Shown: piece by piece, positions 1 to 58,239 of the stretch
Layout of the letters: every line of letters starts with the position of its first letter
Position numbering within the stretch: the first letter of the stretch is position 1
Assembly (NCBI GenBank): GCA_024695415.1
Contig: JAILIE010000039.1
Location: 1-58,239, forward strand
Length of the DNA: 58,239 nt
From: Clostridiales bacterium
GTDB taxonomy: Bacteria; Bacillota; Clostridia; Christensenellales; Aristaeellaceae
Direction: 5' to 3'
Made by a program: the position numbers and the translations under genes
The notes under the pieces: model-generated
Seen by the model: only the letters and a program-made list of their open reading frames with translations
The model's database searches: none
What the model was told of the DNA's origin: nothing

Positions 1-1
1 G

Positions 2-2272
2 GCACTGGAAAAAACGCCGGACCATCCGGCGTCCGCCTGCAACCGGGCCCTGTACCGGTGGCGGAACGGGGAGATTGAGTATGACGAGCTGGTCCGGATC
101 GGCAGCTCGCCCCGCGTGGCAGAGGCAGGGATGAAAGACCGCTTCCTGGCGCAGGCTGAGTCGGAAAAGAAAGATATTGCGCCTCGTACGTTCTATCCTT
201 TCAGCCGCGGGGAGAGCGGCAAGGATACCGGACCCCGGGTACGGTTCAGCCCGGACGGAAAGATCCTGTACACGGCTTATGACGCGGTATTCGCATACCG
301 GACTGACACCATGGATGAGGTGTACCGCAACCGGGAAGGAATCAGCGGGGCGTCGGTCGATATGCTGGAGGTCACCCCGGACGGAAGGTACCTGCTTTTC
401 CATACGGCATATCCGGACCCGTGGATTTACGACCCGGATTTCGGCGTGAACCGGGTGGATCCCTCCGGGGATTACAACCGGATATGGGTGGCGGACGCGG
501 CTTCCGGAAAGATCCTGCACAGCCTGGACAGGCACACGATGCCGGTCACGGCCCTGTGTGTGTTTCCGGACAGCGTTCACTGTGTCACCGCCGGCCGGGA
601 TAACCGCCTGATTCGGTGGGACCTGACGACAGGACGATATGAAAAAGAGATGGAAGAGCCACTGGATACTTTCCTGGGGCTTAGTGTCCGCCCGGACGGA
701 AAGATCCTGTGCGGCAGGAACCACCTGGGTAACCTGTGGACCTGGGACACCGCTTCCTTCCGTCATCTGAAAACATCTGACAATCAAATCAGCCAACGCC
801 TGTTCAGGACATGGGACGCCTGCTTCGCGGCGGACGGGGAAAGCGTTTTCGCGGCCTGCGACGGCGGCTTCGCCGTGTGCGAAACGGATACCCTGGAGGC
901 TCGCTTGCTGATCCCTGACCGGCACCGGCAGAGACGGATGCGGACTGTCGGGAAAGCGGTGGTGACCGGGGACGAAGCGGGCGGCGTAACGGTACGCGAT
1001 CCTGAATCATTCCGCGCCCTGCAGGCATACCGGGGCTTCGCCGGAAAGATCGAAAGCCTGGACATTTCACCGGATATGTCCCGGATCGCGGCAGGGGACA
1101 ATACCGGAAACCTGCTGATCTGGGACCGGCAGGCATCCGTGCGCCGCGTTCCGTGGGAGCTGAACCGGATCAGCGGATATGAGGCAGCGGTTGACCGGAA
1201 ACAGGCGGAGCAGGGGCTGCGGGCCGGGATTGAATCCGCCATCGACAACCACCGGATCGACCAGGCGATCCTGCTTTTGAACCGGGCGGAAAGCGAGGAG
1301 GAACCTTACACTTTCTTTGACCTGCGCCGGCGGATTTCCCGGCAGTGCGCGCCTGGCCGCGTGACCGGGTGGTATACCGTATGGCAGCGGGAACTGGACC
1401 ATTACGACCGGATTGCCGCGTTCCATCCCCAGGACGGAACGATGGCGGTGCTCCATTCTTTCCGGATTGATTTCCATGAAGATACCGGACGCCTGATCGG
1501 CGATATCCGGACAACCAAAATGGACCATTACGGACGGGCGTATGGCCCCGCCCTGTGCTATTCCCCGGACGGGCAGTTCCTGGCGGTCGGCAGTTCGGAG
1601 GGTACCCTTTTGCTGGATCCGAAGGAACGGAGCGTCCGCCGGATTCTGCCCGGAATAAACGACTATGTTTCCGTCCAGGCTTTCAGCCCGGACGGAAGGT
1701 TCCTGGCCGCGACGACACAGGAAAAGCTTTGCGTTTGGGACCTGGAAACCGGCCTTCCGGTGCTGGAGGAGGATATCCGGAAAATCCCGGCGAAGGGAGT
1801 GGTATTCCCGTACAGCACCCATCTCGCGGTACTGGAATCGAATACCATCCATGTGTTTTCCGTTCCGCAGGGCCGGGAGGCCAGGATTATCCGGCCGGGA
1901 CAGCGCTATGACGGAATGGCGCTGGGCAATGGAGGCAAAGAACTCTTCCTGTTCACGGAAGGCGCTGACCGGAATATGGTGACCCTGCGCACGGATACCT
2001 GGCAGTCGGCGGGAACGCTGGAGATCGGGCCCCGGGGCCCGCAGGACCCGGCAGCGTTCGCGGTCAGTCCGGACAGCAGATTGCTGGCGGTATCCCTGGA
2101 GAACCAGATCATCATCCGCTCGCTTCGGGACGGCCGTGTGCAGCAGGCTTTCCACATGACGGAAAAGGTATTCAACCTGGCATTCTCCCCGGACGGGAAT
2201 ATGCTGCTGATTATCTGCGAAGAAAAACTGCACTGCCTGGCGCTGCAAAGAGAGCTGATTTTTCCCGGATAA
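2..2272 (+). CDS. Sensor half of a kinase-propeller protein, 5' end outside window
   Basis: The frame is open from base 2, and the first visible residues (ALEKTPDHPASACNRALYRW) match the TPR segment that follows the kinase domain in the neighbouring paralogs. The gene therefore starts left of the window, and the GTG at 116 is not its start. The visible 756 residues hold the end of the TPR segment, a first WD40-like propeller with repeated SPDG/LWD-type blades, a helical connector (about residues 380-455, starting near WELNRISGY), and a second propeller ending in LALQRELIFPG. No membrane segment is seen. The kinase domain is expected upstream by analogy with the gene at 2373. This is probably the sensor/interaction part of a cytosolic Ser/Thr kinase; its ligand or substrate is unknown. 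Confidence 0.9.
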   Translation, partial: ALEKTPDHPASACNRALYRWRNGEIEYDELVRIGSSPRVAEAGMKDRFLAQAESEKKDIAPRTFYPFSRGESGKDTGPRVRFSPDGKILYTAYDAVFAYRTDTMDEVYRNREGISGASVDMLEVTPDGRYLLFHTAYPDPWIYDPDFGVNRVDPSGDYNRIWVADAASGKILHSLDRHTMPVTALCVFPDSVHCVTAGRDNRLIRWDLTTGRYEKEMEEPLDTFLGLSVRPDGKILCGRNHLGNLWTWDTASFRHLKTSDNQISQRLFRTWDACFAADGESVFAACDGGFAVCETDTLEARLLIPDRHRQRRMRTVGKAVVTGDEAGGVTVRDPESFRALQAYRGFAGKIESLDISPDMSRIAAGDNTGNLLIWDRQASVRRVPWELNRISGYEAAVDRKQAEQGLRAGIESAIDNHRIDQAILLLNRAESEEEPYTFFDLRRRISRQCAPGRVTGWYTVWQRELDHYDRIAAFHPQDGTMAVLHSFRIDFHEDTGRLIGDIRTTKMDHYGRAYGPALCYSPDGQFLAVGSSEGTLLLDPKERSVRRILPGINDYVSVQAFSPDGRFLAATTQEKLCVWDLETGLPVLEEDIRKIPAKGVVFPYSTHLAVLESNTIHVFSVPQGREARIIRPGQRYDGMALGNGGKELFLFTEGADRNMVTLRTDTWQSAGTLEIGPRGPQDPAAFAVSPDSRLLAVSLENQIIIRSLRDGRVQQAFHMTEKVFNLAFSPDGNMLLIICEEKLHCLALQRELIFPG

Positions 2273-2298
2273 AAAGAAAAAGGATGCAGTCTGCATCC
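2271..2298 (-). terminator. Hairpin with T-rich tail on the minus strand
   Basis: GGATGCAG (2282-2289) and CTGCATCC (2291-2298) form a perfect stem directly after the stop codon of the left-edge kinase gene. The flank is A-rich on the left only, so a terminator U-tract exists only for leftward transcription. Both neighbouring genes read rightward, so it may block antisense transcription or just protect the 3' end. The hairpin is seen; the role is inferred. Confidence 0.4.
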
Positions 2299-2316
2299 CT
2301 GAGCGCCGGGGAAATA

Positions 2317-2325
2317 TGATACAAT
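2317..2325 (+). promoter_or_regulatory. Extended -10 promoter for kinase gene 2373
   Basis: TGATACAAT is an extended -10 element (TGn plus TACAAT) 47 bases before the start codon at 2373. No good -35 box is seen. The same type of element (TGGTATAAT or TGGTACAAT) recurs upstream of several other genes in this window. Confidence 0.45.
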
Positions 2326-2372
2326 CCGGATAGTGGGAGAAGTGGCCGAATAAGATACCTGTGGGGGAGCAT

Positions 2373-5300
2373 ATGGCGGACGATTGCAAAGACAAGGACC
2401 TCTGGGCACAGCTGCTGGGCGCGGCACAGACGGAAGCGGCGAAAGAACAGGAAGTGACCAGCCCCAAAGAAGAACCGGAGGATCCCTGGGCCCAGCTGCT
2501 GGGGGCCGCGGAGAAACATATCGCGGAACAGCAGAGAGGGGACACCCTGAATGCTCCGGAGGTACCCTTCGCAAAGGGTTCCGTGCTGCTGTATACCTAC
2601 CGGATTGAAAGCGATCCCATGCACGGCGGCATGGGAGATATATGGCGGGTCCACCATACCGGGTGGAACATGGACCTGGCGATGAAACGGCCGCAGGAGA
2701 AGATGTTCTCAAGCGAGTCCTCCAAGCAGGGGTTCATCGACGAGTGCCAGAACTGGATCAACCTGGGTCTGCATCCCAACATCGTGTCCTGTTACTATGT
2801 CCGTGAGATTGACGGCGTTCCGACGATCTTCTCGGAATGGATGGAGAATGGGGATCTGGAGAATCATATCCGGAATGGGACCCTGTATGACGGGAACGAA
2901 GAAGAGATTCAGAAACGCCTGCTGGACATCGCAATCCAGTACGCACGCGGACTGCATTACGCCCATGACGCCGGATTGATCCACCAGGATGTAAAACCGG
3001 CCAACCTCCTTTTAACCAATGACTGGCAGGCAAAGGCGGCAGACTTCGGCCTGGCAAACGCCCGGGCCCAGCTCACGGTCCTGGAAGGGGATGTGACGGA
3101 GCAGGATCCGGGACAGAGCCTGAACGCCGCTGCGGGCGGATATACCCCGGCCTACTGCTCCATGGAGCAGATGGACGGAAAGACGCTGACCCGACGGACA
3201 GACATCTACAGCTGGGCTGTTTCCGTGATGGAAATGTATTACGGATCCCGCCCATGGACCAACGGCCCGGTGGCTGGTATGAACTGCCGGGACTATATGG
3301 AGGATCAGGAAAGCCGGATGACAATCCCGCAGAAACTGCAGGGCTTGCTGGCAAAGTGCATGGCGCTGGAGGAGGACGACCGGCCGCACGATTTCGGGAT
3401 CGTTGAAGATGAACTGAAGATCATCTGGCGGGAGTCTTTCGGGGAGGACTATCCCCGGCCGGAACCGGAGGCGGCCCCGGATACCGCGGACTCGTTGAAC
3501 AACCGGGCACTGACATTCCTGGACCTGGATTTGCGGGAAATAGCAGAGCGCCTTTGGACTCAGGCACTGGAGAAGGAACCGGACCACCTGGCATCAGTCT
3601 ATAACCTGGGATTGTACCGGTGGCGGAGGGGCCTTTTCCGGCTGGAAAACCTGATGCGCCAGTGCAGTGAACTGCTGGCGGCCTCCCGGGGACCAGTACA
3701 GGAGAAAACTGCCTGCCGCATTCTGGAGCAGATTAAAGCGGAAAAAGAGGATACGGATCCCTGCGCGAACATTCTTTGCGTCCGCCGGGAGATTGATAAT
3801 TTCGAACCGTCGCATCACTCTCCTGCGGCATGTTTCAGCCCCGACGGCAGGATTCTCTATACGTTGAACGACACGCTGGCTGCGTACCGGACGGACAGCA
3901 TGGAGGAAATCTGGTGCCGGCCGGAGGCTGTCGGAGACACTCTCGCGACGGACCTGACGGTCACGCCGGACGGAAAACACCTCCTGTTCCGCAGGAAACG
4001 TTCCACGCGGATGCGGAACGGGAAGGAAATTGTGGTGAACCCCGGCGAGGACCGTAAACTCTGGGTGGCGGAAGCAACGACCGGGAAGGTCCTGCGCGAT
4101 CTGGATGTCGGGTATGGAAACAACAGCACGTACTGCCTGCATCCCGACAGCGCCCGCTGCTTTGTTTGCGACGGAGAAAAGGTTACCGTATGGGACCTGA
4201 CTTCCGGGAAAAGGGTCAACCAATACGCCGTACCGGGTGAAAAAAGGGAGATTCCTCAGACGACAGTCAGTCCGGACGGAAAGACACTCTGCATTCTGGG
4301 CACCGTCCGCGGCGAACAGTGCCTGATGTTTCTCTTGGACGCGTCATCCGGTCACCTGCTCCGCATGGCGGAGTTTGAGGAAGATTTTTGCTTTACCCCG
4401 GTTTTCATGCCGGACGGCAAAGAAATCTACACCTCCTACCAGTCCGGAATCGTGATATGGGATGCGGATACACTGAGGTACAGGACGGTTGATACCATCC
4501 AGACGCCGGATAAAATGTGGATCAGTCCGGACGGTACGCGGCTCCTGACCACTGATATGGATTTCAACATACGTCTCTGGGAAACGAAAGACTTCCGCCT
4601 GCTGCGTTCTTTCCAGGGGACGCATGAGTATATCCTGTCCATGGACGCTGCGCCGGATCTTTCCCGGATCGCGGTCGCGGATTGGAGCGATCATGTACTG
4701 GTCTGGGACGCGGCTTCACCTGTCCGGTCTGCCTTGTGGGAGGTCAGCCGGATCCGGGACTACAGCGCTGTGGTCGACCTGCGCCAGGCCGAGAACCGGA
4801 TGACGGAGAAGATTCGGGCGAGGATCGACAGCGGCCGGATCGATGAGGCCCTGGAACTTTTGCTCCGGGCGGAAGGCGAATACGGCCGACATACCTTCTT
4901 CCCCCTGCGCCGGGATATTGCCCGGTACTGCACCCGGAAGGGACTGACCGGGAAATATGAAATCGGATCGTTTTCAGCCGGCAGCTGGTCTGCACAGGAA
5001 AACATGACAGCATTCCATCCCGTAAACGGGACGATTTCCGCTTTCGGGCAGCATGCCCGAATCGCCTGGATTTATGATGAAAGTGGGAAAATGATCCGAA
5101 TGGCGGACATTCCGGGCCTGAAAGAATTCGATGACGGACTGCATGCTTCATGCTACTCCCCGGAGGGAGAGTACCTGGCTTTTGCCGGGGATCACGCGGT
5201 GATGATGCTGGATCCGGAGAGCAATATCGTTTTCAAGATACTGAAAGGGCCGGAAGGTAAATTCCGGCATCTCGAATTCAGTCCCGACGGACAGCTGTTG

Positions 5301-6134
5301 GCGGCCTGCGGGATCGGGAAATATTCCTATGTATGGAGTGTGAAAACCCAGACGCCGGTCATGAAAATACGGAATCCGGACTCCTGGGGAGGTATTACGG
5401 CAATTCGGTTCATCCGGGACGGAAAGCAGCTGGTAACCCTGAGCGAAGGCGGAATGGATGTGTTCAGCATTCCGAAGGCTATCTGGAAGGAAGCGGAGGA
5501 GCAGGCACGGCCCGACCATATCTACCGGATGACCGTCAAATGTGCTGACTGCGCAGTGAGCCGGGACGGAAAGCAGCTATTCCTGTTCACAGCCGATCCG
5601 GAAAGAAGGGTTTATGTCCGTGATACAGAGAGCTGGGCATTTACAGGATCCTACCCGCTTACCCGGGAAGGGAAGGGTTATATCCAGCATCCCCGTATCT
5701 ATCCGTTCAGCGTCAGTCCGGATGATGCGCTGCTGGCTACCGCGGAGGACCGGACGGTGATCATATGGTCCATGGAAGATGGCAGAGAGCTGGAGTCTTT
5801 TGATATGGCGGAGGCGGTGAAGGAACTGCGGTTCAGTCCGGACGGGAACGTCCTGCTGGCGATCAGCGGCGAGGAAGCACACTGCTGGGCCATTCGACGG
5901 GAAATGGTGTTCCCCGGATGGAAGGAGCGGGAGGAAGCGGCGGAACCGGTCATTGAACGGTTCCTGGAATCTTTCCCGCATCCGCGGGAGGCGCAGCGGC
6001 AGCTTCTTTTGCGGGAACTGGGAAACAAAGGCTTCGGATTTATCCGGAAGGAAAGCGTCCTGTCCCGGATGGGAGAGCCGGAAGACGATCCGGAACCGCC
6101 GGGGCCCATTGTGGGCGAGGACATTCCGTACTGA
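2373..6134 (+). CDS. Ser/Thr protein kinase with TPR and two WD40-like propellers
   Basis: A Hanks-type kinase, 1253 residues, cytosolic (no membrane segment). ATG 2373 is chosen over the in-frame GTG at 2361 because GGGGGAG (2363-2369) precedes it and the MADD/MAND-type start is shared with paralogs. Order: two copies of a D-x-WAQLLGAA motif (about residues 9-18 and 37-46), kinase domain about 76-355, TPR-like stretch 370-425, first propeller about 475-830, helical connector 835-895, second propeller 900-1200, then a Pro/Glu-rich tail. Kinase residues present: glycine loop GGMGDIW, Lys105, HQD with Asp206, Asn211, DFG Asp224. It should be catalytically competent, but it is a non-RD kinase (Gln for Arg), and the APE region reads SMEQ. 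PkwA of Thermomonospora is the classical kinase-WD40 precedent. Substrate and signal are unknown. Confidence 0.93.
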   Translation: MADDCKDKDLWAQLLGAAQTEAAKEQEVTSPKEEPEDPWAQLLGAAEKHIAEQQRGDTLNAPEVPFAKGSVLLYTYRIESDPMHGGMGDIWRVHHTGWNMDLAMKRPQEKMFSSESSKQGFIDECQNWINLGLHPNIVSCYYVREIDGVPTIFSEWMENGDLENHIRNGTLYDGNEEEIQKRLLDIAIQYARGLHYAHDAGLIHQDVKPANLLLTNDWQAKAADFGLANARAQLTVLEGDVTEQDPGQSLNAAAGGYTPAYCSMEQMDGKTLTRRTDIYSWAVSVMEMYYGSRPWTNGPVAGMNCRDYMEDQESRMTIPQKLQGLLAKCMALEEDDRPHDFGIVEDELKIIWRESFGEDYPRPEPEAAPDTADSLNNRALTFLDLDLREIAERLWTQALEKEPDHLASVYNLGLYRWRRGLFRLENLMRQCSELLAASRGPVQEKTACRILEQIKAEKEDTDPCANILCVRREIDNFEPSHHSPAACFSPDGRILYTLNDTLAAYRTDSMEEIWCRPEAVGDTLATDLTVTPDGKHLLFRRKRSTRMRNGKEIVVNPGEDRKLWVAEATTGKVLRDLDVGYGNNSTYCLHPDSARCFVCDGEKVTVWDLTSGKRVNQYAVPGEKREIPQTTVSPDGKTLCILGTVRGEQCLMFLLDASSGHLLRMAEFEEDFCFTPVFMPDGKEIYTSYQSGIVIWDADTLRYRTVDTIQTPDKMWISPDGTRLLTTDMDFNIRLWETKDFRLLRSFQGTHEYILSMDAAPDLSRIAVADWSDHVLVWDAASPVRSALWEVSRIRDYSAVVDLRQAENRMTEKIRARIDSGRIDEALELLLRAEGEYGRHTFFPLRRDIARYCTRKGLTGKYEIGSFSAGSWSAQENMTAFHPVNGTISAFGQHARIAWIYDESGKMIRMADIPGLKEFDDGLHASCYSPEGEYLAFAGDHAVMMLDPESNIVFKILKGPEGKFRHLEFSPDGQLLAACGIGKYSYVWSVKTQTPVMKIRNPDSWGGITAIRFIRDGKQLVTLSEGGMDVFSIPKAIWKEAEEQARPDHIYRMTVKCADCAVSRDGKQLFLFTADPERRVYVRDTESWAFTGSYPLTREGKGYIQHPRIYPFSVSPDDALLATAEDRTVIIWSMEDGRELESFDMAEAVKELRFSPDGNVLLAISGEEAHCWAIRREMVFPGWKEREEAAEPVIERFLESFPHPREAQRQLLLRELGNKGFGFIRKESVLSRMGEPEDDPEPPGPIVGEDIPY

Positions 6135-6175
6135 AAGAAGCCTGATCAGGATAACCCCGGAATATCACAACGGTT

Positions 6176-7228
6176 TTAATCCGGCATGTAATTTTCCAGA
6201 ACGTAATCCTCAAACAACGGCAATTCAAAACGAATGACGCCGTATACATCCCCATTAATGATCCCTTTTCGGATTAATCTGGTACGATATGGCGTAAACC
6301 GGTTGCTGCTCATCTGCAGGAATTCACGGATTGAGGAAACAGAACCGCCCGGGGTACTGGCAATACCGTAGAGCACCCTCTGATCCTCAGCGGAGAGTTT
6401 CTGCCAGATTTTTTCATAGACATATTCCTGCAGATACTGTTTGTATTCCTGATGAATCCTGGAAGGATCATTCCGATATTCCCAGGTGAAATACCCAAGA
6501 ACCTGGAAAGCGAAAGAATAGCCCTTAGTCTTCCTTGCCATATCAAGAGCCGATTCCGGCGTGAGATCAAAAATCCGGGCATAACTCTCGGTCATTCTGC
6601 CTATGTTCAATGGCGTCAGGGCAATTCTAGGCGCACGGTACAGGAATGTAAGCGTCTTTTGATCCTGCAGCACCCGGATGTTTTCATACAATCCTGTCAT
6701 CAGGAGGAATAAAGGCAGTTCATTCCGGAGAAAAATCTGGAAAGCGCTTGCGAACACTTTCATGGAGGGAGTGCTGGAAACTTCATCAATAGCGATTAAA
6801 ACCCTCTTATGGTGTTTTTTCAGGCTGGAAAGCATCTTTGTCAGTGCGACTTCAATGTCACGTTCTGGCTCGGCTCCATCAATCTGCAATCCTAATCCAA
6901 ACGCGGAAAGATTAATCTTAGCCGCATGAAAGATTTCCTTCAGCGTGCTTTCTCCGCTGAGCTTTGCGGCAAGATTCTGCAGCAGATCCCGATCAGGATT
7001 CAATTCCACGACTACCCAATCTTTTTCATTCTGAAAGTGCTTACAGACGGACGTCATGAAAACTGTTTTTCCGCTTCCCCTGACACCGGTAACAATGCTG
7101 ATATGCTTGCTTGGCTGATCGCTCATAAAGGATTGAATCAGATCTTTCATCAGAAGAGGCCGGGGAATCATCTCGTAGGGCTCACGGCCAAAGTCCAGCG
7201 TGAAGGGGTTTGTTTTCATCGTTGCCAT
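6176..7228 (-). CDS. AAA-type ATPase with C-terminal winged helix
   Basis: 350-residue P-loop ATPase. Walker A GVRGSGKT is at residues 48-55, Walker B VLIAIDEV at 143-150, and a sensor-like LLMTG follows at 176-180. The C-terminal 75 residues (LSAEDQRVLYGIAS onward) look like a winged helix. The N-terminal NPFTLDFG resembles a widespread family of stand-alone ATP-binding proteins (NPFxPxFG start) in Bacillota; a comparison with Orc1/Cdc6 and STAND ATPases is also reasonable. ATG 7228 has AAGGAG seven bases upstream. The gene sits between two kinase genes on the opposite strand and is visibly more AT-rich than they are, which suggests separate acquisition. Whether it works with the kinases is not shown by the sequence. 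Confidence 0.85.
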   Translation of the reverse strand: MATMKTNPFTLDFGREPYEMIPRPLLMKDLIQSFMSDQPSKHISIVTGVRGSGKTVFMTSVCKHFQNEKDWVVVELNPDRDLLQNLAAKLSGESTLKEIFHAAKINLSAFGLGLQIDGAEPERDIEVALTKMLSSLKKHHKRVLIAIDEVSSTPSMKVFASAFQIFLRNELPLFLLMTGLYENIRVLQDQKTLTFLYRAPRIALTPLNIGRMTESYARIFDLTPESALDMARKTKGYSFAFQVLGYFTWEYRNDPSRIHQEYKQYLQEYVYEKIWQKLSAEDQRVLYGIASTPGGSVSSIREFLQMSSNRFTPYRTRLIRKGIINGDVYGVIRFELPLFEDYVLENYMPD

Positions 7229-7261
7229 TTTCCTGCTCCTTGTTTTCTTTTATCGGCAAAA

Positions 7262-7309
7262 TCTTTTACAACTCTTTACAGTTCGCGCGTTCTTTTACAA
7301 CTCTTTACA
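7262..7309. repeat. Phased TTTACA repeats upstream of the ATPase gene
   Basis: A 19-base unit (TCTTTTACAACTCTTTACA) occurs at 7262-7280 and exactly again at 7291-7309, a 29-base period. Each unit holds two TTTACA boxes ten bases apart, so four boxes lie at 7265, 7275, 7294 and 7304. The block is 34 bases upstream of the ATPase start and overlaps the downstream side of a minus-strand TTGACA (7314-7319). Placement and helical phasing suggest an operator for a DNA-binding protein, perhaps the ATPase itself; this is inference. Confidence 0.7.
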
Positions 7310-7345
7310 ACTTTGTCAATATTCCCGCGAATAGTCGAAGACGAT

Positions 7346-7351
7346 ATTATA
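7346..7351 (-). promoter_or_regulatory. Possible -10 box for the ATPase gene
   Basis: TATAAT on the minus strand, about 118 bases before the ATPase start. No clear -35 box is seen at the right distance. If used, the phased repeats at 7262-7309 lie in the transcribed leader. The alternative is TTGACA at 7314-7319, but its -10 (AAAAGA) is poor. Confidence 0.35.
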
Positions 7352-7377
7352 AAAGCTTTTCCCACCGCTTTTCCGTG

Positions 7378-7386
7378 TGGTATAAT
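7378..7386 (+). promoter_or_regulatory. Extended -10 promoter for kinase genes 7545 and 10863
   Basis: TGGTATAAT reads rightward and gives a leader of about 150 bases before ATG 7545. The leader is AT-rich and I see no strong hairpin in it. No other good promoter lies before 10863, so both kinase genes may share this one. Confidence 0.5.
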
Positions 7387-7544
7387 CCGAATTGAAATAT
7401 AGCAATTGAAAAATGAAACGGGATTTCTGACTGTACTGAAATGACAGGAAAGGGCGATTCTGTCTTTCTGATGAGGAATGATATCTCTGTCCATACGATG
7501 AATGATACAGGGGAAACTGCTGAGAATCCAGGGAGGAGATTTCC

Positions 7545-10500
7545 ATGGCAAACGACCGTAAAGATGACGACCTCTGGGCACAGCTGCTGGGCGCGGCACA
7601 GACGGAGGCGGCGAAAGAGCAGGAAGTAAGCGAACCCAGGGAAGCACCGGAGGATCCCTGGGCGCAGCTGCTGGGCGCGGCGGAGAAGCATATCGCGGAG
7701 CAGGGAAATTCGCCGGCTGCTTCAGACGCGCCTTTCGCGAAGGGCTCTATACTGCTGGATACCTACCGGATCGAAAGCGATCCGTTAAAGGGCGGTATGG
7801 GAAGCGTCTGGCGGGTCCACCATACCGGATGGAACGTGGACCTGGCAATGAAGCGGCCGCTGCCGGAAAGGTTTGCAGACGAAGCTTCGAAAAAGCTGTT
7901 TATCGACGAGTGCCAGCACTGGATCAAGCTGGGCCTGCATCCGAATATCGTGTCCTGCTACTACGTCCGGGAGATCGACGGCGTCCCGACGATCTTCTCC
8001 GAATGGATGGAGAACGGGGACCTGAAGCATCACATTGACAATGGAACATTGTATGACGGCAGCGAAGAAGAGGTTCAGAAACGCCTGCTGGACATCGCGA
8101 TTCAGTATGCCCGCGGACTGCATTACGCGCATGAGCAGGGCCTGATCCACCAGGACGTGAAGCCGGCGAACCTGCTGCTGACCAGCGACTGGCAGGCGAA
8201 GGCGGCGGACTTCGGCCTGGCAAACGCCCGGGCACAGCTCACCGTGCTGGAGGGCGACATAACACAGCAGGATCCGGGGCAGAGCCTGAACGCGGCAGCG
8301 GGCGGATACACCCCGGCATACTGCTCGATGGAACAGCTGGACGGGAAGACGCTGACCCGCCGGACCGATATCTACAGCTGGGCCGTTTCCGTGATGGAAA
8401 TGTATTACGGCAGCCGGCCCTGGGCCAATGGCGTCGTGGCCGGGGCAGGCTGCCGGGACTATATGTCGGACCCGGAGTGCAGAATAAAGCTTCCGGAAGG
8501 CCTGCAGGATCTGCTGGGACAATGTATGGAAGCGGACGCGGATGACCGCCCGCATGATTTTGCCGCGGTCCTGGAGCAGCTGAAGAGCATCTACCGGGAA
8601 ATCGCGGGCGAAGACTATCCCAGGCCGGAACCGGAAGCCGCGGCGGATACCGCGGATTCCCTGAATAACACAGCCCTGAGTTATCTGGATATGGGCATGC
8701 CGGAAAAAGCGGAACAGCTGTGGGATCAGGCCCTGCAAAAGGACGCCCGGCACCTGAACACCCTGTTCAACCGCACACTGTCCCGCTGGCGGCGGGGCCT
8801 GATCGATATGCGGGATCCCGGGGAGCAGCTGAAAGCCATTCAGGACGCGAAGGCGAAGGAAGAATGCGTCCGGATCCTGGAGCAGGAATCCGAGGGCACG
8901 CTTGTTTTACCGGAGGAGGAATTGATCCTTCCGGAAGACGTGCTTTCCCTGCGACAATACACCCGGGGGGTCCGGCGCGTGTTCGGTTCCATCCAGAGAG
9001 GTCCCCGCTATGTGCCGGACGGCGAGCCCAATCCGGTTGAATACCTGGTGTACGGCGTGCCGGAAAAAAGGATCCTGTTTTCCATGGAGGATGGGAGCAC
9101 CGGTATTTATCACGGAGAAATCTCCATGAGCTGGGACGGCGAATACGTGGCGGTGGAGATTTGCCGGGAGGATGAAGACGGGCGGAAGGACAAATGGACC
9201 ACGGAAGTGTATCAGCTGTCCACGGGCAATCGGGTCGGCGACTTCCCAAAGCGCCGCGGAAAGCTGAGCCCGGATGGCGCGTTTATCGTGTTTATGGACC
9301 GGAAAAGCGGACAGGTGTTCGTATACGAAACAGCGACGGGCAGACTGCACCGCACCTGGACAGGGTATCAGTTCTGGGGCTGGTTATGGGACGGCCGGAT
9401 GGTTCTGCATCATGAGGAAACGATGGATATCGTGGTGCAGGGCCGCCCGGACGGCACAGGGCCGCAGAAAGAAATCATTTTGTTTAACGGGGAGTATTTT
9501 TCTCCGCCCAGCATATACCAGCTCAATGAAAGCCAGATGGTGATTCCGCTTCCCTGGATGGACCTGAGCGACAGCGATAAAGGCTACATGCTGTGCGACG
9601 TAAACCAGGGCACGACCCATCTCTTTACCAGCGGGAAAGAACTGGAGCACATGTTTTTTACCCTGACAGGGGACGGTCATTATGTCGTCAAGATCAAAAG
9701 GGACGGCCTCGTTGAAGTGTGGAACATGCAGAACCCCAGAAAAGAGAATTCATTCTATTTGCAGTCCATATCCGAGAGCCGCTTTCTGTACATGGCCGCC
9801 CATCCGGGATGTGTATCCTATACTCCCGGGACCCGGGCGGACTACCGGCTGAATGTGATCTCCGGCACCCGGGACCGGCTGAACGCGCAAAAGGAGTTTT
9901 CCCAAAAGCTGCAGGACGCCCAAAGAGCCCGGGATGCCGGGGATACGGCAGGCGCACTGCGCCTGCTGGATGAGGCAATGACCCTGCCGGGGTTTGAAGC
10001 ATCCCCGGAGGCCCTGCGAATGCGTGCCGGGGCAGGCGCGGGACTGAAGAAACTGAGTGTGCGCCGCATCGTGCCGCTGGAACTTCCCGCTTTGGAAACG
10101 GCACCGTCCCTGAGGAAACAGGCAGGGCAGGAGGAAGTGCAGCGATTCGCGTCAGTGCTTCTGGCTTTGGAAAAAGACCTGAAGGAGCGCTGGGAGGACG
10201 ATAACGGCGAATGGCAGATCGACGCGTGGCCCCGGGAATACAGCCGGGACGGCCGCTTTTTGCTCATTCGCCTGTATATCCGCCAGGATTACGATAACCC
10301 GGCCCAGGACGACATTGAAATCACCCAATGGGGCGGAGGCGCGGTGGTGAATGTCCAGACGGGAGAGGTAATCTATCAGAAGGATTATTTCTACTGTTAT
10401 GAAAACATGTCGTCCATTCGTCATACCGAAAGGGATTACTGTATCCATCCGGACCACACCGGCTCCCGGCTGCTGGTGTGCGGAGACAGCAATGATATCC

Positions 10501-10793
10501 AGCTGATCCCCCTGCGGGAAGGGATCAGCCTGAAGAAAATCCGAATTGTAAGTGATTCATACCTCAACTGCGATTTCCTGACGGACGACCGCTTCATCCT
10601 TTTCCAGGGCCGGAGCAAAACCGTGCGGATTTTTGATACCCAGCAGGATACCACCGCGGAATACGTGTTTGATCCGGCGGAATACGGGGAAATCAGCCCC
10701 GTCAACGACGATTGTTTCGCCATACGTCGGAGGGACAAACAATGCATGTGCTGGATCGAATGGAATTACGAATTGCCGGAACAAAACGCCTGA
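7545..10793 (+). CDS. Ser/Thr protein kinase with TPR and divergent propeller sensor
   Basis: 1082-residue cytosolic kinase-sensor protein. ATG 7545 follows GGGAGGAG. The two N-terminal WAQLLGAA motifs are at about residues 11-18 and 39-46. Kinase domain about 75-350, with Lys103, HQD Asp204, Asn209 and DFG Asp222 all present; the region is nearly the same as in the gene at 2373. A TPR-like stretch follows at about 372-415. The sensor half is unlike the double SPDG propellers of its neighbours: blades at about 480-800 are degenerate (few SPDG turns), a helical stretch lies near 800-880, and the last 190 residues look like a short second propeller. The gene is 69 bases ahead of the kinase gene at 10863 and probably co-transcribed with it. 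Input signal is unknown. Confidence 0.92.
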   Translation: MANDRKDDDLWAQLLGAAQTEAAKEQEVSEPREAPEDPWAQLLGAAEKHIAEQGNSPAASDAPFAKGSILLDTYRIESDPLKGGMGSVWRVHHTGWNVDLAMKRPLPERFADEASKKLFIDECQHWIKLGLHPNIVSCYYVREIDGVPTIFSEWMENGDLKHHIDNGTLYDGSEEEVQKRLLDIAIQYARGLHYAHEQGLIHQDVKPANLLLTSDWQAKAADFGLANARAQLTVLEGDITQQDPGQSLNAAAGGYTPAYCSMEQLDGKTLTRRTDIYSWAVSVMEMYYGSRPWANGVVAGAGCRDYMSDPECRIKLPEGLQDLLGQCMEADADDRPHDFAAVLEQLKSIYREIAGEDYPRPEPEAAADTADSLNNTALSYLDMGMPEKAEQLWDQALQKDARHLNTLFNRTLSRWRRGLIDMRDPGEQLKAIQDAKAKEECVRILEQESEGTLVLPEEELILPEDVLSLRQYTRGVRRVFGSIQRGPRYVPDGEPNPVEYLVYGVPEKRILFSMEDGSTGIYHGEISMSWDGEYVAVEICREDEDGRKDKWTTEVYQLSTGNRVGDFPKRRGKLSPDGAFIVFMDRKSGQVFVYETATGRLHRTWTGYQFWGWLWDGRMVLHHEETMDIVVQGRPDGTGPQKEIILFNGEYFSPPSIYQLNESQMVIPLPWMDLSDSDKGYMLCDVNQGTTHLFTSGKELEHMFFTLTGDGHYVVKIKRDGLVEVWNMQNPRKENSFYLQSISESRFLYMAAHPGCVSYTPGTRADYRLNVISGTRDRLNAQKEFSQKLQDAQRARDAGDTAGALRLLDEAMTLPGFEASPEALRMRAGAGAGLKKLSVRRIVPLELPALETAPSLRKQAGQEEVQRFASVLLALEKDLKERWEDDNGEWQIDAWPREYSRDGRFLLIRLYIRQDYDNPAQDDIEITQWGGGAVVNVQTGEVIYQKDYFYCYENMSSIRHTERDYCIHPDHTGSRLLVCGDSNDIQLIPLREGISLKKIRIVSDSYLNCDFLTDDRFILFQGRSKTVRIFDTQQDTTAEYVFDPAEYGEISPVNDDCFAIRRRDKQCMCWIEWNYELPEQNA

Positions 10794-10862
10794 AAGAAAA
10801 GAAAGGGATACCCGGTCTGAAAATAACCTGAAGGAGTCATAGAGAACGAAAAGGGGAAACGC

Positions 10863-13793
10863 ATGGCAGAGAATATAAGGAAGCATGGCCCCGGCACAGG
10901 GGGAACGGATAACGACGACCTCTGGGCGCAGCTGCTGGGCGCGGCGCAGACGGAGGCAGCAAAAGAGCAGGAAGCGACCGGACCGAAGGAAGAATCAGAG
11001 GATCCATGGGCGCAGCTGCTGGGCGCGGCGGAGAAGCATATTGCGGACCAGGGAAATTCGCCGGCTGGTTCAGACGCGCCTTTCGCGAAGGGATCCATGC
11101 TGCTGGATACCTACCGGATCGAAAGCGACACGATCGGAAACGGCGGCATGGGGGATGTCTGGCGGGTTCACCATACACTCTGGAACGTGGACCTGGCCAT
11201 GAAACGGCCGAAACCGGAACTGTTTGCCACCGAGAGCGCCAAACAGGGTTTTATCGACGAGTGCCGGCACTGGATCAACCTGGGCCTGCACCCGAATATC
11301 GTGTCCTGCTACTACGTCCGTGAGATCGACGGCGTTCCGACGATCTTTTCCGAATGGATGGAGAACGGGGACCTGGAACATCATATCCAAAGCGGAACCC
11401 TGTACGACGGAAATGAAGAAGAAGTCCGGAAACGCCTGCTGGACATCGTGATCCAGTATGCCCGCGGTCTGCGCTACGCGCATGAGCAGGGCCTGATCCA
11501 CCAGGACGTGAAACCGGCAAACCTGCTCCTGACGAATGATTGGCAGGCGAAAGCCGCGGACTTCGGCCTGGCGAACGCCCGGGCGCAGCTCACGGTCCTG
11601 GAGGGCGACGCAACACAGCGAGATCCGGGACAGAGCCTGAATGCCGCAGCGGGCGGATACACCCCGGCATACTGCTCCATGGAACAGCTGGACGGGAAGA
11701 CGCTGACCCGCCGGACCGATATCTACAGCTGGGCAGTTTCCGTGATGGAAATGTATTACGGCAGCCGGCCCTGGGCCAACGGCGTCGTGGCCGGGGCAGG
11801 CTGCCGGGACTATATGGCAGCCTCGGACTGCCGGATATCCATCCCGGAAAGACTTCAGGATTTGCTTGCGCGGTGCATGGAGATGGACGCGGACAACCGG
11901 CCGCATGACTTTGGCATTGTGGAAACAGAGCTGAAAGAAATCTGGCGGGATTCCTTCGGAGAGGACTATTTCCGCCCGGAACCGGAAGCGGCGCCGGATA
12001 CCGCGGACAGTCTGAACAACCGGGCGCTGAGCTACCTGGACCTGGGAATGCCGGAAAAGGCGGAAGCGTTCTGGCGACAGGCCCTGATTGCGGATCCTTC
12101 CAACATCCAGACGGTGTTCAACAGTTCCCTGTTTGCCATGCGGCAGGGGAAGATCAACCCGGGAGAAGCGGAGAACAATATCGGCCTGGTATACCTTGCC
12201 ACCGGGGAGGGCATGCAGCACCGGATCCGGCTGGACCTGGAGATCGGGCCGGAAGCCTACGGCTTTGTCCGGGAAAGGCTGCCCCGGCATGGGACGCCTG
12301 CGCTGAAACAGGAGGCGGAGGAAGCGATGCGCAGCGGCAGTTACACCTGCCGCTGGGAGCTGTCCCGCATCCGGGAACTGCCGGATATCATCCGGCAGGA
12401 ACAGAAGTTTGACAAAAAGAAAAAAGAAATCCGCACAATGATGGAGCGCGGGGAGTTTGCGGACGCTGCCATCGCCCTGGCAGGCATTACGACGGAAGAT
12501 CCGGACTTCAGCCACTGTATCTACCGGCCGGACTGGATGAGCGTCAGTGAACAACTGGGCAGCCATGGCTTTCCTTTTGAGGTGAAGGGGCAGTTCCGCC
12601 TGATGACGATTCCGGAAGCGATACCTTTTGACGACGTCAGCTTCAGCGATGATTCCAGGCGGCTTCTGTGCGGCGGCCGCCTGTATGACCTGCAGACCGG
12701 CGAGCTCCTGGCGGACCATCGGCCGGGCAATGTCCGGGCGACATTCAGCCGGCTCAGTCCGGACGGAACATTCCTGCTTCGCGGACGCCATGACCGGAAT
12801 GATTTTGAAAAGATCGACGCGCTCACCGGGGAAACGCTCGGACGCTATGAGGGCTTCCGGGATCATATGGCCGCCCTGGCCATCAGCCCGGACGGAACGA
12901 CGGTGGCCGGCTGCGATATGAACTGTGAATTCCGCATGTGGACCGGCAGCGAGGAAATCTTCCATTTTTGCCTGGACCTGGATCCGATCAGCCGGATGTG
13001 GATCGGTCCGGAGAACCGGCGGCTCCTGTTTGCCAACTGGAACTACAACCGGGTTTCCCTGCTGCAGTTCGCCGGCCGCCAGTACAGCTTTGAACAGCTG
13101 GACAATATTGTGTACGACGATATCCATGATATCTCCGTCAGTACCGATTTTACCAAAATGGTGGTCAGTGGCGGGAGGCAGGGCTTTGCATACTATGACC
13201 TGGAAAGGCGGAGAACGATCCTGCGAAGCGGGCAGACCGATGACGCGGAGCGGATCAGGAAGGTATTGAACGCTGTGATGCTGCCAAGCAACCGCAGCTT
13301 TGCCTATGTCTCCTCCGGACAGGTGATGTATTACCATCCGGCGATCGACAGAAGCTTCGGTGTTTTCGGCGCGGCGACGGAAATCGTCAAACTGAGCGTC
13401 AGCCGGAACTGGAAGTACCTGGCCTTCATGGGCGCGGACGGAAAGTTCGGGCTGATCCGCACCGCGTATGACTGGTATGTGCCGCCGGTATCCAGTATGG
13501 ATCCGGAAGGGGACAGGGTCCGGTTTTACAGCCGCCGGTTCACGGAGGATATCGACGGTCCGCTCAGCCAGGAGGAAAAAGAGTTCGCGGACCGGAAACT
13601 GCGGGAATATGAGGCACTGTTCAATGATCCGTCCGTTCCGCCGGCCTATGCGCATATCCTGCACAATCAAAACCCGCATGCCTCCCCGGAAAGCCTGCTT
13701 CCCCGGATGATGACTGAAATGGCGGAGCGCGGCCACTGCCTGTTCGGCGAAGAGGACGCGCTCCGGGTATTGAGGCAGATGTGTATGAGATAG
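10863..13793 (+). CDS. Ser/Thr protein kinase with TPR and a single propeller
   Basis: 976-residue cytosolic kinase. ATG 10863 is preceded by an AGGGG-type ribosome site. The WAQLLGAA motifs are at about residues 21-28 and 49-56, kinase domain about 85-365, with Lys114, HQD Asp215, Asn220 and DFG Asp233. A TPR-like stretch lies at about 382-425. In this member a helical segment (about 480-545, containing WELSRIRELPDI, the connector signature of its paralogs) comes before one propeller (about 575-880), so the arrangement looks like the paralogs with the first propeller removed. It ends with a charged helical tail. The stop codon is 16 bases from the stop of the convergent kinase gene, with no recognisable terminator between them. 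Confidence 0.92.
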   Translation: MAENIRKHGPGTGGTDNDDLWAQLLGAAQTEAAKEQEATGPKEESEDPWAQLLGAAEKHIADQGNSPAGSDAPFAKGSMLLDTYRIESDTIGNGGMGDVWRVHHTLWNVDLAMKRPKPELFATESAKQGFIDECRHWINLGLHPNIVSCYYVREIDGVPTIFSEWMENGDLEHHIQSGTLYDGNEEEVRKRLLDIVIQYARGLRYAHEQGLIHQDVKPANLLLTNDWQAKAADFGLANARAQLTVLEGDATQRDPGQSLNAAAGGYTPAYCSMEQLDGKTLTRRTDIYSWAVSVMEMYYGSRPWANGVVAGAGCRDYMAASDCRISIPERLQDLLARCMEMDADNRPHDFGIVETELKEIWRDSFGEDYFRPEPEAAPDTADSLNNRALSYLDLGMPEKAEAFWRQALIADPSNIQTVFNSSLFAMRQGKINPGEAENNIGLVYLATGEGMQHRIRLDLEIGPEAYGFVRERLPRHGTPALKQEAEEAMRSGSYTCRWELSRIRELPDIIRQEQKFDKKKKEIRTMMERGEFADAAIALAGITTEDPDFSHCIYRPDWMSVSEQLGSHGFPFEVKGQFRLMTIPEAIPFDDVSFSDDSRRLLCGGRLYDLQTGELLADHRPGNVRATFSRLSPDGTFLLRGRHDRNDFEKIDALTGETLGRYEGFRDHMAALAISPDGTTVAGCDMNCEFRMWTGSEEIFHFCLDLDPISRMWIGPENRRLLFANWNYNRVSLLQFAGRQYSFEQLDNIVYDDIHDISVSTDFTKMVVSGGRQGFAYYDLERRRTILRSGQTDDAERIRKVLNAVMLPSNRSFAYVSSGQVMYYHPAIDRSFGVFGAATEIVKLSVSRNWKYLAFMGADGKFGLIRTAYDWYVPPVSSMDPEGDRVRFYSRRFTEDIDGPLSQEEKEFADRKLREYEALFNDPSVPPAYAHILHNQNPHASPESLLPRMMTEMAERGHCLFGEEDALRVLRQMCMR

Positions 13794-13809
13794 GAGAACG
13801 CTAAGCGCT

Positions 13810-16800
13810 TTACGCCCCGGAAGAATCCGGGACGGCCAGGTTCCACTGCAGCGCCCAGAAATGGGCGAAGTTATGGCAGGTCGCGCCCATGATGCAGCTG
13901 TCCGGGCTGAAGGCCAGGTCAGCAACCCAATCCGTCATGGAAAGGGTGCGGACCAGCTTCCGGTCCCGGAATGACCAGATCCGGATTTCCTTTTCCACCG
14001 CCACGGCAAGAAGGGTATCGTCCGGGCTGAATCGGAAATAAAGGTTGTCGTCGGAGGCCTTCGCGTCCGCGAAATAAAACGGAGGATCGGTAAAGGTCCA
14101 GGTTTCTGTATCCAGGAAGAGAATCCGCCTTTCCAGACCGCCTGTAAACAGATACAGGGTTTTTCCGTCGGCAGACAATCGGATATACATGCAGGTTACA
14201 TCCAGCGTGATGTCCTTTTCTACTTCTCCGCCGGGGAGGGACCAGATTTCCAGCCGCCTGAACTTCAGGACAGCCAGGCGCTTTCCGTCCGCCAGGAACC
14301 AGAGGTCCTTAATCTCGTGGTTTTCATCATCCTTATTCAGAACCAGTTCCCCGGTGCTCGTATTCCAGACATGGGCGACAGTATATGACATGCCGAATCC
14401 CCGGGTTGTGCCGCAGTTTGCCGCCAGCATCCTGCCGTCCGGACTGAAGACCGGATTCACGAATATGCCGCGTTTTTTGTTTTCTCTGTATAACTGCCGG
14501 GGCTCATCTTCGCTGCCTAAGTCCAGCAGGAGGACAGAATCCTGCCCGTCCGCGGCCAGATACTTTCCATCCGGGGAGAAGTCCATCTCGCGGAGAACCT
14601 GGTGACGGTCAAAAGAGTCCGGCATTTGGAGGGTGCGGATGATACGGCCGGTATCCTCGCGGAATTCCAGCAACGGAGAAGATTCATAGCGGATCGCGAC
14701 GGTTCTGCCTGACGGACGGAAACGGACGCTTCCGTTCCGGTACATATCGCTTTTCAGCTTCCAGGCTTCCGGCTGATAGGAATTGAATTCATACAGCCCC
14801 TCCAGATCTTTTCGCCCGCAGCGCCGCGTCAGCTCCCTGCGCAGAGCAAAGAACCGGTAAGGATCATACTCGCTTTCGGCTTTTTTCAGAAGGGACAGCG
14901 CTGAACCGTTCTGACCGGTTTCCAGCGCTTTTTCAATTTCCGCGCGAAGCCGGTCCTCCGCCTGCTGACGGCGGAGCACCGCGTCGGTCTGCCGGATCCG
15001 GCTGACTTCCCAGGGCGCCAGGCGTACCGGCTTCACCGCGTCCCAGAGAACGACGTTTTCAAACCAGTCCACCGATACGATCCGGCGCACGTCCGGTGTG
15101 ACGTCGAAACCGCGGATCTGGCCCTCGTGCCACTGGAACACCCGCAGCACGCGGAGGCTCTCCGCGTCCCGCAGCGTCAGCCGACGGTCATCGTCATCGG
15201 TCAGGATTTGGGTCCCTTCCGGATTGATCCAGACATGGTACGTTTCCGCCGGGACCGGGAAGGAAACAAAATCCAGGGTTTCCAGGTCCCATATCTCGAG
15301 TTCCCTGAACCGGCGCCGGCAGCTCAGGATCCGTTTGCCGTCCGGGAAGAAACATGCGTCCCAGCATTCCAGCAGGCGTTTCTCCACGCGCAGCACGCGG
15401 CCGGTTTCCAGGTCCCAGAGCGCGACCCGGAAGGAAAACAGGACGCAGAGCAGCCGACCGTCCGGGCTGGCACAGGCGATCTGGGCATCCCACAGATGAT
15501 CATGCTCCGGTTCCTCGAGAACCGCCGTACGCGTGCCTGTTTCCAGATCCCACCGGTAGACCTGGATCTGCGTACCGTCCGTACCGACCGTAACGCATTC
15601 ATTTCCTTCCGGCAGCAAACAGAAGGCCATCATCTTCATCGGATGGGCATGGATGCGCCGGACGACGGCGCCGGTTGCCGCGTCCGCCACCCAGAGCCAG
15701 CTCTCGTCCCCGGCTTCACCCGGAACGCCGCGGGCTTTCCGCCCGTTATACCGGGCGGAATCCGGATTCATTTTGCGGTACACCAGGTATTTCCCGTCCG
15801 GCGTGATCCGCATCCGGTCCGCCATGGTATTGCCGATTGCCTCCGGATTACTGTACAGTTCCTTCAGCGGCTCCGCCTGATGGCAGGACAGGGTATCGAA
15901 GGCACTGTAGACGAGACGTCCGTCCGGGCTGAAGGCGACCTTCGGGTGGGTTCCGAGCGGGACATAGGTGTTTTCGCTCTGATGATCGATCCGCCAGATA
16001 GCGATCGGCGCGCGGTCTTCGTTTTCCCGTTCAGCCTGCTCCTGAAAACGGACGATGGCATCCGCGCTGTCCGGGCTTCCGGAAGCGGCGAGGGAGGCGC
16101 ACCTGCGCGCCATCTCCGGGTAGCGGATCCGTCCGCCGCGCCATTCATACAGCCCCTGGTTATAGGTGGCCTCCGGATGGCCGGGCTCCTTTTCCAGCGC
16201 GGCGGCCCAGCATTCCTCCGCCTTTTCCGGCATATTCAGGTCCAGGTAGGTCAGCGCGCGGTTGTTCAGGGAGTCCGCGTTGTCCGCGGCGGCCTTCGGC
16301 GCCGGACGGAGGGAATCTTCCCCAAAGCTTTCCCGCCAGATTTTTGTCAGTTCCGCTTCGATGATCCCGAAATCATGCGGCCGGAAGTCCGGATCCACTT
16401 CCAGGCATCGCGCCAGCAGCTCCTGCAGGGATTCCGGCATCCGGATCCGGCACCCGGAGAAGTATTCCCGGCAGCCGGCCCCGGCAACCACGCCGTTTGT
16501 CCACGGACGGGAACCGTAATACATCTCCAGCACGGAGACCGCCCAGGACCAGATATCCGTCCGCCGGGTCAGGTTGTTTCCCGCCATCTGCTCCGGGGAG
16601 CAGTAAGCCGGGGTGTATCCGCCTGCCGCCGCGTTCAGGCTCTGCCCGGAGTCCCGTTCCGTCGGGTCACCCTCGAGGACGGTGAGTTGGGCCCAGGTGC
16701 CCGCCAGGCCGAAGTCCGCGGCCTTCGCCTGCCAGTCTTTTGTCAGGAGCAGGTTCGCCGGTTTCACGTCCTGGTGGATCAAGCCCTGCTCATGCGCGTA

Positions 16801-17382
16801 ATACAGCCCGCGGGCATACTGGATAGCGATGTCCAGCAGGCGCTTCCGGACTTCTTCTTCGCTCCCGTCATACAGGGTTCCGTTATCGATATGTTGCTTC
16901 AGATCCCCGTTTTCCATCCATTCGGAGAAGATCGCCGGGACACCGTCGATCTCACGGACATAGTAGCAGGATACGATGTTCGGATGCAGGCCCAGATTGA
17001 TCCAGTTCCGGCACTCGTCGATAAAGCCCTGTTTGGAGGATTCGCTTGAGAATATCTTTTCCTGCGGACGCTTCATCGCCAGGTCTACATTCCACCCGGT
17101 ATGGCGGACCCGCCACACGTCGCCCATGCCGCCGTGCATCGGGTCGCTTTCGATCCGATAGGTTCCCAGCAGCATAGCCCCTTTCGCGAAGGGCGCGTCC
17201 GAAACAGGGATATTTTTTTCTTCCTGTCCGGCGATATGCTTCTCCGCCGCGCTGAGTAGCTGCGCCCAGGGATCCTCTGGTTCATCCCTGGGCTTTGTCA
17301 TCTCTTGCTCTTTCGCCGCTTCTGTCTGTGCCGCGTCCAGCAGCTGTTCCCAAAGGTCGTCGTGATTACTTTTATCTGTCAT
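13810..17382 (-). CDS. Ser/Thr protein kinase with TPR and two WD40-like propellers
   Basis: 1190 residues, cytosolic. ATG 17382 follows GGAGGAG. The N-terminal motif pair reads DDLWEQLLDAA and DPWAQLLSAA. Kinase domain about 75-352 with Lys104, HQD Asp205, Asn210 and DFG Asp223. Unlike the other members, the APE region keeps SPEQ (AYCSPEQMAGNN) and the segment after DFG is GTWAQL rather than NARAQL. TPR about 368-420; first propeller about 470-800 with many SPDG turns; connector 805-865 (WEVSRIRQTDAV); second propeller to the end, finishing in FWALQWNLAVPDS. It lies 54 bases downstream of the double-kinase gene and is probably in the same transcript. Function beyond kinase activity is unknown. 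Confidence 0.93.
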   Translation of the reverse strand: MTDKSNHDDLWEQLLDAAQTEAAKEQEMTKPRDEPEDPWAQLLSAAEKHIAGQEEKNIPVSDAPFAKGAMLLGTYRIESDPMHGGMGDVWRVRHTGWNVDLAMKRPQEKIFSSESSKQGFIDECRNWINLGLHPNIVSCYYVREIDGVPAIFSEWMENGDLKQHIDNGTLYDGSEEEVRKRLLDIAIQYARGLYYAHEQGLIHQDVKPANLLLTKDWQAKAADFGLAGTWAQLTVLEGDPTERDSGQSLNAAAGGYTPAYCSPEQMAGNNLTRRTDIWSWAVSVLEMYYGSRPWTNGVVAGAGCREYFSGCRIRMPESLQELLARCLEVDPDFRPHDFGIIEAELTKIWRESFGEDSLRPAPKAAADNADSLNNRALTYLDLNMPEKAEECWAAALEKEPGHPEATYNQGLYEWRGGRIRYPEMARRCASLAASGSPDSADAIVRFQEQAERENEDRAPIAIWRIDHQSENTYVPLGTHPKVAFSPDGRLVYSAFDTLSCHQAEPLKELYSNPEAIGNTMADRMRITPDGKYLVYRKMNPDSARYNGRKARGVPGEAGDESWLWVADAATGAVVRRIHAHPMKMMAFCLLPEGNECVTVGTDGTQIQVYRWDLETGTRTAVLEEPEHDHLWDAQIACASPDGRLLCVLFSFRVALWDLETGRVLRVEKRLLECWDACFFPDGKRILSCRRRFRELEIWDLETLDFVSFPVPAETYHVWINPEGTQILTDDDDRRLTLRDAESLRVLRVFQWHEGQIRGFDVTPDVRRIVSVDWFENVVLWDAVKPVRLAPWEVSRIRQTDAVLRRQQAEDRLRAEIEKALETGQNGSALSLLKKAESEYDPYRFFALRRELTRRCGRKDLEGLYEFNSYQPEAWKLKSDMYRNGSVRFRPSGRTVAIRYESSPLLEFREDTGRIIRTLQMPDSFDRHQVLREMDFSPDGKYLAADGQDSVLLLDLGSEDEPRQLYRENKKRGIFVNPVFSPDGRMLAANCGTTRGFGMSYTVAHVWNTSTGELVLNKDDENHEIKDLWFLADGKRLAVLKFRRLEIWSLPGGEVEKDITLDVTCMYIRLSADGKTLYLFTGGLERRILFLDTETWTFTDPPFYFADAKASDDNLYFRFSPDDTLLAVAVEKEIRIWSFRDRKLVRTLSMTDWVADLAFSPDSCIMGATCHNFAHFWALQWNLAVPDSSGA

Positions 17383-17436
17383 ATGGATCTCCTCCTCAGG
17401 ATCGGTTCACTGGGGCAGGACAGCATTCCGCAGGGG

Positions 17437-20400
17437 TCAGCCGGGGGATTCCAGGTTCCATTGGATGGACCAGAAATGGGCGGTTTTTTCACAGAGCGCA
17501 GCGAGAATGCACCCGTCCGGCGAGAAGGAAACCTGCTGGACGGCGGTGGGAACCTGGATCTCCAGCAGCCGGATGTTCTCCCGGACAGACCAGAGGGACA
17601 CCGTTTTGTCAACGGCGGAAACCAGGACGCTTCCGTCCGGGCTGGCGCAGAACCGGTGATTCCAGTACTCGCCTTCCATCGGGCAGGTCCGGATCCTGCC
17701 GGCGCTTTCCCAGGTTTTCACATTCCAAAGAAGCATGCCGTCGTCGCAGGAAATATGCAGGATATCCGGATCCGTTCCCGGCAGGAAGCATCCGCGCTCC
17801 AGGATTCTGGATTCATAGGTGAGGATTTTTTCTCCGGAGGAAAGGTCAAACAGGTGCAGTCCATGCTGGTCGGTCATCGCGATATGCTTTCCGTCCGGGA
17901 GGAAGCACAGATCATGCGTCCACGATGGTTTGGTATGGATTTCCGTGATTGCGCGGCCGGACGCGGTATCCCAGACGACCAGGTTGGCTTCCTGCCCTCC
18001 GGTGGCCAGCAGCGAATCGTCCGGACTGAAAGCCATGGCGGTGAAATGGTTTGTTTCGGACTTCAGTTCCCGGAGAAGATGGCGGGATTGGGGATCATAG
18101 AGCAGGACAGGGGAGTCGCCGCCTGCCGCCAGCAGTTTTCCGGAATGGGAGAAGCGCAGGATGGAGGATATATCATAGCTGTAATCCCGGGCCGGCAGCG
18201 CCAGAGTACCGATATGGCCGCCGGTATCCTGCCAAATCCGGATTTCCGGATCATTCAGGATGCGGAACCAGGCGGTTCCTCCCTGCGGATGGAATGCCAG
18301 GTCCCGGCCGGGGAACTTCCATCCCTTTTTCATCATCAGGTCCTCGGGAATCGGGAAAGTAGTGATTTCATAGTATGCGGCAGGGGATTTCCGGACACAG
18401 CGGCGGGTGAGTTCCCTGCGCAAAGGCAGCAACTCAAACCGATTAAACCGGCGCTCGCCGTCCGCCAACAGGGATAGTGCGGCGCTGACGCGGCTTTCGG
18501 ATACAGCAGACTGGATTCTGTCCTTCAGGGCATCCATCTCCGCCTGTTGGGAGACGATTCGCTGATAGTCACAGATCCGACTGACTTCCCATGGCGCGCT
18601 TTTTCCGCTTCCGCCGACATCCCATACCAGGATATTCCGGTCCAGATCTGCGGAGACAATGCGCTCCAGTCCAGGGGAGGCGTCGATCCGCATTAATTTC
18701 GCCTGATGCCCCTCAAACACCCGGAGGCACTGAAAACTGGTGGAATCCCAAAGCATGATCCGGTTCTGGTCGTCACCGGACAGGAATCGGCTTCCTTTAC
18801 CGGCAGGGTTGATCCTTTGCAACTGCGCGGCGGTGGGTATCTGCCGGGATTCCAGCGTTTCCAGATCCCAAACGGTGAAACCGCTCCAGTCGTTAAACCC
18901 TGATTGTCCGCAGGTGCAGACGCTTTTTCCGTCCCCGGTGAAGCAAAGAGACCGTCTTGCGTAATCGAAATCGGTTTCAACCGATCGGAGCTGGTGTCCG
19001 GTGGCTTCCTCCCACACCATCAGCAGGCAGGAAGTGATTCCCACCAAAAGCTGTCCGTCCGGACTCAGGCAGAGGCAGCGGAAGGGGCCGTGCTTCGCCT
19101 CTTTCCCGCTGATATCATATGAAATCAGCCTGGATCCGGTTTCCAGATCCCGCTTGTACAGGGCGTCCTCCCCATGGCCGTTGTTGTAGTGAGCGGTATA
19201 AACATGCTGATTGTCGGGGGACAGGAGCATTGCGTTGAAGTTTTCCGAATTCATCGGCAGGACGCGAAGAACCTTCCCGGTTTCCGCGGAGACGACAAAC
19301 AACCGGTTCAGTTCCTCCATGTTGGCGATATACTGCTGACCGGATGCGTCGGTTTTTACCAGCGCGTTTTTGCAGAATACAATGGTTTTCCCATCCGGGG
19401 TCAGGGCCATCTGGTCCACCGTGGTATCCCCCAGCGCATCCGCGTTGACGTATTCCGGATCAGGGGAACCGACGCGGCAGCGGTAGATGGCGTCCAGGCC
19501 GGCATAAAATACGTTTTTGTCCGGACTCATCAGGACCCGGGGAAAGACGTTGCGGGTATCGTGAATCTCCCTGATTCCGCAGCGCCAGGAAGATACCGGT
19601 CCGTCGTTCCGGGCTTCCGCCATCGCCTGCGCTTTCAGACGCTCCGCCTGGCCGGGATCCGTTTTCACACTGGCGGATTCCGCCAGCGCCGCGCAGCGTC
19701 GTTCCATATCCCTGAAATCGAGTTGTCCGTTCCGCCACTGGTAAAGGCTCAGGTTATAGACGGCAGCGGGGTGGTCGGGTTCCTTCTCCAATGCTTCCTT
19801 CCAGTACATCTCCGCTTTTTCCGGCATCCCCAGGTCCAGGAAGCTCAGGGCGCGGTTGTTCAGGGAGTCGGCGGTATCGGGGGCCGCCGTCGGTTCGGGC
19901 CGGGGATAGTCATCGCCGGTGACATGCCGGTAGATGGACAGCAGCTTTTCCCCCACGACGGCGAAGTCATGGGGGCGGTCCTCCGGATCCTGCTCCATGC
20001 ATTCCGCCAGCAGGGCCCGAAGTTCCTCCGGGACCGCCACCCGGCCGTCCGGGTCCGCCAGATACTCCCGGCAGCCGGCGCCGGCGACCACGCCGTTCGT
20101 CCACGGGCGGGAACCGTAATACATCTCCATCACGGACACTGCCCAGCTGTAGATATCGGTTCTGCGGGTCAGCGCCTTCCCGTCCATCTGTTCCATCGAG
20201 CAGTAGGCGGGGGTATAACCGCCCGCCGCGGCGTTCAGGCTCTGTCCCGGATCCTGCTGAGTTACGTCGCCCTCCAGCACGGTGAGCTGGGCCCGGGCGT
20301 TCGCCAGGCCGAAGTCCGCGGCCTTCGCCTGCCAGTCGTTCGTCAAAAGCAGGTTCGCCGGTTTCACGTCCTGGTGGATCAGGCCCTGCTCATGCGCGTA

Positions 20401-23400
20401 ACGCAGGCCGCGGGCATACTGGATCGCAATGTCCAGCAGGCGCTTCTGTATTTCCTTTTCATTTCCGTCATACAATGTGCCATCGTCGATATGATGCTTC
20501 AGGTCCCCGTTTTCCATCCATTCAGAAAAGATGGCCGGGACACCGTCGATCTCACGGACATAATAGCAGGACACGATGTTCGGATGCAGGCCGAGGTCGA
20601 TCCAGTTCCGGCATTCGTCGATGAAGCCCTGTTTGGACGACTCGTCCGCGAACATCTTCGGCTGGGGACGCTTCATGGCCAGGTCCACGTTCCAGCCGGA
20701 ATGGCGAACGCGCCAGACGGAACCCATGCCGCCGTGCATCGGTTCGGATTCCACAAGGTAGGTATCCAGCAGCGTGGCGCCTTTCGCGAAGGGATTGTCC
20801 CGGGTCGGGGGAGCGGCCTTCGGTCCTGACTGGCGGTTAATCTCCGCGGCCGCGGCGCTGAGCAGCTGCGCCCAGGGATCGTCGGGAGCCGGGGCAGAGG
20901 GTTTCGGCGTCTCTTTTTCAGGCGGCTGATCCGGCTGCTTTTCCGCCTCGGTCCGGGCCGCGCCGAGCAGGCTGGCCCAGAGATCGCCGGCGTCCGGACC
21001 CTCTCCGGCGGTTTCAGGGTCGGTTCCCTTTTCAGCATCCGGGAGACCTTCTTCCACCGGAACATAGGTATGGTTCCAGAACCAGACGGAGATCGTTCCC
21101 TTCACGCTGCCGACATAGAGGGTGTTCCGGTCCGGGCTGCAGGCCACGGAAAGCGGCTTTTCATCCACGGAGGCCTCCCGGACGGAAACGGCGGTATCCA
21201 TGTCAAACACGTTCAGCAGCTTGTCCGTGCCAAGGGTGACCAGGAACCGGTTGTCCAGGAAATCCGGGAAGCAGTCCGCATCGCAGGGAATGATTGTATC
21301 CAGCATTTTGTTCATATCCACGACCACCTGGCCGATGACCGCCCGGCGGCCGTCGCCGGTGAAGGCGCAGACCGGGGAGATACAGGCGGAATCGTCGCGG
21401 AAGACCACCTCGCCGGAATCCGTACGGTAAATGACCGACTTCCCGGAGCATGAGTCAGGCTGGCCAAAGTTCAGGATGTCGCCCGCGGTCTGGATGGCGT
21501 ACTGTCCGTCCGGGGAGACTGCGGCGCCGGAAATCTGAACGTCGGATTCTGTTTCCAGAATGGTTTCAGGGAAGGATTTCCGGTCATAGCGGCAGACCGC
21601 TCCGCTGTCGAGACGATAGACGCAGCTGCCGTCCGGCAGGGCGAGGAAGTCCGTCACCCCGTCATCCGGGCAGGGGGAGGGGCAGTCCGCGAAGACGCGT
21701 TCATTTTCCTTCGGATCCGGGGTCAGCCGGTCCATGTCGAAGCAGAGCACTTCTCCGCCGGAGGAGGAGAGCAGGTCCTGGCCCATAAAGCGGATGCCGA
21801 TCTGTCCGCCGCCCCCTCCGAGGTTTGCTTTTTTGTCCGGATCTCCCGCTTTTCCGGTGACGATGGACCAGAAGCAGCTGCCCTGCCACTGCAGCTTTTT
21901 CCGGAACGCGTGGCGGCGGGCAGGATCCCGGTAGACCACGCGGCCGGTTTCGGTCTCCAGGACGGCCAGCTCCCCGGCGCCGGAAAGCGCGGCGATCCAG
22001 CGGCCGTCCGGGCTGGGACTGATGGAATGGACCTCTTTGCTGAAGACGGGCCAGGTTTTGAGAATGAAGGGCTGACCGGGCTGTTCTATGCGGCAGCGGG
22101 GTGAAAGGCGCCGGATGACGGCCAGCAGGTCCGGATCCGTGCGGAACTTGCCGCCGCTTACAGCGCAGGCTTCCGCGACGAGGGCCAGGGCGTCGGCGAC
22201 GAAGCCTTCGTTCACCGCGGCTTCCGCCTGGACGCGGAGGGCGTCGAATTTGCCCTGTTCCTCCAGGGAGTCGAGGGTGGTGCGTATCGTGCTCAGGACC
22301 CAGGGGCTGCGCCGGCTGAATTCCGGAACGCTGTAGCCGGTCAGCCGGGACATGAAGTCTGAGAAATATACCCGGTCACCGGAACCTGTCAGATAGGCGC
22401 GGAGGATGAGATTGATGCTGCAGTGCAGCTGTTCCTCCCCGATGGTGCAGAGCCAGCGGTGGTCCGGAACCGAGAACAGGACCCATCCGCTGTTGGTGCG
22501 GAGGAGAACCCGGTTCCCGTCACAGCTGACGGAATGCTGGCACTGGCGCCCCTGCCATTCCTCCATCCAGGGGAAGGGGACCTCCCAGCGCATGTCCCCG
22601 GCGGCCGCGTCGAACAGGCAGAGCGTGGGGGAAATACCGCCGCGGATGACCAGGATATCCCGGTCTTCCCGGACGAAGAGGGCCAGGGCCGGGCTGTCCG
22701 CCGTGATTTCCAGGCGGAAATCATCCCGGACGCCCTCCACGCGGATCAAATCCTGCCCCGGCAGGCAGACAAGGCACTTTCCGGCGCCGCGGGCGATGCC
22801 GACCATGTACTGCCCCTGGATCTGCTCGAGGTATTTCGTTTCTTTGGTATCGGTCTGCATCAGCACGATCCGGCCGTGGTTGGAGGCGATGATGGCCCAT
22901 TCACCGCGGGCGTCGATGTCCCAGACGACGATCTGCTCCCGGGGAAGCTTGCGCATGACCATGGCCTGGACCTGCTTTCCGTCGGAGGTCCGCCACTTGT
23001 ACACGTTGGGATCGCCGCGGTAAGTGCCGAAGCAGGCGATGGGATTTACCGAGGCGCGGACGTGGACTTCCGCCGGCGGGCCGGCTTCCTCCGCCCGGAT
23101 CATCGTACTGATCTCCTCATGGGAACCGGCGTCCAGGAAGCGGACGCATTCCGTTCCCCGGTGCCCGCCGCCTTCCATCGGCTGATGGACCAGCAGGAAC
23201 CGTCCGTCCGGGGTGATTTCTACCGGACCGTCGTGCTCGGAACCGGAATAACGGTACACTTCCTCCATGCGCTGCGCGTCAGCGCTTTCCCGCATGGAGG
23301 CCAGGTCCTCGCTGTACTCATCCGGGAAACGGCTTTCCACTTGGTCAAGCGTTGCCGGCAGCCCCTCGTCCCCACACTCGGACTGGACCCGGGCCAGGGC

Positions 23401-24642
23401 AACCCAGGCTTTCGGATCGTCCGGGTCGGAGATGGTAAACGCCCGGACCGCGGAGACGGCCGCGGCGTCGTCCATCCGGCCGGAACGGAAAGCGTGCAGC
23501 GCGGAATTGTATACCGCGTCCAGGCAGCGGCTGTTCTTTCGCACCGCGCGGTCCCAGCAGTCTTCCGCCAGGTCCTCCCGGCCGAGGTCCAGCCAGCTGA
23601 GCGCCATGTTGTTCAGGCTCTCCGCGGTGTCCGCCGCGGCTTTTGGCTGCGGGCGGGGATAGTCCGATCCGAAGGCGGCGCGCCAGATCTTTTTCAGTTC
23701 TTCCTCTATGATACCGAAATCCCGCGGGCGGTTTTCGGGGTCCTGCTCCAGGCAGCGCGCCAGGAGATCCTCCATCCCGTCCGGCAGGGGGACGCCGTCG
23801 CTTTCCTCCAGGTAATCCCGGAAGGCGACGCCGCCCACCACGCCGTTCTGCCACAGACGGCTGCCCAGGTACATTTCCAGGACCGTAAGGGCCCAGGAGT
23901 AGATGTCCGTGCGCCGGGTCAGGCGCTTGCCGTCCATCTGTTCCATGGAGCAGTAGGCGGGGGTATAGCCGCCGGATGCCACGCTCAGGTCCGGATCGTC
24001 CAGTGTCGCTTCGCCGGTGAGCACGGTCAGTTCGCCCCGCGGGTTGGCCAGGCCGAAGTCCCCGACCTTGACCTGCCAGCCGTCCGTCAGCATCAGGTTG
24101 GCCGGCTTGATATCCTGGTGAATCAGCCCGGAACGGTGGGCGTAGCGCAGGCCGCGGGCGGACTGGATCGCGACGTCCAGGATCCGCTTTTGTTTGTCCG
24201 CGCCTGATCCGTCGTACAGGGTTTTGTCGTCAATCCGGTCCTTCAGGCTGCCGTTGTCCATCCACTCGGCGAAGATCGTCGGAACGCCCTCCACGTCGCG
24301 GACATAGTAGCAGGAGACGATATTCGGATGGAGCCCCAGCAGGATCCAGTTGCGGCACTCATGAATGAATTGCTCCCTGGATTTTTCGTCCCGGAGCAAC
24401 CGGGGCTGGGGACGCTTCATCGCCAGGTCCACATTCCAGCCGGTGTGGCGCACGCGCCAGACGGACCCCATGCCGCCGTGGATCGGGTCGGACTCGACGC
24501 GGTAGTTATCCAGCACCATATCGCCCCGCTCCCAGGAGGCGGGGGAGGCCTGTTTCTGCGCCGCGCCGAGGAGCTGCGACCAGAGATCGTCATTGTTCGA
24601 AGAAGAGACGCCGGGACCGAAGCCGGTGATATCGTCTGCCAT
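17437..24642 (-). CDS. Giant protein with two kinase-TPR-propeller modules in tandem
   Basis: A single uninterrupted frame of 2401 residues. ATG 24642 follows AAGGGAG. Module 1: one DLWSQLLGAA motif (about residue 20), kinase about 45-325 with Lys76, HQD Asp177, Asn182 and DFG Asp195, TPR 340-385, propeller and connector to about 1190. Module 2: two more motif copies (GDLWASLLGAA near 1225, DPWAQLLSAA near 1255), a second kinase with its HQD Asp near 1422, TPR near 1590, then two propellers with connector to the C-terminus. Module 1 is the most divergent kinase of the array (DIKPANLML, GDFGLANPRGEL); module 2 is close to the others. It looks like an in-frame fusion of two neighbouring paralogs. 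No membrane segment is seen. Both kinase active sites appear intact. Confidence 0.9.
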   Translation of the reverse strand: MADDITGFGPGVSSSNNDDLWSQLLGAAQKQASPASWERGDMVLDNYRVESDPIHGGMGSVWRVRHTGWNVDLAMKRPQPRLLRDEKSREQFIHECRNWILLGLHPNIVSCYYVRDVEGVPTIFAEWMDNGSLKDRIDDKTLYDGSGADKQKRILDVAIQSARGLRYAHRSGLIHQDIKPANLMLTDGWQVKVGDFGLANPRGELTVLTGEATLDDPDLSVASGGYTPAYCSMEQMDGKRLTRRTDIYSWALTVLEMYLGSRLWQNGVVGGVAFRDYLEESDGVPLPDGMEDLLARCLEQDPENRPRDFGIIEEELKKIWRAAFGSDYPRPQPKAAADTAESLNNMALSWLDLGREDLAEDCWDRAVRKNSRCLDAVYNSALHAFRSGRMDDAAAVSAVRAFTISDPDDPKAWVALARVQSECGDEGLPATLDQVESRFPDEYSEDLASMRESADAQRMEEVYRYSGSEHDGPVEITPDGRFLLVHQPMEGGGHRGTECVRFLDAGSHEEISTMIRAEEAGPPAEVHVRASVNPIACFGTYRGDPNVYKWRTSDGKQVQAMVMRKLPREQIVVWDIDARGEWAIIASNHGRIVLMQTDTKETKYLEQIQGQYMVGIARGAGKCLVCLPGQDLIRVEGVRDDFRLEITADSPALALFVREDRDILVIRGGISPTLCLFDAAAGDMRWEVPFPWMEEWQGRQCQHSVSCDGNRVLLRTNSGWVLFSVPDHRWLCTIGEEQLHCSINLILRAYLTGSGDRVYFSDFMSRLTGYSVPEFSRRSPWVLSTIRTTLDSLEEQGKFDALRVQAEAAVNEGFVADALALVAEACAVSGGKFRTDPDLLAVIRRLSPRCRIEQPGQPFILKTWPVFSKEVHSISPSPDGRWIAALSGAGELAVLETETGRVVYRDPARRHAFRKKLQWQGSCFWSIVTGKAGDPDKKANLGGGGGQIGIRFMGQDLLSSSGGEVLCFDMDRLTPDPKENERVFADCPSPCPDDGVTDFLALPDGSCVYRLDSGAVCRYDRKSFPETILETESDVQISGAAVSPDGQYAIQTAGDILNFGQPDSCSGKSVIYRTDSGEVVFRDDSACISPVCAFTGDGRRAVIGQVVVDMNKMLDTIIPCDADCFPDFLDNRFLVTLGTDKLLNVFDMDTAVSVREASVDEKPLSVACSPDRNTLYVGSVKGTISVWFWNHTYVPVEEGLPDAEKGTDPETAGEGPDAGDLWASLLGAARTEAEKQPDQPPEKETPKPSAPAPDDPWAQLLSAAAAEINRQSGPKAAPPTRDNPFAKGATLLDTYLVESEPMHGGMGSVWRVRHSGWNVDLAMKRPQPKMFADESSKQGFIDECRNWIDLGLHPNIVSCYYVREIDGVPAIFSEWMENGDLKHHIDDGTLYDGNEKEIQKRLLDIAIQYARGLRYAHEQGLIHQDVKPANLLLTNDWQAKAADFGLANARAQLTVLEGDVTQQDPGQSLNAAAGGYTPAYCSMEQMDGKALTRRTDIYSWAVSVMEMYYGSRPWTNGVVAGAGCREYLADPDGRVAVPEELRALLAECMEQDPEDRPHDFAVVGEKLLSIYRHVTGDDYPRPEPTAAPDTADSLNNRALSFLDLGMPEKAEMYWKEALEKEPDHPAAVYNLSLYQWRNGQLDFRDMERRCAALAESASVKTDPGQAERLKAQAMAEARNDGPVSSWRCGIREIHDTRNVFPRVLMSPDKNVFYAGLDAIYRCRVGSPDPEYVNADALGDTTVDQMALTPDGKTIVFCKNALVKTDASGQQYIANMEELNRLFVVSAETGKVLRVLPMNSENFNAMLLSPDNQHVYTAHYNNGHGEDALYKRDLETGSRLISYDISGKEAKHGPFRCLCLSPDGQLLVGITSCLLMVWEEATGHQLRSVETDFDYARRSLCFTGDGKSVCTCGQSGFNDWSGFTVWDLETLESRQIPTAAQLQRINPAGKGSRFLSGDDQNRIMLWDSTSFQCLRVFEGHQAKLMRIDASPGLERIVSADLDRNILVWDVGGSGKSAPWEVSRICDYQRIVSQQAEMDALKDRIQSAVSESRVSAALSLLADGERRFNRFELLPLRRELTRRCVRKSPAAYYEITTFPIPEDLMMKKGWKFPGRDLAFHPQGGTAWFRILNDPEIRIWQDTGGHIGTLALPARDYSYDISSILRFSHSGKLLAAGGDSPVLLYDPQSRHLLRELKSETNHFTAMAFSPDDSLLATGGQEANLVVWDTASGRAITEIHTKPSWTHDLCFLPDGKHIAMTDQHGLHLFDLSSGEKILTYESRILERGCFLPGTDPDILHISCDDGMLLWNVKTWESAGRIRTCPMEGEYWNHRFCASPDGSVLVSAVDKTVSLWSVRENIRLLEIQVPTAVQQVSFSPDGCILAALCEKTAHFWSIQWNLESPG

Positions 24643-24666
24643 ATGGAACTCCCTTCCTGAAGAGCG

Positions 24667-25983
24667 TTATTCCTTTTCCGAAACGGCCTGCCGGATTGTT
24701 TGGAGCGGAACGCCGTGCTTTTCGGCGAGGGCCGCCAGGTCCTCGTATTCCGGCTTGGCTTTTTCCGCGCCCATGCCGGACGCGGCCTTGACGCGCACGT
24801 CACCGTACGGCGTGTGCACCGTCCGGATTTCACGGGACAGCACATAGCGGCTCATGTCCAGCCGGCGGATGCCGAGGGTGGAGGTATGCGTCATCATGAC
24901 CTGCGCCAGGCGGTCGGCGTCCTCCGGCATACAGACGACGCTCAGCAGGATACCGGGACGGCTTTTTTTCATGCCGATCGGCTGGGTGAAGACGTCCCGG
25001 GCGCCGGCGGCAAAGAGGCGGTCCATGGCGAAGCCGATCTCTTCCCCGGTCATATCGTCCAGATTACATTCCAGTTTGGTGATCTCCTCCGGGGCTCCTT
25101 CGCTTTCCCCCAGGAAGACACGGACACAGTTTGCCCGCTCAAAATCCTTCTTTCCCATGCCGTAGCCGATGGCGTGCACGGCCATGACCGGACGGTCCCC
25201 GAAGCGGGAAGCGAAGTGCTTCAGAAGCGCCGCACCGGTGGGCGTGCAGAGTTCGCCCTGCACCGATCCGCCATAGGTGGGAACACCGGATAGAATCAGT
25301 GCCGTGGCCGGCGCCGGGACCGGCAGGATGCCGTGGGCGCAGTGGACATGGCCCGCGCCGGTATGCACGGGGGAGACGACGACGCGGTCCGGGGCGATCT
25401 CGTGCATCAGCAGGCAGACGCCGACCACGTCGGCCACCGCGTCCATTGCGCCGACCTCATGGAAATGGACTTCCGAAACCGGCCGGCCGTGGACCCGGCT
25501 TTCCGCGTCCGCGACAATGCCGTATACCGCCTTCGCGTCCGCCTTCACCTTTTCCGGCAGGTCCAGGGCGTCGATGATCCCGGTGATATCCGCCATGGAC
25601 GCGTGATGATGGGAATGCTCATGATCGTGATGGTGCTCATGATCGTGCGGGAGTTCATGATCGTGGGGATGCTCATGACTGTGCCCGTGTTCGTGGTCAT
25701 GATCATGGTCATGATCGTGGTCGTGGTCGTGATGGTGCTCATGGTCATGATGATGCCCGTGGACGTCGGCGGACTCCTCCTCATCCCCGTGCACGGTGAC
25801 ACGGATATGGGTGCCGGTGATGCCGCACTTGACCGACAGCTCCGCCTCCACCCGGACGCCGGGAAGCCCCAGCGCGTTCATCCGGTCCAGGAAGGCCTGA
25901 CGGTCCGGGACCAGTTCCAGCAGCGCGGCGGTCAGCATGTCGCCCGCGGCGCCCATGGCGCATTCAATAAACAGTGTTTTCAT
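24667..25983 (-). CDS. larC: LarC, nickel-insertion enzyme for the lactate racemase cofactor
   Basis: 438 residues. LarC is the CTP-dependent cyclometallase that inserts nickel into the pyridinium bisthiocarboxylic acid mononucleotide to give the nickel-pincer cofactor. Seen: start MKTLFIECAMGAAGDM, family signature EVHFHEVGAMDAVAD, GAGHVHCAHG, and a very His/Asp-rich stretch at residues 75-127, presumably binding nickel. LarC1 and LarC2 are fused in one frame, whereas Lactobacillus plantarum needs a frameshift. ATG 25983 is chosen because CGAGGAGG precedes it; a longer frame would run through the terminator at 26099-26124. No larA, larB or larE is in the window. The downstream double-kinase gene starts 24 bases after its stop, so the two are probably co-transcribed. 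Confidence 0.93.
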   Translation of the reverse strand: MKTLFIECAMGAAGDMLTAALLELVPDRQAFLDRMNALGLPGVRVEAELSVKCGITGTHIRVTVHGDEEESADVHGHHHDHEHHHDHDHDHDHDHDHEHGHSHEHPHDHELPHDHEHHHDHEHSHHHASMADITGIIDALDLPEKVKADAKAVYGIVADAESRVHGRPVSEVHFHEVGAMDAVADVVGVCLLMHEIAPDRVVVSPVHTGAGHVHCAHGILPVPAPATALILSGVPTYGGSVQGELCTPTGAALLKHFASRFGDRPVMAVHAIGYGMGKKDFERANCVRVFLGESEGAPEEITKLECNLDDMTGEEIGFAMDRLFAAGARDVFTQPIGMKKSRPGILLSVVCMPEDADRLAQVMMTHTSTLGIRRLDMSRYVLSREIRTVHTPYGDVRVKAASGMGAEKAKPEYEDLAALAEKHGVPLQTIRQAVSEKE

Positions 25984-26079
25984 GGAAGGATCCTCCTCGT
26001 AGTCCGGTGAATACCGGATGGGTTCAGGGTCGGGACGGGACAGGAATGCAATTGTGCGAAGGGGTTTGCTTTCAGGGGT

Positions 26080-26088
26080 ATTGTACCA
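26080..26088 (-). promoter_or_regulatory. Extended -10 promoter for larC and the leftward kinase genes
   Basis: TGGTACAAT on the minus strand lies just after the MATE terminator and about 100 bases before larC. It is the only promoter-like element seen between that terminator and larC. No clear -35 box is present. Confidence 0.45.
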
Positions 26089-26098
26089 TAACCCGACG

Positions 26099-26124
26099 AA
26101 AAAAAGGAATGCAAAATGCATTCC
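26099..26124 (-). terminator. Intrinsic terminator of the MATE gene
   Basis: On the minus strand, GGAATGCA, loop TTT, TGCATTCC and then seven T. The perfect 8-base stem with U-tract lies 20 bases after the MATE stop codon and separates it from larC. Confidence 0.85.
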
Positions 26125-26144
26125 TTTCCGGGAAATTCAACGGA

Positions 26145-27527
26145 TCATTCCGGGGTGGCGGGGCGGTTCCGGTGCATATCGTTTTTCCAGCGGCCGGAAA
26201 TAAGGTAGGCCGTGCCGATCAGGAAGGGAACGAGACCCGAGAGCGCGTTGCCGTACCAGAAGCCCTGGATGCCCCAGGCAAAGACCACGCCCAGCAGCAG
26301 GGACAGGCCGATGCGGGTGAAAATGCCGTCCAGCAGGGCGACCAGCAGATTCAGCCGGGAATTGCCGGAACCGTTGATCAGGGCGAAGTTCGCGGGGCGG
26401 AGCGTGCAGCCCAGGTACTGCACCATGGCCACGGGAATATAGGTGATCGCCATTTTCAGGACTTCTTCGTCACTGGAGAAGAGGCCGAAGAGCCACTCCG
26501 GCTTCAGCCAGGTGATGAGCGCGAAGACGGCGGAGGGGATCGCCACGATCCACAGGGCGTGGAACACGATTTTCGGCACGCGGCTGGTTTTCTTCGCGCC
26601 CAGCGCCTGGGAAATCATCGCGCCGCCGGCGGAGGAAATGGACTGGGAAACCACGCTGATCATACTTTCCAGTTTCCGGGCGACGCCGGTAACCGCGACC
26701 GCGACGGTGCCGTAGGTATTTACGTAAGAGTTGACAAAGAGCATGGAGAAGGTAATCGCCGCGCTCTGGATGACCATCGGGATACCGAGGGCCAGCAGCG
26801 GGCGGATCACGCCGGGATAAATCCGGAAATGCTCCGGCCGGAAATCGAAACGGATCTGCTCGCGGTTCCGGTACAGGAGCCCCAGCGCGAAGATAAAGCT
26901 GACCGCCTGGCCGATGACCGTGGCCAGCGCCGCGCCGCGGGGACCCATGTCCAGCGGGCCGACGAACAGGAGGTCCAGGATCACGTTCAGCACTGAGGCC
27001 ATGGCGATGAACATGAACGGATGCCGGGAGTCGCCCATGCCGCGCAGGATTGCGGACACCAGGTTATAGCCGTAGATAAAGACCGTGCCGAGCACGCAGA
27101 CAAGCGTGTAATCCCGGGTATAGTCCACAATCTCTTCTGGGGTGTTCAGCCAGCCGATGATGGGTTTGTACAGGAACAGGAAAACGACCATGATGATCAC
27201 GGCAAGGCCTTCCAGCAGGGTGAAGAGCGTGCCGACCATCTGGCCTACCTGGTCACCGCGTTTGGCGCCGACGTAGCGGGAGATCAGGATCTGGCCGGCA
27301 TTGGAAAAGCCCATGCCCACGAAGGTGATCAGCATCAGCACCTCGCCGCCGATCGACACCGCGGAAAGCCCGTCCGTACCCTTGAATTGGCCGACCACGA
27401 TCATATCCACCATATTGTAGACCATCTGCAGAAGGCCGGAGAGGAACAGGGGCAGGGAAAAGCTGATCAGGGTGCGCGGTACGCTGCCCACGGTCAGGTC
27501 CCGGATAATGGCCTTCTTTTGCTTCAT
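26145..27527 (-). CDS. MATE-family multidrug/toxin efflux transporter
   Basis: 460 residues with about 12 hydrophobic segments; Na+ or H+ coupled antiport of cationic compounds is typical of the family. Seen: N-terminal VPRTLISFSLPLFLSGLLQM, MVDMIVVGQFKG, and the repeated half near PLLALGIPMVIQSAAITFSM with later AGGAMISQALGAKK, fitting the two six-helix bundles. The start ATG 27527 (MKQKKA) is chosen over ATG 27545 because GGAGGAG lies six bases before it, inside the longer frame. It follows the acidic small gene 27899-27564 by 36 bases in the same direction, and a clear terminator follows. The substrate cannot be told. Confidence 0.92.
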   Translation of the reverse strand: MKQKKAIIRDLTVGSVPRTLISFSLPLFLSGLLQMVYNMVDMIVVGQFKGTDGLSAVSIGGEVLMLITFVGMGFSNAGQILISRYVGAKRGDQVGQMVGTLFTLLEGLAVIIMVVFLFLYKPIIGWLNTPEEIVDYTRDYTLVCVLGTVFIYGYNLVSAILRGMGDSRHPFMFIAMASVLNVILDLLFVGPLDMGPRGAALATVIGQAVSFIFALGLLYRNREQIRFDFRPEHFRIYPGVIRPLLALGIPMVIQSAAITFSMLFVNSYVNTYGTVAVAVTGVARKLESMISVVSQSISSAGGAMISQALGAKKTSRVPKIVFHALWIVAIPSAVFALITWLKPEWLFGLFSSDEEVLKMAITYIPVAMVQYLGCTLRPANFALINGSGNSRLNLLVALLDGIFTRIGLSLLLGVVFAWGIQGFWYGNALSGLVPFLIGTAYLISGRWKNDMHRNRPATPE

Positions 27528-27563
27528 GGGTTTCTCCTCCGGCATTCACAGGGTCACGGGGAA

Positions 27564-27899
27564 TTATTCGGTCAGGTCGTCGATCCGCTCATGAATCCCG
27601 TCCATGAGGTCGTCCACAAGCTCCAGGTTTTCCTGCCACTCGTCGTATTCGTCGCTGTCCTCGTCGTCGGGCTCCATCCCCTCGAGGCGCGCGTACAGGA
27701 TCGCCAGGTCGCCCAGGATCCGCTTCAGGTCCGGAATGTCCAGGCCCTCCAGGTCGATATCCTCGAGTTCGCCAAGGGACTCCGGATCGGTGAAATCGAC
27801 CGGGCGGCCGTCCTCCCGGATCCAGGTCACGGAAAAACCGTCTCCGTCCTCGGTGATTTCCCGGAGATCCGGATCAAACTGCCGGTCTTCACTGCACAT
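27564..27899 (-). CDS. Small acidic hypothetical protein
   Basis: 111 residues, strongly acidic (many Asp/Glu; PDDEDSDEYDEWQENLELV near residues 76-94), no membrane segment. ATG 27899 has GGAGG eight bases upstream. I do not recognise the family. The C-terminal half looks helical (LDIPDLKRILGDLAILYARL). It is first in a likely two-gene transcript with the MATE exporter 36 bases downstream. Confidence 0.7.
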   Translation of the reverse strand: MCSEDRQFDPDLREITEDGDGFSVTWIREDGRPVDFTDPESLGELEDIDLEGLDIPDLKRILGDLAILYARLEGMEPDDEDSDEYDEWQENLELVDDLMDGIHERIDDLTE

Positions 27900-27943
27900 C
27901 AGAACGACCTCCGATCAAAGAAAGATCTATCACACAATCCATT

Positions 27944-27972
27944 ATTTTATCACGCGGGCGGCGGTGGGGCAA
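27944..27972 (-). promoter_or_regulatory. Promoter of the acidic protein-MATE operon
   Basis: On the minus strand, TTGCCC (27967-27972), a 17-base spacer and TAAAAT (27944-27949), about 45 bases before ATG 27899. It diverges from the birA promoter. Confidence 0.45.
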
Positions 27973-28011
27973 GCATCGGAACGGATTGTCACCCAGCAAA
28001 AAGGAATCAGG

Positions 28012-28040
28012 TTGACGATCGGGGCGGCCTGTGCTATGAT
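28012..28040 (+). promoter_or_regulatory. Promoter of birA-bioY
   Basis: TTGACG (28012-28017), a 17-base spacer and TATGAT (28035-28040). Transcription would begin near 28047, which rules out start codons further upstream and supports GTG 28084 for birA. I see no convincing BirA operator. Confidence 0.7.
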
Positions 28041-28083
28041 GGTCACCGGAAATCCGGAGGAGAGCGGAAAGGAGCGTGTCAGC

Positions 28084-29058
28084 GTGGCGATCCGGGAGCA
28101 GTTGCTGGAAATGCTGGAAGGCGGGGAGGAAGTATCCGGCGAGCGGATGGCGGAACGGCTGGGTGTCAGCCGGAACGCGGTGTGGAAGGCCATGGCGCTC
28201 CTGCGGCGGGACGGATATGAAATCGAGGCGGTGACCAACCGCGGATACCGGCTGGTCTCCGTGCCGGAAAAGCTGGCGGAGGCGGAAATCCGCCGCGCGC
28301 TTACCACAAGGGAGATCGGCCGGGAAATGGAAATCCATGACCGCCTGGATTCCACGAACAACCGGGCCAAGGCGCTGGCGGCTGCCGGCGCGCCCCACGG
28401 GTTCCTGGTGGCCGCGGATTCCCAGAGCGGCGGCCGGGGACGGATGGGCCGTTCCTTTTTCTCCCCGGGCCGCTGCGGCGTATATATGTCCGTAATCCTG
28501 CGGCCGGACTGCGCGCCGGAACGCGCGCCGCTTTTGACGTCGCTGGCCGCGGTGGCGGCGGCGCGGGCCATTGAAAGCCTGGCGGACACGGAAGTGAAGA
28601 TCAAATGGGTGAACGACCTGTATATCGGCGGCCGGAAAACCTGCGGCATCCTCAGTGAGGCGGGCCTGGGCATGGAGGCCGGGAAGCTGGACTGGGTTGT
28701 GGTCGGCATCGGGATCAACACCGCCCGGACGGAATTCCCGGACGAGCTGAAACAGATCGCGACGTCCATCGGGAACGAGACCGGAGCGGCGCCGGAGAGG
28801 AACCGGCTGATCGCGGAGGTTTGTAACCGCCTGGAGGAAATGTACGGGCAGCTGGAGACCGGGGAATTCCTGGCGGAAAGCCGGAGACGGTCCAACGTGA
28901 TCGGCCGGGAGGTGCTCGTAATGGAAAGCGGAAAGCAGTATCCCGCCGAGGCGCTGGATATCGACGACCAGGGCCGCCTGGTCATCCGGACGGAGGAGGG
29001 CGTATCCACCCTGGGATTCGGGGAGGTCAGTCTCCGGTGGACGGAGGCGCGAAAATGA
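28084..29058 (+). CDS. birA: BirA, bifunctional biotin protein ligase and biotin repressor
   Basis: 324 residues, the usual length for the repressor-type enzyme. It makes biotinyl-AMP and transfers biotin to carboxylase carriers; with its N-terminal helix-turn-helix it represses biotin genes. Seen: winged-helix residues about 5-60 (SGERMAERLGVSRNAVWKAM), ligase signature AADSQSGGRGRMGRSFFSP, KWVNDLYIGGRKTCGIL (catalytic Lys), GIGINT, and the C-terminal SH3-like cap. GTG 28084 has AAGGAG nine bases upstream and suits the promoter at 28012-28040. The stop overlaps the start of bioY (ATGA), so the two are translationally coupled: ligase and biotin uptake in one operon. Confidence 0.96.
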   Translation: MAIREQLLEMLEGGEEVSGERMAERLGVSRNAVWKAMALLRRDGYEIEAVTNRGYRLVSVPEKLAEAEIRRALTTREIGREMEIHDRLDSTNNRAKALAAAGAPHGFLVAADSQSGGRGRMGRSFFSPGRCGVYMSVILRPDCAPERAPLLTSLAAVAAARAIESLADTEVKIKWVNDLYIGGRKTCGILSEAGLGMEAGKLDWVVVGIGINTARTEFPDELKQIATSIGNETGAAPERNRLIAEVCNRLEEMYGQLETGEFLAESRRRSNVIGREVLVMESGKQYPAEALDIDDQGRLVIRTEEGVSTLGFGEVSLRWTEARK

Positions 29059-29588
29059 AAACGAAGGATATGACGCTGACCGCGGTATCGGCGGCGCTGA
29101 TTTGCGTGGCCGGCCCGCTGAGCGTCAGCGCCGGACCGGTGCCGCTGTCCCTGGCCACGTTTGCGGTGTATCTTGCCGGGGCGGTCCTCGGAAAGAAGCG
29201 GGGCGTGATCGCAGCTGCCCTGTACCTGGCCATCGGGGCCGTCGGGGTTCCGGTGTTCTCCGGGTTCACCGGCGGATTCCAGAAGCTGGCCGGCGTGACC
29301 GGGGGTTACCTGCTGGGCTACCTGCCCTGCGCTTTCCTGACCGGGATCGGGGCGGAGAAGGCGGCGGCAAAGAAAAGCGCCGGCTGGATGCTGCCGGCGA
29401 TGATGGCCGCGGGAACCGCGCTGCTGTATCTGATCGGAACCATATGGTTCATGGCGCAGACCGGAAATAACGCCGCCGGCGCGCTGAGCCTGTGCGTGCT
29501 GCCCTTCCTGCCGGGGGACGCGGTCAAGATCGCCGCGGTCACCCTGCTGTCAGCGCCGGTGCGCCGGGCGGTGATTCGTGAAGCGTGA
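29055..29588 (+). CDS. bioY: BioY, biotin transporter S component
   Basis: 177 residues, about six membrane segments. BioY is the substrate-binding membrane protein for biotin, used with a shared ECF energy-coupling module (not in this window) or alone. Seen: GPLSVSAGPVPLSLATFAVYLAGAVLG near the start, GVPVFSGFTGGFQKLAGVTGGYLLGY (typical BioY GxTGGYL), and LCVLPFLPGDAVKI. ATG 29055 has GGAGG upstream and overlaps the birA stop by four bases; an in-frame GTG at 29037 lies inside birA and is less likely. Confidence 0.95.
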   Translation: MKTKDMTLTAVSAALICVAGPLSVSAGPVPLSLATFAVYLAGAVLGKKRGVIAAALYLAIGAVGVPVFSGFTGGFQKLAGVTGGYLLGYLPCAFLTGIGAEKAAAKKSAGWMLPAMMAAGTALLYLIGTIWFMAQTGNNAAGALSLCVLPFLPGDAVKIAAVTLLSAPVRRAVIREA

Positions 29589-29591
29589 CGG

Positions 29592-29624
29592 AAAAAAGGC
29601 GCCGGCGGTCAGACCGCCTGCGCC
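29592..29624 (-). terminator. Terminator of the 7TM-EAL gene
   Basis: On the minus strand, GGCGCAGGCGGT, loop CTG, ACCGCCGGCGCC, then six T. The stem has one mismatch. The stop codon of the EAL gene lies in the loop and right arm, and the same hairpin is just after bioY on the other strand. Confidence 0.75.
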
Positions 29625-31531
29625 AGGAATTCCGTCATCGGGACCGGGCGGGAGAAGTAATATCCCTGGAGGTAGTCGCAGCCGATTTCCTTCAGCGCGC
29701 CGGCCATCTCCGCGGTCTCAATTCCCTCAGCCGTGATGCTGAGGTTCATTTTTTTGAAAGCCTGGACCAGCGCCGGGAGCAGCAGGTCCCGGTCGCGGCA
29801 GTAATTCCGGACCACTTCCATGTCGATCTTGATATTGGTGAACGGATACTGGCGGACGCGGGAGAGGTTGGAATAGCCGCTGCCGTAGTCATCCAGGGAG
29901 AACTCAAAGCCGTTTTCGTGCAGGCCGGTAATCTGGTCCCGCAGGAGGGAGAAATCGATCATCGACTGCTCGGTGATCTCCAGGTGGATCATTTCCTCGC
30001 TGACGCCGTATTCCTTCAGGATGGCGGCGAAGCGGGCGGGAATGTCCCGGGCCATGAACTGCACCGGGGACAGGTTTACGTTGATCCACCGGACGCCGAT
30101 GGCGTCCATGTCGTTATCCCGGATGAATCGGCAAACCTTGCTCAGCACCTGCTCGCCGAGCTGAACGATATGCCCTTCCTGCTCCGCCATCGTGATAAAC
30201 AGGTCGGGACGGATCAGCTTTCCCTCTTCGTCCCGGAGGCGGACCAGGGCCTCCGCGGCGATCCGCTTTCCGGTGGCGCAGTCCACCAGGGGCTGGAGGA
30301 AGACCTCCAGCTCATCCTGTTCCAGGGCTCTCTCCAGGCAGCGGCGGATGATCAGCTTCTGGTTGATTTCCTCAATGGAGTCCGAAAGGGAAAGGCTGGC
30401 GTCCGGTTCGGATACCCGGCTGAGATCATCCAGGGAGATCATCAGGGTGTTGACCATCCGGTCGGCGGGGCAGTCCAGCACTTCCATGTCCGCTTCGACA
30501 AAGGATACGTTCAGGCGCAGCTCGCCCACGCCGGTTTTCCACGCGCCGGCAAAGCGCTCCCGCAGCTTTTTCCGGATAGCAAACAGGTCCGGGCAGTTCT
30601 GGCCGACCAGCGCGAAACAGCCGTTGCGCAGGTAGTACGCGCTCAGCTCGGGAAAGGAATCCGTCAGCCAGCGGTTGATCCGGGTCAGGGCGTCATCCAT
30701 CTGCTTTCCGCCGAAAATCTCCCGGTGCTCATTGTAGTTCTGGAGCGCGAAACCCAGGATCCGGCAGGGGCGGCAGCGGCGGTAGCACTCGGACAGGAGC
30801 GCCTGGAAGGCGGGGAGGTTGTAGACATATCCTCGCTCGGACAGATACAGGTCCGGATTGAGGAAGGAAATGAAGATGATGATGATTACCATCAGGCAGA
30901 AGGTGTTCATGACCACGAAGGTCGGCACCAGGAACCGGACGAAAAGCCCGACCAGAAGCACCAGCTGGATGGCGGTCAGGCTGATCACCTCATGGGCGGT
31001 CAGTTCCCTGCGGTGGCGGTATACCGCCATCAGGGAGAACAGGGCATAGGAACCGCCGCAGGCATAGATCAGCCAGTAAAGCGGGCCGTTCCGGCAGCCG
31101 TTTTCGATGGTGAACAGCCATCCGGTCAGCGGATTGACCAGCACCGTCAGGGCAAACCCGAAGAACGGAGCCGGCACATACCGGTGCAATTCGGAACGTC
31201 CGATCGAGCGGGCGTCGAGCACGCTGATCGTGAAGACGAAGAACATGTAGGAGCGCGAAAAGAAAAAGAAATAGAACAACAGGTTAAAGGCGCCGAGGAG
31301 CCGCGGGTCATGGGCCGGCCAGGTTTCATTCAGACGGTAGGAGATACACTCGAACAGCTCCGTGAAGATATCGATCACCAGGATCGCCAGGAAGGAACGG
31401 TTCAGGCGGATCGGAAGCCGGGGACGAAAAAAGTAGTAACCCATGATCACCAGCAGCACCAGCATGCTGGGCACAATAAAACTGTAGTTCATTTTCGCAT
31501 GTGCCACGCGCTCCGGAGGGAGTCCTTTCAT
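29609..31531 (-). CDS. Seven-membrane-segment EAL-domain protein (c-di-GMP phosphodiesterase)
   Basis: 640 residues. Seven hydrophobic segments at about 17-35, 47-65, 82-105, 117-135, 152-170, 184-202 and 204-225, then a degenerate GGDEF-like region (240-370) and an EAL domain (about 380-635). EAL residues are present: EALVRL, VNLSP, LEITEQS, DDYGSGYSNL, KIDME, AEGIET, QGYYFSRP. It should hydrolyse c-di-GMP to pGpG in response to a membrane signal. No GGDEF active site is seen, so no cyclase activity is expected. Start choice is uncertain: ATG 31531 has a weak AAAGG site, and ATG 31492 (MNYSF) is possible. The upstream region has a strong promoter with three CATGTAA repeats. Confidence 0.9.
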   Translation of the reverse strand: MKGLPPERVAHAKMNYSFIVPSMLVLLVIMGYYFFRPRLPIRLNRSFLAILVIDIFTELFECISYRLNETWPAHDPRLLGAFNLLFYFFFFSRSYMFFVFTISVLDARSIGRSELHRYVPAPFFGFALTVLVNPLTGWLFTIENGCRNGPLYWLIYACGGSYALFSLMAVYRHRRELTAHEVISLTAIQLVLLVGLFVRFLVPTFVVMNTFCLMVIIIIFISFLNPDLYLSERGYVYNLPAFQALLSECYRRCRPCRILGFALQNYNEHREIFGGKQMDDALTRINRWLTDSFPELSAYYLRNGCFALVGQNCPDLFAIRKKLRERFAGAWKTGVGELRLNVSFVEADMEVLDCPADRMVNTLMISLDDLSRVSEPDASLSLSDSIEEINQKLIIRRCLERALEQDELEVFLQPLVDCATGKRIAAEALVRLRDEEGKLIRPDLFITMAEQEGHIVQLGEQVLSKVCRFIRDNDMDAIGVRWINVNLSPVQFMARDIPARFAAILKEYGVSEEMIHLEITEQSMIDFSLLRDQITGLHENGFEFSLDDYGSGYSNLSRVRQYPFTNIKIDMEVVRNYCRDRDLLLPALVQAFKKMNLSITAEGIETAEMAGALKEIGCDYLQGYYFSRPVPMTEFLAQAV

Positions 31532-31565
31532 GAAAATGAGTGCCTTTTTCCCGTTTGAGATGGAA

Positions 31566-31650
31566 TAGTTACATGATTTGGCACGACAAATATAACATTA
31601 GTTACATGGGATGTCAACAATTTTGTAAAAATTTCGTAATAAATTACATG
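31566..31650. repeat. Three phased CATGTAA elements at the EAL promoter
   Basis: On the minus strand, CATGTAACTA occurs at 31599-31608 and 31566-31575 and CATGTAATTT at 31641-31650. The distances are 33 and 42 bases, close to three and four helical turns. One copy is in the promoter spacer, one downstream of the -10 and one upstream of the -35. The arrangement suggests a repressor or activator operator; the regulator is unknown. Confidence 0.65.
31589..31617 (-). promoter_or_regulatory. Promoter of the 7TM-EAL gene
   Basis: On the minus strand, TTGACA (31612-31617), a 17-base spacer and TATATT (31589-31594), about 55 bases before ATG 31531. Confidence 0.75.
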
Positions 31651-31714
31651 AGAGTAACTTTTCGGGCTTTCCGGCCGCGCGCGGGAGATAAAACAGGCAT
31701 ATCGGAAGAAACAG

Positions 31715-31745
31715 TTGACTTAAAGCGGACTTTAAACTGTACAAT
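31715..31745 (+). promoter_or_regulatory. MerR-type promoter of the VOC gene
   Basis: TTGACT (31715-31720) and TACAAT (31740-31745) are separated by 19 bases, and the spacer region carries the dyad TTAAAG-CGGA-CTTTAA (31720-31735). A long spacer with a central dyad is the hallmark of promoters activated by MerR-family regulators. A matching arrangement is at 40883-40913. No merR gene is in the window. Confidence 0.65.
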
Positions 31746-31804
31746 GAAAAAAACGGATCCGAAATCCATTCCCGGAGCGGAAACCTGAAAAGGAGGATAT
31801 GAAA

Positions 31805-32269
31805 ATGGCCGGAGTCGTGGGTACGAACCTGGTGGCGCAGGTCGGGTTTATTGTGAAGGATATCGAGGAAACCAAAAGAAAATGGGCCGCGTTCCTCGGC
31901 GTGGACGTGCCGGAAACGCAGCCCTGCGGAGATTACGAAATCACGCAGACCGAATTTGAGGGGAAACCCGCGCCGAAGGCGAACTCCCTGCTGGCCTTCT
32001 TCGACGTGGGGCCGGGCCTGCAGCTGGAACTGATCCAGCCCAATGAGGAACCTTCCACCTGGCGGAACTTCCTGAACGAACACGGGGAGGGAATGCATCA
32101 TCTCGCGTTCCAGGTCCGCGATTCGAAGGAGCAGATCGCCCGCGCGGAAGCGGCCGGGTTGCGGCTGGTCCAGCACGGCATCTACGGGGACGGCGGCGGA
32201 GAATACAACTATATGGACGCGCCGGACCTGAAGTGCATCGTGGAACTGCTGGAAAGCTATCCCCGCTGA
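31805..32269 (+). CDS. VOC-family (glyoxalase/epimerase fold) protein
   Basis: 154 residues with two beta-alpha-beta-beta-beta modules (VAQVGFIVKDIEETKRKW near the start, MHHLAFQVRDSKEQIARAE in the second half), as in glyoxalase I and methylmalonyl-CoA epimerase. Likely metal ligands are the His in MHHLAF, Glu in LQLELIQP and Glu in CIVELLE. The reaction cannot be told; an epimerase-like or lyase role is possible. ATG 31805 is chosen over ATG 31799 because AGGAGG (31791-31796) is eight bases from the former and only two from the latter. It has its own MerR-type promoter, which suggests induction by a reactive compound. It converges with the GGDEF-EAL gene, eight bases between stops. Confidence 0.88.
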   Translation: MAGVVGTNLVAQVGFIVKDIEETKRKWAAFLGVDVPETQPCGDYEITQTEFEGKPAPKANSLLAFFDVGPGLQLELIQPNEEPSTWRNFLNEHGEGMHHLAFQVRDSKEQIARAEAAGLRLVQHGIYGDGGGEYNYMDAPDLKCIVELLESYPR

Positions 32270-32277
32270 TCTCACGG

Positions 32278-35244
32278 CTATTTCCGGAGCTTCCACGCCC
32301 GGATGCCGACCAGGAGCCTTTCCCCGTCCCCTTCGCGGAACGGGGTTATTTTCATGGTGACAGGCCGGGATTCGCCGCCGAGCATCAGGCGGTAATTGAT
32401 CCGGAAGGATCCGGTTTCACGGACCGCCTGCAGCACCTTCTCCCGGCTGAACGACTGCAGGAAGCCCGGCAGGTCGTCCGGATGCAGGACGAGGCGGACG
32501 TTCTCGGCAGCTACCCGGAAGAAATCTTTTCCCTCCTGGGCCAGCCCCAGGCTTCTGTATTCGCTGGTGGCGCTGAACTCAACGTAGCTGTCGGTTTCCG
32601 GATTGACCATATAGAGAGTCAGGTAATCCTCGGAAAGCGCCATGACCCGGGCCAGGGTATCCCGTTCGCGGGAGATCCGGTCCATTTTCGCCTTCTGCCG
32701 CATCTGGGTGTCGACGTTGCTGACGCCGATGATCAGGTGCTTCCGGTCCGGATCCATCCGCATGATTTTCATGCTGGCATAGAACGGCTCTCCGGTATCC
32801 ATCAGGCGGTAGGTGACCATGAAGGCATGTTGCTCGTCCAGCTTCCCGAGGATGTTATCCTTGGTGAATTCATTCAGGAAGAACGCCCGGTCTTCCGCGC
32901 AAACCCGGGTCATCGTATCCCGCCGCGCGGAATTGAAGAAATCCGATCCGTGGCGCACCATGGCCAGCACCTCGCCGCCGTTCCGGGAGGAGTATTCGAT
33001 ATACTCATCCGTATCCAGGTCGACATAATACAGGTTGAAATAGTCCGCCGCCAGGGCACGGGCGATTTCCGCGTAGGAAGCGCCCTCATCCGCGCTGGTG
33101 ACCGACAGGACGACCACCGCTACGGAGATATCCCCGTTCACCGGGTTGGTATCGATCCGGCGGGCGAAGGAGTGCACCATCGAGCCGTCCGGCATTTTTT
33201 CGTCATAGAACGTCCGGATCCCCTGTTCGCAGCACGTATGGAGGACGTTGGACATAAAGGACGCGTCAAACTCCACGAAATCCTGGCTCATATCGGACAG
33301 TTCCAGATGGAAGAACCGGCGGATGAAAGCACGGTATGATTCATTGCTGCGGACAAAGCGGGCGGAGCGGCCGCGGATTTCGATGATGCCCATGGGAAGC
33401 GTGTTGAACAGGTTATGGAAGGCCTGCTCCTCTCCGCGCGCGATGATGTCCAGGTCGAACAGGTTCACGCGGCCGATGGAGTCGTAATATCCGGATTCCT
33501 CCGGGTTTTCATACTGGAAACGGCCGCCGGTCTGATACCAATTCAGCAGCTGCTTCATCGGGTTGGGCTTGCTATAGTAGAAGCCCTGCAGCCGGGAACA
33601 GCCGATTTCCTGCAGGAAGCGGGCCTGCTCCGCGGTCTCCACGCCTTCGCAGACTGTGTCGAGGCCGAGGGAGGTGGCCATCTTCATCAGCTCGGTCAGG
33701 ATGATCTTGCCGCTGTCGCCCTCGTCCAGCTTGCGCATGAAGCTCATGTCGAACTTAATCAGGTCGAAGCGGATGCTCTGCAGCACGTCCAGCGAGGAAT
33801 AACCGCTGCCGAAGTCGTCCATCCAGACCGGAAATCCGAGCGCCTGGAAGCGGGCGATCTGTTCTTTCATGAAATCAAAATCGCTGCCGATCATGCTCTC
33901 CGTGATTTCGACGGAGATCTTGTCGCGGGGCACGCCGGCTTCATCCACCCGGCGGCGGATCTCCTCCACGATATCGCAGGCATTGAAGTCGGAACGGGAG
34001 AGATTGATTGAATGCGGTACGACGCGGATCCCGTTCTTCTCCTGAAAGAGGATCTTTTCCAGCACCTGCTCCAGCACGCACAGGTCCAGCTTGTAAATCA
34101 GGCCGGCGTCCTCCAGGATGGGAATGAACTCCGCGGGGGAGAGGAATCCATGCGTCGGATCGATCCAGCGGGCAAGCGCTTCCTCGTCACAGATCTGGGT
34201 GTTCACCGCCCGGATGATGGGCTGGTAATACACCTGGATCCATCCTTCGGAAACAGCCTGATCGATGCTCGTCGTGATATACTGGCGCCGCTTTGATTCC
34301 GCGCGCAGGTCCCGGTTGTACCAGACGAACCCGGAAACGTCCGACTTGCGGACCGTGTCACAGGTCAGCTTGGCCCGGTCGTAGGCGGTACTGACCGGGA
34401 CGTCCTCGATCGCGGAGGAATAGATTCCGACCCGGACAGGCAGGGAACGGCCTTCGTTGATCCGCGCGGCATCCGCGAACAGCTGCCGGAGCCTGTCCTC
34501 CAGTCCGGCCTCCTTTGTATAGACCGCGAAACGGTCCGCGCCGATATGGCAGCAGTTTTCGTTGCTGAAGGCGTCCACCAGCAGCCGGGAAAAGTCTTTC
34601 AGCAGGCGGTCGCCATCCCTGAAACCATATTTATGGTTGAAATATTTCATGCCGTTGAGGTCGATATAGAGAAGGACCGCGGTTTCCCCTGCCCGGGCAA
34701 GGGCGGTCTTTCCGGCGTCCGCCAGTTCGAAGAAGTAATTCAGGGAGGGAAGGCCGGTCAGGAAGTCGTAGCGGGTTTCCTTCAGGATACTCTCCTCGTG
34801 CAGGGCGTTGATCAGGGCATGGTTGGCCGCGGCGCCGGCCAGGGAATCCCCTTCGGTATAGGGTCCCCGGTCCGTGTACCAGATATGGGCAAGGCGGACG
34901 CCAGTTTCCGTTGTGACATGCTCGCCGCAGGAGTGGATCACCCGGTATTCCGCGCTGGTTTTGGTCCGGGTCCGGTAGATGACCTCATACCGGCCGCCCT
35001 CGGTCGCGAAGCGGAACGCGGCGTTCGCGATCCGGGTCACGTCGTCCGGATGCGCGGTTCCGTACATGTCGTTGTCCATATCGTATACGGCCTGCTCCCG
35101 GTCCGTATAGCCGAACATATCCAGGAAACCGTCGGAAAGCAGCAGCGTCACCACCCGTTTATCGACAAACTGATAAACGGCAAAGGCCTGGCGCAGGCCC
35201 TCCAGGGCGGCTCTGCGTTCCGCGGAGTAGATATATTTATCCAT
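32278..35244 (-). CDS. PAS-GGDEF-EAL-PAS signalling protein
   Basis: 988 residues, no membrane segment. Order: PAS-like sensor (about 10-130), GGDEF domain with a degenerate signature GADRFA (about 160-310), EAL domain (about 325-570), then two to three PAS-like repeats to the C-terminus (repeated DxDTDEYIEYSS and NPETDSYVEFSA segments, each followed by a helix and DDLPGF-type turns). EAL residues are present: DEEALARW, NLSRSD, VEITES, DDFGSGYSSLD, KFDMSF, CEGVET, QGFYYSKP. It is therefore probably a c-di-GMP phosphodiesterase tuned by PAS inputs, the GGDEF part perhaps binding GTP. ATG 35244 (MDKYIY) is preferred over ATG 35250, since AAAGGA is nine bases before it and three before the other. 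Confidence 0.9.
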   Translation of the reverse strand: MDKYIYSAERRAALEGLRQAFAVYQFVDKRVVTLLLSDGFLDMFGYTDREQAVYDMDNDMYGTAHPDDVTRIANAAFRFATEGGRYEVIYRTRTKTSAEYRVIHSCGEHVTTETGVRLAHIWYTDRGPYTEGDSLAGAAANHALINALHEESILKETRYDFLTGLPSLNYFFELADAGKTALARAGETAVLLYIDLNGMKYFNHKYGFRDGDRLLKDFSRLLVDAFSNENCCHIGADRFAVYTKEAGLEDRLRQLFADAARINEGRSLPVRVGIYSSAIEDVPVSTAYDRAKLTCDTVRKSDVSGFVWYNRDLRAESKRRQYITTSIDQAVSEGWIQVYYQPIIRAVNTQICDEEALARWIDPTHGFLSPAEFIPILEDAGLIYKLDLCVLEQVLEKILFQEKNGIRVVPHSINLSRSDFNACDIVEEIRRRVDEAGVPRDKISVEITESMIGSDFDFMKEQIARFQALGFPVWMDDFGSGYSSLDVLQSIRFDLIKFDMSFMRKLDEGDSGKIILTELMKMATSLGLDTVCEGVETAEQARFLQEIGCSRLQGFYYSKPNPMKQLLNWYQTGGRFQYENPEESGYYDSIGRVNLFDLDIIARGEEQAFHNLFNTLPMGIIEIRGRSARFVRSNESYRAFIRRFFHLELSDMSQDFVEFDASFMSNVLHTCCEQGIRTFYDEKMPDGSMVHSFARRIDTNPVNGDISVAVVVLSVTSADEGASYAEIARALAADYFNLYYVDLDTDEYIEYSSRNGGEVLAMVRHGSDFFNSARRDTMTRVCAEDRAFFLNEFTKDNILGKLDEQHAFMVTYRLMDTGEPFYASMKIMRMDPDRKHLIIGVSNVDTQMRQKAKMDRISRERDTLARVMALSEDYLTLYMVNPETDSYVEFSATSEYRSLGLAQEGKDFFRVAAENVRLVLHPDDLPGFLQSFSREKVLQAVRETGSFRINYRLMLGGESRPVTMKITPFREGDGERLLVGIRAWKLRK

Positions 35245-35321
35245 ACGCATCCATCCTTTAAGCGGCGGGTTTCAGGGATCCGGGGCAAATCGGCTGGAAA
35301 AATATTCCTTCTGTATCCTTC

Positions 35322-35351
35322 AGTATATCAGCCGGAGAGGGGATATGTCCA
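35322..35351 (-). promoter_or_regulatory. Promoter of the GGDEF-EAL gene
   Basis: On the minus strand, TGGACA (35346-35351), an 18-base spacer and TATACT (35322-35327), about 75 bases before the start codon. Confidence 0.5.
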
Positions 35352-35451
35352 GAAAAAACGGGGAAAAACGGGGAAAATGGAAAAAGATGGAAAACAAGAG
35401 GGGGCAGTCACCCCGCCGAGCGTCCGGATTTCATGACGCCACAATTACCCA

Positions 35452-35481
35452 TTGACATGCGGGGTGAATAGGAGTTATAAT
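35452..35481 (+). promoter_or_regulatory. Promoter of iscS-iscU
   Basis: TTGACA (35452-35457), an 18-base spacer and TATAAT (35476-35481), 42 bases before ATG 35524. The -35 lies within ACCCATTGACAT (35447-35458), which matches ACCTATTGACAT at the metY promoter. Confidence 0.85.
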
Positions 35482-35523
35482 GGCCCCGCTGCGAACGCAA
35501 GCCAACGTAAAGGAGCTGCCGGA

Positions 35524-36711
35524 ATGAAGATCTACGCGGACCACGCCGCGACCACCGCCATGAGCGAGGCGGCTATTGAAGCCATGACGCGCTGTATGCG
35601 CGAGGAATACGGAAACCCTTCCAGCCTGTACCGGATCGGGCAGGAAGCGAAGGAAATGCTGGAGAAAGCGCGGGAGGAAATCGCTTCCGTGATCCACGCG
35701 GAGCCGCGGGAAATCTGCTTCACCTCCGGCGGAAGCGAGGCGGACAACCAGGCGATCCGCTCCGCGGCCCTGGCTGGAAAGAAGAGGGGAAAGAACCACA
35801 TCATTTCGACGGCCTTTGAGCACCACGCGGTGCTGCATACCCTGGACCAGCTGAAGGCGGAAGGATTTGAGGTTACGCTGCTGGACGTGCATGAAAACGG
35901 CGTCATCCGGCCTGAGGAGGCGGAGGCGGCCATCCGTCCGGAAACCTGCCTGGTGACCGTCATGTACGCCAACAACGAGATCGGAACGATCCAGCCGATC
36001 CGGGAAATCGGGGAGATCTGCCGGAAACACGGCGTGCTCTTCCATACGGACGCGGTGCAGGCGGCGGGCCCCGTGCCCATCGACGTGCAGGCGGAGAATA
36101 TCGACTACCTGTCCGCGTCCGCCCACAAATTCCACGGGCCGAAGGGCGTCGGATTCCTCTATGCCCGAAAGGGTGTTCCGCTGATCCCGCTGATTAACGG
36201 CGGCGCCCAGGAAAGAGGGAAGCGGGGCGGAACGGAGAACCTGCCCGGCATCGTCGGCATGGCGGCGGCCCTGAAGGAAACCGCCGCGGAGCGGGAGGCG
36301 GAGAACGCGCGGCTGAAGGAGCTCCGGGACCGGCTGATCGCCGGCCTGAAGGAGATCCCGCATTCCGCCCTGAACGGGGACGCGGAGAAGCGCCTGCCGG
36401 GCAACGTCAGCTTCTGCTTTGAAGGCATTGAGGGAGAATCCCTGCTGCTCCTGCTGGACGAAAAGGGCATCAGCGCCTCCTCCGGAAGCGCCTGCACGTC
36501 CGGCTCCCTGGATCCGAGCCACGTGCTGCTGGCCATCGGCCGGGTGCACGACGTGGCCCATGGCTCGCTGCGGCTGACGCTGGGGCGGGAGAACACCCGG
36601 GAGGACGTGGACTACATGATCGCCGCCGTGAAGGACGTGGTCGCCTACCTGCGGAGTTTCTCGCCGGTATGGCGTGACCTGCAGAGCGGGAAAACCGCCT
36701 ATATTCTTTGA
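35524..36711 (+). CDS. iscS: Cysteine desulfurase (IscS/NifS type)
   Basis: 395 residues. A pyridoxal-phosphate enzyme that takes sulfur from cysteine as a persulfide for Fe-S cluster assembly and other sulfur transfer. Seen: start KIYADHAATT, FEHHAVLHTL, SAHKFHGPKGVGFLY with PLP Lys202, and SSGSACTSGSLDPSHVL with active Cys324 on the long loop typical of group I (IscS/NifS) enzymes. ATG 35524 has AAAGGAG upstream, and the promoter at 35452-35481 excludes the upstream in-frame ATG. iscU follows after 17 bases, a common minimal Fe-S pair in Clostridia. No iscR is seen nearby. Confidence 0.96.
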   Translation: MKIYADHAATTAMSEAAIEAMTRCMREEYGNPSSLYRIGQEAKEMLEKAREEIASVIHAEPREICFTSGGSEADNQAIRSAALAGKKRGKNHIISTAFEHHAVLHTLDQLKAEGFEVTLLDVHENGVIRPEEAEAAIRPETCLVTVMYANNEIGTIQPIREIGEICRKHGVLFHTDAVQAAGPVPIDVQAENIDYLSASAHKFHGPKGVGFLYARKGVPLIPLINGGAQERGKRGGTENLPGIVGMAAALKETAAEREAENARLKELRDRLIAGLKEIPHSALNGDAEKRLPGNVSFCFEGIEGESLLLLLDEKGISASSGSACTSGSLDPSHVLLAIGRVHDVAHGSLRLTLGRENTREDVDYMIAAVKDVVAYLRSFSPVWRDLQSGKTAYIL

Positions 36712-36728
36712 TTCGGGAGGACAGAAAA

Positions 36729-37127
36729 ATGGCACTGTACAGTGAAAAAGTGATGGATCATTTCCTGCATCCCCGGAACGTCGGGGTGATCGAGGACGCG
36801 AACGCGATCGGAGAGGTCGGCAACGCGAAGTGCGGGGACATTATGAAGATGTACCTGAAGATTGAGGACGATATCGTTCAGGACGTGAAATTCGAAACCT
36901 TCGGATGCGGCAGCGCGATCGCCTCCAGTTCCATGGCGACGGAGATGATCAAGGGGAAGCCGCTTTCCGAGGTAAAGAACCTGACCAACAAGGCGGTGAC
37001 GGAAGCGCTGGACGGGCTTCCCGCCCATAAGATCCACTGTTCGGTCCTGGCGGAGGAAGCGATCCAGTCCGCGCTGGAGGATTACCGCCGCCGGCAGGAA
37101 AACGGGGAATCCGCCAAAAAACAGTGA
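36729..37127 (+). CDS. iscU: Fe-S cluster scaffold protein (IscU/NifU N-terminal type)
   Basis: 132 residues. It receives sulfur from IscS and builds a 2Fe-2S cluster for transfer to client proteins. Three cluster cysteines are present in GNAKCGDIMKMYLK, TFGCGSAIASSS and HCSVLAEEAI, and GNAKCGD keeps the conserved Asp. ATG 36729 has GGGAGG upstream. It is the last gene of the iscS-iscU operon; the metY promoter lies just after its stop. Confidence 0.95.
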   Translation: MALYSEKVMDHFLHPRNVGVIEDANAIGEVGNAKCGDIMKMYLKIEDDIVQDVKFETFGCGSAIASSSMATEMIKGKPLSEVKNLTNKAVTEALDGLPAHKIHCSVLAEEAIQSALEDYRRRQENGESAKKQ

Positions 37128-37143
37128 AGATACAAATAACCTA

Positions 37144-37172
37144 TTGACATAGTAGGCCAATGATGATACGAT
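37144..37172 (+). promoter_or_regulatory. Promoter of the metY leader
   Basis: TTGACA (37144-37149), a 17-base spacer and TACGAT (37167-37172). An imperfect dyad CCTA-N9-TAGG (37141-37157) overlaps the -35. The extension ACCTATTGACAT (37139-37150) is shared with the iscS promoter. Confidence 0.75.
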
Positions 37173-37221
37173 ACCGCCAGGTTCCGGGGGAACCACACGA
37201 CAAGAGAAGGGAGGCGCGAAC

Positions 37222-37329
37222 ATGTTCACCGCAGAGAAGAAGCAGATGTGTCGAATGCTGAACTCCCGGGCAGGAAAGATGGCCGGGGCGCCGGCATGCG
37301 AGTGTTTGCGCCTGAATATACCGCGGTAA
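37222..37329 (+). CDS. Leader peptide of the metY attenuator (35 codons)
   Basis: A short frame with an excellent ribosome site (GGGAGG at 37209-37214, seven bases before ATG) inside the leader. It encodes 35 residues starting MFTAEKKQMCRML, with Cys at 10, 26 and 28 (C-E-C, codons at 37297-37305) and Met at 1, 9, 12 and 20. It ends TAA 37327-37329. An 11-base piece of it (37263-37273) is the exact reverse complement of the first arm of the terminator at 37351-37381. It probably works in cis as a sensor of charged Cys-tRNA (or of Met) by ribosome stalling. I do not recognise the peptide family. Confidence 0.7.
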   Translation: MFTAEKKQMCRMLNSRAGKMAGAPACECLRLNIPR

Positions 37330-37348
37330 TCCGGTAAACTGAGCCATT

Positions 37349-37381
37349 CTGCCCGGGAGCGTAAAAGCTGCCGGGCTTTTT
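37349..37381 (+). terminator. Attenuator terminator ahead of metY
   Basis: GCCCGG-G-AGC (37351-37360), loop GTAAAA, GCT-G-CCGGGC (37367-37376), then TTTTT (37377-37381). It lies 64 bases before metY, between promoter and gene, so it must be bypassed for expression. CTGCCCGGGAG (37349-37359) can instead pair with CTCCCGGGCAG (37263-37273) in the leader frame, an antiterminator. CCCGG (37265-37269) may alternatively pair with CCGGG (37283-37287). Confidence 0.8.
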
Positions 37382-37444
37382 CTGTCCGGTGCCGACGGGT
37401 GAAACGATCAGAATATCAAACGAAAAGAAAGAAGGAGCAAAACC

Positions 37445-38734
37445 ATGAGTAATTACAAATTTGAAACCCTGCAGCTTCATGTCGGACAGGAACAGCCGGA
37501 TCCCGCGACGGACGCCCGAGCGGTGCCGATTTACCAGACCACTTCCTATGTTTTCCGGAACAGCCGGCACGCCGCTGACCGCTTCGGTCTGGCGGATCCC
37601 GGCAACATCTACGGCCGGCTGACCAACAGCACCCAGGACGTGCTGGAAAAACGCGTGGCGGCCCTGGAGGGCGGCACCGCGGCGCTGGCCGTGGCCTCCG
37701 GCGCGGCGGCCATCACCTATACAATTGAGGCGCTGGCCGCGAACGGCGGGCACATCGTAGCACAGAAGACGATCTACGGCGGCAGCTTCAACCTGCTGGA
37801 GCATACGCTTCCGCAATACGGCGTGGAAACCACCTTTGTGGACGCGCACAACCTGGCGGAGGTTGAAGGCGCGATCAAAGAGAATACACGGGCGATCTAC
37901 CTGGAAACCCTCGGCAACCCGAACAGCGATATCCCGGATATCGACGCGATCGCGAAAATTGCCCACAGACACGGCCTGCCGCTGGTGATTGACAACACCT
38001 TCGGAACGCCTTACTGGATCCGTCCGATCGAGCACGGGGCGGATATCGTGGTGCATTCCGCGACCAAGTTCCTCGGCGGCCACGGCACGACGCTGGGCGG
38101 CGTGATTGTGGAAGCCGGGAAGTTCGACTGGAAGGCGAGCGGGAAGTATCCGGGCATCGCCGCGCCGAACCCGAGCTATCACGGAGTCTCCTTCTATGAC
38201 GTCGTGGGCCCCGCCGCCTTCGTGACCTACATTCGGGCAATCCTGCTGCGGGATACCGGCGCGTCCATCTCCCCGTTCAACGCGTTCCTGCTGCTGCAGG
38301 GCGTGGAGACGCTCTCCCTCCGGCTCGACCGGCACGCGGAGAACACGGCGAAGGTGGTGGAATACCTGCGGAATCATCCGCTGGTGGAGAAGGTGAACCA
38401 TCCCTCCCTGCCGGACCATCCGGACCACGCGGTATACCAGCGGTATTTCCCGAACGGCGGGGCGTCCATCTTCACCTTTGAGATCAAAGGCGGACAGAAG
38501 GAAGCCTGGGCGTTCATCGACCACCTGCAGATTTTCTCCCTGCTGGCCAACGTGGCGGACGTGAAGAGCCTGGTGATCCATCCGGCGTCCACGACCCATT
38601 CCCAGCTGTCCGCGGAGGAACTGGAGGACCAGGGTATCCGGCCCAACACCATCCGCCTGTCCATCGGCACCGAGCATATCGACGACATCCTGGCCGACCT
38701 GGAAGCCGGATTCGACGCGGTTCGGAAGCTGTAA
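37445..38734 (+). CDS. metY: O-acetylhomoserine sulfhydrylase (MetY type)
   Basis: 429 residues. A PLP enzyme of the Cys/Met metabolism family that makes homocysteine (or, with O-acetylserine, cysteine) from sulfide. Seen: [31 protein letters not shown] at the start, [41 protein letters not shown] with PLP Lys208, and the C-terminal [15 protein letters not shown]. These are typical of the long MetY subgroup rather than MetB/MetC. ATG 37445 has AAGGAG upstream. It is expressed from a leader with attenuator and lies directly after iscS-iscU, fitting a sulfur-amino-acid locus. Confidence 0.95.
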
Positions 38735-38747
38735 GCAGAAGCATGCG

Positions 38748-38783
38748 AAAACGGCGCCCGGCTTCAGGTCCGGGCGCCGTTTT
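38748..38783. terminator. Bidirectional terminator between metY and the MalY-like gene
   Basis: AAAACGGCGCCCGG (38748-38761), loop CTTCAGGT, CCGGGCGCCGTTTT (38770-38783): a perfect 14-base stem with A-run and T-run on both sides. It serves both convergent genes. Confidence 0.9.
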
Positions 38784-38795
38784 CCGTGGTTCCGG

Positions 38796-39965
38796 TCACG
38801 CGCTTCGCCACTGTTCCAGGCCGCGGCGAAGCCGATCCAGCCCATCTTCCAGCACGCTCCGGGGACAGGCGACGTTCAGGCGCAGGAAGCGGTTTCCGAT
38901 TCCACCGTACATATCGCCGGCGGAGACGAACAAACCCGTCTTTTCCCGGATGAACCGCTGCAGGGCCCTGGAATCCGCCGTATACCGGCTGACATCCAGC
39001 CACATCAGGTAGGTGGCGTCCTGGGGAACGGCGCAGACGTCCGGCAGTTCATTCCGGACAAAGGCGTAAACCGCCTGTTTGTTTCCTTCCACATAGTCCC
39101 GCAGGGCGGAGAGCCACTCCCAGCCCTCGTCGGAGAAGGCCGCCAGCGTCGCGTCCACGGCGAACGCGTTCGGCTCCGCCACCTCGTCCGTGTTCAGCGC
39201 GCGGTCCATGCGCTGCCGGAGCCCTTCTTCCGGTACAAAAACCGCGGCGGAATTGATTCCCGCGATATTGAAGGCCTTGGTCGGCGCCAGGGCGGTAATG
39301 CTGTTCATCCGGCAGGTTTCGTCCACCGAGGCGAAGGGAACGTACGCCCGGCCGGGCGCGGTCAGGTCGCAGTGGATCTCGTCGGAGAAGACCAGCACGT
39401 GGTGCTTCCGGCACAGGCTGCCGAGGCGTGCCAGTTCCTCCCGGCTCCAGATCCTTCCCGCCGGATTCTGCGGGTTGCACAGGATCATCATCGTGGTGAG
39501 CGGATCGGAGAGCTTCGTCTCCAGGTCCTCAAAGTCCATGCGGAATTTCCCGTTCTCATAAATCAGCGGATTTTCCAGCACGCGGCGGCCGTTGTTGATG
39601 ATGGAATTGAAAAAGATGTTGTATACCGGTGTCTGGATGACGATTTTCTCAGCGGGCGTGGTGAATTTGCGCACGGCCGTGGAAAGGGCGGGGATGACGC
39701 CGGTGACGAAGATCAGTTCCTCATCGCGGATTTCCAGGCCGTGATGTTCTCCCCACCACCGCCGGTAGGCGCCGTACCACGCATCCGGAAGAATCCCGTA
39801 GCCGAAAACACCGTGGGCCGCCCGCTTCTCAATCGCCCGGCGGATACACGGGGCGGCCGGGAAATCCATGTCCGCCACCCACATCGGCAGCTCGTTTTCC
39901 GCCACGTCCCATTTCAGCGAACCGGTTCCGCGCCGGTCGGTGATATCGTCAAAACGAAAATCCAT
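38796..39965 (-). CDS. MalY/PatB-type PLP aminotransferase or C-S lyase
   Basis: 389 residues, class I/II aminotransferase fold of the MalY/PatB subgroup, whose members cleave cystathionine (beta C-S lyase). Seen: WVADMDFPAAPCIRRAI near the N-terminus, GVIPALSTAVRKF, LCNPQNPAGRIWSREEL, SDEIHCDL, and ALAPTKAFNIAG with PLP Lys230. ATG 39965 has AGAGG upstream. It is 13 bases behind the DUF3737 gene and probably co-transcribed from the MerR-type promoter at 40883-40913. Chemistry (C-S lyase versus aminotransferase) cannot be decided from sequence, although the sulfur setting favours C-S lyase. Confidence 0.88.
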   Translation of the reverse strand: MDFRFDDITDRRGTGSLKWDVAENELPMWVADMDFPAAPCIRRAIEKRAAHGVFGYGILPDAWYGAYRRWWGEHHGLEIRDEELIFVTGVIPALSTAVRKFTTPAEKIVIQTPVYNIFFNSIINNGRRVLENPLIYENGKFRMDFEDLETKLSDPLTTMMILCNPQNPAGRIWSREELARLGSLCRKHHVLVFSDEIHCDLTAPGRAYVPFASVDETCRMNSITALAPTKAFNIAGINSAAVFVPEEGLRQRMDRALNTDEVAEPNAFAVDATLAAFSDEGWEWLSALRDYVEGNKQAVYAFVRNELPDVCAVPQDATYLMWLDVSRYTADSRALQRFIREKTGLFVSAGDMYGGIGNRFLRLNVACPRSVLEDGLDRLRRGLEQWRSA

Positions 39966-39978
39966 TGTCCGAACCTCT

Positions 39979-40851
39979 TTACCATAAAGTGTCGGGGCTG
40001 TCCAGCGTCTCCCGGATATCATCGCAGACGATCTTCGTCAGCTCCGGATTGATCCGGTCCTTCTGGATCACCAGGTGATTGATCCGGTCCGCCCGGATGG
40101 TGCCCTTTCCGGGATTGAAAACGCTGTCCACCGTGCCGCGGATATCCGCGTCCACATCGGCATACTCGAAGGCGAGCGTCGTATTGATCAGCCGGCAGTT
40201 TTTCATCACCAGGTTGTCCACATAGCACATGCCCTGCAGGCTTTCAATGGTACAGTCGACCAGCGTCAGGTTCTTCGCGTTCCAGCCCAGGTATTCGCCC
40301 GTGACAAAGGAGTTCCGGACGACGACGTTCTCCGTGTTCCAGAAGGCGTCCTTGCTGGCCAGGTGGGAATTGCTGATTTCCACGTTTACGGCGCCGTCAA
40401 AGCTGTAATCGCCGATCAGGTCCAGGTCGTCCACCACCATGTCGCGGCAGTTCATGGCGAAATATGGCCCCTTGGCCTTCACATGGGAAAGGCGGACCTG
40501 GCTGCAGTTCCACAGCGTTTCCAGCGCGTTGGACAGCATGACGTTGTCCAGGGTGATGTCATGGCAGCGGCGGAAATTCTTGGGCCCTTCCACAATGGAA
40601 TTGCTCATGGAGAAATGGTCGGTATACCAGACCCCGGCCCGGGCCATGTCAAAGAAGGTGACCTGGTCCAGGCGGATGTTTTTGCCGTACCAGAAGGGAT
40701 ATTTGTACCGGAAAAGGCTCTCGGAAACGGTCAGGTTCCGGCATTCCTTGGCCGGCGATTCACCGCTTTCAAACACGCAGCCCCTGATGACCGCGTCCTG
40801 AATCCCGAAAAGCGCCCTTTCCTCCGTGAACTTCACATCGTAGAATTCCAT
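39979..40851 (-). CDS. DUF3737-type right-handed repeat protein
   Basis: 290 residues, built of short repeating beta-helix-like turns (CRNLTVSESLF, KNIRLDQVTFF, CSQVRLSHVKAK, CRDMVVDDLDL, NVEISNSHLASK, NVVVRNSFV, NLTLVDCTIES). I recognise it as DUF3737; no biochemical activity is established to my knowledge. ATG 40851 (MEFYDVKFTEE) follows GGAGGAAACGGCC; a longer frame to 40941 would run through the promoter. It is the first gene of a two-gene operon with the MalY-like enzyme and sits behind a MerR-type promoter. Confidence 0.88.
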   Translation of the reverse strand: MEFYDVKFTEERALFGIQDAVIRGCVFESGESPAKECRNLTVSESLFRYKYPFWYGKNIRLDQVTFFDMARAGVWYTDHFSMSNSIVEGPKNFRRCHDITLDNVMLSNALETLWNCSQVRLSHVKAKGPYFAMNCRDMVVDDLDLIGDYSFDGAVNVEISNSHLASKDAFWNTENVVVRNSFVTGEYLGWNAKNLTLVDCTIESLQGMCYVDNLVMKNCRLINTTLAFEYADVDADIRGTVDSVFNPGKGTIRADRINHLVIQKDRINPELTKIVCDDIRETLDSPDTLW

Positions 40852-40882
40852 GGCCGTTTCCTCCGTTCGGATTGATGAATCC

Positions 40883-40913
40883 AGTATAAAGCTTAGAGTT
40901 GACTTTAAGTCAA
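40883..40913 (-). promoter_or_regulatory. MerR-type promoter of the DUF3737 operon
   Basis: On the minus strand, TTGACT (40908-40913) and TATACT (40883-40888) are 19 bases apart. The spacer carries the dyad CTTAGAGTT/GACTTTAAG (40892-40909 on the plus strand; seven of nine positions pair). It closely resembles the VOC promoter at 31715-31745, suggesting one MerR-family activator for both. The stop codon of the upstream 106-residue gene overlaps the -35 box. Confidence 0.7.
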
Positions 40914-41230
40914 GACCCATCGTCCTCCTCTTCATTTCCAAGGCGCGCTGTGCTGCTGAGCCAGGCGCTGTATCCGGCCTGCGCTTCCCGGCTTTCCTTT
41001 ACGGAACGCCAGGAGTCGATCTCGTCGCGGATCGCCAGCATTTCGTCCACGATCATCTCCAGGCTTTCCGGACGCGCCTGCGCCACCCAGGACGCCATCC
41101 GGCGGACGGCCTGCGGGCTTCCGAGCTGTTTCGCCAGCAGATCGGCCAGTTCCTCCGGCCAGCCCAGCAAATCCAGGGCGGAAGCCAGCCGGTCCCTTTC
41201 CCGGGACCAGGATCTCTGATTCGGCGTCAT
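40910..41230 (-). CDS. Small hypothetical protein
   Basis: 106 residues, mostly helical and charged, no membrane segment (SALDLLGWPEELADLLAKQL; ESLEMIVDEMLAIRDEIDSW). ATG 41230 has AAAGGGA upstream and an extended -10 promoter at 41298-41306. I do not recognise the family. The stop codon lies in the -35 box of the next operon, so read-through transcription could add to DUF3737 expression. Confidence 0.7.
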   Translation of the reverse strand: MTPNQRSWSRERDRLASALDLLGWPEELADLLAKQLGSPQAVRRMASWVAQARPESLEMIVDEMLAIRDEIDSWRSVKESREAQAGYSAWLSSTARLGNEEEDDGS

Positions 41231-41297
41231 CGGTTTTCCCTTTCATCCGGGAGCTCCCGGGACCGGACGGATCGCGGTGGTTGCTTTTCCTGATCCG

Positions 41298-41306
41298 ATT
41301 ATACCA
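41298..41306 (-). promoter_or_regulatory. Extended -10 promoter of the small gene 41230-40910
   Basis: TGGTATAAT on the minus strand, 68 bases before ATG 41230. No clear -35 box is seen. Confidence 0.5.
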
Positions 41307-41319
41307 GAAAAGCGCGAAG

Positions 41320-41338
41320 AAAAAAACCGGTGATCCGG
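41320..41338 (-). terminator. Short terminator after the BspA-like gene
   Basis: On the minus strand, CCGG, loop ATCA, CCGG and then seven T, just after the stop at 41340. The stem is short, so efficiency is doubtful. Confidence 0.4.
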
Positions 41339-41339
41339 A

Positions 41340-43229
41340 TTACCAGTCGTCCGACAGACGGCGGATGCCGCCCAGGAACGCTGTGCGCGGAATAAAGATG
41401 CCCTTTCCGAGGACCGGAACCGTGACAAAAAAGATTCCTCCGCGGCGCTGAATGGTCCACAGGAACGATCCGGGTTCGGCAGACCAGCCGAAGGACGCGT
41501 ACTGTCCGTCCCGGATGCCTTTGGCGAACATCCTGAAATCGGCAGGGCTGTACCCGATATCGCTGATGCGGAACCGGGCGGATTCGCCGTCCAGCACGAT
41601 TTTCACCGTTGCCCATCCGACGCCGTCAATCGCCCCGTTCACCCGGAAGAAATGCGTCAGTTCGCGGACCCGCTCCTCCCGGCTCAGCCGGTCGAAATAC
41701 TGCCAGATATTCGGCATCAGCGCCTCGCTGAAATTGTTCCCGGTGCCGTTGGCCGGATCGTCTGCCGACTCTTCCGCGGCGGAGCGGTCTCCCGGTCCGG
41801 GGACTCTCAGAACGGGTGTGTCTTCCTGACGTCCGGCATCGCCGCCTTTATCCCGGACAAAGTACCTGGTCTCCTGAAAAGCGTCTTCCTCTATGATTAC
41901 GCCTTCCGGCAGGCGCAGGAAGAGTCTGTCCATTTCTTCAATACAGAACTGGTTGCGGCCGAATGCCCGGCCTTCGATTCGGCGGACCGAATCGGGTACA
42001 TAGAATGCGCTTGCGGATTTGAAGCCCTCAAACGCGCAAGGACCGATGCGGGTGACCGGCCTGCCGTCTATGCTGCCCGGAAGGATGACTGTGGTATAGC
42101 GCGCGGAACTGACCCGGCCGATCTCTCCTTTACAGCCCAGCAGCCGGAGGCCGCCGTTCTCCTCGTCCTCGTCCACGATCCATTTTCCGGTTCTTTCGGG
42201 TGCGGTGAAGGTAAACTTCCGGCCGTCCCTGTCCACGGATTCCAGATCCAGCATCAGCGCTATTTCAGCCGCCTGCGCGTCCCGGTCCGTCACGATCTGC
42301 CGGAGCGAAGCCGCATGCAGCAGGGAATACCATGAATAACGGACAAGGCTTCGGGGGAGATCCATCACCTCAAGGCTGCTGATCTGATACAGCGGATCAT
42401 CCGGCAGTTTTTGGGCTCCTTCCGGGACGGTCAGCGTTTTCATTCCAGGATCATAGTACGTTGGCGGATTATCGCTCACGACCAGCCCGGTTTTCCCGCC
42501 GGGACCGGTGAGCACGATGCGGCTGCAGTTCCTGAACGCATCGCCGCAGGGCATTTTCAGTCCCTCCGGGATCCGTATTGTTTCAAGTGCCGTGCAGTTT
42601 GTGAAGGCGTCGTCGCCGATGGTTTCCACACTGTCGCCGAGGGAGATTTCCCGGAGGGATGTGCAGCCGGAGAACGCCTTTGTCCATACAGCAACAAGGC
42701 TTTCCGGAAGCGTGATATGCTCAAGGCCGGAACAGCTCGCAAAGGCGCCGCCCTGGATGTACTTCAGGCTTTCGGGCAGGAGGGCTTCCTTCAGGGAAAC
42801 GCAGCCCGAAAAGACTTCCGGCTCCAGGCTGATAAGCCCCTCCGGCAGCCGGACGAACTCCAGGTGTGCTGCGTCCCGGAAAGCCTGCGTTTCAATTGTT
42901 TTTACCTGGTCCGGGATTCGGACGTGCTCCAGGGGCGTACCGGCAAAAGCGAACTCTCCGATTTCTTTCAGGCTTTCGGGCAGGGAAACGGTCCGGATTC
43001 CGCTCCGGTAAAAAGCCCGCCGGCAGATGTTCCAGACCCCTTCGGGCAGAATGACGGACGTTACATGGGTGCAGAGGGCAAATGCTTCCGGGGCGATACA
43101 ATCCACGCCTTCCGGAACTCTGACCGCTCCGCCGGGGCCTTCATATGAATACAGACCCCCGCGGCCGTCTGTATAAAAGAGATGTTCACCATCGCGCAGA
43201 ATATCCTGTGAATAAGGACTGTAATCCAT
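41340..43229 (-). CDS. BspA-like leucine-rich repeat protein
   Basis: 629 residues. About nine LRR_5-type repeats of roughly 23 residues at about 35-230 (for example HVTSVILPEGVWNICRRAFY, SLREISLGDSVETIGDDAF), a second short block near 265-320 and 375-420, an acidic linker near 455-500, and a C-terminal region of about 125 residues (MPNIWQYFDRLSREERVREL onward) that I do not recognise. ATG 43229 follows AAAGGAG. BspA-like proteins are often secreted and bind host or protein targets, but no signal peptide, cell-wall anchor or membrane segment is seen here, so it appears intracellular. It is a single gene with divergent neighbours. Confidence 0.85.
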   Translation of the reverse strand: MDYSPYSQDILRDGEHLFYTDGRGGLYSYEGPGGAVRVPEGVDCIAPEAFALCTHVTSVILPEGVWNICRRAFYRSGIRTVSLPESLKEIGEFAFAGTPLEHVRIPDQVKTIETQAFRDAAHLEFVRLPEGLISLEPEVFSGCVSLKEALLPESLKYIQGGAFASCSGLEHITLPESLVAVWTKAFSGCTSLREISLGDSVETIGDDAFTNCTALETIRIPEGLKMPCGDAFRNCSRIVLTGPGGKTGLVVSDNPPTYYDPGMKTLTVPEGAQKLPDDPLYQISSLEVMDLPRSLVRYSWYSLLHAASLRQIVTDRDAQAAEIALMLDLESVDRDGRKFTFTAPERTGKWIVDEDEENGGLRLLGCKGEIGRVSSARYTTVILPGSIDGRPVTRIGPCAFEGFKSASAFYVPDSVRRIEGRAFGRNQFCIEEMDRLFLRLPEGVIIEEDAFQETRYFVRDKGGDAGRQEDTPVLRVPGPGDRSAAEESADDPANGTGNNFSEALMPNIWQYFDRLSREERVRELTHFFRVNGAIDGVGWATVKIVLDGESARFRISDIGYSPADFRMFAKGIRDGQYASFGWSAEPGSFLWTIQRRGGIFFVTVPVLGKGIFIPRTAFLGGIRRLSDDW

Positions 43230-43387
43230 GTTCTGTTCTCCTTTGTTCCGCCCGGGTGAAAGCAGCGTTCTGTATGCCTATTGTATGATCATCCTGTCCC
43301 TGCGGTCAAGCGTCAATGACAGGGTCTTGAAAAAACGCGGGAAACATATTAGCATTCATCCTGAAGAAATGAAGGGGAGGCGTCCGG

Positions 43388-43903
43388 ATGCGGATAGAGA
43401 CAGAAAGGCTGGTTATTACGGAGTTTACGCCGGATATGGCGCAGGCCGTCCACGAAAACTCGCTGGACGGGGATAACCGGCGGTTTGTGCCGGATGAAGT
43501 TTTTGAGACCGTGGAGGACGCGCGGGAAACCGTCAGCTTCCTGATGTCGCAGTACGGCGGGACCGAAGGCCCCCTGGCCTATCCCGTGCTGACAAAGGCC
43601 GGTGAAAACATCGGCTATGTCCAGATGGTTCCGCTCGGAGGCGGTACCTGGGAAATCGGATACCATATCGCGAAAAGGCATACCGGGAAAGGGTACGCCA
43701 CGGAAGCGGTCCGGGCTTTCCTGCCGGTTATGGCGGAGGCCGTCGGGATCGGAGAGGTCCAGGGCATCTGCCTGAAGGAGAACGAAGCGTCCCGCCGCGT
43801 CCTGCTTAAATGCGGGTTTGTACCGGCTTTTGAAGGCGTCGGCGACTACCAGGGACAGAAGCGGGAAGTATTCAGGGGAGTCTGGAAAAGGAATAATGGC
43901 TGA
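43388..43903 (+). CDS. GNAT-family N-acetyltransferase (RimJ/RimL-like)
   Basis: 171 residues. It transfers an acetyl group from acetyl-CoA to an amine. Seen: ETERLVITEFTPDMA at the start and the acetyl-CoA loop HIAKRHTGKGYATEAV (R/Q-x-x-G-x-G/A type). RimJ/RimL-like N-terminal or antibiotic acetyltransferases are the nearest comparison; the acceptor is unknown. ATG 43388 has GGGGAGG upstream. It converges with the PEP-domain gene, with a terminator between. Confidence 0.88.
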   Translation: MRIETERLVITEFTPDMAQAVHENSLDGDNRRFVPDEVFETVEDARETVSFLMSQYGGTEGPLAYPVLTKAGENIGYVQMVPLGGGTWEIGYHIAKRHTGKGYATEAVRAFLPVMAEAVGIGEVQGICLKENEASRRVLLKCGFVPAFEGVGDYQGQKREVFRGVWKRNNG

Positions 43904-43924
43904 CCGGTTTCCGGCAGCGGACCA

Positions 43925-43945
43925 CCGCCCTCAGGGGCGGTTTTT
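43925..43945 (+). terminator. Terminator of the GNAT gene
   Basis: CCGCCC, loop TCAG, GGGCGG and TTTTT, 22 bases after the GNAT stop. It overlaps the 3' end of the convergent gene. Confidence 0.75.
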
Positions 43946-46516
43946 CATACGAAGGAGAATATGCTCGTTCGCCAGGTCGTGGTACAGCTCGCATTCCGCG
44001 CCGCTGACATCCGCCAGGCAGACGACATCCTGTTCCGCGCCGCCGGGAATCTCCCGGATGATATCCGGGACGGCGCGCAGGAGCTCCGGATGGAAACAGC
44101 GGGTCCGCTCCCCGGGGAATAACGCCATGTAAAGGATCTGCGCTTCCACCAGGTCCTGGAAAATATGGCTGCCGTAGGAGAGCTCCGGATTGTATCCCGC
44201 CCGGTCCTCCGCCATCTCACAGACCGCGTCAAAGCCGCTGATATCCGAAAACGCGGTCGGAACGCCGAGCTCGGGAGAGGAGGTGCCGATGCGCCCGGGA
44301 ACCATCAGCAGCATATGCTTTCCCTGGTCCCGGTACTTCCAGTTGATCTGCCCGATCAGGGACGCGATCCGCGTTTTTTCGTTATAGGGCAGGAGATAAT
44401 ACTTCATCGGATCCACATACGCGACCATGTCCAGCCGGACCTTCCGGGAAAGGCCCATGGACGCGCCGCGGGTTTCCAGGAGGATTTCCCCTTCCGGTAC
44501 GTCCTCCGGAACCGTGACGCCGCCGGTATCCTGGAAAACCTGGAGCGGCCTGCACTGCAGCAGGTTGATCATGTAATCCCGGTTTTCGGCCACGTTGATC
44601 GTGAACTCGATATCCACCGGCTCCCCGTATTCCTGCTGGATCAGGTGCATCATCCGCCGCATCCGCTCCATCATTTCGCGGTTCCGGACCAGCCCCAGGC
44701 AGGAGATGAAGCAGACGTTCCGCCAGATTCCCCGTTCCCGGAGGGACGCCTCCGCGCCCGCGTCGTGCTCCAGCACCTGGTTTTTCAGGTACGCGGGGAG
44801 TACCGGCTCCAGCTCCTCCAGGGGGACGCGGCTCAGGCACCGGGCCTTCAGGTCCACCGCCTCCGCCCGGCGCTGGGAAAACTGGTGCTTTTCCGCGATC
44901 GTGGTGAAATTGGTAGCTTCCGGCTTGTCCAGGCTGACCAGCCGGGGATAGGAACCCTCCGTCCGGTCCACGGCGGACGTGCCCAGCCCCATGACCAGGC
45001 GCAGCATGCCCGCGGAGGAATCGATGTCGTTCAGGAATTTGTAGGGGCTGAGGGAATAACCGACGCCGGCGGCGCAGGGCATGTACCAGGATCCGTAGGC
45101 GGAGCCGGAAACCCGCATCACCAGCAGCGCCATCTGCTCATCCCGGCGGTCCAGGCCGCGGCGCTTGCGGTAATCCAGCGCGGACAGCCCCGCGGAGCTG
45201 GCGTACACTGTCCGGACCGCGTTTTCAAACTCCTCCAGCCGCTCCTCCGGCGTTCCCCGATTGGCGCAGAATACGGATTCGTATTTCCCGGCGAACGCGT
45301 TGTCGAAACCGTCCTCCAGGATGCTGCTGGAGCGGACGATATAGGGATCCTGGCCGTAATACTCCAGGATATGCATGAACTGTTCCTGCGTGTCCCGGGA
45401 GAAGGTTCCGGACTTCAGGCGGGCGGCCAGTTCGCCCGCCAGGGCGAAGTACCCCTCCTCCGTGCGCTGCCGGACCCGCAGGTCCCAGAACCCGTTGTCC
45501 ACAATGTAGGTATAGAACACGTCCGAGCCGACATAAAAGGAATCGTGCGGTTCCAGGACCGCGCTGATATCCGGCGCCAGGTTCCGGATGACCGCCCGGG
45601 CCAGCAGCATGCCGCAGGTTTTCCCGCCGACCATGCCGGTGCCCACCATATGGTCCCGCACCCGGAAATAATCCTCAGGACGGAAATGCTTCTTTACCAG
45701 GACCCGGAGCCGTTCATCCCGGGTCATCATGATATTGCACATGCGGCCGCACTGCTCCTCCACGGGGATCCCGTTCTCATGCAGCACCTTCGCCTGGTTG
45801 AAGAACCGGTCCCAGGAGTCCACATACTGCTCCTCCAGCGTCCGCTGGAAGCCGTCCATCACCTGGTAGAAGCGGCTGGTCCGCACCCCGTCCTGAATCG
45901 GCTGGATGGTGCCCGCGTCCGGATGGTACAGGTGCGGAAGGAACATCGTATCGGAATTCCGGTTCCAGACTTTCTGCGGGCGGATATAGACGACGTCGCG
46001 GTCCGGGTCGGAATAAACGTCCAGGAACAGCTGGGTGGTGTTCATGATCTTCGTGATCGCGGTGAAGGAATGCCTTCCGCGGATCACCGGGAAGAACGCG
46101 ACCGTGTCCAGGATGAACAGGAACGGGCAGGTGACCCGGAAAAAGTTGCCCATCATCAGGTCGGTGGCCCAGGCGGCCTGCAACTCCGACAGGCAGTCGA
46201 ACACATAGAAGGCGTCCTTTCCCTCCCGCTCGATCACCCGGTGGATCTCCACCGTAAAGGTTTCAAACCGGTGGGACAGCGGTACGCAGACCCGCTTCAC
46301 CTCCGGGCATTCCGGCACCAGTTCCGGATGGCTGGCAAAGCGGAAGTAGATGATATTCCGGCCGTCTTTCTTCGCCTGTTCCACGAAGGGACCGGCAAAG
46401 CGCCGGAACTCGTCCAGGTCGGAAACGCGCCAGACGACATTGTCGCCCATCCGGATATTGTCCACCGCCCGGTCAAAGGCCGGAATACCGGATAACACCC
46501 TGTCAAACGCAGCCAT
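43931..46516 (-). CDS. PEP/pyruvate-binding-domain protein with degenerate RecA/KaiC-like N-terminus
   Basis: 861 residues. The first 200 residues look like a KaiC/RecA-type core (LSGIPAFDRAVDNIRMGDNVVW, FYVFDCLSELQAAW, FLFILDTVAFF), but no Walker A motif is present. Residues about 320-690 resemble the ATP-grasp nucleotide domain of PEP synthase and PPDK (GGKTCGMLLARAV, YIVRSSSILEDGFDNAFAGKYESVF, closing NLLQCRPLQVF). The swivelling phosphohistidine domain and the PEP-binding barrel are absent, so it is not a full PEP synthase. ATG 46516 has AGGAGG seven bases upstream. It may phosphorylate an unknown acceptor or act as a regulator; this is inference. It stands alone, 40 bases downstream of purF in the same direction. 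Confidence 0.82.
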   Translation of the reverse strand: MAAFDRVLSGIPAFDRAVDNIRMGDNVVWRVSDLDEFRRFAGPFVEQAKKDGRNIIYFRFASHPELVPECPEVKRVCVPLSHRFETFTVEIHRVIEREGKDAFYVFDCLSELQAAWATDLMMGNFFRVTCPFLFILDTVAFFPVIRGRHSFTAITKIMNTTQLFLDVYSDPDRDVVYIRPQKVWNRNSDTMFLPHLYHPDAGTIQPIQDGVRTSRFYQVMDGFQRTLEEQYVDSWDRFFNQAKVLHENGIPVEEQCGRMCNIMMTRDERLRVLVKKHFRPEDYFRVRDHMVGTGMVGGKTCGMLLARAVIRNLAPDISAVLEPHDSFYVGSDVFYTYIVDNGFWDLRVRQRTEEGYFALAGELAARLKSGTFSRDTQEQFMHILEYYGQDPYIVRSSSILEDGFDNAFAGKYESVFCANRGTPEERLEEFENAVRTVYASSAGLSALDYRKRRGLDRRDEQMALLVMRVSGSAYGSWYMPCAAGVGYSLSPYKFLNDIDSSAGMLRLVMGLGTSAVDRTEGSYPRLVSLDKPEATNFTTIAEKHQFSQRRAEAVDLKARCLSRVPLEELEPVLPAYLKNQVLEHDAGAEASLRERGIWRNVCFISCLGLVRNREMMERMRRMMHLIQQEYGEPVDIEFTINVAENRDYMINLLQCRPLQVFQDTGGVTVPEDVPEGEILLETRGASMGLSRKVRLDMVAYVDPMKYYLLPYNEKTRIASLIGQINWKYRDQGKHMLLMVPGRIGTSSPELGVPTAFSDISGFDAVCEMAEDRAGYNPELSYGSHIFQDLVEAQILYMALFPGERTRCFHPELLRAVPDIIREIPGGAEQDVVCLADVSGAECELYHDLANEHILLRMKNRP

Positions 46517-46556
46517 GAAGGCACCTCCTGTTCAGCTCTCTCCCGACGCAGGGATT

Positions 46557-47984
46557 TCACGGAGCGTCCGCCGCGCCGGGGATCGGCTGTTCAAACCGGC
46601 TCTTTCCCTGGTCCTCGGGGATATCGATCGGATACCGGCCGGTGAAACAGCCGTCGCAGAAACCGCGATCCTCATCGCCCGCCAGGCGGTGGGCGGCTTC
46701 CACCGTCAGGTATGCCAGGGAATCCGCGCCGATCTCCTCCGCGATCTCCGATACGGAATGAAGCCGGCAGGCGATCAGGTTCTCCCGGGAATCCACATCC
46801 GTGCCGAAGAAGCAGGGGCAGCGGAACGGCGGGGAGGAAACCCGCATATGCACTTCCTTCGCGCCGGCTTCCCGAAGGAGGCGGACGATTCGTTCGCTGG
46901 TGGTCCCGCGGACGATGGAATCGTCGATCAGCACCACCCGCTTGCCGCGGACGGTTTCCGCGATTACGTTCAGCTTGATCTTTACGGCGGTTTCACGCAT
47001 ATCCTGGCTGGGCGCGATGAAGCTGCGCCCGATATACTTGTTTTTCAGGAAACCGACGCCGTAGGGGATACCGCTTTCCCGGGCGTAGCCCAGCGCCGCG
47101 TCGATGCCGGAATCCGGCACGCCGATGACCACGTCCGCGTCCACCGGATCCTCCTGCGCCAGGAAACGGCCGGCCCGCAGCCGGGCCAGGTGGACCGAGA
47201 CGCCCTCGATCACGGAATCCGGCCGGGCAAAATAGATATACTCGAAAACGCAGATCGAACGGGGCCTGCCGCACAGGCGGCGGTCGGTGGTCATGCCCTC
47301 CTTCCCGAAGATCACGATCTCCCCGGGAAGGATATCCCGGACCAGTTTTGCCCCGACGGCGTCCAGCGCGCAGGATTCCGACGAGACCACCCAGGTCCCG
47401 TCCGGCATCTGCCCGAAGCACAGGGGCCGGAAACCGTTCGGATCCCGGAAGGCGATCAGCTTGGTGGCTGTCATCAACAGGCAGGAGTAAGCGCCCTGCA
47501 GCTGCTGCATGGTCCGGAAAACCGCCTCTTCCGTGGCGGAAACCTTCAGGCGCTCGGACACGATGGTATAGACGATGGTTTCCGTGTCCGCCGTGCCGTG
47601 GAAGATACCGCCACTGAGCTCATGGCGCGCGCGCAGCGCCCGGGCGTTCACCAGGTTGCCGTTATGGCACAGCGCCATGTTTCCCTTCATATGGCTGATG
47701 ACGATGGGCTGGATGTTGTTGTGGTTTTTTCCGCCGGTCGTGGAGTAACGCACATGCCCGACCGCGACGTTTCCGTCCCCCAGGCGGTCCAGGGCCTGCC
47801 GGTCAAAGACTTCGCCGACCAGGCCGTCCCCCTTGAAGTGGCGGAACACGCCGTCGCGGGAGACCGCGATTCCGCAGCTTTCCTGTCCCCGGTGCTGCAG
47901 CGCGTACAGCCCGAGATACACATCCCGGGGGACGGCCTTCTTCACCGGGGACCAGATTCCGAAAACACCGCATTCCTCATGCAT
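46557..47984 (-). CDS. purF: Amidophosphoribosyltransferase (first step of purine synthesis)
   Basis: 475 residues. Converts PRPP and glutamine to phosphoribosylamine. The start MHEECGVFG places the glutaminase nucleophile at Cys5 after a four-residue propeptide, as in B. subtilis. Seen: ALQHRGQESCGIA, GHVRYSTTG, HNGNLVN, PRPP motif KRVVLIDDSIVRGTT, and C-terminal cysteines (FRCPCFFG, ACRLHS, FCDGCFTG) consistent with the 4Fe-4S type. ATG 47984 follows GGGAGG. No other pur genes are near, so it is monocistronic or followed by the PEP-domain gene. Its leader carries a strong hairpin. Confidence 0.97.
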   Translation of the reverse strand: MHEECGVFGIWSPVKKAVPRDVYLGLYALQHRGQESCGIAVSRDGVFRHFKGDGLVGEVFDRQALDRLGDGNVAVGHVRYSTTGGKNHNNIQPIVISHMKGNMALCHNGNLVNARALRARHELSGGIFHGTADTETIVYTIVSERLKVSATEEAVFRTMQQLQGAYSCLLMTATKLIAFRDPNGFRPLCFGQMPDGTWVVSSESCALDAVGAKLVRDILPGEIVIFGKEGMTTDRRLCGRPRSICVFEYIYFARPDSVIEGVSVHLARLRAGRFLAQEDPVDADVVIGVPDSGIDAALGYARESGIPYGVGFLKNKYIGRSFIAPSQDMRETAVKIKLNVIAETVRGKRVVLIDDSIVRGTTSERIVRLLREAGAKEVHMRVSSPPFRCPCFFGTDVDSRENLIACRLHSVSEIAEEIGADSLAYLTVEAAHRLAGDEDRGFCDGCFTGRYPIDIPEDQGKSRFEQPIPGAADAP

Positions 47985-48007
47985 ACCGGTATCCTCCCAA
48001 AGAAAAG

Positions 48008-48038
48008 AGGCAAAGGAATCCGCGAGACTCCTTTGCCT
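48008..48038 (-). other. Hairpin in the purF leader, possible attenuator
   Basis: On the minus strand, AGGCAAAGGA (48038-48029), an 11-base loop, TCCTTTGCCT (48017-48008), then CTTTTCTTT. The 10-base stem begins a few bases after the expected transcription start and ends before the ribosome site. The T-tract is broken by C, so it may be a weak terminator/attenuator or a 5' stabiliser. Confidence 0.55.
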
Positions 48039-48048
48039 TTCGCGAAAA

Positions 48049-48077
48049 AGTATAGCACGTTCAGATGCGGATGTACA
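48049..48077 (-). promoter_or_regulatory. Promoter of purF
   Basis: On the minus strand, TGTACA (48072-48077), a 17-base spacer and TATACT (48049-48054). No clear PurR box pair is seen. Confidence 0.6.
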
Positions 48078-48133
48078 GATCGTTTTCGCAGCCGGTTCAC
48101 AGAAGAAACAAGGCGGGGCCGGGGCCGGGACCG

Positions 48134-48162
48134 TTGCGCCGCGCGGCGAAACGTGATACCAT
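48134..48162 (+). promoter_or_regulatory. Possible promoter of ogt
   Basis: TTGCGC (48134-48139), a 17-base spacer and TACCAT (48157-48162) with a TG two bases before the -10; 44 bases before GTG 48207. Confidence 0.4.
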
Positions 48163-48206
48163 CCGACTGCGGGATCAGGAAAAAGTGTACGCGCCGGAGG
48201 TGCTTC

Positions 48207-48710
48207 GTGGATTATCTGTCCCATTACGACTCCCCGCTGGGCGGGATGACGATGGAAAGCGATGGGAAAGCGCTGACCGCCCTGCGGTTTGACGGGCCGG
48301 AACAGGCCGGGGAAACGCCGGAGCACGCGGGGAAAGGCCTTCCGGTTTTCGGACAGACCCGCCGCTGGCTGGATATCTATTTCAGCGGACGAGACCCGGG
48401 CTTCACACCGGAGCTGGGCATGCGCGGCACCGCTTTCCGGAAGGCTGTATGGGAAATCCTGCGGACGATTCCCTTCGGAGAGACCATGACCTACGGGGAA
48501 GTCGCGCGGCGGCTGCCCCGGGCATCCGCCCGGGCGGTCGGCGGCGCGGCGGGACACAACCCGATCGCCCTGATCGTTCCCTGCCACCGGGTGATCGGCG
48601 CGGACGGGCGCCTGACGGGCTATGCCGGAGGGCTGGAACGGAAGGCCCGGCTCCTGGAAATGGAAAGGCAGGCCGCGGCCGTTGTCCCGGGGGACCGGGT
48701 TATGGTATGA
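48207..48710 (+). CDS. ogt: Methylated-DNA-protein-cysteine methyltransferase
   Basis: 167 residues. Repairs O6-alkylguanine by moving the alkyl group to its own cysteine (suicide reaction). Seen: YDSPLGGMTMESDG at the start, FRKAVWEILRTIPFGETMTYGEVA, RAVGGAAGHNP, and the active site PCHRVIG with Cys126. GTG 48207 is chosen: GGAGG (48196-48200) is six bases upstream and MDYLSHYDSPLGG is the normal family start. No Ada-type regulatory domain is present. Confidence 0.95.
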   Translation: MDYLSHYDSPLGGMTMESDGKALTALRFDGPEQAGETPEHAGKGLPVFGQTRRWLDIYFSGRDPGFTPELGMRGTAFRKAVWEILRTIPFGETMTYGEVARRLPRASARAVGGAAGHNPIALIVPCHRVIGADGRLTGYAGGLERKARLLEMERQAAAVVPGDRVMV

Positions 48711-48711
48711 T
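48682..48711 (+). promoter_or_regulatory. Promoter of the nitroreductase gene, inside the end of ogt
   Basis: TTGTCC (48682-48687), an 18-base spacer and TATGAT (48706-48711) preceded by TGG. It overlaps the last codons of ogt, 70 bases before ATG 48781. Confidence 0.45.
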
Positions 48712-48780
48712 GACCGTAAAGAACAGCGCGCTCCCGGCAATACTGATGATTTTACCCAACCACAGAAGGAGGATATGACC

Positions 48781-49323
48781 ATGGACGTACTGCAGGCCAT
48801 TTCAAACCGGAGATCCCACCGGGCGTACCGGGCGGAGCAGATTCCGGAGGAGACCCTTTCAGCCATACTCCGCGCGGCGCTGGAATCCCCGAGCGCCCGG
48901 AACAGGCAGCCCTGGCACTTTTCCGTCGTACAGGACGCGGAACTGATCCAGGAGGTGCATGACGAGGCGGCGAAGGTGATGGGAAGGGGCGGCAGCCCGC
49001 GCTTCGCGGATCCGGATTTCCAGATGTTCTATCACGCGCCGACCGTGATCTTCCTCTTCGGGGAGAAGGACAATTCCTGGACGCAGGTGGACTGTGGCAT
49101 CGCCGTCGGGAACATCGCCCTCGCCGCGGAAGGACTGGGCGTCGGAAGCGTCATCCTCGGCCTGCCGAAGCCCGCGTTTGAAGGCAGCCGGGCGGAGGAA
49201 CTGAGAAAGAAACTGCAGTGCCCTGAAGGACACGATTTCGTGATCGCGATCGCGCTGGGGACCGCGACCGATACCAAGGAACCGCACGAGACGCGGCAGG
49301 AAAAGATCAGCCGGATCGGATAA
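48781..49323 (+). CDS. Nitroreductase-family flavoprotein
   Basis: 180 residues, flavin-dependent NAD(P)H oxidoreductase fold. Seen: AISNRRSHRAYRAEQIPEETL (FMN phosphate contacts), SPSARNRQPWHFSVVQD, DCGIAVGNIALAAEGLGVGS, and the closing AIALGTATDTKEP. Substrate is unknown; the group reduces nitro compounds, quinones or flavins. ATG 48781 is chosen over ATG 48775 because AGGAGG is eight bases away from it and two from the other. It heads a rightward run of small genes up to 52633. Confidence 0.93.
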   Translation: MDVLQAISNRRSHRAYRAEQIPEETLSAILRAALESPSARNRQPWHFSVVQDAELIQEVHDEAAKVMGRGGSPRFADPDFQMFYHAPTVIFLFGEKDNSWTQVDCGIAVGNIALAAEGLGVGSVILGLPKPAFEGSRAEELRKKLQCPEGHDFVIAIALGTATDTKEPHETRQEKISRIG

Positions 49324-49349
49324 GACAGACGGCGGCTTTGAGGGGAAAA

Positions 49350-49883
49350 ATGGAGAACAGCGGAATCACGGAAATCGAAATACTCGGCGACAACAGGTTT
49401 GAAACCTTTACCAAAGCCCGGGCGGGCAGCCGGGCAGTGATCATCCGGGACGGGATGATCCTGCTTTCCCATGAAACCGTATCCGGATGGTGGCTGATTC
49501 CCGGCGGCGGCCTGGAAGACGGGGAAACGCCGGAGGAATGCTGCGTGCGGGAAACGGAGGAGGAAACCGGGCTGATCGTGCGGCCGGTGCGGCAGTTCCT
49601 GACGATGCACGAATACTATGAGGAATACCGCTATATCAGCCATTACTTTGCCTGTGAGGCGGCGGGAGAGGGGCAGATGCGCCTGACCGGGGCGGAACAG
49701 CGCCGCGGCCTGGAGCCCCGGTGGATTCCCCTCACGGAGGCAATCGATATCTTTTCCCGTCATCAGTCCTACGCCGCGACCAGCGAGGAAAAGCGCGGCG
49801 CGTACCTGCGGGAATACACCGCCCTGACTGAATATATGAAAACGGCGGATCCGGCCATCCGCCACGGAGGGGAAAGCAAATGA
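49350..49883 (+). CDS. NUDIX hydrolase
   Basis: 177 residues. Hydrolyses a nucleoside diphosphate linked to another group. The full Nudix box is present: GGGLEDGETPEECCVRETEE followed by ETGL (G-x5-E-x7-RE-U-x-EE-x-G-U). The specific substrate cannot be told. ATG 49350 (MENSG) is preceded by GAGGGG; TTG 49338 is in frame but unlikely. The stop overlaps the ECF gene start (ATGA). Confidence 0.93.
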   Translation: MENSGITEIEILGDNRFETFTKARAGSRAVIIRDGMILLSHETVSGWWLIPGGGLEDGETPEECCVRETEEETGLIVRPVRQFLTMHEYYEEYRYISHYFACEAAGEGQMRLTGAEQRRGLEPRWIPLTEAIDIFSRHQSYAATSEEKRGAYLREYTALTEYMKTADPAIRHGGESK

Positions 49884-50425
49884 GTACACTTCAGGTCCGC
49901 AGGATGACCTACGCGGCGCTGTTCCTGGCGCTCGCCATGGTACTGCCGTTTGTGACCGGCCAGATACCGCAGATCGGCGCGATGCTGTGCCCGATGCATA
50001 TTCCCGCGCTGCTCTGCGGGTTTATGTGCGGCTGGCCGTGGGGAATGCTGGTAGGCTTCGTCGCCCCGCTGCTGCGGTCGGTGATCTTCGGGATGCCCGC
50101 CATGTTCCCGGGCGCGGTGGCGATGGCCTTCGAGCTGGCCGTCTACGGCGGCGTGGCCGGACTCCTGTACCGTGTGCTGCCGCGGAAAAAGCGGAATATC
50201 TATATTACGCTGGTCGTTTCCATGATTGCCGGGCGCGTCGTCTGGGGAGCTGTGCGCATGATCCTGGCCGGCCTGTCCGGGAACAGCTTCACCTGGGCGC
50301 TGTTCGCGGCCGGCGCCGTTACCAACGCCATTCCCGGGATTATCCTGCAGCTGGTGCTGATCCCCGTTCTGGTGATCGTCCTGGAAAGGGCCGGGCTGAC
50401 CCTCAATCAGCAGCGGGACACATAA
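49880..50425 (+). CDS. ECF transporter S component, substrate unknown
   Basis: 181 residues, about six membrane segments. S components bind a vitamin or cofactor precursor and pair with the ECF ATPase module, which is not in the window. Seen: RRMTYAALFLALAMVLPFVTGQIPQIG, LCPMHIPALLCGFMCGWPWGMLVGFVAPLLR (typical S-component MxxP loop), FPGAVAMAFELAVYGGVAGLLY. It differs from BioY at 29055. ATG 49880 overlaps the NUDIX stop by four bases, so translation is coupled. Confidence 0.88.
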   Translation: MSTLQVRRMTYAALFLALAMVLPFVTGQIPQIGAMLCPMHIPALLCGFMCGWPWGMLVGFVAPLLRSVIFGMPAMFPGAVAMAFELAVYGGVAGLLYRVLPRKKRNIYITLVVSMIAGRVVWGAVRMILAGLSGNSFTWALFAAGAVTNAIPGIILQLVLIPVLVIVLERAGLTLNQQRDT

Positions 50426-50438
50426 GGAGCGCGGGAAA

Positions 50439-50771
50439 ATGATGATCGGCTTTGTGATATGGAGCGCTGTCAGCCTGCTCCTTGCGGGCATCGGCATATG
50501 GACCTGGAAAGCGGACAAGGCGGCCGGCTTCTTTGCCGGGGTGGAACCGCCGAAGGTCCGCGACGTCCGCAAGTACAACCACGCGGTGGGCACGCTGTGG
50601 TTCGCGTACGCGGCGGCGTTCGAACTGCTGGGTCTGCCGCTCCTGTTCCTGAAGCAGAACAGCGCGGGCTTCCTGTGGAGTATCCTGGGCACGGTGGGAA
50701 TCACGATCGCGCTGGTCATCGCCTATCAGCGGATCCAGGCGCGGTTCAGCGATCCGGAGGAACGGCGCTGA
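50439..50771 (+). CDS. Small membrane protein (DUF3784-like)
   Basis: 110 residues with three hydrophobic segments (about 3-21, 52-70, 76-95). The pattern GFVIWSAVSLLLAGIGIWTW, an amphipathic KVRDVRKYNHAVG stretch and two further segments resembles DUF3784/SdpI-like small membrane proteins; the assignment is tentative. ATG 50439 has GGAG upstream. Fourteen bases separate it from the S component; a functional link is not shown. Confidence 0.75.
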   Translation: MMIGFVIWSAVSLLLAGIGIWTWKADKAAGFFAGVEPPKVRDVRKYNHAVGTLWFAYAAAFELLGLPLLFLKQNSAGFLWSILGTVGITIALVIAYQRIQARFSDPEERR

Positions 50772-50792
50772 CAAAGGGAGAAGGGGAGAAAA

Positions 50793-51395
50793 ATGGCCAA
50801 CCTGATTGTGGTATGCGGCCCCCAGGCCGTCGGGAAAATGACGGTCGCGGAGAGCCTCCGGGACAAGCTTCGCTACAATATGATGATGAATCACGACAGC
50901 ATCGAGGTGTCGGACCGGATCTTCGGATTCAACACGCCGGCCCAGCGGGAATTCAACGCGTATTTCCGGGAGAAGGCGTTCGAGCTGGCGGTAAAGCATA
51001 ATGTGGACATGATTTTCACCTATGTCTGCGCGTTTGACGAACCGGCGGAAAAGGAATACCTGACCGGCCTGAAGGACCTTTTTGAGCGGAACGGGGGCAG
51101 TTTCCTGTTCGTGGAGCTTTACGCGGACATGGATACCAGGCTCCAAAGGAATGAGACGCCCCACCGCATGGAACGGAAAGCGTCCAAGCGGGACGTGGCG
51201 TGGAGCAGAGCCAACCTGATTGCGGACGCGGAAAAATACCGGCTGAACTCGGATGAAGGCGAAACCTGGTTTGAGAACCACCTGAAGATCGACAACACGC
51301 ATCTGTCCCCGGACGAGACCGCGGACAGGGTGATCCGAACCTTTCAGCTGAAAGCGAACGACAGGGACGAAAAGGAATACCGCTTCGGCGTATGA
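50793..51395 (+). CDS. P-loop nucleotide kinase-like protein
   Basis: 200 residues. Walker A GPQAVGKMT at about residues 9-17 after a hydrophobic strand (MANLIVVC). Later features resemble small-molecule kinases of the shikimate/gluconate kinase class (FLFVELYADMDTRLQRNETPHR as a lid-like Arg-rich segment, KIDNTHLSPDETADRVI near the end). The Walker A Ser/Thr position is shifted (GKMT). The phosphate acceptor is unknown. ATG 50793 has GGGGAG upstream. Confidence 0.82.
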   Translation: MANLIVVCGPQAVGKMTVAESLRDKLRYNMMMNHDSIEVSDRIFGFNTPAQREFNAYFREKAFELAVKHNVDMIFTYVCAFDEPAEKEYLTGLKDLFERNGGSFLFVELYADMDTRLQRNETPHRMERKASKRDVAWSRANLIADAEKYRLNSDEGETWFENHLKIDNTHLSPDETADRVIRTFQLKANDRDEKEYRFGV

Positions 51396-51431
51396 ACCGG
51401 GAACGCGCGCGGAAAGCGCGGGAGGAACAGT

Positions 51432-51956
51432 ATGGAGACAATGTTTGAGACGGAGCGCCTTAAGATCCGGAAATTCAGGGACGGGGACGCCCTGCCGCTG
51501 TACGAAAACCACCTGGACGACGCGGTCCGGAAATGGTTTCCCAATGAATGCTATGCCGACCGGGAGGAGGCGCTGGACGCGATCCGCTTTTACGCGGATT
51601 GCGTCGACAAGGGGCAGCTGCCTTATGTGCTGGGCGTGGAGCTGAAGGAAACCGGCGAGCTGATCGGCGACACCGGGATCAGCGAAGTGGAGGGAAAACC
51701 CGCCGAGGCGGAAATCGGATACTGTATCGGGCAGAAATACCGCGGCAGGGGATACGCCACGGAACTGCTGGACGCGATATCCGCCTTTGTGGCCGCCCGG
51801 TTCGGAATCCGGGAGATTTACGGGCGCGTGGTGTACGGAAACGAGGCGTCCGCGAAGGTGCTGGAGAAGAACGGATATCAGTTTGTCCGCCGGGAATACG
51901 GCGCGGAGGACGACCCGTACGGCAACGGAATGCTGGTGTACCGGAAAGCGTTCTGA
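51432..51956 (+). CDS. GNAT-family N-acetyltransferase
   Basis: 174 residues, RimJ/RimL-like. Seen: METMFETERLKIRKFRDGDA at the start, IGDTGISEVEGKPAEAEIGY, the acetyl-CoA loop GQKYRGRGYATELLDAI, and VYGNEASAKVLEKNGYQF. The acceptor is unknown. ATG 51432 follows GGAGGAACAGT. It differs clearly from the GNAT at 43388. Confidence 0.9.
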   Translation: METMFETERLKIRKFRDGDALPLYENHLDDAVRKWFPNECYADREEALDAIRFYADCVDKGQLPYVLGVELKETGELIGDTGISEVEGKPAEAEIGYCIGQKYRGRGYATELLDAISAFVAARFGIREIYGRVVYGNEASAKVLEKNGYQFVRREYGAEDDPYGNGMLVYRKAF

Positions 51957-52024
51957 TCCGGTGGGGCAGGACTGAAAAACCGGCCTCCGCCGGAAATCAC
52001 CGCACAAAAAAAGGGGAAGAGCCT

Positions 52025-52633
52025 GTGAATATTTATGTCGATTTTGACGACTGCCTGTGTGAGACCGGAAGGGCTTTCGCCCGCCTTGCTTCTGATCTGT
52101 TCGGAATCAACACGCCCTATGAGGAGATGCGGCATTTCAATCTGCAGAAAGCCTTTAACCTGACGGATGAACAGTATGATCAGCTGCTGGTTAAAGGCCA
52201 CGAGCCGGAGGTTCTCCTGTCCTTCGAAGAGACGCCCGGCGCATCAGAAGTGATCAACGAATGGATCCGCGCGGGCCACGAAGTGTCGGTGATTACCGGC
52301 CGGCCGTACGCTTCCTACGAACCGTCCCGCCTGTGGCTGGACCGGCACGCCCTGCGGGACGTTCCGCTGTACTGCCTGGATAAATACGGCCGGGAAAATT
52401 TCGTGAAGGACAGCAGTTTCAGCCTGAAGATCGAGGATTATTACAAAATGCGATTCGACTGCGCCGTGGAGGACTCCCCCCTGGCTTTCCGGTTTTTCGA
52501 CCATCTGCCGGACCTCCGGGTTATGGTCTTCGACCGGCCGTGGAACAGGGCGGCCGCGCTTCCGGAAGGTAACTACCGCCGATGCTTCGGCTGGGAGGAC
52601 GTCCGATCCGGCGCGGCAGGCGGCGGGCGGTGA
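52025..52633 (+). CDS. HAD-like phosphatase (5'-nucleotidase type)
   Basis: 202 residues. HAD fold with motif I DFDDCLC (nucleophile and acid Asp), motif II VITGRPY, a conserved Lys near DKYGRENFVKDSS, and motif III VEDSPLAFRFF. It resembles the 5'(3')-deoxyribonucleotidase/NT5C group and other small HAD enzymes. GTG 52025 is chosen because GGGGAAG lies just upstream and NIYVDFDDCLC is a natural start. It is the last gene of the rightward run. Confidence 0.85.
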   Translation: MNIYVDFDDCLCETGRAFARLASDLFGINTPYEEMRHFNLQKAFNLTDEQYDQLLVKGHEPEVLLSFEETPGASEVINEWIRAGHEVSVITGRPYASYEPSRLWLDRHALRDVPLYCLDKYGRENFVKDSSFSLKIEDYYKMRFDCAVEDSPLAFRFFDHLPDLRVMVFDRPWNRAAALPEGNYRRCFGWEDVRSGAAGGGR

Positions 52634-52645
52634 GAGGCGCCGGGG

Positions 52646-53752
52646 TCAGGAGCCGATCGCGGCGACGGCGTCGATATGCTCCGGTGGGGCTTCCATCATG
52701 TTCCAGCAGAGGACGGCGCCCTCAAACCCATGATCCCGGACCGCGGAAAGGGATTCCGCGATATAGGCGGGGTCTGTCCGGACGACATCCGCCCGGTAGT
52801 TGATCTCGATTCCCGGGAATTTTTCACATGAAACGCGGCTGATCGCGTCCAGCTGTGAGTCCAGGAACGCTTTGTCCATGGAAATCCCGATCCGCCCGGC
52901 CGCGCCGGGCGCGTTTTTTTCATACAGCGCGTATTCGTAACCGATCCCGGCCGGAGCGTCCGTTCTCCGGTACAGCATCGGCTTGATAAAGTCGGCGCGC
53001 TGCGTGATCAGGGCGTAATCCTGGCCGACAAAACGGCTGACAAGCGGCGCGAAAAGGTCGAGGCCGACGATCAGTCCTTTGCCTTTGAAATAATCGCAAA
53101 GCTCCGTCACCGCGCCGGCGATGATCTCTGCCTTCACGTCAAAAAACCGCCGCGCGGTCTCATCCGCAGTCACAAAGTACCCGTCGGCAGGGAAGGAAAC
53201 CATATCGAAGAAGGAATCTTTTTTCATTTCATACCGGTTCCGGACCGCGCGGAGATCGACCCCTCTTTTTCCGAAGGCTTCCGCGCAGCGCGCGCATCCG
53301 CAGCTCAGCACGCCGGAAACCCCGGAAACGAAGGACTGGCTCCGGATCCGGTCCAGGAACACCCCGTCAAAGCCGCAGCCGGAGAAGTGCTTTTCCCAGA
53401 TATCCTTCACGATCTGAAGGTTGCGGCCGGAGGACGGACAGCAGAAGAGGAAGTCCGCCCCGTCGTCCTGAACGGGCGAGGGGATCCGGTTTCCGAATAT
53501 GTCCGCCGCCTCATCCGGCTCCGAGATCATTCCCACCTCGGCGAAGACCGGAAGCCAGAGCAGCATCCGGATGCCGGAAGCACGGAGAAAGGCGCCGACC
53601 GTCCGGTATACGGCCGGATCCGTCTGCCATCCGATAATCACCCGGTCCACCGGGATCCGGGAGGCGATCCGGCTGATGGTCCGGATAATCTCCTCCGGTT
53701 CATGAAACGCCGTATGCCAGGGTCCGGCGAAAACCTGCAGGATATATTTCAT
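52646..53752 (-). CDS. Putative TIM-barrel glycoside-hydrolase-like protein
   Basis: 368 residues, no signal peptide. The pattern of alternating strands (RVIIGWQT, RMLLWLPVF, GFDGVFLDRIR, GLIVGLDLFAP, ADFIKPMLYRR, GAVLCWNMME) is that of a TIM barrel in the putative glycoside hydrolase group (GHL/DUF4015-like). FDGVFLDRIR with Asp and the last CWNMME are candidate active-site strands. A CGCARCAEAFGK stretch (about 165) is unusual. ATG 53752 follows AAAGGA. It is 36 bases behind the MFS gene and likely co-transcribed, suggesting uptake and processing of a sugar or glycoside; this is inference. Confidence 0.7.
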   Translation of the reverse strand: MKYILQVFAGPWHTAFHEPEEIIRTISRIASRIPVDRVIIGWQTDPAVYRTVGAFLRASGIRMLLWLPVFAEVGMISEPDEAADIFGNRIPSPVQDDGADFLFCCPSSGRNLQIVKDIWEKHFSGCGFDGVFLDRIRSQSFVSGVSGVLSCGCARCAEAFGKRGVDLRAVRNRYEMKKDSFFDMVSFPADGYFVTADETARRFFDVKAEIIAGAVTELCDYFKGKGLIVGLDLFAPLVSRFVGQDYALITQRADFIKPMLYRRTDAPAGIGYEYALYEKNAPGAAGRIGISMDKAFLDSQLDAISRVSCEKFPGIEINYRADVVRTDPAYIAESLSAVRDHGFEGAVLCWNMMEAPPEHIDAVAAIGS

Positions 53753-53788
53753 CTTGTGTCCTTTCAGGGCCGGCAAAGCGGTCCGCCC

Positions 53789-54973
53789 TTACGCGTTCTT
53801 TTTCGCCACGCGGCCCAGCAGGATCAGCGCGACGATCAGCACCAGCGGGAATACGCTGCCGACCAGCATGCCGGACTGGAGATTGTCCCCCGCCTGCTGC
53901 GTGATGTTTCCGACCAGGCTTGGCCCGAAGGCACCGCCGAGGTCGCCCGCCATGGCCAGCATGGCAAAGAGGGCGGTTCCGCCCTTTGGAATGCGGGGGG
54001 ATGTGATGCTGATGGTACCCGGCCACATGATGCCGACGGAGAAACCGCAGCATACGCAGCCGACCAGGCCCAGGACGGGGGTTTTCGACAGGCTGGCCAG
54101 CAGGTAGCAGCACAGGCACATGACGCCCGAACCGATCATAAACTTATTCAGGTCCAGCTTCGGCCCGAACTTCCCGTAGATGACCCGGCAGATTCCCATG
54201 GTGACCGCGAACAGGCAGGGTCCCACAAGGTCGCCCACCGTCTTGGAGAAACCGAGGGCGGCCTCCGTGAAGGCGGATGCCCACTGGGCCATAGACAGCT
54301 CGGACGCCCCGGCACAGACCATCAGCAGGATGGCCAGCCAGAAAATCGGAAGCCGGGACAGGTCCCGGACTGTCATGCCCTTGCCTTCCTCGGTGAGCCG
54401 CTCGATGGGGCAGGTGGCGAAGTTGTATATGTTGTACAGCGGCACCAGGGCCCAGATGCAGGCCAGCCACTTCCAGTGCTCAATTCCGGCCACCGCGAAG
54501 AAAAGCGTGGACAGCAGGATAACGCCCACCGATCCCCAGCAGTAGAAGGAGTGCAGCATGCTCATGACCGCGTCCTTATGATCGAACGGGCAGGCCTCGA
54601 CGATCGGGCTGACCAGCACTTCGATGAGCCCGCTTCCGATCGCGTAGAGGACGACGCAGATCATGACGCCGGCAAAGGGATCGGGCAGAAGGTCCGGCAG
54701 GAAAGCGAGACCGGCCAGCCCGAGACCGGAGGTGATTTCGGAAACCACGATGCTGCGCCGGTAGCCGATGGAATCCACGAACCGCGCGCAGAGCACGTCG
54801 ACCAGCAGCTGGGTCAGGAAAAAGGCGGTCGGGATCAGCGCGATCTGTCCCAGGGAGATCGAATAATCCGTGTGGAACTTCAGAAACAGGAGCGGCGCGA
54901 AGTTGGCGGTGATCGCCTGGGTGATAAAGCCCAGGTAGCAGGCCAGCAGCGTCTTCCGGTAATTTTTCTTCAT
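53789..54973 (-). CDS. MFS transporter
   Basis: 394 residues, 12 hydrophobic segments in two halves. Seen: MKKNYRKTLLACYLGFITQAITANFAPLLFLKFH at the start, FVDSIGYRRSIVVSE in the first cytoplasmic loop, GSGLIEVLVSPIVEACP (typical of the fucose-permease-like sugar MFS branch), and KLDLNKFMIGSG in the second half. Substrate is unknown; a sugar is likely. ATG 54973 has GGGAGG upstream. The longer frame to 55039 runs across the promoter at 55011-55039. It is the first gene of an operon with the TIM-barrel gene. Confidence 0.9.
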   Translation of the reverse strand: MKKNYRKTLLACYLGFITQAITANFAPLLFLKFHTDYSISLGQIALIPTAFFLTQLLVDVLCARFVDSIGYRRSIVVSEITSGLGLAGLAFLPDLLPDPFAGVMICVVLYAIGSGLIEVLVSPIVEACPFDHKDAVMSMLHSFYCWGSVGVILLSTLFFAVAGIEHWKWLACIWALVPLYNIYNFATCPIERLTEEGKGMTVRDLSRLPIFWLAILLMVCAGASELSMAQWASAFTEAALGFSKTVGDLVGPCLFAVTMGICRVIYGKFGPKLDLNKFMIGSGVMCLCCYLLASLSKTPVLGLVGCVCCGFSVGIMWPGTISITSPRIPKGGTALFAMLAMAGDLGGAFGPSLVGNITQQAGDNLQSGMLVGSVFPLVLIVALILLGRVAKKNA

Positions 54974-55010
54974 GGGTTCCTCCCTGCCGTCAAGGCTGTC
55001 TGATACGGGC

Positions 55011-55039
55011 ATTATATCCCATCCGCCCGGAAATATCAC
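55011..55039 (-). promoter_or_regulatory. Promoter of the MFS-TIM-barrel operon
   Basis: On the minus strand, GTGATA (55034-55039), a 17-base spacer and TATAAT (55011-55016), 38 bases before ATG 54973. It diverges from the promoter at 55108-55116. Confidence 0.6.
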
Positions 55040-55107
55040 TGTTTTCCGCGGAAACGGCCGGATGTGCCCGGTCCGGGCGCCTCCCGCTTTTTTTGCCGCC
55101 CGTCTTC

Positions 55108-55116
55108 TGGTATAAT
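55108..55116 (+). promoter_or_regulatory. Extended -10 promoter of the hydrolase-NUDIX pair
   Basis: TGGTATAAT, 44 bases before ATG 55160. No good -35 box at 17 bases is seen. Confidence 0.55.
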
Positions 55117-55159
55117 CATTCGCAGGGAAAAGAATAATCGGCCGCGACGGAGGCTATAG

Positions 55160-55726
55160 ATGAAAAAGATCGCATGCTTATTCCCGGGAATCGGATATAC
55201 CTGTGACAAGCCGCTTCTGTATTACAGCTGGAAAATGCTCCGGGGGATGGGCTGGGAGATTGTCCCGGTCCGGTATTCCGGATTTCCGGACAACGTCAAA
55301 GGCAGCCCGGAGAAAATGCAGCAATGCGCGCATATGGCGCTGGAACAGGCGGAAGAGATGCTGCAGGATATCGACTGGAGCGAGTATGCGGATATCCTGC
55401 TGATCGGGAAAAGCGTCGGGACGGTGGTCTGCGCCGCGTACGCGAGGCGCCATGGCCTGAAATGCCGCCAGGTCCTTTTTACCCCGGTGGAAGCCGTGTT
55501 CCAATTCGCTTCGAGCCGCTCCATCGCCTTTCACGGCACCGCGGATCCCTGGGCGGACACGAAGGCCATCGAGGAAGGCTGCGGGAAACTGGGAATTCCG
55601 CTGTATGAAACCCGGGACGCGAACCACTCGCTGGAAACCGGCGACGTGGACGCGGATATCCGGGAGATGCGGATCGTTATGCGAATCGTCAGGGATTTCG
55701 TGACAGGCGGAGGGGAAGGCGCGTGA
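55160..55726 (+). CDS. Alpha/beta hydrolase
   Basis: 188 residues. The nucleophile elbow is ADILLIGKSVGTVVCAAYA (G-K-S-V-G, Ser near residue 86); AFHGTADPWAD supplies the acid region and ANHSLE the likely catalytic His. This is the dienelactone-hydrolase-like small hydrolase type; the substrate is unknown. ATG 55160 has GGAGG upstream. The stop overlaps the start of the NUDIX gene by four bases, so the two are coupled. Confidence 0.88.
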   Translation: MKKIACLFPGIGYTCDKPLLYYSWKMLRGMGWEIVPVRYSGFPDNVKGSPEKMQQCAHMALEQAEEMLQDIDWSEYADILLIGKSVGTVVCAAYARRHGLKCRQVLFTPVEAVFQFASSRSIAFHGTADPWADTKAIEEGCGKLGIPLYETRDANHSLETGDVDADIREMRIVMRIVRDFVTGGGEGA

Positions 55727-56229
55727 GCGGGAAGGAAAGCCGGTACGTTCATTACCGCAGCCGCAGCGTCGCCATCGTGATCCGCGGCGGGAAAATCCTG
55801 ATGGAAAGGGTTTTCTGTTTCGGGCGTGAATTCCATACCGTTCCGGGCGGCGGAATCGAGGAAGGCGAAACGCCGGAGCAGGCGGTCCTGCGGGAGCTGA
55901 AAGAGGAATGCGGCCTGGACGGCACCATCGTCCGGCCGCTGGCGGTCCAGCATAAATCCGGCGGATCCGCGGAGTATTCCTTTGAGGTCCGTATCCCGGA
56001 CGACCAGGAGCCGGTGACGGGATATGATCCGGAGGAAACGGCCGGAGATCCGCCCCTGAAGGAAGTCCTGTGGATGAATCTGGAAGAGATCAGTGAAAGG
56101 GACCGTGCATTCCTTTGGTTTTACGGCCTGATCTCCGTGGATGGCTTTTTTGACAGGATCCGGTCCTGGGGCGACGAGATCAGCTATCCCTCGCCGCCGC
56201 CCCGGGACGGCGGCCGCCCGGCGGAATAA
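55723..56229 (+). CDS. NUDIX hydrolase
   Basis: 168 residues. Nudix box GGGIEEGETPEQAVLRELKE followed by ECGL, complete. It starts at GTG 55723 (GTGA overlap with the hydrolase stop) with GGAGGGG upstream. The C-terminus is longer and more polar than the core needs. Substrate is unknown. A weak hairpin (56214-56221 with 56237-56244) surrounds its stop codon. Confidence 0.9.
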   Translation: MSGKESRYVHYRSRSVAIVIRGGKILMERVFCFGREFHTVPGGGIEEGETPEQAVLRELKEECGLDGTIVRPLAVQHKSGGSAEYSFEVRIPDDQEPVTGYDPEETAGDPPLKEVLWMNLEEISERDRAFLWFYGLISVDGFFDRIRSWGDEISYPSPPPRDGGRPAE

Positions 56230-56254
56230 CCGGAAACCGGGCGGTACGGGCGTT

Positions 56255-58195
56255 TTACTTTTTCTGTACCCTGAAGAAGACCGCGGCGAGCGGCGGAAGG
56301 ACGATTTCACAGGAGAAGGGCTGCTCCTCCAGGGGGATTTCCTCCGCGTGGAGAACCGTTCCGTTATAGAGATTGCTGCCGCCGAATTCCACCCTGTCCG
56401 AGTTGAGGACTTCCGTCAGTTCACAGTCGAAGGGAAGTCCGATCCGGTAATCCAGATAAGGCTGGGGCGTGAAGTTCACCGCGCAGGCGATGGAGCTGCC
56501 CTCGTCGTCGGAACGCATCACGGCTACCGCGCTGCGCTCCTTGTCATTCACGTTCAGCCATTTGAAGCCGTTCCAGCTGTCGTCAATCTTGTGCATGGCT
56601 GGTTCGCTGCTGTACAGATGATTCAGCGCCCGGACGAATCTCTGCAGGTCGGGGTGCCTTTCATATCCGAGCAGGAACCAGTCCAGCTGTTCATAGTCCC
56701 TCCATTCCACAAACTGGCCGAATTCGCCGCCCATAAACAGCAGCTTCTTGCCGGGGTGCGCCATGTAATACCCGTACAGCGCGCGCAGGCCGGCGAACTT
56801 CTGCCACAGGTCACCGGGCTGTTTGTCGATCATGGAGCGCTTGCAGTGGACGACTTCGTCGTGGGAGAAGGGCAGCACATAGTCCTCGCTGAACGCGTAC
56901 ATCAGCGAGAAAGTGATTTTGTCATGATGGTACTGCCGGTAGATCGGATCCATGTCGATATAGGACAGGATATCGTTCATCCAGCCCATGTTCCATTTGA
57001 AACTGAAGCCCAGGCCGCCGTCGCTGACGGGATGGGTGACCCGGGGGAAGGCGGTGGACTCCTCCGCCACAGTGATCGCGCCGGGACAGATCCGGTTGAC
57101 GGCCTCATTCAGGTTCTGCAGGAAGCGAACCGCGTCCAGGTTTTCGTGCCCGCCGAACTGGTTCGGCACCCACTGGCCCGGCTCCTTGCCGAAATCCAGG
57201 TACAGCATACAGCTGACCGCGTCAAACCGCAGGCCGTCGGCGTGGTATTCCCGGAGCCAGAAAAGCGCGTTGGACATCAGGAAGCTGACCGCCTCGCCCC
57301 GCGCGTAGTCGAACAGCAGCGTTCCCCACTGCGGCATTTCAGCGCGGCGGGAATCCGCGTGCTCATAGCATGGCGTGCCGTCGAACAGGCGCAGACCCGC
57401 CTCGTCCTTCGGGAAGTGGGCGGGTACCCAGTCCAGGATGACCCCGATGCCCGCCTGGTGCAGCCGGTCCACGAGATACCGGAGCTGGTCGGGCGTCCCG
57501 TAGCGGGAGGTGGGCGCGTAATACCCGATCACCTGGTAGCCCCAGGAGCCGTCAAAAGGATGCTCCATCACCGGCATGAATTCCACATGCGTGTATCCCA
57601 TGTCCTGCAGATAGGGGACCAGCTGGTCGGCGATCTCGGCGTAATTCAGGATGCGCCCGTTCTCTCCCCGGCGCCATGTGCCCAGGTGCATTTCATAGAT
57701 GTTCATGGGCTCACGGCAGGGGACTTTTTCTTTCCGGCCCTCCATCCACTCCCCGTCGTTCCAGCGGTATTCCGACAGGTTCCGCAGCTTGCTGCCGTTG
57801 CTGGGCCGCAGTTCCATTTCAAAGCCGTAGGGGTCGGCCCGCATGTGCCATTCCCCGTTGGCACAGAGGATTTCGTATTTATATGTGCGGAGGAGCTCCA
57901 CGGCCGCGGGATCGGCGTATTTTGCCGGGTCACGTTCCGGACGGAACAGGCTGTCCGGCAGGCGCAGCTCCCAGATGCCGTCGTATTGCTTGGCCATGGG
58001 AAAGGCTTCCCGGTCCCAGCCGCAGAATTCCCCCACGAGGGATACGCGCCGGGCATTGGGTGCCCAGACGGAGAAATGCCATTTCAGCTCCCCGTTCTCC
58101 TCCACGGGATGCGCGCCCAGAAAATCATACGCGTCCACACAGTTCCCCATGTGAAAGCTTTCCCTTCGCTGCCCGTCCGGCGGATTGTACCACAT
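56255..58195 (-). CDS. glgB: 1,4-alpha-glucan branching enzyme
   Basis: 646 residues. GH13 enzyme that introduces alpha-1,6 branches in glycogen. Seen: N-terminal CBM48 (WHFSVWAPNARRVSLVGEF), EMHLGTWRR, GYTHVEFMPVMEHPFDGSWGYQ, nucleophile region DGLRFDAVSCMLY, acid/base ITVAEESTAFP, and SHDEVVHCKRSM, plus the C-terminal beta domain. It is shorter than E. coli GlgB (728) because the first N-terminal module is absent, which is usual. ATG 58195 has AGGAGG nine bases upstream. The gene is complete; further glg genes may lie to the right of the window. Confidence 0.96.
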   Translation of the reverse strand: MWYNPPDGQRRESFHMGNCVDAYDFLGAHPVEENGELKWHFSVWAPNARRVSLVGEFCGWDREAFPMAKQYDGIWELRLPDSLFRPERDPAKYADPAAVELLRTYKYEILCANGEWHMRADPYGFEMELRPSNGSKLRNLSEYRWNDGEWMEGRKEKVPCREPMNIYEMHLGTWRRGENGRILNYAEIADQLVPYLQDMGYTHVEFMPVMEHPFDGSWGYQVIGYYAPTSRYGTPDQLRYLVDRLHQAGIGVILDWVPAHFPKDEAGLRLFDGTPCYEHADSRRAEMPQWGTLLFDYARGEAVSFLMSNALFWLREYHADGLRFDAVSCMLYLDFGKEPGQWVPNQFGGHENLDAVRFLQNLNEAVNRICPGAITVAEESTAFPRVTHPVSDGGLGFSFKWNMGWMNDILSYIDMDPIYRQYHHDKITFSLMYAFSEDYVLPFSHDEVVHCKRSMIDKQPGDLWQKFAGLRALYGYYMAHPGKKLLFMGGEFGQFVEWRDYEQLDWFLLGYERHPDLQRFVRALNHLYSSEPAMHKIDDSWNGFKWLNVNDKERSAVAVMRSDDEGSSIACAVNFTPQPYLDYRIGLPFDCELTEVLNSDRVEFGGSNLYNGTVLHAEEIPLEEQPFSCEIVLPPLAAVFFRVQKK

Positions 58196-58239
58196 AGCGC
58201 CAAACCTCCTGTTACTGTATATTTGCCCTGTGCTTTTTT

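What the first reader, a model, noticed from the sequence alone, without database searches (positions are those of the whole stretch)
2..24642. Array of kinase-TPR-propeller proteins with constant kinases and variable sensors
Six complete kinase domains in five genes, plus the sensor half of another gene at the left edge, fill about 24 kb. By eye the kinase halves are nearly the same across members (shared GLHPNIVSCYYVREIDGVP, LIHQDVKPANLLL, QAKAADFGLA), while the propeller halves are widely diverged. A constant output with variable recognition suggests a family sensing different ligands and converging on one signalling pathway. Kinase-WD40 proteins are known (PkwA), but such a clustered set with shared N-terminal tags is new to me. 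A role in defence, self-recognition or regulation of a common target is speculation.
Basis: partly seen in the sequence, partly recalled or inferred. Interest (0 to 1): 0.78.

Follow-up and report, generated by a model that had tools for sequence, protein, structure and literature searches.

The report
Kinase array with interchangeable propeller sensors
A gut bacterium carries a row of very similar signalling kinases, each joined to a different propeller-type sensor, and the array appears to be an enlarged part of a little-known gene cluster that also holds a protein-destroying machine.

Summary
Confirmed: window 2-24642 holds five intact genes with six tag-kinase-TPR-sensor units, plus a sensor half cut by the contig edge. 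Three more family kinases lie on two short contigs. Seven of eight full kinases are 78-85% identical; sensors share 21-35%. The well-modelled sensor has two WD40 propellers.

Codon identity suggests kinase halves younger than sensors, and one sensor groups with Lachnospiraceae proteins while its kinase rejects that grouping (AU p=0.0008). Old sensors seem re-paired with one kinase type. (2) Relatives sit in an operon: FHA-kinase, PP2C, sensor-kinase, and a ClpB/FtsH-like double-ATPase metalloprotease. Ten of 18 protease-bearing loci hold all four, labelled Bacillota, Chloroflexota or Myxococcota. Here the protease lies next to a family kinase on contig C65; no FHA domain was found in this 80%-complete genome.

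Function is untested. Likeliest: many cytosolic sensors feeding one phospho-controlled proteolytic output; defence is possible, not shown.

The parts
2..2272 (+). Sensor half (W1; end of the TPR region and propellers) of a unit whose kinase lies beyond the contig edge
   Evidence: open-ended ORF, translation, WD40-type Pfam hits; 34% to two other window sensors
2361..6134 (+). Unit W2: tags at about 2361-2576, kinase 2577-3449, TPR then sensor 3450-6134. Model: propeller 1 about 3765-4709, helical linker about 4761-4922, propeller 2 about 4932-5909
   Evidence: AF2 model mean pLDDT 80; Foldseek to tandem WD40 chains
6176..7228 (-). 350-aa AAA/STAND-like ATPase between units, opposite strand; probably not part of the system
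   Evidence: only weak NCBIfam and PADLOC hits
7545..10793 (+). Unit W4: tags 7545-7742, kinase 7743-8615, TPR and diverged sensor 8616-10793
10863..13793 (+). Unit W5: tags 10863-11090, kinase 11091-11966, TPR and sensor 11967-13793. Low-confidence model: helices, 24 strands, C-terminal helices
   Evidence: AF2 mean pLDDT 54
13810..17382 (-). Unit W6: tags 17182-17382, kinase 16315-17181, TPR and sensor 13810-16314
17437..24642 (-). Unit W7, two units in one 2401-aa chain. W7a: tag 24526-24642, kinase 23662-24525, sensor about 21058-23661. W7b: tags about 20782-21057, kinase 19909-20781, sensor 17437-19908
2403..2506 (+). Example of the double tag DLWAQLLGAAQ...DPWAQLLGAAE (two matches, 2403-2422 and 2487-2506); the same pair sits at 7575-7594/7659-7678 and 10923-10942/11007-11026
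   Evidence: pattern search; motif listing

Best explanation
The array is an expanded set of cytosolic sensor-kinases that feed one phosphorylation pathway whose likely output is a dedicated double-ATPase metalloprotease. Shown by sequence: each unit is a short tag, a Hanks-type kinase with its catalytic motifs, TPR helices and a sensor (two WD40 propellers where modelled well); the kinase is conserved and the sensors are unalike and apparently older; many relatives sit in an operon with an FHA-domain kinase, a PP2C phosphatase and a ClpB/FtsH-like protease; in this genome the protease lies next to a family kinase. Inferred: a propeller binds a partner in the cytoplasm; units then trans-phosphorylate; in the core operon the phosphorylated Thr repeats of the kinase N-terminus recruit the FHA-kinase, PP2C resets the switch, and the protease removes or remodels targets. 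In this genome the Thr repeats are replaced by paired WAQLL helices and no FHA domain was found, so the tags probably dock the kinases on another common partner, perhaps the protease. New specificities arise by joining existing sensor modules to the common kinase backbone rather than by rapid point mutation.
For: Kinase 78-85% against sensor 21-35%. Lys, HxDxKPxN and DFG motifs in 8 of 8 kinases of this genome. No stretch as hydrophobic as a usual TM helix (largest 19-residue mean 0.69-1.47 in seven proteins). Two-propeller sensor model. Protease about 600 bp upstream of a family kinase on C65, and beside family kinases in G019 and G396. Of 76 loci found by the kinase, 18 hold the protease and 10 of these also FHA-kinase and PP2C. 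With at least 3 kb upstream and 4 kb downstream, Thr-repeat units are near the protease in 10 of 10 and near FHA-kinase and PP2C in 8 of 10; SKGS-tagged units in 0 of 17 (three loci moved by eye from the first group to the second). The same two genus genomes have kinases and protease. Protease motifs: HExGH, both Walker A and the second Walker B in 19 of 19; the first Walker B pattern in 17 and the third-ligand pattern in 16 of 19. Sensor re-pairing.
Against: No ligand, substrate or phosphorylation is known; all function is inference. C65, C47 and C90 are separate contigs of an 80%-complete genome, so linkage of the window to the protease is inferred. FHA-kinase was not found in this genome; PP2C was not searched genome-wide there. 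G396 (94% complete) has Thr repeats and the protease but no full-length FHA-kinase match and one FHA match elsewhere. Of ten protease-bearing genomes only G019 gave a full-length FHA-kinase match. The small gene between kinase and protease in G019 and G396 has no match in this assembly. The wider protease family (23 of 396 sampled order genomes) showed the family kinase beside it in only 1 of 22 fetched stretches besides G000 and G019 (protease hidden by ORF picking in 3). The tag does not recur in 14 FHA-kinases, 15 PP2C and 18 proteases, so its partner is unknown. No recent gene-conversion tract among the kinases (global P=0.63), so the route of re-pairing is not shown. Within-genome kinase codon identity (0.57-0.76) is not far above that of the G000-G019 protease pair (0.55), so any homogenisation is not recent; W1, W2, W6 sensor pairs and W2-W5 stay above random.
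Confidence: 0.5

Rival explanations
1. Anti-phage or other conflict system: a sensor repertoire that detects invaders and triggers phosphorylation and proteolysis, working like the KKP kinase-kinase-phosphatase module.
For: Patchy distribution (2 of 45 genus genomes), relatives in records labelled with seven phyla, an apparently swapped sensor, and the FHA-kinase, second kinase and PP2C trio of the core operon resembles KKP, which defends against phages (PMC11341870, passages seen).
Against: The 20 right-flank ORFs scanned gave no phage or defence gene by Pfam; PADLOC hits are generic kinase or AAA similarity; sensors are not under diversifying selection in 17 ortholog-like pairs; KKP-defining features fail (membership test).
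Confidence: 0.22
2. Tandem duplication with little function: copies are kept by dosage or drift and their sensors degenerate.
For: Accessory locus present in few relatives; the number of units per locus varies.
Against: All five complete genes are intact, 8 of 8 kinases keep catalytic motifs, kinase dN/dS is low, ortholog-like sensors are under purifying selection elsewhere, and 13 of 74 loci elsewhere hold two or more units.
Confidence: 0.12
3. The units are assembly regulators or scaffolds of a large machine, as the threonine phosphorylation pathway (PpkA kinase, PppA phosphatase, Fha1) is for type VI secretion.
For: Kinase, PP2C, FHA protein and a Clp-like ATPase occur together in both (for the pathway only a search listing with abstract starts was seen); tandem WD40 propellers are common in large complexes.
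Against: No secretion or contractile gene among the proteins scanned by Pfam, though many neighbours were not scanned; the protease carries a metallopeptidase domain, unlike ClpV (ClpV from recall).
Confidence: 0.1

Closest known systems
KKP kinase-kinase-phosphatase module (PfkA, PfkB, PfpC; PMC11341870, passages seen)
   Same: Core operon has two Ser/Thr kinases and a PP2C phosphatase; one kinase carries an FHA domain, the other a different C-terminal domain.
   Different: FHA is N-terminal here; the second kinase carries TPR and propellers, not a cold-shock domain; genes are longer, gene order differs, records are mostly Bacillota, a protease is added, and the window flank is not prophage-like.
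PkwA-type kinase-WD40 proteins (Thermomonospora curvata; recalled; PMC5587647 passages and PMC6113231 listing seen)
   Same: N-terminal Hanks-type kinase, C-terminal WD40 propeller.
   Different: Shared N-terminal tags, TPR linker, two propellers in the modelled sensor, clustered paralogs, operon with FHA-kinase, PP2C and protease.
MoxR-vWA ternary conflict systems, FtsH and beta-propeller subtypes (PMC7159879, passages seen)
   Same: FtsH-type AAA, propellers, TPR, sometimes kinases, FHA or PP2C in such neighbourhoods.
   Different: No MoxR or vWA gene recognised among the proteins scanned; the FtsH-like protein has a ClpB-D2-like first ATPase with intact Walker A and an M41 protease, whereas that paper describes an inactive first FtsH-type domain.
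Type VI secretion threonine phosphorylation pathway (PpkA, PppA, Fha1, ClpV; listing with abstract starts only)
   Same: Kinase, PP2C, FHA and Clp-like ATPase.
   Different: No secretion genes recognised among the proteins scanned; protease instead of ClpV; soluble sensor-kinases.
Apaf-1 (fold match only)
   Same: Tandem WD40 propellers as the sensor part.
   Different: Apaf-1 uses a STAND ATPase, not a kinase (recalled); common fold, no claim of descent.

Membership tests
Hanks-type Ser/Thr kinase | Pkinase profile above cut-off with catalytic Lys, HxDxKPxN, DFG | tested here: met
   Profile above cut-off in all five genes; motifs in 8 of 8 kinases of this genome; HQD stands in place of HRD
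WD40 beta-propeller protein | WD40 repeats folding as propellers | tested here: met
   Met for W1, W2, W6 and W7b by Pfam and for W2 by model and Foldseek; weak or unproven for W4, W5 and W7a; C47 sensor not scanned
KKP module | PP2C plus two neighbouring kinases | tested here: inconclusive
   FHA-kinase, PP2C and sensor-kinase together in 10 of 18 protease loci, in another order; not in the window
KKP module | One kinase with cold-shock domain, genes of 900-1300 bp | tested here: not met
   No cold-shock family in the Pfam lists shown for the window kinases (for the 2401-aa gene the best 25 of 40 families are shown); genes are 2.9-7.2 kb; definition
KKP module | Usually carried by prophages | tested here: not met
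   The 20 right-flank ORFs scanned gave no phage family; the left side ends at the contig edge
MoxR-vWA ternary system | MoxR ATPase and vWA protein in the cluster | tested here: not met
   No such family above cut-off in the Pfam lists of the window and G019 proteins scanned; the protease has one AAA_3 match below cut-off
FtsH family protease | AAA plus Peptidase_M41 with HExxH | tested here: met
   AAA and M41 above cut-off, HExGH in 19 of 19; but the NCBIfam FtsH score 336 is below its cut-off 600
Known anti-phage system (PADLOC) | Full set of model genes | tested here: not met
   Eight proteins scanned: kinase (mad6, PD-T4-6 and others) and AAA (IetA and others) similarities, no system gene set
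Phospho-signalling through FHA | FHA binding to phosphorylated kinase N-termini | not testable with these tools
   Only the motif pattern and operon linkage are seen

The most novel reading that the evidence does not exclude
A previously undescribed bacterial intracellular surveillance system: exchangeable propeller sensors are recombined onto one kinase backbone, short N-terminal docking tags assemble the active units with an FHA-kinase or another shared partner, and a soluble ClpB-FtsH double-ring protease executes the response; the window is an amplified receptor repertoire that has dropped the FHA branch.
Probability: 0.2. Interest if true: 0.85.

Novelty: new variant of a known kind. Interest (0 to 1): 0.6.

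Why it matters
If right, bacteria build receptor families by joining unlike sensors to one kinase, with a shared docking tag and a proteolytic output, a layout otherwise associated with eukaryotic receptor families. The full operon occurs in the genomes of Lachnospiraceae NE2001 and AC2029, which I recall as cultured rumen strains, so it could be tested. A 2017 survey counted only 5 WD40 proteins in 5 of 364 Firmicutes species (PMC5587647, passage); this family enlarges that picture.

Tried and rejected
Recent gene conversion as the cause of kinase similarity: no long shared silent tract (global permutation P=0.63). Fast diversifying selection on sensors: not seen in 17 ortholog-like pairs that I chose from the kinase tree (sensor dN/dS 0 to 0.41); several share a member and some have saturated silent sites; two further pairs of that call were set aside, L100/L106 (kinase 90%, sensor 33%, taken as another re-pairing) and L133/L136 (only 38 sensor residues). 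The idea that the WAQLL-like motif is shared by FHA-kinases came from one G019 protein by eye and failed in the 14 others tested. A clean empty site: LarC is in 8 of 8 relatives; in the six stretches fetched around it, MATE, BirA and the two EAL genes gave only one 28% MATE match, so no site was defined. The C65 ptsI gene was found in 1 of 8 relatives. A 13-row AU test was uninformative because those rows are scattered in the kinase tree; the 5-row test replaced it. Full-length AF2 of W5 was poor and was not searched. Adjacency of C65, reversed C47 and C90 as one array of eight genes and nine kinases is a guess from where the contigs break, not a result. Eight paper searches showed no description of this operon; they cover open-licence PMC papers only and I saw listings and passages.

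Full report
What is there. The window is the whole of contig C90 of an 80%-complete genome of 143 contigs. Its left 24.6 kb holds five complete genes with six kinase domains and one edge-cut sensor half. Each unit reads tag, kinase, TPR, sensor. The two last genes are on the minus strand, the others on plus; a 350-aa AAA-type ATPase of unknown role lies at 6176-7228 on the minus strand. To the right follow a LarC-like nickel-insertion gene, MATE, BirA, two EAL genes and other genes of ordinary families; some ORFs there have no Pfam match. Three more family kinases lie on C47 (one whole, one cut) and C65 (kinase whole, gene cut).

Kinase and sensor compared. Among the eight full kinases of this genome, seven share 78-85% amino acids (21 pairs), dN 0.10-0.15 and dS 0.5-0.9; the first kinase of the 2401-aa gene shares 63-67% with the others. 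The 21 pairs of complete sensors share 21-35%, dN 0.68-1.19, with silent sites near saturation. At residues identical in both proteins, codons agree in 0.57-0.76 of cases in kinases but 0.36-0.57 in sensors, with 0.44-0.47 expected at random (nine pairs). So the two halves do not look equally old. Caveats from the same call: identical residues in a 25% alignment include chance matches, which lowers the sensor figure; W2-W5 (0.57), W2-W6 (0.52) and W1 with W2, W6 and W7b (0.49-0.56) stay above random; and the protease pair of G000 and G019 scores 0.55, so the kinase halves are not very young either.

How sensors evolve elsewhere. In 17 ortholog-like pairs from other genomes, chosen by me, sensor dN is 0 to 3.9 times kinase dN (undefined in one pair with kinase dN 0) and sensor dN/dS is at most 0.41. 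Within this genome the ratio for the three best-aligned pairs is about 5 to 6.6 (W2-W6, W2-W7b, W6-W7b). A further pair, L100 and L106, has kinases 90% and sensors 33% identical. The C47 sensor is 53-54% identical over its length to sensors of Lachnospiraceae records L110, L115 and L116 and forms a 100/100 clade with them and L111 (the tool warns of long branches meeting elsewhere in that tree). Its kinase is up to 85% identical to its own genome's and 65% to L110's, and the tree with C47 and these four held together is rejected (p-AU 0.0008). That all eight kinases of this genome form one clade is not rejected (p-AU 0.73). I read this as old sensors joined to a younger, common kinase backbone. 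No recent conversion tract was found, so the process is older than that test can see.

Tags. The paired stretches DLWAQLLGAAQ and DPWAQLLGAAE, helical in the low-confidence W5 model, are found only ahead of these kinases in the genome (13 of 13 pattern matches). Relatives show three tag types: acidic Thr repeats such as TVYEEDETD, the WAQLL type, and an SKGS...ISNEEI type. That the Thr repeats resemble known FHA-binding phosphopeptides is recalled knowledge. Tag type follows neighbourhood: with at least 3 kb upstream and 4 kb downstream, 10 of 10 Thr-repeat units lie near the protease and 8 of 10 near FHA-kinase and PP2C; 0 of 17 SKGS units do. The other groups in that call are 3 WAQLL units (1 with protease, 2 with FHA-kinase and PP2C) and 9 untyped units (0 and 2). 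The patterns were written after seeing the N-termini, and L110, L115 and L116, which matched both types, were moved by eye from Thr-repeat to SKGS.

The operon. A scan of named genomes gave 76 loci (the best 80 of 135 matches kept). Eighteen carry a protein of about 1150-1210 aa with a ClpB-D2-like AAA domain, a middle stretch, a second AAA domain and a Peptidase_M41 domain (domains scanned on the C65 copy; the rest by similarity and motifs). Ten of the 18 also carry FHA-kinase and PP2C. The protease is in 2 of 45 genomes of the genus and a homolog in 23 of 396 sampled genomes of the order. Among 22 further stretches fetched around it, only that of G396 showed the family kinase beside it; in 3 of the 22 (L062, L070, L083) my ORF picking chose antisense frames and hid the protease. 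Two others (L074, L075) have a different kinase there, and L074 a sub-threshold PP2C match. A full-length FHA-kinase match was seen in G019 alone of ten protease-bearing genomes. The FHA family has no match in this genome but does in 7 of the 8 genomes searched, one of these (G433) only at E 8e-4.

Fold. The W2 sensor model (mean pLDDT 80) shows TPR-like helices, a propeller, a helical linker and a second propeller. Foldseek ranks tandem-WD40 chains such as Pwp2, CFAP52 and Apaf-1. Whole-length TM-scores are low (0.25-0.36 by query), which I put down to different relative poses of two rigid propellers. The W5 model is poor (pLDDT 54).

Mechanism. See Best explanation: anatomy, conservation and operon are shown; ligand binding, phosphorylation, FHA recruitment, tag docking and proteolysis are inferred.

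Known work. Kinase-WD40 proteins are known (PMC5587647, passages). The nearest functional parallel is KKP (PMC11341870, passages), whose defining cold-shock domain, gene size and prophage setting are not met here. The nearest genomic parallel is the FtsH and propeller types of ternary conflict systems (PMC7159879, passages), whose MoxR and vWA genes were not recognised among the proteins scanned. Eight paper searches showed no description of this operon; they cover open-licence PMC papers only.

Noticed in passing
window 24667-26121 (-): The LarC-like gene is one open frame of 484 aa here, while in 5 of 8 related genomes the match runs over a stop codon and in the six fetched stretches tblastn splits it in two pieces; this may reflect a programmed frameshift, as I recall for larC.
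   Followed up: partly
window 6176-7228 (-): Lone AAA/STAND-like ATPase inserted between array units in a stretch of lower GC (0.53 for 6001-9000).
   Followed up: partly
G435:C138 near 39247 and G436:C9 near 27718: FHA matches lie in open frames of 8668 and 6594 aa in the genomes of L094 and L095, both from Chloroflexota-labelled records.
   Followed up: no
G019:C29 167676-190682: Six FHA matches within about 23 kb in the related genome that has the core operon.
   Followed up: no
L121 7634-9307: In a Myxococcota-labelled locus a gene with FHA, GAF and HD domains sits between sensor-kinase and protease, hinting at a link to cyclic-di-GMP; the window also has EAL genes at 29609-31531 and 32278-35250.
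   Followed up: no
L036 4371-7670 (-): A 1099-aa kinase in the same genome whose C-terminal part looks by eye like BspA-type leucine-rich repeats, a different kinase-sensor pairing.
   Followed up: no
L098 2-14317, L136 13326-19661, L144 and L146 2-6388: Chains with three kinase units in one open frame, like the two-unit gene of the window; fusion of units is recurrent.
   Followed up: partly
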